Source of the DNA: a virus
DNA: 27,561 bases
IMG/VR virus record: IMGVR_UViG_3300028025_003166
Coordinates: 1 to 27,561 of that record
Direction: 5' to 3' (one strand)
In this document: in pieces, positions 1 through 27,561 of the stretch
Numbering within the stretch: the first letter of the stretch is position 1
How the letters are laid out: every line of letters starts with the position of its first letter
Notes under the pieces: generated by a model
What the model was told of the DNA's origin: nothing
Databases searched by the model: none
Seen by the model: only the letters and a program-made list of their open reading frames with translations
Translations under genes and position numbers: made by a program

Positions 1-2
1 AT

Positions 3-287
3 TATCCTATAGATGAAACTGACCCTGAGCAGGTAGCAAATAAACTTGGATTACCTAAGCCTGGTATAAGAAAACATTACGGCCTGATTGCTCAAGAATT
101 AAAAGCAACTTTGGATGAACTTAATGTAGAGGATTTTGCTGGTTATGTACAGGATGATTTGACTGACCCAGATTCGACTCTGAGCATTTCCTATAACAAT
201 CTTTTGGCTCCGATGATTAAATCTATTCAAGAACTTTCAAACAAGATAGATTCTTTAACAACCCGTATTAACGCTCTAGAGGAATAG
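3..287 (+). CDS. Tail fibre/spike C-terminus with S74 intramolecular chaperone domain (5' partial)
   Basis: The open frame enters from the left edge and gives the last 94 residues of a longer protein. The motif KHYGLIAQEL, then SISYNNLLAPMIKSIQEL and a terminal heptad-like helix ending in ALEE, is the signature of the peptidase S74 / endosialidase intramolecular chaperone domain. In known members this domain trimerises at the C-terminus of phage fibres and spikes, helps the beta-helical shaft fold, and often cuts itself off. The receptor-binding part lies outside the window. The self-cleavage serine that normally starts the domain is also upstream, so autoproteolysis cannot be judged here. 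The stop lies 8 nt before the next start. Family assignment is by motif recognition and is strong for this fragment. Confidence 0.85.
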   Translation, partial: YPIDETDPEQVANKLGLPKPGIRKHYGLIAQELKATLDELNVEDFAGYVQDDLTDPDSTLSISYNNLLAPMIKSIQELSNKIDSLTTRINALEE

Positions 288-303
288 TACGCTTTGTGCG
301 TAC
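287..303 (+). repeat. Inverted repeat enclosing the GTG start codon of the secreted Thr-rich gene
   Basis: The arms GTACGC (287-292) and GCGTAC (298-303) are perfectly complementary around the loop TTTGT. The GTG start (296-298) spans the loop and the first base of the 3' arm, and the stop codon of the upstream fibre gene touches the 5' arm. In RNA this hairpin could mask the start until ribosomes finishing the fibre gene open it, but that is inference. Confidence 0.5.
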
Positions 304-1456
304 ATCTCGTTGGCTGATATTTGCTCCAGTAGCAATCTTGGCGTTATTTGCACAATCTGCTAAAGCAGATTTGCTAGGTGATTGGACCTACAGTCAGTCA
401 CAAGATTGTGGTGGTTCAATAGAGGTTGTTGACAACATCATTACTTTGCATGGTCCTGACTATAACGGTTGTAGTGGTGGGGCTCATTGGGTGCAGATTT
501 CCACAACTGTGCCTGCCGATGTGAACACAGTTGACTTTGATTGGACATATCAAACAAACGACGGTTGGGTTTATGACCCACCACAATATGGTATCAATGG
601 GGTTTATACCCTGATTACACAAGTCAACACTTCATCAGGAACCTTGTCTGTGCCTGTGATTGAAGGAGACATCTTTACGTTTCGTCAATACTCAATAGAT
701 ACCTGTTGCCAACCTGGACATCTTTCTATCAGTAACCTTTCGTTGTGGCAGTTCACTGCAACAACTACAACCAGTATCCAAGTGGATACGACCACACCTA
801 CGGAGTCAACATGGGAATCTACAACAACATCCACGATTCAGGAGACGAGCACTTCTACTATTGCACCCTCCACGACTGTTCCTGTGGAAGAAGAACCAAC
901 TACTACGATTGCTCAAACAACGACCACACTCCCGCCAGACACGACAGTAGTAGAAGAGACAACAACGGTTCCTGAACCAGAAACAACAGAACCAATTGTA
1001 ACAATTCCATCAGATACTTTACCTCCAGACACAACGGTACCTGACACAACAATACCTGACACTACGTTACCGGATGTGGTTGATGAGTTACCTGAAGAAG
1101 TTGTGCAATCCATTTTGGACTCTGTTGAGACTGGTGAACCACTTACCGAAGAACAATTTGACTCTGTTGTGGAGGCTTTAGCCGACCTAACAGAAGAACA
1201 GGCAGTAGAACTTATTGACCAAATATTAGACACAGAGGTCACTGTGGAACAAGCAACAGAGTTGGCGTCTAATCCAGATGTGCTTGCTGTAATTACCTTT
1301 GAACAGGCAGAAGAAATATTTGACACTATTGATGTAACCGAATTAGATAACACTCAGTTGGACGAACTGGTTGATGCGGTTCAGTCAGCGCCCACGCAGG
1401 TGCGTGAGGCGTTTGAAGACCAAATTAACGTCTTTGATGATGGCTGGTTCTCGTAA
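296..1456 (+). CDS. Secreted Thr/Pro-rich protein of unknown function
   Basis: This 386-residue protein starts with GTG; a GAGGAA sequence 11 nt upstream is a possible ribosome site. It has a clear Sec signal peptide: basic start, hydrophobic run at residues 7-19, and AKA before a likely cut after residue 24. Residues 25-150 form a compact, aromatic, cysteine-containing domain (CGGS, NGCSGG, TCCQ), which suggests disulfides outside the cytoplasm. Residues 155-265 are a low-complexity linker of repeated TTT, PDTT and ETT units. Residues 268-386 are acidic and helical, with EEQ/EEA repeats. Similar Thr/Pro linkers are common in exported actinobacterial proteins, which hints at the host. It sits between the fibre gene and the holin candidates. 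It could be a cell-surface or exclusion factor, a lysis accessory or a virion decoration. The function is unknown. Confidence 0.8.
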   Translation: MRTSRWLIFAPVAILALFAQSAKADLLGDWTYSQSQDCGGSIEVVDNIITLHGPDYNGCSGGAHWVQISTTVPADVNTVDFDWTYQTNDGWVYDPPQYGINGVYTLITQVNTSSGTLSVPVIEGDIFTFRQYSIDTCCQPGHLSISNLSLWQFTATTTTSIQVDTTTPTESTWESTTTSTIQETSTSTIAPSTTVPVEEEPTTTIAQTTTTLPPDTTVVEETTTVPEPETTEPIVTIPSDTLPPDTTVPDTTIPDTTLPDVVDELPEEVVQSILDSVETGEPLTEEQFDSVVEALADLTEEQAVELIDQILDTEVTVEQATELASNPDVLAVITFEQAEEIFDTIDVTELDNTQLDELVDAVQSAPTQVREAFEDQINVFDDGWFS

Positions 1457-1483
1457 GGTTAGGTAACAGCCCGCACTATATGT

Positions 1484-1651
1484 GTGAAGAAATTACTCTC
1501 TGAAATCCATGGTTTGACCTGGACTCTAGCCGGCACTGGAATGGTGCTGATTACGTTGTCAGGTTCAACAAGGATATTTGGGATACAAATCACGTTGGTC
1601 GCAATAGCGATTCATCTACTTGGTGCACTATTAGGAGATAAGAATGAATAA
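1484..1651 (+). CDS. Small two-TM protein, holin candidate
   Basis: This 55-residue protein begins at GTG 1484 with a basic, helical N-terminus. It has two hydrophobic stretches (about residues 11-26 and 31-50) separated by a short polar turn, and ends in the charged tail GDKNE. The size and two-TM hairpin shape fit a class II-type holin or antiholin. The reading frame overlaps the next start by 8 nt, so the two are probably translationally coupled. No strong ribosome site precedes the GTG; AGGTAAC is the only purine-rich stretch nearby. A competing ATG at 1480 runs into a stop after seven codons and is rejected. Confidence 0.6.
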   Translation: MKKLLSEIHGLTWTLAGTGMVLITLSGSTRIFGIQITLVAIAIHLLGALLGDKNE

Positions 1652-1910
1652 GGCAAGAGATATTGCAGAGCGAATTGTAGCATTGTTTCTCACTAACGCC
1701 CTCGGCGTTGTGACGGGTGCTGCAGTAATTGCTCCAGATTTGTCTGTTGTAAAAGCAGCGATGATTGCTGGTGCAGTCTCGGTGTTCAAGGTTGTTGAAG
1801 GTCTTGCCAAAGCAAGCATCGATGGCGTCCTTACTTCGGAAGAAATTGATGCAGCGTTTGGTGCAACTCCTAAGAAGATTGCAGCCAAGAAGGCAGCACT
1901 TAAGAAGTAA
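1644..1910 (+). CDS. Putative holin (r1t-like membrane protein)
   Basis: This 88-residue protein has two probable membrane segments (about residues 11-30 and 34-54), a short segment resembling the DG..TSEEID end of actinophage holins, and a lysine-rich tail (KKIAAKKAALKK). The order of a short N-terminal amphipathic helix, two TMs and a charged C-terminus matches r1t-type holins, which make lesions in the cytoplasmic membrane so that endolysin reaches the wall. ATG 1644 is preceded by TTAGGAGATA, a good ribosome site. It overlaps the upstream two-TM gene, and the pair could be holin plus antiholin. The family call is by architecture, not a database match. Confidence 0.6.
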   Translation: MNKARDIAERIVALFLTNALGVVTGAAVIAPDLSVVKAAMIAGAVSVFKVVEGLAKASIDGVLTSEEIDAAFGATPKKIAAKKAALKK

Positions 1911-1912
1911 CA

Positions 1913-3505
1913 ATGGAACTTACAGACCTTCTCAATGAGAAGGAGTGGCGTAAGTGTAGAGGTCCAGAGAATGCGACTACCGAGGAATTGGTGGCTGCGT
2001 TTTCCCACTTTTGTGCTAACTATTGGCACATTAGACATCCTGAGCGTGGTCGTATCAAGTTTGAGATGCGTGAAGCTCAGATTGAGACTGTGCGATGCTG
2101 GATTGAAGACCGATACACGATTGTGCTAAAAGCACGTCAGATTGGTTTTTCTACCCTTGCTGCTACTTTTACTTTTTGGGAAACATTCTTTTGGTCTGAC
2201 CGATTTACCGTAATGCTTTCACGCACAGAGCGTGAAGCATCTAAGTTGCTTCAAAAGACCAAGTATGGTTACAAGATGATGCCGAACTGGGTTCGGCAGC
2301 GTGGACCTGACTTGTTGTCTGATAACCAGTTGAAGATGGTCTTTGCCAATGACTCCGCAATTGAGTCGTTGCCTTCTGGTAATGACCCTGCTCGTGGAGA
2401 ATCTGTTTATCGAGTCTTTATTGACGAGATGGCGTTTATTCCTAACGCCGCTGAAGCTTGGGCATCTATTGAACCTATTGCCGACGTTGGTGGACGTGTT
2501 AACTGTTTGAGTACAGCTAATGGAGAAGGCAATATATTTCATGAGTTGTGGGTTGGTTCTCAAACTGGAAACAATCGTTTTACTGGAATCTTTTTTCCTT
2601 GGTCTGCTGGAGACCGTGACCAGGCATGGTATGACGCCAAGAAGGCAGACTTGCCTGATTGGCAGATGGCACAGGAATATCCCGATGACCCTGACGAAGC
2701 GTTTATCCGTTCTGGTCGTCCAGTGTTTGACCTTGAAGCAATACGACTTATTGAACCGATTGAGCCCGACCGTGGATATTTGAAGTCTTCTCCTGGTAGG
2801 AATAGTTATGACTTTTACGAAGACGGTGGAGCTTTGGCTATTTGGGATTATCCCGCGCGAGGCGAGACTTACGTCATTGGGGCTGACGTTGCAGAAGGCT
2901 TGGGCCATGGAGACTTTAGTTCTGCTCATGTTATTTCTGCTGATACTGGCATGGTTGTTGCACATTGGCATGGTCACGTAGACCCCGACATCTTTGGCGA
3001 AGAGATTCTGAAAGAGATTGGTTATTACTACAATCGAGCTTTGGTTGGGGTTGAGTCAAACAACCATGGTCTTACCACGTTGAAGGGTTTGCAGAGGTCT
3101 GGTTATAGGAACATCTTTCGTCAGCGAAAGATGAATCATCGTAATCCACAGATTAGTGAGACTATGGGTTGGAGAACAACCGCTGTGTCAAAGCCTTTGG
3201 CTATTGACGAACTCAATGCTGCTATTCGTGACCAGAGTCTTTCTTTGTATGACGGCAAGACTATGGCTGAATTACGTACTTTTATTCGTGAAGCCAATGG
3301 CAAGATGCATGGTTCTCCGCATGACGACAGGGTGATGTCTTTGGCGATTACTAATCAGATGTTGAAGTATGTTTGGTTGCCCGAATATCGCTCTGAGGAT
3401 GCTCCCATGAAGAACACTATTGGTTGGTGGGAGAAGTATATAATTCGAGAGATTGAACCAGTTAATGCACGTATTGGTTCTTTTAACACGACCTTTCGTG
3501 ATTAG
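1913..3505 (+). CDS. terL: Terminase large subunit
   Basis: This is the packaging motor, 530 residues. The ATPase half has a Walker A variant KARQIGFST (73-81), Walker B VFIDE (168-172) with the catalytic glutamate, and the coupling motif LSTANG (199-204). The nuclease half has the RNase H-fold acidic set: D325 in GAD, E381 in GVESNNHG and D471/D472 in HDDRVMS. Length and motif order are normal for the family, so the protein looks intact. It docks on the portal, cuts concatemers and translocates DNA. The start is ATG two bases after the holin-like stop, with AAGAAG upstream. No small terminase is recognisable nearby; it may lie outside the window or be one of the small unknown genes. Confidence 0.95.
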   Translation: MELTDLLNEKEWRKCRGPENATTEELVAAFSHFCANYWHIRHPERGRIKFEMREAQIETVRCWIEDRYTIVLKARQIGFSTLAATFTFWETFFWSDRFTVMLSRTEREASKLLQKTKYGYKMMPNWVRQRGPDLLSDNQLKMVFANDSAIESLPSGNDPARGESVYRVFIDEMAFIPNAAEAWASIEPIADVGGRVNCLSTANGEGNIFHELWVGSQTGNNRFTGIFFPWSAGDRDQAWYDAKKADLPDWQMAQEYPDDPDEAFIRSGRPVFDLEAIRLIEPIEPDRGYLKSSPGRNSYDFYEDGGALAIWDYPARGETYVIGADVAEGLGHGDFSSAHVISADTGMVVAHWHGHVDPDIFGEEILKEIGYYYNRALVGVESNNHGLTTLKGLQRSGYRNIFRQRKMNHRNPQISETMGWRTTAVSKPLAIDELNAAIRDQSLSLYDGKTMAELRTFIREANGKMHGSPHDDRVMSLAITNQMLKYVWLPEYRSEDAPMKNTIGWWEKYIIREIEPVNARIGSFNTTFRD

Positions 3506-3526
3506 TAACGAATTGCCTTAGTAGTT

Positions 3527-3754
3527 ATGGAAGAATTTCGCTGTTTAGATTGCTTGTCAACATTTATGTCAGACGAACTCCCGAGAAGGGGTTCATATTG
3601 TTTCAAATGCCACATCAGGGGCATTAAGTGGGGCTACACCTACGGCAAAGAGGATTTTCATGGACCTACAGTTGTTGAGCGTCAACGTGAGCAGGTTCGT
3701 CAAGCAGAGGCTGCAGGTATAAAAGCCGAGCCAGTGGGAACACGGTGGGTGTGA
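3527..3754 (+). CDS. Small zinc-ribbon-like protein
   Basis: This 75-residue protein has two CxxC knuckles, C6-x2-C9 and C25-x2-C28, in FRCLDC and YCFKCH, typical of a zinc ribbon. The C-terminal half is charged and probably helical. It starts at ATG 3527, between terminase and portal in the packaging part of the late operon. Small zinc-ribbon proteins are common in phages and may bind nucleic acid or protein partners. No specific role can be assigned. Confidence 0.7.
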   Translation: MEEFRCLDCLSTFMSDELPRRGSYCFKCHIRGIKWGYTYGKEDFHGPTVVERQREQVRQAEAAGIKAEPVGTRWV

Positions 3755-3755
3755 C

Positions 3756-3971
3756 GTGGAACCAGTCTGGGTTCCCATTGTCGTCGCAATCATCATGGGA
3801 CCAATTGTCGTCGTATTACAACGACTCAGAAAAGAGAATACCGACCAGCACAACGAAGGGCGCATTTTATTACGGGTCATTGGTAATAAAGTGGACAAAA
3901 TTGGCAGCAAAATTGACAACCATATTGGTTGGCATGATGGTATTAAAGACAGTGTTGAGAAAGAGGACTAA
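3756..3971 (+). CDS. One-TM small protein, DUF2746-like
   Basis: This 71-residue protein starts at GTG 3756, one base after the previous stop. A single hydrophobic segment (about residues 4-22) is followed by a basic patch, ENTDQHNEGR, and a heptad-like helix ending in NHIGWHDG. That order (TM, QR.R.ENTxQHxxxR, then DxxDxHxGWH) is what I recall of the DUF2746 small proteins of actinobacteriophages, whose function is unknown. Its stop and the portal ATG share one base (TAATG). A longer frame at 3745-3978 covers the same DNA but lacks this pattern and is rejected. Confidence 0.7.
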   Translation: MEPVWVPIVVAIIMGPIVVVLQRLRKENTDQHNEGRILLRVIGNKVDKIGSKIDNHIGWHDGIKDSVEKED

Positions 3972-5830
3972 TGGCTAGGACATCTAATCAGGAGCTTATT
4001 ACTCGTTACCGCAAGAAGATTAACCAGTCTCGTCGTTGGCGAGAAGAAGAGAAATACGATGACCTTTGGCGTCGTATGATTGACATGTATCGTGGCAAGC
4101 ACTATTCCAAGGTTTCTGATTCCGACCAGCTTTTAGTTAACATTGCTTTTGCAACTATTAACGTTATTGCTCCTGGAGTTAGCGTTAACTATCCAAAGAT
4201 TACTGTCAATGCTCGTAAGTCCGAACAGGCTCCTAATGCTGTTGTTACCGAAGCGATTGTTAATTATTGGTGGAGACATTACGAATGTCAAAAAGAATTC
4301 CGTCGTGCTGTCAAAGACACCTTGATTCTTGGTCATGGTTGGGTTAAGACTGGTTATCGTTTTGTTGAGAAGGATGTTGAGCACGATGTTTCTGACGAAC
4401 TCGCTGATTCGAGTCCACAGTCGATAAGTGAGTCTGCTCAGATTATTACTGAGGACCGTCCTTTTGTTGAGCGCATCTCACCTTTTGATGTGTTTGTTGA
4501 CGCTGATTCTACTTCTATCTCTGACATGCGTTGGATTGCTCAGCGCATTCGTCGTCCTCTGTCCGACGTTAAAAAGGACAAGCGATATAATTCTTCTGCC
4601 CGCAACGAGGCTCAGCCTAGTCATTATTCTCGCTATGGATTAGATGGTTCCCGTGGCCGTGATGTGCCACGACCTTCTATGGAGCCTGACGATACTTACG
4701 TTGAGATTTGGGAATACTACGATATTGATTCAGGCAAGATGTCTGTTTTCTGCGATGGTGGTGACAAGTTCCTTGTCAACCCTACGGATATTCCGTTCTC
4801 CTTTGGTCATCCTTTTGTGATGATTTCCAACTACGAAGTACCTGATTACTTTTATCCAATGGGTGAGCTTGAGGCTATTGAGCCCTTGCAGATGGAATTG
4901 AATCAGACTCGTACACAGATGATGAATCATCGTAAACGATTCTCTCGCAAGTGGCTGTACAAAGAGTCGGCATTTGATGCCGACGGTAGGTCTGCACTTG
5001 AATCTGATGAGGACAATGTTATGGTTCCTGTTATCTCCGAAGAGAGTATCAACAGTGTTGTTGGTCCGATGCCGGCTGTTATCAGTCCGCCAGAGTTCTA
5101 CAATCAATCTGAATTGATTTCTAGCGACATTGACCGTGTGTCTGGTGTTTCTGAATATCAGCGTGGTTCTTTGCCAGAGATTCGTCGCACAGCAACAGAA
5201 GCCGGCATTATTCAAGATGCCGCTAACGCTCGTTCATCGGACAAGCTTGCTTTGATTGAACGTTCTATTGCTGAGGTTGCACGACGTTTGGTTGCTTTGG
5301 CTCAAGAGTTTATGACTGGTGAGTCTGCAGTTCGTATTGCTGGAACTGGAGCTAAACAGGTTTGGTTGAACTTTGACCGTGATTACTTGCAAGGTGAGTT
5401 TGATTTTGAGGTTGAGGGTGGTTCTACTCAACCAGTTAATGAGACTGTGCGACGTCAACAAGCCGTTCAGGTTGTTGACGCAATGGCTCCTTTTGTTAAT
5501 ACCGGAATTATTGATATGCCAAAACTTGCTGGTTATCTTTTGACTTATGGTTTTGGTATTAAAGATGGCGGTTCGTTTATTGTGCCACCTCCTCCACCTG
5601 AGCCACCTACACCACCTGCTCCAGAACCACAGATGCCACCACAGGGAATGCCTCCTCAGGGAATGCCACCGCAAATGCCACCAATGATGCCGCAGGGCAT
5701 GCCGCAAGGTATGCCACCTCAGGATATGGCTAGTGGATTACCACCAGAACTTGCATCATTACCTCCTGAGGTATTGATGCAATTAATGCAACAGATGCAG
5801 GGTGGCGGTCAGATGCCACCACAAATGTAA
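3971..5830 (+). CDS. Portal protein
   Basis: The 619-residue portal forms the dodecameric ring at the head vertex through which DNA enters and leaves. The N-terminal part is helical and rich in RRWREEE- and DLWRRMIDMYRGK-like segments. The core includes the wing/stem regions and a SSDIDRVSGVSEYQRGSL stretch followed by a long helix region (about 390-470), as in podovirus portals. The position after terminase and before scaffold supports the call. The last 80 or so residues are an unusual Pro/Met/Gln-rich tail of repeated PPQGM units, probably disordered; it could face the capsid interior or the scaffold. The start is ATG 3971, coupled to the upstream stop. Confidence is high from context and sequence. 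Confidence 0.9.
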   Translation: MARTSNQELITRYRKKINQSRRWREEEKYDDLWRRMIDMYRGKHYSKVSDSDQLLVNIAFATINVIAPGVSVNYPKITVNARKSEQAPNAVVTEAIVNYWWRHYECQKEFRRAVKDTLILGHGWVKTGYRFVEKDVEHDVSDELADSSPQSISESAQIITEDRPFVERISPFDVFVDADSTSISDMRWIAQRIRRPLSDVKKDKRYNSSARNEAQPSHYSRYGLDGSRGRDVPRPSMEPDDTYVEIWEYYDIDSGKMSVFCDGGDKFLVNPTDIPFSFGHPFVMISNYEVPDYFYPMGELEAIEPLQMELNQTRTQMMNHRKRFSRKWLYKESAFDADGRSALESDEDNVMVPVISEESINSVVGPMPAVISPPEFYNQSELISSDIDRVSGVSEYQRGSLPEIRRTATEAGIIQDAANARSSDKLALIERSIAEVARRLVALAQEFMTGESAVRIAGTGAKQVWLNFDRDYLQGEFDFEVEGGSTQPVNETVRRQQAVQVVDAMAPFVNTGIIDMPKLAGYLLTYGFGIKDGGSFIVPPPPPEPPTPPAPEPQMPPQGMPPQGMPPQMPPMMPQGMPQGMPPQDMASGLPPELASLPPEVLMQLMQQMQGGGQMPPQM

Positions 5831-5872
5831 CGATAAATATATAACTATAGAGCAACCCCTTGAAAGGACTCC

Positions 5873-6658
5873 ATGAGTGAAGTAGTAAGCAATGAACCAG
5901 TAGTAGAAGTTGCCCCTGAGTTAGAAAGCGAAGGACAAGCAGCAGCTGCGGGAGAAATTGAAAGCCTAAGTGAGCAGGAGATTGAACTTCTTCCGGTTGA
6001 CGAGTACGGCGACAAATATGTCGCTGTCCAAGTTAATGGCGAAGAAGTAAGAGTTCCTCTTAAAGAGGCGCTTTCTGGATACCAGCGTCAAGCGGATTAT
6101 ACCCGCAAGACACAGGAACTCAGTGAGCAACGGCGACAAGTACAGTTTGGTGGCGCATTGCAAGAAGCCTTGCAGAACGACCCAAAGGGTACTTTGGAAT
6201 TGTTGAAGCAACATTACGGATTAGACGAGACACCTTTAACCCCAGAGGAAGAAGAACTCCAAGACCCGGTTGAGAAACAATACCGACAGTTAGAACAACG
6301 AGTGCAGGCTTTTGAACATCAAAAGGCTGCTGACGAGTTGGAGCGTACTGTTGCTTCGCTGCAAGCGAAATATGAGGACTTCGATGCAAACGAAGTTGTT
6401 TCCAAAGCTTTGGCTTTGGGTTCAACCAATTTGGAAGCTGTCTACAAACAGATTTCGTTTGACAAAGTGTACGAAGATGCGCAGGCTATTCGTCAAATCC
6501 GCTCTAAAGCGGCTTTGGATGAACAGACTCGCACTAGTGCAAAACGTCAAGCGGGAGTTGTTAGTGGTGGCACAACATCGTCAAGTGCTGATGTTTCCGC
6601 CAAACCAATTACATCATTGCGGGAAGCATTTGAGGCTGCAAAGCGTCAACATTCTTAA
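5873..6658 (+). CDS. Capsid scaffolding protein
   Basis: This 261-residue acidic, helical protein lies directly between portal and major capsid genes, the canonical scaffold slot. The N-terminus is Glu/Ala-rich and disordered. A conserved-looking block follows (VQVNGEEVRVPLKEALSGYQ, then ADYTRKTQELSEQR), typical of podovirus scaffolds, and then long charged coiled-coil helices (about 130-220). The basic C-terminus (FEAAKRQHS) fits the capsid-binding end of scaffolds. Scaffolds guide coat subunits into procapsids and leave before packaging. The ribosome site GAAAGGACT stands 5 nt before ATG 5873. Confidence 0.85.
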   Translation: MSEVVSNEPVVEVAPELESEGQAAAAGEIESLSEQEIELLPVDEYGDKYVAVQVNGEEVRVPLKEALSGYQRQADYTRKTQELSEQRRQVQFGGALQEALQNDPKGTLELLKQHYGLDETPLTPEEEELQDPVEKQYRQLEQRVQAFEHQKAADELERTVASLQAKYEDFDANEVVSKALALGSTNLEAVYKQISFDKVYEDAQAIRQIRSKAALDEQTRTSAKRQAGVVSGGTTSSSADVSAKPITSLREAFEAAKRQHS

Positions 6659-6682
6659 CGCTTAACTTAAGGAGCAAATAAT

Positions 6683-7621
6683 ATGGTCGCTGCAAACAGC
6701 AACTTTGATAATCTATTAACAACAACCCTTGCGAATTACCGCAAGACCCTCACAGACAACGTGTTCACCGCACGTCCTTTGACTTACGCCCTTATGGAAA
6801 AGGGTCGCATTCGTATGCTTAACGGCGGTACGAAAATTGTTGAGCCACTGATTTATGGTCAGAACTCAACTGTTGGTTCGTACTCAGGTTACGACTCAAT
6901 TGCGCTTACCCCACAAGAAGGCATTTCTGCTGCAGAGTTTGAATGGAAGCAGTATGCTGCTTCGATTTCAATCAGCGGTATTGAAGAAGCCAAGAACAAC
7001 GGTGAGCAAGAAATCATCAACTTGTTGGAAGCAAAAATCATGCAGGCTGAAGAGTCCATGCGTGAGTCTTTCAACCAGATGTTCTTTTCAAACGGAACTG
7101 GCAACGGTGGAAAAGACTGGAACGGCCTTGGCAACTTGGTTGAGTCTGGCAACACCGTTGGTGGCATTGACTCCAACACCTACACATGGTGGAAGTCTTA
7201 CGAGGAAAACACTGCAACAGCATTGACTCTCGCACAAATGGCAACTGCCTACAATAGCGTTTCGGTTGGTAATGACCATCCAGACGTGTTGTTGACAAGT
7301 CAAACTTTGTTTGAGAAGTACGAAGCATTGCTTCAACCACAACTCCGTTACACGGACACTAAGACTGCAGATGCTGGATTCCAGAACCTGTTGTTTAAGG
7401 CCGCTCCAGTAATGTACGATGTGCATTGCACCGCAGGAACGTTCTACTTCCTCAACAGCAAGTACATCACTTTGGTTGGTCACTCGGATAAGTGGTTCTC
7501 ACAGACCGCATTTATCTCGCCAGAAGACACAGATGCACGTTATGCGCTCATCATGTGCTACGGCAACTTGACTGTACGTAACCGTGCAAAGCAAGGCAAA
7601 CTGACCTTAAAGACAGCCTAA
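6683..7621 (+). CDS. Major capsid protein (HK97 fold)
   Basis: This 312-residue coat protein builds the icosahedral head. It follows the scaffold gene and has the best ribosome site of the region (TTAAGGAGCAAATAAT before ATG). Recognisable parts are the N-arm with RPLTYALMEKGRIRMLNGG, an E-loop-like segment around YDSIALTPQEGISAAEFEWK, a long spine-type helix with many Glu/Met residues (about 100-130), and a FFSNGTGNGGKDWNGL loop frequent in podovirus HK97-fold coats. Codon choice is more regular than in neighbours, with many AAC, ACC and CGC codons, as expected for a strongly expressed gene. The terminator at 8079-8111 closes this high-expression block after the next gene. Confidence 0.9.
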   Translation: MVAANSNFDNLLTTTLANYRKTLTDNVFTARPLTYALMEKGRIRMLNGGTKIVEPLIYGQNSTVGSYSGYDSIALTPQEGISAAEFEWKQYAASISISGIEEAKNNGEQEIINLLEAKIMQAEESMRESFNQMFFSNGTGNGGKDWNGLGNLVESGNTVGGIDSNTYTWWKSYEENTATALTLAQMATAYNSVSVGNDHPDVLLTSQTLFEKYEALLQPQLRYTDTKTADAGFQNLLFKAAPVMYDVHCTAGTFYFLNSKYITLVGHSDKWFSQTAFISPEDTDARYALIMCYGNLTVRNRAKQGKLTLKTA

Positions 7622-7651
7622 GTTAACTACTAGAAAACAAGGAGAAATATT

Positions 7652-8065
7652 ATGCCACTTACAGCAAATGATACAGCAGGTGCTCTTACACGCAAGCGTG
7701 TAGAGGCATGGGCTGCTAAAGAAGAAAAGGTAACTGTTGTTGCAGCAACTGATGCAGCAACCACACAATCAGCAGACACACTTGCTGGTGCTGGTGAAGT
7801 AGTTTACACGATGACGCCAACGGCTGGTCGTGCTTTGACTACTCCAACAGGTGCACAGTTGGGTACAGCATTTACAGACGAGGCGGTCGGTTCAAGTTTC
7901 CGATTCTCGGTTGTTAACCTTGCTGCATCTACTCATGCAATTACCTTGACTGCTGGTGCTTCCGGTGTAACGCTTGTCGGTTCGGCAACTGTTGCAGCAG
8001 CGGATTCAGCATCGTTTGTCGCAGTGTTTACTGCAGCAGACACGGTGTCAATCTACCGTAAATAA
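7652..8065 (+). CDS. Putative capsid decoration/head fibre protein
   Basis: This 137-residue protein is rich in Ala, Thr, Val and Gly, with alternating beta-strand patterns from residue 35 to the end (VVYTMTPTAGRAL, FRFSVVNLAAS, ASFVAVFTAADTV). It follows the major capsid gene and shares its strong ribosome site type (AAGGAGAAAT). Small beta-rich proteins in this position are often head decoration or stabilising proteins that add to the outer capsid after expansion. That role is inferred from position and composition only. The first 30 residues are charged and may be a flexible anchor. Confidence 0.6.
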   Translation: MPLTANDTAGALTRKRVEAWAAKEEKVTVVAATDAATTQSADTLAGAGEVVYTMTPTAGRALTTPTGAQLGTAFTDEAVGSSFRFSVVNLAASTHAITLTAGASGVTLVGSATVAAADSASFVAVFTAADTVSIYRK

Positions 8066-8078
8066 GTAATTTGAAATC

Positions 8079-8111
8079 GGGGGGTGGAAGCCACATTCCA
8101 TCCCCCTTTTT
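8079..8111 (+). terminator. Rho-independent terminator after the capsid genes
   Basis: A G-rich arm at 8079-8089 pairs over 11 bp (one G-U) with the C-rich arm at 8096-8106, around the 6-nt loop GCCACA, and is followed at once by TTTTT. This is a textbook intrinsic terminator in a non-coding gap. It probably lets abundant capsid transcripts stop here, while part of the polymerases read on into the tail genes. Confidence 0.9.
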
Positions 8112-8124
8112 CTAAGGAGAAAAT

Positions 8125-8280
8125 ATGCCATACAATTACAGTCAATTAGATAGTCATGCAAGTGCCACTCCAAAGTCTGGAACTGTTACAGCACCAGGTT
8201 TGTATGGTCAAAGTTCAACACCGGTTAAAAAAGACAAGAATTACAAAGTTCGTCCTAATTCGGATAAGACAGGAAAATAA
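8125..8280 (+). CDS. Small hypothetical protein
   Basis: This is a 51-residue polar, basic protein rich in Ser, Thr, Lys and Tyr (starts MPYNYSQLDSHA, ends DKTGK), probably disordered. It begins at ATG 8125 behind an excellent ribosome site (TAAGGAGAAAAT) just downstream of the terminator, and ends 2 nt before the next ATG. Strong translation signals and tight spacing support a real gene. No function can be named. Confidence 0.7.
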   Translation: MPYNYSQLDSHASATPKSGTVTAPGLYGQSSTPVKKDKNYKVRPNSDKTGK

Positions 8281-8282
8281 TT

Positions 8283-8651
8283 ATGCCACAGATTCCAGAC
8301 CCAAAACCAATGAAAAAGAAGTCAGCAGTCAAGAAATTAGCTGCACCTAAAAAGGCTGCTGCTCCTGCTGCGAAGATGATGAAACCAGCAGTTGCCAAGC
8401 GTGTATCAGACCGTAAGGCTTTTGTTGGTGAGAAGATGGCATCAAAGGGTATTGATGCTAAGACCGCACGTCGTCGTTTCTTTGTGCAGACTCGTGTTAA
8501 AGAGATGCAGGCGAAGGGTAAGACTGTTACTCCTGAAATGCGCAAGAACATGCAAAAAAGATTTGATTCAGGCAATGTTAAGCGTAAGGGTTTTGCTGCA
8601 CCTAAGAAAAAAACTGGTGGAAGTTCAAAGCCAAATCCTCGCGGATACTAG
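8283..8651 (+). CDS. Very basic Lys/Ala/Pro-rich protein, possibly DNA-binding
   Basis: This 122-residue protein has about 36 Lys/Arg against about 7 Asp/Glu. Residues 8-40 are a histone H1-like tail of KK, AAP and AAK repeats. Residues 41-100 look helical and conserved in style (DRKAFVGEKMASKGIDAKTARRRFFVQTRV). The C-terminus is again a KKK/GGSSKPNP tail. Sitting among the virion genes, it may condense packaged DNA, or be an internal head protein or a nucleoprotein ejected with the genome. This is inference from charge and position; no family is recognised. The start at ATG 8283 follows the previous stop by 2 nt. Confidence 0.7.
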   Translation: MPQIPDPKPMKKKSAVKKLAAPKKAAAPAAKMMKPAVAKRVSDRKAFVGEKMASKGIDAKTARRRFFVQTRVKEMQAKGKTVTPEMRKNMQKRFDSGNVKRKGFAAPKKKTGGSSKPNPRGY

Positions 8652-8680
8652 TAGATAGGTAACAAGTTGGGCTATTGGTG

Positions 8681-8896
8681 ATGAACCAATCAGCCAAACT
8701 TGCTCATACTTTATACGGGGAGCCAACTACTAAGCACTCCCGTCTTGCCCATGCAGAAGGCGCTCGTCTTGCTGCTCCATCAGGCCCTTATATTGGGCGT
8801 AATCGTTGCACAGCCAATGATGACACGTGTGAGGGCCCAAAGGCCCGTGGGACAGATTTCTGTATTGGACATTTAAGGAATAAGGGTCAGGCTTAA
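8681..8896 (+). CDS. Small CCCH-type putative zinc-binding protein
   Basis: This 71-residue protein has a C-terminal C43-x6-C50-x10-C61-x2-H64 set in NRCTANDDTCEGPKARGTDF and CIGH, which could hold one zinc ion. The N-terminal half is polar and helical with several His. I chose ATG 8681; TTG 8675 and GTG 8678 in the same frame are alternatives, and no strong ribosome site decides between them. Its stop overlaps the next ATG (TTAATG). Small proteins with this Cys/His pattern recur beside head-tail genes in environmental phages, but the role is unknown. Confidence 0.7.
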   Translation: MNQSAKLAHTLYGEPTTKHSRLAHAEGARLAAPSGPYIGRNRCTANDDTCEGPKARGTDFCIGHLRNKGQA

Positions 8897-9585
8897 TGGC
8901 AATAACACTTACAACATTACGTTCTCAGGTCAGGGATATGGCTGACCTTGATGCAACGGATTTGTCTGATTCTGTTATTGACCAGTTTGCTCGTGAGGGG
9001 TTCCAACGCATTTATGCGCTGGAACGTCGTTGGCCGATTCTCCAGGAATCGTATACGTTTAACACTGTTGCAGAACAACGTGAATATGCAATATCTACAA
9101 TTGGGGATATTCGTGAAATCATCTCTGTTGTGGATACATCAACTCAGGGTGCTCGTTTGACATTGATTGATTACAATGCGGCTGAGGAAATTTGGCTTGG
9201 TAATCTTGATGTTTCTAGCCGACCATACTTTTACAGTTTTTGGAATAAGAAGATACAGTTGTGGGCTAAGCCTGACATTGTTTATCCAATGACTGTCCGT
9301 GCTTTTCGCAATCCTGTTTATACGTGGTTGGATGACGTCCAGGAAGAGATTGATTTGGATGAGTGGTTTCATGCTCTTCTTCCGTATTTTGTGCTTGCTC
9401 GTGTTTACCAGCGTCAAGAAGATTCTGACCTTGCGAATATGTATATGAAGTCTTTTGAAGAAGGTGTTGCATTTGCTCGGCGCGACTTGATGAAAGCATC
9501 AAGCGCGCAGCCTGTTGTTATGTCTGGTGGCAAGGAGTATCCAACCATGAAGCGCTGGTTGCAGACTCTTGGTAGGACTCTTTAA
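8896..9585 (+). CDS. Head-tail adaptor / tail tubular protein A-like
   Basis: This 229-residue protein has helices at both ends and a beta-rich middle. It begins with the MAITLTTLRSQVRDMADL pattern and a helix FAREGFQRIYALERRWP, and later has ALLPYFVLARVYQRQEDSDLA, as in the gp11/gp4-like adaptors that ring the portal in podoviruses. It follows the small head genes and precedes the nozzle-like gene, the usual adaptor position. The start is coupled to the upstream stop (TAATG). The assignment rests on sequence pattern and order and is moderately firm. Confidence 0.7.
   Translation: MAITLTTLRSQVRDMADLDATDLSDSVIDQFAREGFQRIYALERRWPILQESYTFNTVAEQREYAISTIGDIREIISVVDTSTQGARLTLIDYNAAEEIWLGNLDVSSRPYFYSFWNKKIQLWAKPDIVYPMTVRAFRNPVYTWLDDVQEEIDLDEWFHALLPYFVLARVYQRQEDSDLANMYMKSFEEGVAFARRDLMKASSAQPVVMSGGKEYPTMKRWLQTLGRTL
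9001..9024 (+). repeat. Stem-loop in the adaptor CDS
   Basis: TTCCA pairs with TGGAA and CGCA with TGCG across one 1x1 mismatch, around the loop TTTA. A second stem, CGATTC/GAATCG with a 5-nt loop, follows at 9035-9051. Both are fully inside coding sequence. See the genome-wide stem-loop finding. Confidence 0.5.
9480..9508 (+). repeat. Long stem-loop in the adaptor CDS
   Basis: GCGCG (9480-9484) pairs with CGCGC (9504-9508), and CTTGATG (9486-9492) with CATCAAG (9497-9503). This makes a 12-bp stem with one bulged A and the loop AAAG. It lies inside the coding frame and no T-run follows, so it is not a terminator. Confidence 0.6.
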
Positions 9586-9587
9586 TT

Positions 9588-11228
9588 GTGCCACAAATTC
9601 TTGTTACTAATCGGGATGACTTTACTGGTGGCATAAATCTTCGTGCTGACCAGTTTCAGTTGGCATCGAATGAGTCCCCTGACATGTTGAACATGGAGGT
9701 TGACCCTCGTGGTGGTTTGTTCACACGTGGTGCTTATCGGGAAATAAACACTACTGCTGTGTCTGGTACTTGGGCTCCTAAGCGTCTTACTTGGTTTAAG
9801 GGTTCGTCGCAGTATTTGATGTTGACAACAGAGACACGTGTTTATAGTTCTACTGGTGGCAACTTTAGTCTTTTGAACTTTAGTTCTACCAATTCTCCTT
9901 CTACTGGCACTCCTTCTCCTGTTGTGTCTGCGAGTACCAATGGTTCATCGTTAGCCCAGTGGGGCGACACGATGTATATGACTACTGGCAAGACTGGTGT
10001 CGCTACCTATAGATGGAAGGTTTCCGACAATTACGCAACTGCTTTGGATGTTAGTGGTGCACCAGGAACTCCATGGCAAACTTACAATAATCCTTTGGGT
10101 ACACACTTCCCTAAAGCTGAGCATGTTATTCAACATGCCAACAAGATGTTTGTTGCGAACATAACCGAGAACGGTGTTTCTTTTCCAAATAGACTTCGTT
10201 TTTCTCATGAGGCACTTCCTCAAGATTGGGCAGAAGGCGACAAGATTGACTTTAATGGTGGTGGGGATGGCATAACTGGTTTGGCTGTTGTTGCTGGACA
10301 TTTGGTTATTTTCAAGCCACAGGCAATTTATGTTTTGTTTGGTTATGACAGTGCCGACCATCAGGTAATTGAGTTGTCGTCCGTACTTGGTTGCGATTCA
10401 CCGATGAAGATTGCTACATCTGAAGATGGTGTGTATTTTTATACACACACTAAGGGATTGTTTTTTTACAACGGTAGCACAGTTGTTGACTTGTTCCAAA
10501 ACTTGAACGCAATTTATCCTGCTGGATACGTCAATGATGCTTACACATCTACCATAACTGTTTCTTATGTTAATCGACGTGCTTGGTTGAGTATGCCTTA
10601 TTCAACTTTAACCGCAGCGACTACTCCCACTGTTAATTTTGTTTATGACCCATCTGTATCTAGTAATGGTTCTTGGGTTAAGCACTCATCTGGTGATGGT
10701 TATGGTCTTGTTGGTGGAACCGATTTTATTACGACTTCTGGTGGGGTGAATCCTTTAATGATTCATCCCACGATTCCTCGTGTTCTGCGTGTTGATGTAT
10801 TTACTTCTCAGACCGATTTGCTTGCGACTGTTGAGACAAACTTTGCTACTAATTATCGCACCGGTTGGATTGATGGCAATACTTATTCTATGAAGAAGAT
10901 GTTCCGGAGACCTGATTTTGTTTTGAAGCAAGTTGATGCTCCTATCAGTTTGAACATTAAGGTCTTTCACGATTTTGAAGAAGCTACTGGATATGAAAGA
11001 AAAGATGTAAACATTACTTTACCGGCAAAGACTTCTGGTTTTGTTTGGGATACTTCTGTTTGGGATACGGCTACATGGGGTACTACATCTGTTGGTGCTG
11101 AGGTTGTGCGTGGTTTTAATCTTGGTCTTGCTCGTTCTGTGCAACTTTTGTTTACCGGTCCTGTAGGCAAGAAGTGGGGATTGGACAGTATTGCTTATAA
11201 GTATAACAATAGGAAGGTCACTGGATGA
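9588..11228 (+). CDS. Tail tube/nozzle-like protein (tail tubular protein B-like)
   Basis: This 546-residue, beta-rich protein begins with DDFTGGINLRADQF and later ESPDMLNMEVDPRGG, a pattern shared by podovirus nozzle/tail tubular B proteins and related beta-propeller tail proteins. Repeated aromatic and Gly-rich strands run through residues 60-420. Near residue 486 there is a short tandem WDTSVWDTATWGT. It starts at GTG 9588, 2 nt after the adaptor stop. In T7- and P22-like virions this protein extends the short tail below the adaptor and forms the DNA channel. It could instead be a stopper or tail hub; exact identity needs structure prediction. Confidence 0.65.
   Translation: MPQILVTNRDDFTGGINLRADQFQLASNESPDMLNMEVDPRGGLFTRGAYREINTTAVSGTWAPKRLTWFKGSSQYLMLTTETRVYSSTGGNFSLLNFSSTNSPSTGTPSPVVSASTNGSSLAQWGDTMYMTTGKTGVATYRWKVSDNYATALDVSGAPGTPWQTYNNPLGTHFPKAEHVIQHANKMFVANITENGVSFPNRLRFSHEALPQDWAEGDKIDFNGGGDGITGLAVVAGHLVIFKPQAIYVLFGYDSADHQVIELSSVLGCDSPMKIATSEDGVYFYTHTKGLFFYNGSTVVDLFQNLNAIYPAGYVNDAYTSTITVSYVNRRAWLSMPYSTLTAATTPTVNFVYDPSVSSNGSWVKHSSGDGYGLVGGTDFITTSGGVNPLMIHPTIPRVLRVDVFTSQTDLLATVETNFATNYRTGWIDGNTYSMKKMFRRPDFVLKQVDAPISLNIKVFHDFEEATGYERKDVNITLPAKTSGFVWDTSVWDTATWGTTSVGAEVVRGFNLGLARSVQLLFTGPVGKKWGLDSIAYKYNNRKVTG
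10741..10771 (+). repeat. 12-bp stem-loop in the nozzle-like CDS
   Basis: GTGGGGTGAATC (10741-10752) pairs along its whole length with GATTCATCCCAC (10760-10771), with one G-U, around a 7-nt A/T-rich loop. It is fully coding. Confidence 0.6.
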
Positions 11229-11410
11229 TTCGGCCATTGTCAATTCCCGCTGTTACTAACTTGAAGACTGATGACGCTACGACTATTCGTCAGATTGTTT
11301 CTACTTTGATTCAGTCTATTGATTCTTTGCGTCGTGATGTAGAGGCATTGAAGACTTCGGTTGCCCAGCAACAGAAGTCTTCTGTTAATAAGTTTGGAGC
11401 TAGACGTTAA
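11225..11410 (+). CDS. Small coiled-coil protein
   Basis: This is a 61-residue protein whose ATG overlaps the upstream stop (ATGA). Residues 18-52 form an amphipathic heptad pattern (TIRQIVSTLIQSIDSLRRDVEALKTSV), so a short coiled coil is likely; a basic tail ends in FGARR. Its stop in turn overlaps the next ATG. It is coupled to the tail and ejection genes and is probably a minor virion or assembly protein. No family is recognised. Confidence 0.7.
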   Translation: MIRPLSIPAVTNLKTDDATTIRQIVSTLIQSIDSLRRDVEALKTSVAQQQKSSVNKFGARR

Positions 11411-11847
11411 TGGCATTTAATCCAGCAGATTTTGCAGCTAAACTGCAGGCATACATTAGTGGATACAACAAGTCCAATGCTAATGCTTTGTATGACAATC
11501 AGACTTATAATCGCACAGCTTTGAAAGCTCTTGCGAATATGAACACTCAGTACGACAAACAGGCACCTCAGTTGGTATCTGGTTTTGGACGTCGTGGTTT
11601 GAACAGTGCGAACGTTAAGAGTGGAGCGTTTTCTACAGCTATGCAGGATTTTGCTAAGCAGCGTGTTGATGACACTTCTTCTGCACAAACAGATATTAAT
11701 GCTACTAATGCCAAGTATCAGGGTGACTTGGGTGAGCGCACGGAACAGTTGAAGGCTGATGAGGCTACTTTGAGGGCGCAGAAGCAGTATCAGATTGACG
11801 AGGATGCTAGACAGATAATGGGATATAGGGCAGGAGCGTATTCATGA
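11410..11847 (+). CDS. Putative internal virion/ejection protein (small)
   Basis: This 145-residue polar, helical protein is rich in Gln, Ala, Asn and Lys. It has a FGRRGLNSANVKSGAFS block near residues 58-75 and a long charged helix (about 85-135) with QLKADEATLRAQKQYQ. It sits in the run of helical genes between nozzle and giant protein, where podoviruses encode proteins stored in the head and injected to make a channel. The start is coupled to the previous stop and the end overlaps the next gene by 4 nt (ATGA). The ejection role is inferred from position and composition. Confidence 0.6.
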   Translation: MAFNPADFAAKLQAYISGYNKSNANALYDNQTYNRTALKALANMNTQYDKQAPQLVSGFGRRGLNSANVKSGAFSTAMQDFAKQRVDDTSSAQTDINATNAKYQGDLGERTEQLKADEATLRAQKQYQIDEDARQIMGYRAGAYS

Positions 11848-12689
11848 GTGCAGATAGTGTAGATAGGAAGAGTAAGAACAAGGTTGTAGCAAAATTGCCT
11901 AAGTCTTCTACTTTGGGTGTTAGAGAGTACGCATGGAATCCAGAGAATGCACCACGTTCTGCCGATGCTAGCGAATCATGGAATATGCCTCGCATTCAGC
12001 AAGAGGCTGGACGTGAGCGTTTTAATTACAACACTGCTACACCTGGTGAGATTTTGGATTACAACACTAGATACAACATTAATACTCCTGTTGTTCCTCA
12101 GGTTGCGCAGTTGCCGGGAGGTGGCATGGGTGGAGGTTACGGAGGTTCTGGTTCTGGTTCTGGCAATGCTGCGATGATGAATGCTATTAAACAGTATGGT
12201 AGAGCCGGCGAAGCTTCTGCATGGGATAATTATAATAACGGTATTAATAATATTAATGCTGGGTACGATACGGCTCAGGGCATGGTTAACTCTGGTTACA
12301 GTGACCTGAACAAGTATTTGACTACCAATCAGGTTAATCCTTATGCTGGTTTACAGCAGGCTGTTAGTCCTGTGAATAATGCTATGGCAAACTATTTGAG
12401 TGCTTATGGTGTTTCTAATGACCCTGTTACTCAGCAAGTTCAGGCTTCTCAGATTGCAGGTCAGCAGAGTGCTGATTCGTTTAATCAGTTGCAACAGTTG
12501 ATGTCTGCCAACCAGTTGGCAAATAATCAGTCAAACATTGATATTGCCAAGTTGGCACAGAATTATGCTACAACAGGTCTTGGCGCTCAACGTGCTGGTT
12601 ATCAGGCTAATGCTGAGACTGCTCGTTCTGCTGCGATGTCTGACTTGATGCAGCAGATACTTAAAGCCAAAATAGATGCTTACAAGTAA
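11844..12689 (+). CDS. Putative internal virion/ejection protein (Gly/Asn/Gln-rich)
   Basis: This 281-residue protein has a basic N-terminus (residues 1-25), an Asn-rich segment, a flexible Gly/Ser linker around residues 90-110 (GGGMGGGYGGSGSGSG), and then long Gln/Ala/Asn-rich helices to the end. The composition resembles internal virion proteins that pass through the portal unfolded. It overlaps the upstream gene by 4 nt. No enzymatic motif is visible. Confidence 0.6.
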   Translation: MSADSVDRKSKNKVVAKLPKSSTLGVREYAWNPENAPRSADASESWNMPRIQQEAGRERFNYNTATPGEILDYNTRYNINTPVVPQVAQLPGGGMGGGYGGSGSGSGNAAMMNAIKQYGRAGEASAWDNYNNGINNINAGYDTAQGMVNSGYSDLNKYLTTNQVNPYAGLQQAVSPVNNAMANYLSAYGVSNDPVTQQVQASQIAGQQSADSFNQLQQLMSANQLANNQSNIDIAKLAQNYATTGLGAQRAGYQANAETARSAAMSDLMQQILKAKIDAYK

Positions 12690-12706
12690 CAAAAGGACTA
12701 ATTAGT

Positions 12707-13708
12707 ATGGCTGAAGAACAGATTCCATATCAAGATTATTCCCGTATGATTGCTAATATATTGGGTTCTAAGGGTGGTTTTGACTTCTCTTCGTCTTTGA
12801 TGGACCCTGTTATGCAGTATCTAAATGGTACTTATCAGGCGGCTCCACAGTTTACCGAGGATGATTTGTATAATCGTACTGCTCCTACTTTTCAGTGGGC
12901 TGGTGCTGAGCCTCAAGATTCTTCTTGGTTTCAGGCGGCTAAAGCTATTCGTCAGGGTATTAATCCTTTTAACATTAAGCGTGACAAGAAGATGCGCGAA
13001 GCATCTGGTATTAGTCCTGACGAGTGGACATCTTTTGTTGATTCTTTGATGAAAGAAAATCAGTCTGTCAAAACTGCCATGCTTGACCAGGGTATGCAGC
13101 AAGACCCATTTCAAAAGATGGGTATGCCTGGTGCAAAAGAATCCTATGCTGACTTGGACCAGTTTGGTGGATTAAAGAATCAAGATGCTGTTTACAATGC
13201 TTCCCCACAGTTCTTTGCAGATTTGTTTTCTAAACTTCCAGAGCAACGTACTGCACAGAACTTGAGTGAAGCAAAAGTTAATGCCAAATATGGTGGCAAT
13301 GTTTATGCTTCTAGTGATAAGGATAAAATGGCTGCTTTGATGCGGGATGCCGGTGATGAGCCTCTTTCTGTAATTGAGCAACAACAGTTGGATTTGTACA
13401 AGACACAACCTCATATACAGGCTGAAATGATTGAGAGAATGCGACGAAGTTCTGCTCGTCGTGCTTTGGGCAAGGCAGGTACCAACAAGGTTGTGGACAA
13501 GCGGGCCACTGCTGCACGTGGTGCTTATGCCCAGGCTCTTAAGGATGCCATGGGCCGTACTGCAGGTACGGCATCTGATACACTTCGCCTTGCTGATGAT
13601 GCTAGCCAACAACTTGTTGCACAGATGATTGCACGAGGTCAGACACCACTGAAAGATGCGTTGTTAAATTCCGCTATCTTGAAGAAGTCAACCAAGAATG
13701 GTAACTGA
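12707..13708 (+). CDS. Putative internal virion/ejection protein (333 aa)
   Basis: This 333-residue, mostly helical protein follows a good ribosome site (AAAAGGACT). The N-terminal third is aromatic (DYSRMIANIL, FQWAGAEPQDSSWFQA). The middle has PQFFADLFSKLPEQRTAQNL, and the C-terminal 100 residues are Arg/Ala-rich helices (RMRRSSARRALGKAG). It overlaps the giant gene's ATG by 11 nt, so the two are coupled and probably act in one complex. No catalytic motif is recognised. The ejection role is inferred from neighbours. Confidence 0.6.
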   Translation: MAEEQIPYQDYSRMIANILGSKGGFDFSSSLMDPVMQYLNGTYQAAPQFTEDDLYNRTAPTFQWAGAEPQDSSWFQAAKAIRQGINPFNIKRDKKMREASGISPDEWTSFVDSLMKENQSVKTAMLDQGMQQDPFQKMGMPGAKESYADLDQFGGLKNQDAVYNASPQFFADLFSKLPEQRTAQNLSEAKVNAKYGGNVYASSDKDKMAALMRDAGDEPLSVIEQQQLDLYKTQPHIQAEMIERMRRSSARRALGKAGTNKVVDKRATAARGAYAQALKDAMGRTAGTASDTLRLADDASQQLVAQMIARGQTPLKDALLNSAILKKSTKNGN

Positions 13709-16700
13709 CAAAAAAATTCCATTTAGTTTAACCGAGAAGTTGGGAGCAGTTGCTCCTGTGCGTAACCGTACATCTTTGCCACCTTTGGAGTCTGTTATGA
13801 CTCCAAACTCTAGAACAAAGTTTATATTGAAGTCGCTTGATGCGACTCCTTACAATCCAGACGATTTGTATACGCCCCCAGAACCTGGTGTTGGTGTGAA
13901 AGCTTTGAAGCATTTACTTATGCCTTTACAGGGTCTTCAGACACCGCTTCGTGCAGTTGTTTCCGGTGTCCGTGAAACTGTTGACCTTTTGGATACTGAC
14001 CCTAATACTAAAGCTTCATTAGGTGATTTTGTAAATCAAACAAAACAAGCTGATTTTGGTTTTGGTACTGCTTTCCCGATGAAAGGTTGGGCTGGTCGTG
14101 TCGTTGGTTTGGTTGGTGACATTGCGTTAGACCCTTTGACATGGGCAACCTTGGGTGGCACAGTTCTTGCCAAAGGTGCGATTAAGGCTTCTGGTGCACA
14201 ACTGTCCCACTTGATTGAAGGCGGAGTTTACAATGCCACTGCTGACCAGTTGGCTAAGGTTGGCGTCACAAGATTGGGTGAAGACTTGTTTGAGACTTCT
14301 GCTCGTAAGGCTTTGTTTGGTGTTAAGGCTTCTGGACGTGCTGCTGCTAAGACTGTAATTGGTCGTGAGGGTAGAGAGAAGCTTGCTTCTTTCACCCAGC
14401 AACGTATGCAGTGGATGAATAGGACTGGTGTTGCAAAGTTTTCTAAAGAAGAAATAGCATCTGCTTATAAGAACATTGCATCTCAAGGCAAGCAGGCTCT
14501 TCCTGATATTGTTTCTAAAGAACTTGGCATCAGGGGTCCTGGTGTTTATTATTTTGGTAGTCGTGTTAAGGTCCCAGGTACTGATGTAGTTGGCAAGTTT
14601 CTTGAGCGTGGTATTACTAAGACTCGTCTTGGTTTGGTCAACACTAGTGGTATTAGGTCATTGCATTCTGCGATAACACCTCGCGGTGTTGGTGCTATTG
14701 AGTACTTTGGTGAAGGTACAATCAAAAAGTATCGTGTTGCTTTGGCAAACGGAAGTTTGACAGATAATGAAGCACAGCTTGCACGATTTGTTTTAAATGG
14801 TGACGACATTCGGCGTATTGCTAAGTCGGAAGCAGACTTTGATGCTGTGCAACGTTTTGGTCCGTTGCGTGAAGAGATTATGAAGCCGGAGAATAATCCT
14901 GTGCGACAGTTGCTTGACAATGTTCAGAGTGGTCAACCCATGATTGACCAAGCTGCAAAGCTTGGTATTTCAAACGACCATTTGTTGCTAGCTCAACAAT
15001 TTCGTTCTGTTATGGAAGATTTGCATGGTATTACTGATAACGGTTGGCAGAGTGTTGTACCTGAACATGTCATTGGTTTTCAGGCAGGTTACTTGCCGCA
15101 TAACTCTACCGAGCAATTTGTTGAGTTGATGGATGAAATTAAAGACAATCCTGCTATGGCCGGTTTGTTGCCAGATGATGGTAGTGCATTACATATTGTT
15201 GGTAATTTCAGGCAACGCGGTCTTAACAAGGGTTCTCCTTTTTTTGGCAAGATATTGACAGATGAAGATTTGACGATTGACAATCTTAATAAGATTGTCA
15301 ATGATTGGCTTGTTCTTAATGGTCGCAATACTTTTGACGCATTTGATACTGACATGAAGAATATTGTTCCTGCCTATATTCGTGGTCATGCTGACATGAT
15401 GTCCAACGTTGCAATGATGAATGAGTTTAAGAAGAATCCTGATTTTGTAAAACTTGTTGACGGTTACTTTGGTATTACTCCTGAGTATTTACAACAGATG
15501 CACAAGAATTCTGCTTATGCATTTGATGGTGTTTTGAAGGCTGTGCAAAATCTTCACTCTGGACTTCGAGAGAGTCTTGACGTTTTGAAGCAACAACTTG
15601 AATTAAGGTATGGCAGTTTGGATGCTGCTTTGATTGCGTTAAAGAACCCTGCTGTTAGCGAAGCTGACGTGGCAGAGTTACTTGGTCACTTGAACGCTGC
15701 TATGGCTGATGCTGCTATTAAGCATGCCGAAATGGTTCGTGCTGACGGTGTTATTGCTGGCATGTTGCGAGATACTGATGGCTTTACCGTCTATGCTAAA
15801 CATGCTGTTGCGTCTGGTGATTTACAGAAACGTTTTGAAGAGCTTTCACAAAGAGGTCTTGCTCTTCGTAACGCCGAACCGTCATTTGGTCACAACGATG
15901 CTGTAGCCAAGTTTTTGGTTGATTTTGAGGAGTATACGAAAGACACAGCGCTTCATGCTTCTGCACAGCAAAAACTTATGGAAGTTTCTGCATATCTTTC
16001 TCCTTTGGCTAATTTTTCTGCCCTGGCTAAGGACAGTCTTTACGGAGAAGTTATTAACGTTGTTAGGAAGTTGGGCGTTGGTCAACCTGTTGTGCCAACT
16101 AAGGCTGTGCATAGTCTTGAACAGATTGATTCTATTGTTGCTCGTCTTGGTGAGACCGGCTCTCGCGATATTCCTGCTCTTTCCCCTGTTGTTGAGTCTT
16201 TGCGTGTTCACCTCAAGGAACGTTTCCCCGACATGGCAAAGAAGATTGATGAAATACTTAACGATGTTTTACTTGTTGCCAAGCGTCCTGCTCAGCGCAT
16301 TCCTACTACTGCTGAGGTTTCTGCTTTAGAGAAGGCATCCAAGGCTGCTGCTGCTCGCGCATCTGGTTCGCCACGCTTGGCGGCTAGGGCCGCAAAGCTT
16401 TCAGATGACTATCAAGTTGCTTTGGACTTGGTAAAGAACGGTATTACTGGTTCTTCTGACTACACAGAGTCCTTGTTGAAGGTTCGTGTTTTAGTAGCAC
16501 AGCAAAAGACTTCAATTGAGTTGGCGCATTTACGTGAAGTTTTTGCTTATTACGGTGTTGATTTAGGCGACTCGATTACTCAAGACATTTTCAAGAAAAA
16601 TGTTTCTCTTATTTCTCGTGGTCGTGATTTTGGTAAATACATCGATGATTCTGTTCGTGTTGAAATGCAGATTGCTGATTTGCAGAAGATTTCTGATGAC

Positions 16701-19700
16701 CTTGCAATACGTTTGAATGACAGTGTTCGTGTTCGTCCTATTACAAAGTCCGTTGGGGCCAAGGTTGTCAATTCGGTTCCTGAAGCTCAGGCCAATTTAG
16801 ACACTTTGATGCAGTCCGAAGAGTACGTTGTTGCTAAGTCTGCTTATAACCGCAGTAATTCTTTTATTACACTTTCTGAAATTAACGGTCATAGTGTTGA
16901 TTGGACTCTTGGTGGTCGTGTGAGACCACCAATGTTGGATGTTGCACAGGAAATGGGTGGAGATATTCCTCTTCCTATTCCTACTGCAAAGTTTTGGTCA
17001 AAGCTTTTTGTGCAACATGAGACTTCTGGCAAGTATGCATCCGTGATTACTGACTGGGCCAACACAGAGGAAGTTTTGCGTATTACAAATCCTGCTGCTG
17101 TTCTTGCAGATGGTGTTGACAATATATCTCATGAGCGTTCTTTGCAGTATTTTGTTGATTACATCAGGCAGCAAGATGCTTCTGCCGGAGTTTTGATTGC
17201 CAACTCTGATGTCGCATCTGCTCGTCGTACTATTATTGAGAAGTTTTGGAAGAGTTCTGATGACAACGCTGTCCTTAAGAAACAGGAACGATTGAGTGCC
17301 ATCGTTCTTGGTGATGGCGTCAAGAATGCAACTCCTGCAGATATTGTTGATGCTCAGAAAGTCATTGCCGGCAATATTGACTCCCTGAAAGCAGAGCAAG
17401 TAAACTTACAGGGTGAAGTTAGACAGGCATCTGTTGATGTTGTTTATACTCCGACTGTCCTTGATGATTCTTTTTCTAAATTGTCTATTGCTCAGAAACA
17501 ACTTAAAGAAACTAGTCCGAAAGAACTGGCTGCTTCTATCGACACTGAGCGTAATGCTTTTGGTTCCGAGGTTGATTCTGCTATTAACGATGTTGTTGAT
17601 GTTGGTTCTGATGGTCCTGTTGATTATAGAAGTTTGCAGAAACTTCGAGCACGTCTTGGATACGAGTTTACTGGAACCAATCCCGATGAAGCTATTAGTT
17701 ATCAGTTTCAAGTTAATTTGGCTGATGGTAAGCGTTTTGCTGATGACGTTGACAACGTAATTGTTCACACTCCTTTTGAGCAAAAGTCGCGTGAACAGCT
17801 TTTGCATGAAGTTGAGACTTTGAAACAGATGCGCAGCATGGGTGTTGAGACTGTTGAGATTAAGTCTGATGGTATTAGACAGATGATTAAAGTGCGTGAA
17901 GATGCTCTTGGTGTTCAGCGTAAGGCTGCATCTTCTAATGGTTTGCCCGTGTCTCTTGATTTGAGAATGAAGCCAAAGAAGCAGAATGGTAAGAACGTTA
18001 TTGATTCCAAAACTAATCAAGTTGTGATGGAAGCTGATGTGCGACCTTCCAATGTTGGAACCTATCGTCGATACGACGATGGTACTGCATCTGGTCGTTT
18101 GTATTTTCGTAAAGAGGACATGAGTCGCATGAAGTTGTCGGCAAGAAATGCCCGCGCCCAACAACCTGATGGTCGGTGGGTTGAGGTTCGTTGGCGGCCT
18201 ATTACCCCTGATGATATGAAAGCAACATTTGTACCTAATGACTTAGTCGCTACGAATTCCAACAGGGAAGCACTTGGTTATTTTGGCATATACGAAAAAC
18301 CTGGTGATGAGACTTCCGCTGTGCGATGGTTGAAGACGGTTGAATATGGTGACGAACAGTGGGCTCGCTCTACATCTGAGTACGGTTTTACTAGCGAGCA
18401 AGCCAATACTTTTGGTGGTGTTATTGAGGCTGTTGACTCTCCAGATTTGCTTGGTGTTACTCCACGACTTCCCGAGTCTGTTTTTGTTGACGCACCCCCA
18501 AAGCCCATGACTGCTAGCGAAGAAGCTATCGCTCGTCTGCAATCTGATTTGGAATCTATTTCTAGTACCGTTGATGCATCTAATGCGTCAACCAAGAAGG
18601 CTCGTACTTCTGCACGCAGAGCAAACACGAAAGCACAGAAACTTGTTGTTGATTTGCAGGCTCAATTTGATTCTGTCAAAGGTTTAGTACAACCTCATGA
18701 CCCTGTTGCTATTAAAAAACTTGAAGACCGTATCCTTGAGGTGCAGAACATGATTAACAACACACAACGTGGCGTTGCATGGGACCCTCGCGTCAAGACA
18801 ACTATTCGCACTCGTGTTAAGGGTTCTGATGGCAAATACTACAACAAAGTTGCACCGAGCGAAACTGGTCGCACAACTGTGCGAACTCGTGTTGCTGGCA
18901 CATCTTCTGCTGCTCGTTCTTACAATCAGGGAATGCAGACTCTTGATGAGGGTATCGAGATGCTTCGTACTTTTGGTACTCGCGGTCCAGGGTTTGCGCA
19001 TTTGGAGAATATTGCACAAAGACAAATTCAATTACAGGCAGAGTACGAAGCAGCTGTAGCAGTTCTTGGCAATACTGAAGTTGAACGACGTTTGATGGAG
19101 GGACTGGAAAACTCGATTCTTACAATGGATGAGGCCGGTCGTGTGTTTAATAGTTCTACACAACAAGTTGGGCAGTTCCCACTAAGCAACGTCCGTAAAT
19201 TTTTTCCTGACCTTGAGCAAGGTTGGAAGTATCTTAGTGATGGCGTTACTGGTGCTACTGGCGTCAAAGGAAACTATGGTGTTTATCCTGGTCTTGCCGG
19301 CTCAGCAGAGTTTGCTGAATTATTCAGGCAAGCAAAACGATTTGATGACCCCGAGTATCTAAGACAGATGCATAAGTATGTAGGCAGTTACACAAAGTTT
19401 TTTAAGGCTTATGCGACTATGACTCCAGGTTTCCATGTGCGAAACGGATTGGCTAATGCTGTGAAACTTGTGTTCATGGGTGCTGAGTTTAAGAATATGA
19501 TTGAAGCCACCCCCTTGTATGTTGACTGGATGAAAGCATCAAGAGCTGGCACACAGTATGAAGACTGGGTTTTGACTAAGCCTTTTGAACTTCATGAAGT
19601 TTTGCGCACTGCACGAAAGTCAATGTTTGGTTCCGGTGGTGGAATTTTTACTGAAGACTTTAAGGACGCTGTTGGAGGTTCTCGTTTGTGGGACAACAAG

Positions 19701-20375
19701 CTTGTGCGATTTAATGCCAAGTGGGGACAAGAGTCTGACAACTACAGTCGATTTGTTCTTGGATTTGATTCCGCGAAAAGCGGAATGGATGTTGGTATGG
19801 CACAAGCCAGAACCAAACGTGCGTTCTTTGATTACGAAGACTTGAGTCAAGTTGATGAGGTGATGCGACAGATTGTTCCGTTTTGGCTTTGGACATCACG
19901 CAACTTGATATTTGAACTACAAAACCAATGGCTTAATCCTAAACCATATTTGATTTACAGTTCTATCATGAGGAATATGCGTGACCCCGATTACGAAACA
20001 TCTGAATACCCATCCCCATTTGTTCGTGAAATTGGTGGTATCAAGTTGCCTTTTGGCGACAATCTTTACCTTGCTCCTGACTTGGGTTTTACTAGAACAC
20101 CACAACAACTAGGCGAAATTGCTGACCCTATTCGTTATACAAACAACTTGAATCCTTTGCTGAAGATTCCTTTGGAACAGTTCTTGGGTAAGTCGGTCTT
20201 TACGGGCAGGACCATGGACAACCCTCAGGAACGACTTATCCATATATTGAAAGGTTTTGTCCCACCCGTACAGATGGGCGATAGGTTGTTTGGCAGCGAA
20301 GGAGACGCTGCTAAGAACGCTTGGCTCTCTAGTATTGGTTCACCAGTTCGTACATACCAAACCAAGGAGAAATAA
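13698..20375 (+). CDS. Giant virion protein (2225 aa), putative DNA-ejection channel protein
   Basis: This is the largest gene in the window, 2225 residues, about a quarter of the sequence. An N-terminal block (about residues 75-165) contains GRVVGLVGDIALDPLTW, which I recognise as recurrent in very large environmental phage virion proteins. The centre is helical with no known enzyme motif, and a coiled-coil-rich part covers about 1607-1690. The C-terminal block has TPGFHVRN (1909-1916) and FFDYEDLSQVDEVMRQIVPF with WLWTSRN (2043-2069), a second hallmark of those proteins. By size and position (after nozzle and small ejection genes, before endolysin) it is analogous to the large internal proteins of T7-like phages. 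I see no lytic transglycosylase motif in it, so wall opening may depend on another protein. The frame is intact. Confidence 0.75.
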   Translation: MVTDKKIPFSLTEKLGAVAPVRNRTSLPPLESVMTPNSRTKFILKSLDATPYNPDDLYTPPEPGVGVKALKHLLMPLQGLQTPLRAVVSGVRETVDLLDTDPNTKASLGDFVNQTKQADFGFGTAFPMKGWAGRVVGLVGDIALDPLTWATLGGTVLAKGAIKASGAQLSHLIEGGVYNATADQLAKVGVTRLGEDLFETSARKALFGVKASGRAAAKTVIGREGREKLASFTQQRMQWMNRTGVAKFSKEEIASAYKNIASQGKQALPDIVSKELGIRGPGVYYFGSRVKVPGTDVVGKFLERGITKTRLGLVNTSGIRSLHSAITPRGVGAIEYFGEGTIKKYRVALANGSLTDNEAQLARFVLNGDDIRRIAKSEADFDAVQRFGPLREEIMKPENNPVRQLLDNVQSGQPMIDQAAKLGISNDHLLLAQQFRSVMEDLHGITDNGWQSVVPEHVIGFQAGYLPHNSTEQFVELMDEIKDNPAMAGLLPDDGSALHIVGNFRQRGLNKGSPFFGKILTDEDLTIDNLNKIVNDWLVLNGRNTFDAFDTDMKNIVPAYIRGHADMMSNVAMMNEFKKNPDFVKLVDGYFGITPEYLQQMHKNSAYAFDGVLKAVQNLHSGLRESLDVLKQQLELRYGSLDAALIALKNPAVSEADVAELLGHLNAAMADAAIKHAEMVRADGVIAGMLRDTDGFTVYAKHAVASGDLQKRFEELSQRGLALRNAEPSFGHNDAVAKFLVDFEEYTKDTALHASAQQKLMEVSAYLSPLANFSALAKDSLYGEVINVVRKLGVGQPVVPTKAVHSLEQIDSIVARLGETGSRDIPALSPVVESLRVHLKERFPDMAKKIDEILNDVLLVAKRPAQRIPTTAEVSALEKASKAAAARASGSPRLAARAAKLSDDYQVALDLVKNGITGSSDYTESLLKVRVLVAQQKTSIELAHLREVFAYYGVDLGDSITQDIFKKNVSLISRGRDFGKYIDDSVRVEMQIADLQKISDDLAIRLNDSVRVRPITKSVGAKVVNSVPEAQANLDTLMQSEEYVVAKSAYNRSNSFITLSEINGHSVDWTLGGRVRPPMLDVAQEMGGDIPLPIPTAKFWSKLFVQHETSGKYASVITDWANTEEVLRITNPAAVLADGVDNISHERSLQYFVDYIRQQDASAGVLIANSDVASARRTIIEKFWKSSDDNAVLKKQERLSAIVLGDGVKNATPADIVDAQKVIAGNIDSLKAEQVNLQGEVRQASVDVVYTPTVLDDSFSKLSIAQKQLKETSPKELAASIDTERNAFGSEVDSAINDVVDVGSDGPVDYRSLQKLRARLGYEFTGTNPDEAISYQFQVNLADGKRFADDVDNVIVHTPFEQKSREQLLHEVETLKQMRSMGVETVEIKSDGIRQMIKVREDALGVQRKAASSNGLPVSLDLRMKPKKQNGKNVIDSKTNQVVMEADVRPSNVGTYRRYDDGTASGRLYFRKEDMSRMKLSARNARAQQPDGRWVEVRWRPITPDDMKATFVPNDLVATNSNREALGYFGIYEKPGDETSAVRWLKTVEYGDEQWARSTSEYGFTSEQANTFGGVIEAVDSPDLLGVTPRLPESVFVDAPPKPMTASEEAIARLQSDLESISSTVDASNASTKKARTSARRANTKAQKLVVDLQAQFDSVKGLVQPHDPVAIKKLEDRILEVQNMINNTQRGVAWDPRVKTTIRTRVKGSDGKYYNKVAPSETGRTTVRTRVAGTSSAARSYNQGMQTLDEGIEMLRTFGTRGPGFAHLENIAQRQIQLQAEYEAAVAVLGNTEVERRLMEGLENSILTMDEAGRVFNSSTQQVGQFPLSNVRKFFPDLEQGWKYLSDGVTGATGVKGNYGVYPGLAGSAEFAELFRQAKRFDDPEYLRQMHKYVGSYTKFFKAYATMTPGFHVRNGLANAVKLVFMGAEFKNMIEATPLYVDWMKASRAGTQYEDWVLTKPFELHEVLRTARKSMFGSGGGIFTEDFKDAVGGSRLWDNKLVRFNAKWGQESDNYSRFVLGFDSAKSGMDVGMAQARTKRAFFDYEDLSQVDEVMRQIVPFWLWTSRNLIFELQNQWLNPKPYLIYSSIMRNMRDPDYETSEYPSPFVREIGGIKLPFGDNLYLAPDLGFTRTPQQLGEIADPIRYTNNLNPLLKIPLEQFLGKSVFTGRTMDNPQERLIHILKGFVPPVQMGDRLFGSEGDAAKNAWLSSIGSPVRTYQTKEK
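15276..15302 (+). repeat. Perfect 12-bp stem-loop in the giant CDS
   Basis: ATTGACAATCTT (15276-15287) is the exact reverse complement of AAGATTGTCAAT (15291-15302), with loop AAT. It encodes part of DNLNKIVND. It is the longest perfect tight hairpin I found in the window. Confidence 0.7.
16909..16932 (+). repeat. Perfect 9-bp stem-loop in the giant CDS
   Basis: TTGGTGGTC (16909-16917) pairs perfectly with GACCACCAA (16924-16932) around the loop GTGTGA. It is coding and has no T-run. Confidence 0.55.
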
Positions 20376-20884
20376 TGAAACGGCAATACACAGGCAACAA
20401 AGACGGTGCAGCCAAAGGACTACGTCCAGGCATGAAAGTCTTTATTGAAGAAGTAATTAAACTTGGCGACGGTGCTTTCTGGAACAACGGCGATTTTGGT
20501 GTACGTCCCATGAGGGGCAAAGAAATTTTGAGTGTTCACGCAACAGGCAGGGCTGTGGACTTTTCTTATCGCAACATGGGCAAAGGCAAAGGCGTCCCTA
20601 ACGGACGCCGACACGCTGTGCGAATGTGCAAAATCCTTGTGGATAACGCAGACCTTTTGGGTCTAGAAGCATTATTTGATTATTTTCCAGCACCACACGG
20701 TCGCGCATGGATGTGCGATAGAGACGCTTGGTCAAACTATAAGAAGGAAACAATTCACGGAGCCCCCAAGGGGGACTGGTTGCATGCGGAACTTTCGCCA
20801 GAGATGGCTGACAGCCCTGCTAAAGTTCGTGAGGCTTTTGCGAAATTAGTTCTTCCTGCGGAAGAACAATTGAAGCCTGCTTAA
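20375..20884 (+). CDS. Endolysin, M15-type D,D/L,D-peptidase-like
   Basis: This 169-residue protein has the M15/VanY-like zinc-peptidase pattern: S53-V-H55-ATGRAV-D62 supplies two metal ligands and W135-L-H137-A-E139 the third histidine region. Such enzymes cut peptide cross-links in peptidoglycan at the end of infection. The start ATG overlaps the giant gene's stop, behind AAGGAGAAAT. There is no signal peptide, so release would need a holin; candidates lie at 1484-1910, at the other end of this late operon. The N-terminal 45 residues (FGVRPMRGKE) may bind substrate. The last 65 nt overlap the convergent minus-strand gene. Virion-associated use cannot be excluded. Confidence 0.8.
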   Translation: MKRQYTGNKDGAAKGLRPGMKVFIEEVIKLGDGAFWNNGDFGVRPMRGKEILSVHATGRAVDFSYRNMGKGKGVPNGRRHAVRMCKILVDNADLLGLEALFDYFPAPHGRAWMCDRDAWSNYKKETIHGAPKGDWLHAELSPEMADSPAKVREAFAKLVLPAEEQLKPA

Positions 20885-21143
20885 GAACTTTCTGACTAAT
20901 AACCATTTGGATTGGGATGTGCGTAGGCATACCAACTGTTTTTAGGTTTGGTACTTCATCCGGGAAGTATGACGTTACTAACGTAACGTATCCTTCTAAA
21001 CAGTTAGGCCAAAGCCATCCGACAGTTACTACAGTTGTGTCAGTTGGTTTGTAATCTTTGATTACAGTCCAACCGTTTTCTGCATCGTAAGCGTCACGCC
21101 AGTGAACGCTTACTAAATCCCAGTTGCATCTAATTGGCTTCAT
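20820..21143 (-). CDS. Hypothetical protein, last gene of the minus operon
   Basis: This is a 107-residue protein from ATG 21143; in-frame ATGs at 21155 and 21173 would add up to ten residues and deepen the overlap with the upstream gene. It has an ordered, aromatic core (WRDAYDAENGWTVI, VVTVGWLWPNCLEGYVTLVTSYF, then THIPIQMV) that reads like a small conserved phage beta-domain of unknown function. The start overlaps the upstream stop by 14 nt. The C-terminus is coded in the 65-bp overlap with the plus-strand endolysin. Confidence 0.65.
   Translation of the reverse strand: MKPIRCNWDLVSVHWRDAYDAENGWTVIKDYKPTDTTVVTVGWLWPNCLEGYVTLVTSYFPDEVPNLKTVGMPTHIPIQMVISQKVLKQASIVLPQEELISQKPHEL
20849..20867. 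repeat. Hairpin inside the convergent gene overlap, possible bidirectional attenuator
   Basis: GTTCTTCC (20849-20856) and GGAAGAAC (20860-20867) form a perfect 8-bp stem with loop TGC. It lies within the 65-bp overlap of the two converging genes. Neither side has a proper T-run (the minus side reads TAATTTC), so a terminator role is only possible, not shown. Confidence 0.45.
21087..21113 (-). repeat. 11-bp bulged stem-loop in the terminal minus gene
   Basis: On the plus strand, GTAAGCG (21087-21093) pairs with CGCTTAC (21107-21113) and TCAC with GTGA. That makes 11 bp with one bulged A and loop GCCA. A second hairpin, ACGTTAC/GTAACGT with a 4-nt loop, lies nearby at 20972-20989. Confidence 0.55.
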
Positions 21144-21423
21144 CGTGCTCTTCATATGGGTCAATGTTTTCATCTGCTAAATAGATTTCTAACGCTGATA
21201 TTAGTCCATTGATAAAATAGGCGATGGCTTCAAAGCCATCTTCATATCCGTTTTTTGTTAGCTCCCAAGCTTTGCACAATTCTATGGCGGATTGATTGGA
21301 TGCACTAATCATCAGATTGACACCATTTTTCATGTTGACAATTATTGCATCACCGTTTTTGTTTATTGCATCTACCTGTGCGCGTGGGATAATATCATGT
21401 ATCCAGTTGTGGTCGTTCGACAT
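21130..21423 (-). CDS. Small acidic hypothetical protein
   Basis: This 97-residue protein begins at ATG 21423 (MSNDHNWIHDII). An upstream extension of the frame to 21564 is rejected because it runs antiparallel in logic to a better gene in another frame (21395-21592). Residues 15-45 look like a beta-hairpin (GDAIIVNMKNGVNLMISAS), followed by a helix and an acidic tail (ENIDPYEEHDEAN). It overlaps its upstream neighbour by 29 nt. The role is unknown. Confidence 0.65.
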   Translation of the reverse strand: MSNDHNWIHDIIPRAQVDAINKNGDAIIVNMKNGVNLMISASNQSAIELCKAWELTKNGYEDGFEAIAYFINGLISALEIYLADENIDPYEEHDEAN

Positions 21424-21592
21424 ATCGTTTCTTTCTTTTTGGGTTAGTGATGTATAAACATCCTTGTGGTAATCCGTTTTCAAGTACACCGTGTCCAACG
21501 AGTGTTTCCCCGAAGTACTTTTTAAGTATTTCAGCAACTTCATATATATTGATTTCATTATCAAATCCCACCGTAATTTGTCGTCTCATCAT
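21395..21592 (-). CDS. Small hypothetical protein
   Basis: This 65-residue protein starts at ATG 21592 (a second ATG follows directly), behind AAGAAAC. The sequence looks like a compact alpha/beta fold (RRQITVGFDNEINIYEVAEI, then LYITNPKRKKRY). The start lies inside the end of the HTH gene (32-nt overlap). It is unknown to me; position suggests an accessory early gene. Confidence 0.65.
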   Translation of the reverse strand: MMRRQITVGFDNEINIYEVAEILKKYFGETLVGHGVLENGLPQGCLYITNPKRKKRYVERPQLDT

Positions 21593-21950
21593 TGTTTCTT
21601 AATCTTTCTAGCACCGTGGGGTCCTGTAGCATAATTTTTCTGAGGTTATCCATTGCAGAGTTCCTTAATCTCCAAGCATGAGTTTTAGTTACCCCCAATC
21701 TTTCACCTAGTTCTTCTAACGAAATCATTTCTGTATTTACTGCGTCAATAATAAATCTGTCTTGTTCGCTGAGTTTGTCAATACATCCTGCGACAGCTTC
21801 ACGAAACGGTTGCAGTTCTTCTACCGACTCCCTGATGTTCTCACCTGGGGCAGCCTGCATCAACGCCTCAGTGGGCGTTTCAGGTCTCCTAGGACCACGG
21901 ATGGTTACTTCGTGGAATGGAGTAAGGGGGACTTCTTTATTGCTCGGCAC
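21561..21950 (-). CDS. Sigma-70 region 4-like HTH protein
   Basis: This 129-residue protein starts at GTG 21950. Residues 45-108 match sigma region 4 / sigma-like HTH proteins: a helix with LSEQDRFIIDAV, then SLEELGERLGVTKTHAWRLRN as the helix-turn-helix, then SAMDNLRKIM. Residues 1-45 are Pro/Glu-rich and probably disordered; region 2, which melts promoters, is absent. Such phage proteins may act as transcription activators that redirect host RNA polymerase to late promoters, or as DNA-binding regulators. It is encoded at the end of the early operon, which suits an early-to-late switch, but that role is inference. It overlaps the upstream nuclease gene by 14 nt. Confidence 0.75.
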   Translation of the reverse strand: MPSNKEVPLTPFHEVTIRGPRRPETPTEALMQAAPGENIRESVEELQPFREAVAGCIDKLSEQDRFIIDAVNTEMISLEELGERLGVTKTHAWRLRNSAMDNLRKIMLQDPTVLERLRNNDETTNYGGI

Positions 21951-22380
21951 CTGGAGTATCGTATAGCGGATTTGTTATCATGTCCATTACTTCTTCTGGT
22001 AGTAGTAGAAACCCTTTAGTTGGATTGTTGGACATTGGGGCAAACTTCTTTAGACGTTTTTCTGACAATGTCTGTATATATCGCTTTAATCGTTCCACCT
22101 TAATAACTACAAGGCTTCCGTCTAAGGCATATACGTAGACCCACCAGTCTGCGAGGGTTACTTCTACACCTGATGGTTTCCATCCGGTGTCACGTGGGTT
22201 TTGTTGTGTTTCAACAACCATCCGACCATTGCGATAACGGTCAGTTTTTACTTCAAATGAACCTGTGGATATTGCTGTGAGGAAGTCTTTGGTTATTTGT
22301 TCACCTTTTTTGCCGAACTGTAAATCATTTTTGAAGTTGTATTGTTGTGTTGCAGGAATGTCCCAGCGGTTGTCTTTCAT
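21937..22380 (-). CDS. PD-(D/E)XK-like endonuclease family protein
   Basis: This 147-residue protein starts at ATG 22380, sharing ATGA with the RusA stop; a longer frame to 22401 is less likely. The visible pattern is E27 in GKKGEQ, then SFEVKTDR (E43, K45, D47), VVETQQN (E57), and KPSGVEVTLADWWVYV. This order resembles small phage and Holliday-junction-resolvase-like PD-(D/E)XK proteins. It probably cuts branched or host DNA. The C-terminal 50 residues are basic and may contact DNA. It would be the second nuclease next to a RusA resolvase, so redundancy or a different substrate is possible. Confidence 0.65.
   Translation of the reverse strand: MKDNRWDIPATQQYNFKNDLQFGKKGEQITKDFLTAISTGSFEVKTDRYRNGRMVVETQQNPRDTGWKPSGVEVTLADWWVYVYALDGSLVVIKVERLKRYIQTLSEKRLKKFAPMSNNPTKGFLLLPEEVMDMITNPLYDTPGAEQ
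22166..22190 (-). repeat. 10-bp stem-loop in the PD-(D/E)XK-like CDS
   Basis: ACACC pairs with GGTGT and GATGG with CCATC on either side of a single 1x1 mismatch, with loop TTT. It is within coding sequence. Confidence 0.5.
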
Positions 22381-22739
22381 GCTTTTTCCACATACAGACA
22401 AACAATCTGTTTGTCATCAGTGTATGCGGTGCCATTTAGAGCATCGAGTACTGCTTTGGCATAGTTATCTAAATCACCTGTGAGTTTACTGAGTGGACCC
22501 TCAACCAACGGATTGTGCATGACTGGTTCAATTTGAATTTCTGTACCTTCAATTGTAAAACGAAGTTTTACTGACAGCAAACCTTTCTCAAACATTGGTC
22601 CTGCGTACATCTCTTTGATTGCTTTTTCATATTCTCGTGTAGCAGGGTGTGTGTATGCATGACCGGTTTTCATAACTCTTGGTCTTGCTTTTGCTCTTGG
22701 TCGAAGTGCGAACACTTGATTGAATATATATTCTTTCAT
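22377..22739 (-). CDS. rusA: RusA-family Holliday junction resolvase
   Basis: This 120-residue protein has the diagnostic RusA C-terminal motif G88-D89-L90-D91-NYAKAVLDALNG, then YTDDKQIV (D108, D109). Those acidic residues bind the metal that cleaves four-way junctions. The N-terminus has the basic RPRAKARPRV segment expected for DNA binding. Length is normal for the family. It resolves recombination or replication intermediates before packaging. The start ATG overlaps the upstream primase stop by 4 nt, and its own stop overlaps the next gene by 4 nt, so the three are tightly coupled. Confidence 0.9.
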   Translation of the reverse strand: MKEYIFNQVFALRPRAKARPRVMKTGHAYTHPATREYEKAIKEMYAGPMFEKGLLSVKLRFTIEGTEIQIEPVMHNPLVEGPLSKLTGDLDNYAKAVLDALNGTAYTDDKQIVCLYVEKA

Positions 22740-23644
22740 GGTCTGAATGCTCCTGTTGTGAATCCACCGTAGGTGTCTTCAATGATTTTGACTAGTTGTT
22801 CTACGCAATCTTCACGCAGATGAAACTTACCCCAACGCTTGTCAGCATCAACAAGAATGATGTAAGCAAGATTCATAGGAACATTATAGTCACACATTCG
22901 ATGTGCAAGCATGCATAGAGTGTTAGACCTGTCTTGATGAGACAACGGTCCACCAAACCATATTGCTTTGATATGTTTGGAGCAATGACGCAAGGCTTCT
23001 TCTACTGACGCTGAAACATCTAGGTTTTCCATTGTTGCTCTAGCTCTTGGTCTATGTTTTTCCGCAAGGGGTCGCAGCATTTCTGCTGTGACTCTGTTGT
23101 CTAAGGCTTCAGCCAAGAACGTTCCCAATTCAATTGGCATGTCTGCGTCATCAATCATGTATCTTGTTTCTGGTGGGGTGGTCATTGCGCCAGGATATGG
23201 TAGCCTGACATAATTACCTACATCTTTTGCTTGCTCCTGTTTTGGATTTACTTCTTTGGCAACTAGATTGATGGCTTCGTGCGCAGCCAAAAATGCTCTA
23301 CGCATGATTGGAGCAGGAATCCATTCTGATGCAAACACCCACACATGGAAACCGCGAACTGTTTTTTCTATGAACGCTGGTATTTTCTGAGACTGTAGTG
23401 CTAATTGAAGGTTTCTTGCTAAATCAATTTCATTTACATCGATGTCTGAACAACCCCACCTGACTGTGCTGTCATCTTTCAGTGGGTAGATGCCGATAAG
23501 TTCTTCGTCATACAAGTGACGTGCAAACGATTTGTAGTTGGTTGGTTCCTTGATGGAACCACCTTCCCATGTGCCATACGCATCTGTGCGACCTTGGAAG
23601 AGTTCCATGAACTCTTCAATTGCATCATTCATAGGGTGCTTCAT
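22736..23644 (-). CDS. AEP-superfamily primase (primase-polymerase-like)
   Basis: This 302-residue protein starts at ATG 23644; TTG 23650 and ATG 23632 are in-frame alternatives and no ribosome site decides. Motifs of archaeo-eukaryotic-type primases are visible: S-D67-I-D69 in WGCSDIDVN (metal-binding DxD), R98-GFH100VWVF (sxH motif) and YVRLPYPG (about 145-152). The C-terminal 100 residues are helical and may be a PriCT-like or helicase-binding part. AEP primases make primers and some also extend DNA. It lies directly downstream of the helicase gene, with overlap, so the two are likely the replisome core. Confidence 0.8.
   Translation of the reverse strand: MKHPMNDAIEEFMELFQGRTDAYGTWEGGSIKEPTNYKSFARHLYDEELIGIYPLKDDSTVRWGCSDIDVNEIDLARNLQLALQSQKIPAFIEKTVRGFHVWVFASEWIPAPIMRRAFLAAHEAINLVAKEVNPKQEQAKDVGNYVRLPYPGAMTTPPETRYMIDDADMPIELGTFLAEALDNRVTAEMLRPLAEKHRPRARATMENLDVSASVEEALRHCSKHIKAIWFGGPLSHQDRSNTLCMLAHRMCDYNVPMNLAYIILVDADKRWGKFHLREDCVEQLVKIIEDTYGGFTTGAFRP
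23071..23092 (-). repeat. 9-bp stem-loop in the primase CDS
   Basis: GTCGCAGCA (23071-23079) pairs with TGCTGTGAC (23084-23092), with one G-U, around loop TTTC. Further wobble pairs extend it outward. Confidence 0.5.
23597..23617 (-). repeat. Perfect 9-bp stem-loop near the primase start
   Basis: GAAGAGTTC (23597-23605) and GAACTCTTC (23609-23617) are exact reverse complements with loop CAT. The stem lies 27-47 nt downstream of ATG 23644. Confidence 0.6.
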
Positions 23645-24659
23645 ACTCAAGTCCCATCTGCTTGTACTGTCGTGGTAGTTCGCCGTTGAGTTCTCTTAGG
23701 CGACCTGTCATGGCGTTAAGTTCAAAGTCAACATCATCAACAAGTTGTCCAGCAGGACGTTTGTTTTTGAGCAAGTTGATTGTCACAGTATGTTCGTGAA
23801 TCTTTGCTTCATAACGCAGATACTCCAAACGCTCTTGCAAGCGTTCGGAACTACTCCTATTGAGCTTCTCAATGAGTTCATTGATTTCTGTTTGAATTTC
23901 ATACTTGCGTCTACGAACACCAAGGATTGCTGTTGCTTGTTGTTCACCACCGAACGCACCTGAACTCATAGTTGGTTTTCTACCATCAGCACCTGCGTGT
24001 CTTGATGTTTGGTGTAGCACAAGAAGTGGAACATCATGTTTGCGACCAAAGGCTTTAAGGAAGTTTGCTTTGTCCGGTACAGTTTCTCCTGCTTGGATAA
24101 GGTCTAAGAAGTCCACGACAACAAGTTCTGGTGACTGACCCCATACATCGCACAGTTCGTTGTATCCACGTTCCATGTCTGAGATGGTAAGTGATTGGTC
24201 GAAGACTGCAAGGTTGGGATAGTCTTCGTTTGCTGTTTGATGAAGTAGGTCTATTGCTTCTTGGTCGTGTTGTGCGATTCGTTGCTCAAGCACTCTGGCG
24301 TCAATGTTGTGAGTGATGCAAGCAAGTTTGATGAGAACAAGTTCTCTTGGTTCGTCAGGGATGAAGAGCGCGACATGCTTGTCGCGGTTATTGCGCAACA
24401 TGTGAAGTAGTAATAATGTCTTGCCACCGTGAGCGAACCCCAGCACCATAGCGACTTCGCCAGGTGCAATTCCACGCATCTCTGCGTCTATGCGAGCGAT
24501 ACCGAGATTGATACGTTCTTGAGGGGACTGAGCCCACCTGACGAACGAGTCAACTGACTCACCTAACGGTGTGTACATTCGGTTTTCGGGAAGTGGGGAG
24601 ACATTGTGTCTCCCCACCATTTCCCAGCCCGCAGCAATTTCTTCTGCGGACATTTTCAT
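23625..24659 (-). CDS. DnaB/RecA-fold replicative helicase
   Basis: This 344-residue protein has a RecA-type ATPase core: Walker A G74-FAHGG-K80-T81, Walker B LVVVD183, and LLVLHQTSR around 212-220, as in DnaB-like helicases. After TMSSGAFGGEQQ there is an unusual charged, coiled-coil-like insertion (about residues 250-295) before the C-terminal INLLKNKRPAGQ strand that normally ends the domain. The DnaB N-terminal domain is missing; the first 50 residues are only a short linker region. It probably unwinds DNA as a ring and works with the adjacent primase. ATG 24659 shares one base with the upstream stop (TAATG) behind GAGGTAAG. Confidence 0.85.
   Translation of the reverse strand: MKMSAEEIAAGWEMVGRHNVSPLPENRMYTPLGESVDSFVRWAQSPQERINLGIARIDAEMRGIAPGEVAMVLGFAHGGKTLLLLHMLRNNRDKHVALFIPDEPRELVLIKLACITHNIDARVLEQRIAQHDQEAIDLLHQTANEDYPNLAVFDQSLTISDMERGYNELCDVWGQSPELVVVDFLDLIQAGETVPDKANFLKAFGRKHDVPLLVLHQTSRHAGADGRKPTMSSGAFGGEQQATAILGVRRRKYEIQTEINELIEKLNRSSSERLQERLEYLRYEAKIHEHTVTINLLKNKRPAGQLVDDVDFELNAMTGRLRELNGELPRQYKQMGLEYEAPYE
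24588..24625 (-). repeat. Strong stem-loop at the 5' end of the helicase CDS
   Basis: GTGGGGAGACA (24593-24603) pairs perfectly over 11 bp with TGTCTCCCCAC (24607-24617), loop TTG. A further GGGAA/TTCCC (24588-24592 / 24621-24625) extends the stem beyond a 3-nt bulge. It starts 34 nt after the start codon and no T-run follows. Confidence 0.7.
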
Positions 24660-25081
24660 TACTTACCTCGTGGTGGCCAGTAGGACTTTTCTCCACTTGT
24701 AGCACGGAACGAAGGACGCTTTGGATTCTCTGCCAAACCGTCACGGTTGTCCCATACTTCTGTCACGCCGTCACGCTTGCAGGCTTTGATGAGCCATTCA
24801 GGGATTGGACCATGAGTTGTACCTTTGATGCTTACCGCACCACCCGAGGAAACTGCTTCGCTTCCTGCGAATGATGATTGGACCATTTGGACAACGTTGT
24901 TTGTTGTTACTTCTTGTGCTGCTGATGTGTCACCGAAGATTTCGTCAAACACTAGTTCCTTGATGGTTGAAAAAAGAACTGCATACTCACTGATGCGAGC
25001 ATCCATTTCTTTTGTTTTATCTGTTAGGTCTGCTGCAATTTTTGCACAGACTTGTGTGATTATTGCTCTATCTTTATCCAT
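24659..25081 (-). CDS. Hypothetical replication-operon protein
   Basis: This 140-residue protein lies between the nuclease and helicase genes and shares one base with each (TAATG at both ends). The N-terminal half is helical (about residues 5-50). A Ser/Gly/Val-rich linker follows. The last 45 residues form a distinctive block, IPEWLIKACKRDGVTEVWDN and then RDGLAENPKRPSFRA, ending YWPPRGK. The aromatic and basic C-terminal motif looks like a small conserved binding domain and could contact DNA or a replisome partner. I do not recognise a named family. Confidence 0.7.
   Translation of the reverse strand: MDKDRAIITQVCAKIAADLTDKTKEMDARISEYAVLFSTIKELVFDEIFGDTSAAQEVTTNNVVQMVQSSFAGSEAVSSGGAVSIKGTTHGPIPEWLIKACKRDGVTEVWDNRDGLAENPKRPSFRATSGEKSYWPPRGK
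25028..25051 (-). repeat. 10-bp stem-loop near the start of the 140-aa gene
   Basis: GTCTG pairs with CAGAC and TGCAA with TTGCA. One bulged C and the loop TTT complete a 10-bp stem 30-53 nt downstream of the start codon. Confidence 0.5.
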
Positions 25082-25914
25082 TACTCTGCCTCCTCGGCGT
25101 TATCGGAGCCTAAATAACTCCCCTTGCATTTGTCCCACACTGGGCACCATCTCTGCGAGCAGAGAAAGTGTTGGTCGTTGGCGAGCCATCGACCTTCCGT
25201 TGTGTTTTGATTATACATCAGCACTGTTCGTGCTAATGCTGTTGCTTGTTCAACAATCCAGTTGCCATGGGCTTCTGTTCTGCTGACACTCACAATTTGT
25301 CCGGTACTGGACGCATTGCGAATCATGACACCAAACTTGAACGTGGCAGGATAGTCAATCATGCCCATTTCATATGCTGCTTTGGTGTAAATCGAAGACT
25401 GAATGTTTTGTGTTTGTTTTTCTGCTTGGTAATATTTTCTTGCAGCAGTTTTCCAATCCCAAATACTTTCTTGATGAAAGTAATCCATGGTTCCTTCAAA
25501 GTGAAGTTCATAGTCATCAAGCATCCCCACTTTTGTGGTGAACTTGAACTCTGATGTGCCACCTAGTGGCACATTAGGGTAGATGTCTCGCAACCATGCA
25601 TCGCACATTGAACGAATGTGTGTGTTCCAATGTGAAGGATTGGTGTTGGTAATGTTGATTGCTTTACCAGCTTCAACAAGTTCTTTTTCTTTCCAACGGA
25701 AAGACTCAACAGCATGGTCTCCCATGTGCTGAGGTTCCACTTCTTCGTTTAGCACAGCCTCAATGCCAGTGTGACAGGCAGTACCCATCATGGCTGAGTC
25801 GTTTTCTTTGCGAGACTCGGGGTGCAAGGCGGAAAGCCTTGCGCGTTCGGGGCACATTAACGCATCACCCAGCCAAGATTGGCGGATGAAGATTTTGTTA
25901 TCTTCGATTCTCAT
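25081..25914 (-). CDS. Cas4/RecB-like PD-(D/E)XK nuclease with four-cysteine set
   Basis: This 277-residue protein carries the RecB-family nuclease motifs: H48 in GTACHTGIE, D144 in EGTMD, D153-W-K155 in WDWKTA, and Q172-x3-Y176. C21 (in MCPERARLS) together with C252, C257 and C263 (CSQRWCPVWDKC) is the layout of Cas4/AddB-type enzymes that hold a 4Fe-4S cluster tying the two ends together. Such enzymes degrade DNA ends, in recombination or host DNA breakdown. It is the first gene after the consensus promoter, behind AAGGAGA 6 nt before ATG. An origin in CRISPR adaptation is not suggested: no cas1, cas2 or array is present. Confidence 0.85.
   Translation of the reverse strand: MRIEDNKIFIRQSWLGDALMCPERARLSALHPESRKENDSAMMGTACHTGIEAVLNEEVEPQHMGDHAVESFRWKEKELVEAGKAINITNTNPSHWNTHIRSMCDAWLRDIYPNVPLGGTSEFKFTTKVGMLDDYELHFEGTMDYFHQESIWDWKTAARKYYQAEKQTQNIQSSIYTKAAYEMGMIDYPATFKFGVMIRNASSTGQIVSVSRTEAHGNWIVEQATALARTVLMYNQNTTEGRWLANDQHFLCSQRWCPVWDKCKGSYLGSDNAEEAE
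25552..25576 (-). repeat. 11-bp stem-loop in the Cas4/RecB-like CDS
   Basis: ATGTGCCAC (25554-25562) pairs perfectly with GTGGCACAT (25566-25574), loop CTA. One G-U and one T-A pair extend the stem to 11 bp. Confidence 0.6.
25822..25844 (-). repeat. 9-bp stem-loop near the start of the Cas4/RecB-like CDS
   Basis: GCAAGGC (25824-25830) pairs with GCCTTGC (25836-25842) around GGAAA, extended by T-G and G-C pairs. It is 70-92 nt downstream of the start codon. Confidence 0.5.
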
Positions 25915-25930
25915 TGGTTCTCCTTGTTGC

Positions 25931-25951
25931 GCACCACCTTTGGGGTGGTGC
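25931..25951 (-). promoter_or_regulatory. Leader hairpin in the 5' UTR of the replication operon
   Basis: GCACCACC and GGTGGTGC form a perfect 8-bp stem with a 5-nt loop, between the predicted transcription start (near 25970) and the ribosome site of the nuclease gene. It may stabilise the early mRNA 5' end, bind a regulator or act as a weak attenuator. It is non-coding, so selection for structure is plausible. Confidence 0.6.
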
Positions 25952-25976
25952 TACAGTGGCTTGTACCTGTAAAGAC

Positions 25977-26006
25977 ATTATACATACGTTTTTAGAATGT
26001 TGTCAA
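25977..26006 (-). promoter_or_regulatory. Consensus sigma-70 promoter for the replication operon
   Basis: Read on the minus strand, TTGACA (26001-26006) and TATAAT (25977-25982) are both perfect consensus hexamers separated by 18 bp. The promoter points at the nuclease-helicase-primase operon. The -35 box contains the TGA stop of the upstream transglycosylase gene. A perfect match implies strong transcription by the unmodified host housekeeping RNA polymerase, as expected for an early promoter. Confidence 0.9.
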
Positions 26007-26422
26007 GTACCCCAAGGACCCCATCCGTCACCATATCTGTCAACTCCATAGTTGTAGATGTGTAATGCAGACAGCAGGTTGATTGTTGGGTTAAACAGGC
26101 TCTGAGACGCTTTAGGAGGGCTCAGGACGCCTTGTTGTTTTAGCCATGGTGTCCAGAAGCCATTTATCTGAACTAGCCCCCTGGAGCCACCACTGGGGTC
26201 TTTGGCATTGAAAGCCCAAGGAATACACCTGGACTCTCTAAACATAATCTTGTCTAACGTTTTTAGGTTTTTGTATTTCCACCCGACGCTTAAAGCTGTC
26301 TCCCAATATTGTGGGCATTTAGCGCTTTTAGGCGCTTTAGGGTAATTTATTATTGGTCTTGGTTCTTGAGGGTTTGTGCCACCCAAGAGTATGGCAATAG
26401 CCATAATGGTTTTGATAATCAT
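26003..26422 (-). CDS. Secreted lysozyme-like lytic transglycosylase
   Basis: This 139-residue protein has a short signal-like N-terminus (hydrophobic residues 2-14) and an SLT/lysozyme-like core: the catalytic glutamate E63 in IMFRESRC, then GGSRGLVQIN (about 78-87) and a C-terminal SALHIYNYGVDRYGDGWGPW block. C36 and C66 could form a disulfide outside the membrane. The arrangement resembles Rpf/goose-lysozyme-like transglycosylases that cut the glycan strand. It lies on the early strand, away from the late endolysin, so it could act in wall remodelling, superinfection control or lysis. The ATG follows the upstream stop directly, and the ribosome site AAAGGAGA lies in that upstream gene's last codons. 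Confidence 0.8.
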   Translation of the reverse strand: MIIKTIMAIAILLGGTNPQEPRPIINYPKAPKSAKCPQYWETALSVGWKYKNLKTLDKIMFRESRCIPWAFNAKDPSGGSRGLVQINGFWTPWLKQQGVLSPPKASQSLFNPTINLLSALHIYNYGVDRYGDGWGPWGT

Positions 26423-26644
26423 TTATTCTCCTTTGAGGGCTTCGATTAAGACTGATTCAAACTCCTTTTTAGCTTCCATAAGCCATAGGTATTCATTGTA
26501 AACATCATCTGCTCTTGGTCCATCCCCAAGACGGTTGATTTTTTTTGCTAGCTGGTCCACCCCAATAGACAAGGATTTTACGACGGCTCTTAACTCTGTA
26601 AGTGTAATCGTTACATCAAGGGTTGGTTCATTTTTTCTTGACAA
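26423..26644 (-). CDS. Small helical hypothetical protein
   Basis: This 73-residue protein has no in-frame ATG; the only reasonable start is TTG 26644, with AGGAG about 9 nt upstream. It contains one long helix-forming stretch (LTELRAVVKSLSIGVDQLAKKIN) and a second acidic helix near the end. It overlaps the upstream gene by 17 nt and directly abuts the transglycosylase start. A regulator or accessory early protein is possible; nothing specific is recognised. Confidence 0.6.
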   Translation of the reverse strand: MSRKNEPTLDVTITLTELRAVVKSLSIGVDQLAKKINRLGDGPRADDVYNEYLWLMEAKKEFESVLIEALKGE

Positions 26645-26876
26645 AAACTACATCTCCTGACGCAATTTGCGTTACATACGGACACATTTCTTTTAAGGCT
26701 TCAATTGCTTGGGTAAATATGTTATTGAATTCACGCAACATTTCTAAATTGAAGTTGTCACAAATCCAAGACCACGTATAAATATCTATGTCATCTGGTT
26801 TTGTTTGCCAGAATACACACACATCTGAGTCCATATCAAACTTTGACATTTCCTTTATTGCTTCTTTGACTTGCAT
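26628..26876 (-). CDS. Small hypothetical protein
   Basis: This 82-residue protein starts at ATG 26876, with AAAGG 9 nt upstream. It has a mixed alpha/beta pattern with several Trp and Cys (DVCVFWQTKPDDIDIYTWSW) and a C-terminal strand DVVFVKKK. The first 40 nt are also the end of the upstream frame. An internal ATG at codon 10 is an alternative start. The function is unknown. Confidence 0.6.
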   Translation of the reverse strand: MQVKEAIKEMSKFDMDSDVCVFWQTKPDDIDIYTWSWICDNFNLEMLREFNNIFTQAIEALKEMCPYVTQIASGDVVFVKKK

Positions 26877-27048
26877 ATAAAATACCTTTCTCTGATAGTT
26901 GGGTCTTGACCCATTCTTCGCAACGCAACAGCCATCCGTAGGTATCTACGGATGGCATATCTTTGCCGGCTAACCAACTTAGAAACGCTCTAAGGTCATC
27001 TTCTGACGCTGTTGGTTTACAGTTGTTTGTCGTATGTTCGGAAAGCAT
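26836..27048 (-). CDS. Small hypothetical protein
   Basis: This 70-residue reading from ATG 27048 (ATG 27057 is an alternative) has a plausible helical core (SEDDLRAFLSWLAGKDM and then YGWLLRCEEWVKTQL). The longer upstream extension of this frame is low-complexity Cys/Ser/Thr sequence lying over a better gene and is rejected. It overlaps both neighbours by 30-40 nt, which is deep even for this operon, so it deserves moderate trust only. Confidence 0.5.
   Translation of the reverse strand: MLSEHTTNNCKPTASEDDLRAFLSWLAGKDMPSVDTYGWLLRCEEWVKTQLSEKGILYASQRSNKGNVKV
26931..26956 (-). repeat. Perfect 11-bp stem-loop in the 70-aa gene
   Basis: GCCATCCGTAG (26931-26941) is the exact reverse complement of CTACGGATGGC (26946-26956) with loop GTAT. 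A second palindrome, TGGGTC/GACCCA, lies 17 nt away at 26900-26913. There is no T-run on either side. Confidence 0.65.
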
Positions 27049-27511
27049 TGGCAGCATCTTTTTTGTCCTGGAACAAACGTGACATTGCGTCTTTGAGACT
27101 ACCTCTTGCTTGGTTCTCGTCGTACTGCAACTCACGTTCATCTTTGAAGCGCACAGAAGAAGACACATTGCCTTGACTGTCGCAATATACAAACAGACGC
27201 ACCCTTGTGCGTTCAGGATGTTGGCTTGGAGCTATTGCGTCATCTTCATCGCCTGTTTTGTCTTTGTCAATAGGTGCTGCCCAACCTGTAGTTACAACTC
27301 CGAAACCGTCATATGGTACGAGTTTTACTGCTGATTCCCAGTTGCTCATCAGCTCATACACATCACCGTTTTCTGACTCTTTGACTACGATTACTCCACC
27401 ATCCGTGAACTCATGTACACCGTACAGCTGAGCTTTGTCCATGGCAAAACCATCATCGCCTTCTGGTATTTGTTTTAGCACTTCTTGGTCAATTGTTTTG
27501 AATGTAATCAC
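27017..27511 (-). CDS. Conserved-looking hypothetical early protein
   Basis: This 164-residue protein starts at GTG 27511 behind ATGGAGAAAATTAA. It is beta-rich in the first 120 residues, with a FGVVTTGWAAPID segment, an acidic patch (DKTGDEDDAIAP) and then SQHPERTRVRLFVYCD. It ends in a charged helix (GSLKDAMSRLFQDKKDAANAF). The GWAAP and HPERxRVRL blocks look like those of uncharacterised actinophage proteins I have seen, but no function is known. The GTG start shares GTGA with the stop of the frame entering from the right. Confidence 0.7.
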   Translation of the reverse strand: MITFKTIDQEVLKQIPEGDDGFAMDKAQLYGVHEFTDGGVIVVKESENGDVYELMSNWESAVKLVPYDGFGVVTTGWAAPIDKDKTGDEDDAIAPSQHPERTRVRLFVYCDSQGNVSSSVRFKDERELQYDENQARGSLKDAMSRLFQDKKDAANAFRTYDKQL

Positions 27512-27561
27512 TTAATTTTCTCCATTTCTTTTGTTGTATGTTTATTTGAACATGTTGGCGT
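27508..27561 (-). CDS. C-terminal end of an upstream gene (partial)
   Basis: The last 17 codons (ending KEMEKIK) of an open frame enter from the right edge and stop at TGA, overlapping the next GTG by 4 nt. That overlap style is typical of the operon, so a real gene is likely. Too little sequence is present to identify it. Confidence 0.45.
   Translation of the reverse strand, partial: TPTCSNKHTTKEMEKIK

Follow-up and report, generated by a model that had tools for sequence, protein, structure and literature searches.

A stretch of viral DNA of 27,561 nucleotides (IMG/VR virus record IMGVR_UViG_3300028025_003166; hereafter the window) carries an excess of short, perfect hairpins inside its protein-coding genes. 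The window is a member of a large family of uncultured aquatic phages with this gene-internal excess, which is a trait of the phage lineage and is missing in most other phages examined. The arms of the hairpins stay paired through evolution as DNA structures do and RNA structures do not, and are unlikely to be mRNA elements. We tentatively propose, with confidence slightly short of even, that short intrastrand DNA hairpins are kept throughout the genome and that the cause is probably weak selection on single-stranded intermediates of replication. Single-base conversion between the arms is a close rival.

A systematic scan of the window for perfect stems with loops of 3-8 nt revealed 107 stems of at least 6 bp, 46 of at least 7 bp, 15 of at least 8 bp, 8 of at least 9 bp and 3 of at least 11 bp. 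For the same thresholds, block dinucleotide shuffles gave expectations of 38.3, 9.7, 2.5, 0.55 and 0.04; a chance estimate of about 0.4 stems of at least 9 bp, made in the original prediction, was close to this null. Synonymous codon shuffles gave 47.6, 13.6 (± 3.1), 5.4, 1.9 and 1.2, which is too high because overlaps and intergenic stretches were left unshuffled. None of 200 synonymous shuffles attained the observed count at any threshold from at least 5 to at least 9 bp. The excess in coding sequence that had been claimed from reading by eye was thus confirmed by the shuffle check suggested for it, with counts far beyond those of the shuffles. All 16 stems listed there were present at their coordinates and the six called perfect were exactly as described, although two further perfect stems of at least 9 bp had been missed (Table 1).

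The excess is confined to inverted repeats and is absent from direct and mirror repeats. It is greatest at loops of 3-6 nt and has faded by about 20 nt, and the enrichment climbs with stem length from 1.24-fold at 4 bp to about 16-fold at 11 bp. Closing C-G pairs are commoner than G-C in the stems, as expected if the hairpins physically form. Of the 46 stems of at least 7 bp, 42 lie wholly within called genes; the other four are located at 20972-20989, 21050-21066, 25931-25951 and 26931-26956. The stem rate is uniform across genes, strands and position, and a search for a consensus in stems and flanks found no shared sequence or flank motif, in agreement with the earlier observation that the arms share no consensus and occur on both strands. 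This lack of a flank motif also makes it unlikely that the stems are packaging or recombination signals defined by a common sequence; such signals had been offered as an explanation. Rho-independent terminators were rejected, since most stems are intragenic and no terminator was found at the operon junction (20800-21200).

Table 1. Hairpin stems and genes of the window (coordinates are positions in the window).
Feature	Coordinates	Strand	Remarks
8-bp stem, 3-nt loop	2280..2298		large terminase gene
9-bp perfect stem, 4-nt loop	3112..3133		large terminase gene; not in the original list
8-bp stem	4966..4984		portal gene; clearest covariation of all
7-bp stem	6402..6419		covarying arms
SU10-type major capsid protein	6683..7621	+	PF17236; served to find the family
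9-bp perfect stem, 6-nt loop	13784..13807		from systematic scan; not in the original list
12-bp perfect stem, 3-nt loop	15276..15302		within 2225-aa gene
9-bp perfect stem, 6-nt loop	16909..16932		
7-bp stem	20972..20989		between the two convergent operons
RusA-type Holliday junction resolvase	22377..22739	-	PF05866, E 8.9e-17
Archaeo-eukaryotic primase (PrimPol type), 304 aa	22736..23650	-	PF22548, E 1.3e-18
9-bp perfect stem, 3-nt loop	23597..23617		within primase gene
DnaB-like replicative helicase	23625..24659	-	PF03796, E 3.9e-14; phrog_19
11-bp perfect stem, 3-nt loop	24593..24617		close to helicase gene start
PD-(D/E)XK exonuclease	25081..25914	-	PF12705, E 3.2e-7; phrog_69
9-bp perfect stem, 3-nt loop	25554..25574		within exonuclease gene
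11-bp perfect stem, 4-nt loop	26931..26956		not in called genes

Relatives of the capsid protein numbered 274 in viral contigs. All relatives at least 13 kb long had the hairpin excess, and the signal recurred across dozens of metagenome contigs. Across the lineage the density is about 1.5 perfect stems of at least 7 bp per kilobase. The ratio of perfect 8-bp stems with short loops (3-7 nt) to those with long loops (30-119 nt), calculated on pooled genes, was 8.4 in the window family (family A) and 13.2 in the relatives of MW202803 (family B), compared with 0.5 in the HTVC010P and P-SSP7 groups. In families A and B the enrichment of perfect stems reaches 8-13-fold at 8 bp and 15-28-fold at 9 bp, whereas stems with one mismatch are enriched only about 2-3-fold. 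T7, lambda, P22 and phiEco32 showed no excess or a deficit, and N4 relatives a mild excess of 2-fold. That the hairpins are a trait of a phage lineage had not been noticed in the original prediction. Chance, base composition, codon usage or an assembly artefact have a next to negligible probability as the cause: they are contradicted by the controls with synonymous and dinucleotide shuffles, long loops, and direct and mirror repeats, and by the recurrence of the signal in the metagenome contigs. Neighbouring stems within 200 nt were fewer than expected in family A (123 vs 159, z -3.1), but this deficit was not seen in family B after de-replication, and even spacing is therefore not relied on. 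The capsid protein was also searched against cellular genomes to identify a host, but no relative was detected there.

The arms do not diverge freely in relatives, as the covariation check proposed in the original prediction revealed. The longest stem (15276..15302) retains 10 to 12 pairs in all four alignable relatives, with a compensated change in two, and the stem near the helicase start has an alternative allele with two adjacent compensated pairs that is still perfect. The alleles GTCGGCATTTGATGCCGAC and ATCAGCGTTTGACGCTGAT of the portal gene stem differ by three compensated synonymous pairs with an unchanged peptide; 84 of its 111 double changes in 63 relatives are compensated. The stem at 6402..6419 shows compensation in 75 of 88 double changes and full pairing in only 7 of 74 relatives, while the one at 2280..2298 is not conserved in most relatives. 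For the stem between the operons all seven double changes are compensated, and a terminator-like T tail was looked for beside it and is absent.

Between close relatives, synonymous change in the arms is slowed to 0.42-0.54 of that in the flanks, and the loops are not slowed. For stems of at least 8 bp the ratio of arm to flank third-position rates is 0.42, 0.45, 0.54 and 0.70 as identity drops from above 96% to 84%, and nears 1 at 80-84% identity; the third-position rate of the loops is about that of the flanks, and the long-loop control repeats gave 0.90-1.01. The slowdown was partly replicated by replication-side loci, with ratios of 0.62, 0.47 and 0.55 for stems of at least 8 bp and weak constraint (0.85-0.94) above 82% identity for exact 7-bp stems. 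Among third-third pairs in the window's alignments, 26.8% of doubles are compensated compared with 7.3% in controls. The de-replicated odds of compensated to non-compensated changes are 1.88 (p 0.0003). Across the bins of close pairs, compensation is unevenly distributed.

The location of the hairpins in genes and the covariation of their arms at synonymous sites would also fit selection on mRNA secondary structure, acting on stability, translation or transcription pausing. We compared the odds of sense-strand G-U and A-C pairs, with long-loop repeats as internal control of the expectation. The G-U:A-C odds were 0.77 in family A, 1.23 (not significant) in family B, 0.98 when assessed dynamically and 0.95 in replication-side genes. 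The same test detected wobble in the P-SSP7 group (control group D; 1.46, p 5e-8), hence it has power. An earlier version with shuffles as expectation, later checked by the long-loop control, placed G-U lowest. G-U exceeded A-C for 10-bp stems of the replication-side set (odds 1.67, p 0.04), in contrast to the three other tests, and also at third-third changes in one redundant set. Rfam gave no match in the window, and the loop base preferences of families A and B are unlike. Since G-U is tolerated no better than A-C, we consider ordinary mRNA structure, one of the causes named in the original prediction, improbable.

The same prediction had named quasi-palindrome templating, which fared differently for multi-base and single-base events. 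Multi-base template switching would make whole stems in single events. In a few close pairs, differences of 3-4 bases are indeed confined to one arm (e.g. L010, TCGTGTAGTTTACACGA vs TCACATTGTTTACACGA), and one-arm changes of at least 3 bases number 12 against a binomial expectation of 4.2 at 86-91% identity. However, one-arm changes of at least 2 bases do not exceed the binomial expectation, thousands of substitution clusters show no excess over control templates, and the loop is inverted between arms in 1 of 600 loop changes. Multi-base switching is thus largely refuted at the divergences examined, and we regard it as very improbable. Single-base correction, by which the lineage's replication machinery folds a strand back and copies arm from arm, would make imperfect stems perfect and spread mutations to both arms without any function. 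We rate it a real possibility, though below even. It would account for the far stronger enrichment of perfect than of one-mismatch stems, for the surplus of compensated doubles and for the uniform distribution of stems without consensus. Hairpins can arise and persist through template switching (PMC8794818), which has also been suggested for the palindromes in mitochondrial genes of nematomorphs (PMC6649704). Against it, inverted templates explain substitution clusters no better than direct, mirror or complement controls, and loop inversion is as rare as stated above. Unbiased conversion moreover predicts a neutral per-site rate at unconstrained sites, but third-third pairs above 88% identity change at 0.19 (0.00-0.47), 0.59 and 0.60 of control, a reduction to which protein constraint on doubles could contribute. 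A two-site likelihood model does not separate the two readings, as it prefers selection for stems of at least 7 bp (-lnL 1012.5 vs 1024.5) and conversion for stems of at least 8 bp (431.4 vs 438.7). With hundreds of relatives, and contrast phages with no excess or a deficit, selection and arm conversion can be tested against each other. If selection is true, the DNA of protein genes holds an additional layer of information that lies in structure alone; should conversion be true, the lineage is a natural system of unusually frequent arm-to-arm copying, in which covariation alone is no proof of functional structure.

Under the preferred reading, weak selection for single-stranded DNA hairpins would act mainly via synonymous codon choice, and base pairing rather than sequence would be what matters. 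Single hairpins would be conserved briefly, drift through compensated changes and turn over. Single-stranded replication intermediates appear the likeliest site of action, and the replisome would consist of a phage PrimPol-type primase and a DnaB-like helicase. The primase (PF22548) is encoded in the window and in all 16 long relatives tested, and a profile built from six homologues matches PDB 7nqd and 7nqf at about 1e-21. The RusA-type resolvase was likewise found in 16 of 16 long relatives, whereas a search of these for PolA, PolB and PolIII-alpha found none, leaving no recognisable phage DNA polymerase. The hairpins may serve as primer start points or in strand protection, and a primase-without-polymerase gene content may be causally linked to them, although lineage and gene content are confounded with each other in this comparison. 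HTVC023P and JeffCo, which have a related primase and their own polymerase, show little or no excess; therefore the primase alone is no explanation. Neither head-gene relatives that encode a DNA polymerase of their own nor primase-bearing phages beyond the lineage were supported as carriers of the trait. A more far-reaching version, which we think rather unlikely, is that the lineage writes a distributed, sequence-independent DNA-hairpin code into its protein genes, used by the PrimPol-based replisome, instead of origins or primase sites of defined sequence, to prime or manage exposed single strands. Against priming, no flank motif marks priming sites. Under selection and conversion alike, the lineage points to a type of phage replication that has not been studied, in which a PrimPol-type primase is present and no DNA polymerase can be recognised.

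Ladoukakis and Eyre-Walker reportedly found short inverted repeats to be slightly overrepresented in the coding sequence of prokaryotes, an effect attributed to sequence-directed (quasi-palindrome) mutagenesis. Those repeats are similarly short, perfect, above expectation, within genes and without consensus; the present excess differs in being lineage-restricted among the phages examined, in its size at 8 and 9 bp and in the conservation of arms between close relatives. Gene-internal short inverted repeats have so far been a weak effect, usually attributed to mutation, and are a strong one here. Phage N4, also tailed, uses short DNA hairpins as promoters; these are few and share a promoter sequence, unlike the stems and flanks of the window; no N4-type vRNAP was identified in the window.

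Mitochondrial genes of Nematomorpha contain mismatch-free coding palindromes of up to 284 bp that are gained and lost (PMC6649704), whereas the stems in the window, from a tailed phage, are 7-12 bp long, short-looped and present in dozens per genome. In RSF1010, the hairpins ssiA and ssiB are bound by the primase RepB', a member of the AEP superfamily, as the PF22548 primase is, that recognises a single-stranded DNA hairpin (PMC4434180). Each strand of RSF1010 has a single defined site, at which sequence contacts are made and a GTG start is proposed (PMC4434180), in contrast to the many hairpins per genome described here, which have no shared sequence in or beside them. The phage NrS-1 also encodes a PrimPol, whose N-terminal 300 residues prime and polymerise DNA; it has an 8-nt recognition sequence and a fused helicase domain (PMC7102993), whereas the primase of the window, whose activity is predicted, and the helicase are encoded separately.

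All stems named in the original prediction were found in the window, and the claimed excess over chance was confirmed with both types of control. We counted 46 perfect stems of at least 7 bp (loops 3-8 nt), compared to 9.7 expected from block dinucleotide shuffles and 13.6 ± 3.1 from synonymous shuffles; for stems of at least 9 bp the numbers were 8 versus 0.55 and 1.9, respectively. The longer the stem, the larger the excess: 1.24-fold at 4 bp, climbing to about 16-fold at 11 bp. It is limited to inverted repeats with short loops and vanishes by a loop length of about 20-25 nt; direct and mirror repeats showed no excess in the same comparison. Within genes lie 42 of the 46 stems. Their even distribution over genes, gene positions and strands, the lack of a detectable consensus or flank motif and the preference for C-G as closing pair are as expected if the stems fold as DNA. 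The two stems between the convergent operons lack T runs, and changes in relatives are fully compensated in the first of them.

Features of the window discussed in the text
Feature	Position	Context
Thr/Glu/Pro-rich protein	296-1456	adjoins 3' end of another gene at window start
Portal-gene stem	4966-4984	portal gene
Single 2225-aa gene	13698-20375	structural operon
First intergenic stem	20972-20989	between convergent operons
Second intergenic stem	21050-21066	between convergent operons
129-aa protein with sigma-70 region 4 domain	21561-21950	inside replication operon

The hairpin excess is a trait of the phage lineage. For comparison we fetched 80 relatives by capsid protein, 9 by helicase, 31 relatives of the distant phage MW202803 and 80 by primase, the loci of different sets partly sharing contigs. 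Stems of ≥7 bp were over-represented by a factor of 2.0 to 5.0 (z 4 to 12) in all loci of the window family of at least 13 kb. After genes had been pooled and de-replicated, perfect stems with loops of 3-7 nt compared to loops of 30-119 nt were enriched 8.4x in the window family and 13.2x in the MW202803 group at 8 bp, and 15x and 28x at 9 bp. Replication-side genes, a set without overlap with the first at 88% identity, showed 5.7x, 11.9x and 24.8x at 8, 9 and 10 bp. The corresponding 8-bp value was 0.5x for the HTVC010P and P-SSP7 groups. In phiEco32, T7, lambda and P22 the excess was absent or replaced by a deficit; unlike the window family, T7 is depleted of perfect in-gene hairpins (2 stems ≥7 bp versus 8.9 expected). 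Short in-gene hairpins were mildly enriched in N4 and its group (about 2-fold), and T4 showed a mild excess. Little or no excess was detected in more distant capsid relatives, two of which (BUCT555 and MW202489) have their own polymerase, or in further phages that carry related primases (HTVC023P, JeffCo, R5C). Coding palindromes are carried by nematomorph mitochondria (PMC6649704); our searches of the open-access literature turned up no phage lineage described as having such a trait.

Pairing in the hairpins is maintained. For window-family stems of at least 8 bp, the ratio of third-codon-position change to the local flank rate was 0.42 (0.18-0.72), 0.45, 0.54 and 0.70 as identity fell from >96% to 84-88%, and 0.96 at 80-84%. 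Loops changed like flanks, and long-loop inverted repeats at 0.90-1.01 of the flank rate. Replication-side loci gave 0.62, 0.47, 0.55 and 0.83 for stems ≥8 bp; exact 7-bp stems were less constrained. The arms, for which the original prediction had proposed a covariation test among relatives, tended to change jointly: compensated doubles made up 26.8% of cells for third-third pairs in window hairpins versus 7.3% in matched controls. A separate comparison of de-replicated close pairs gave compensation odds of 1.88 (p 0.0003). Covariation was clearest in the portal-gene stem, where three compensated synonymous pairs leave the peptide unchanged.

Ordered RNA structure had been proposed as one cause. 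With mRNA as the object, G-U pairs on the sense strand would be expected to persist more readily than A-C. They were not favoured in static counts (odds 0.77 in the window family, 1.23, not significant, in the MW202803 group, 0.95 in replication-side genes) or among observed changes (0.98), which argues against ordinary mRNA structure. The P-SSP7 group (odds 1.46, p 5e-8) demonstrates that this test is able to detect wobble pairing; long perfect stems are depleted there and one-G-U stems enriched, an RNA-like pattern opposite to that of the window. The 10-bp stems of replication-side genes lean to G-U (odds 1.67, p 0.04), so RNA may contribute to the hairpins.

Template switching can create and maintain hairpins (PMC8794818), and quasi-palindrome-templated mutation had likewise been suggested. 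Its multi-base form is not the main process, because nearby inverted templates did not account preferentially for substitution clusters and changes in the loops were almost never inversions (1 of 600). Single-base conversion, in which one arm is copied from the other base by base, is preferred by a two-site model for stems ≥8 bp, whereas selection is preferred for stems ≥7 bp. Under conversion, unconstrained sites should each change at a near-neutral rate, but above 88% identity the rate for third-third pairs was 0.19-0.60 of control; protein constraint on doubles could reduce this rate, too. We lean tentatively towards selection for pairing, with single-base conversion close behind.

Gene content and the properties of known primases make it plausible, as an inference, that the hairpins act on single-stranded intermediates of replication, although lineage and gene content are confounded. 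Primase and RusA are encoded in all 16 long relatives tested, and none of these has a DNA polymerase recognisable as family A, B or C. A profile built on the primase gave matches to PDB 7nqd and 7nqf (~1e-21), which we take to be a CRISPR-associated PrimPol. RepB' of RSF1010, a primase of the same superfamily as that of the window lineage, binds a hairpin in single-stranded DNA (PMC4434180). In NrS-1 PrimPol, the N-terminal 300 residues carry out both priming and polymerisation (PMC7102993).

The 27,561 bases of the window make up an entire IMG/VR record and probably represent part of a larger genome. The source is a tailed phage, whose portal, capsid and adaptor genes are of SU10 type and lie on the plus strand; the 2225-aa product is probably a virion or ejection protein. 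The Thr/Glu/Pro-rich stretches of the protein near the window start are long, and the protein had no match in Pfam. The minus strand carries the replication operon, with DnaB-like helicase, archaeo-eukaryotic primase, RusA and PD-(D/E)XK exonuclease.
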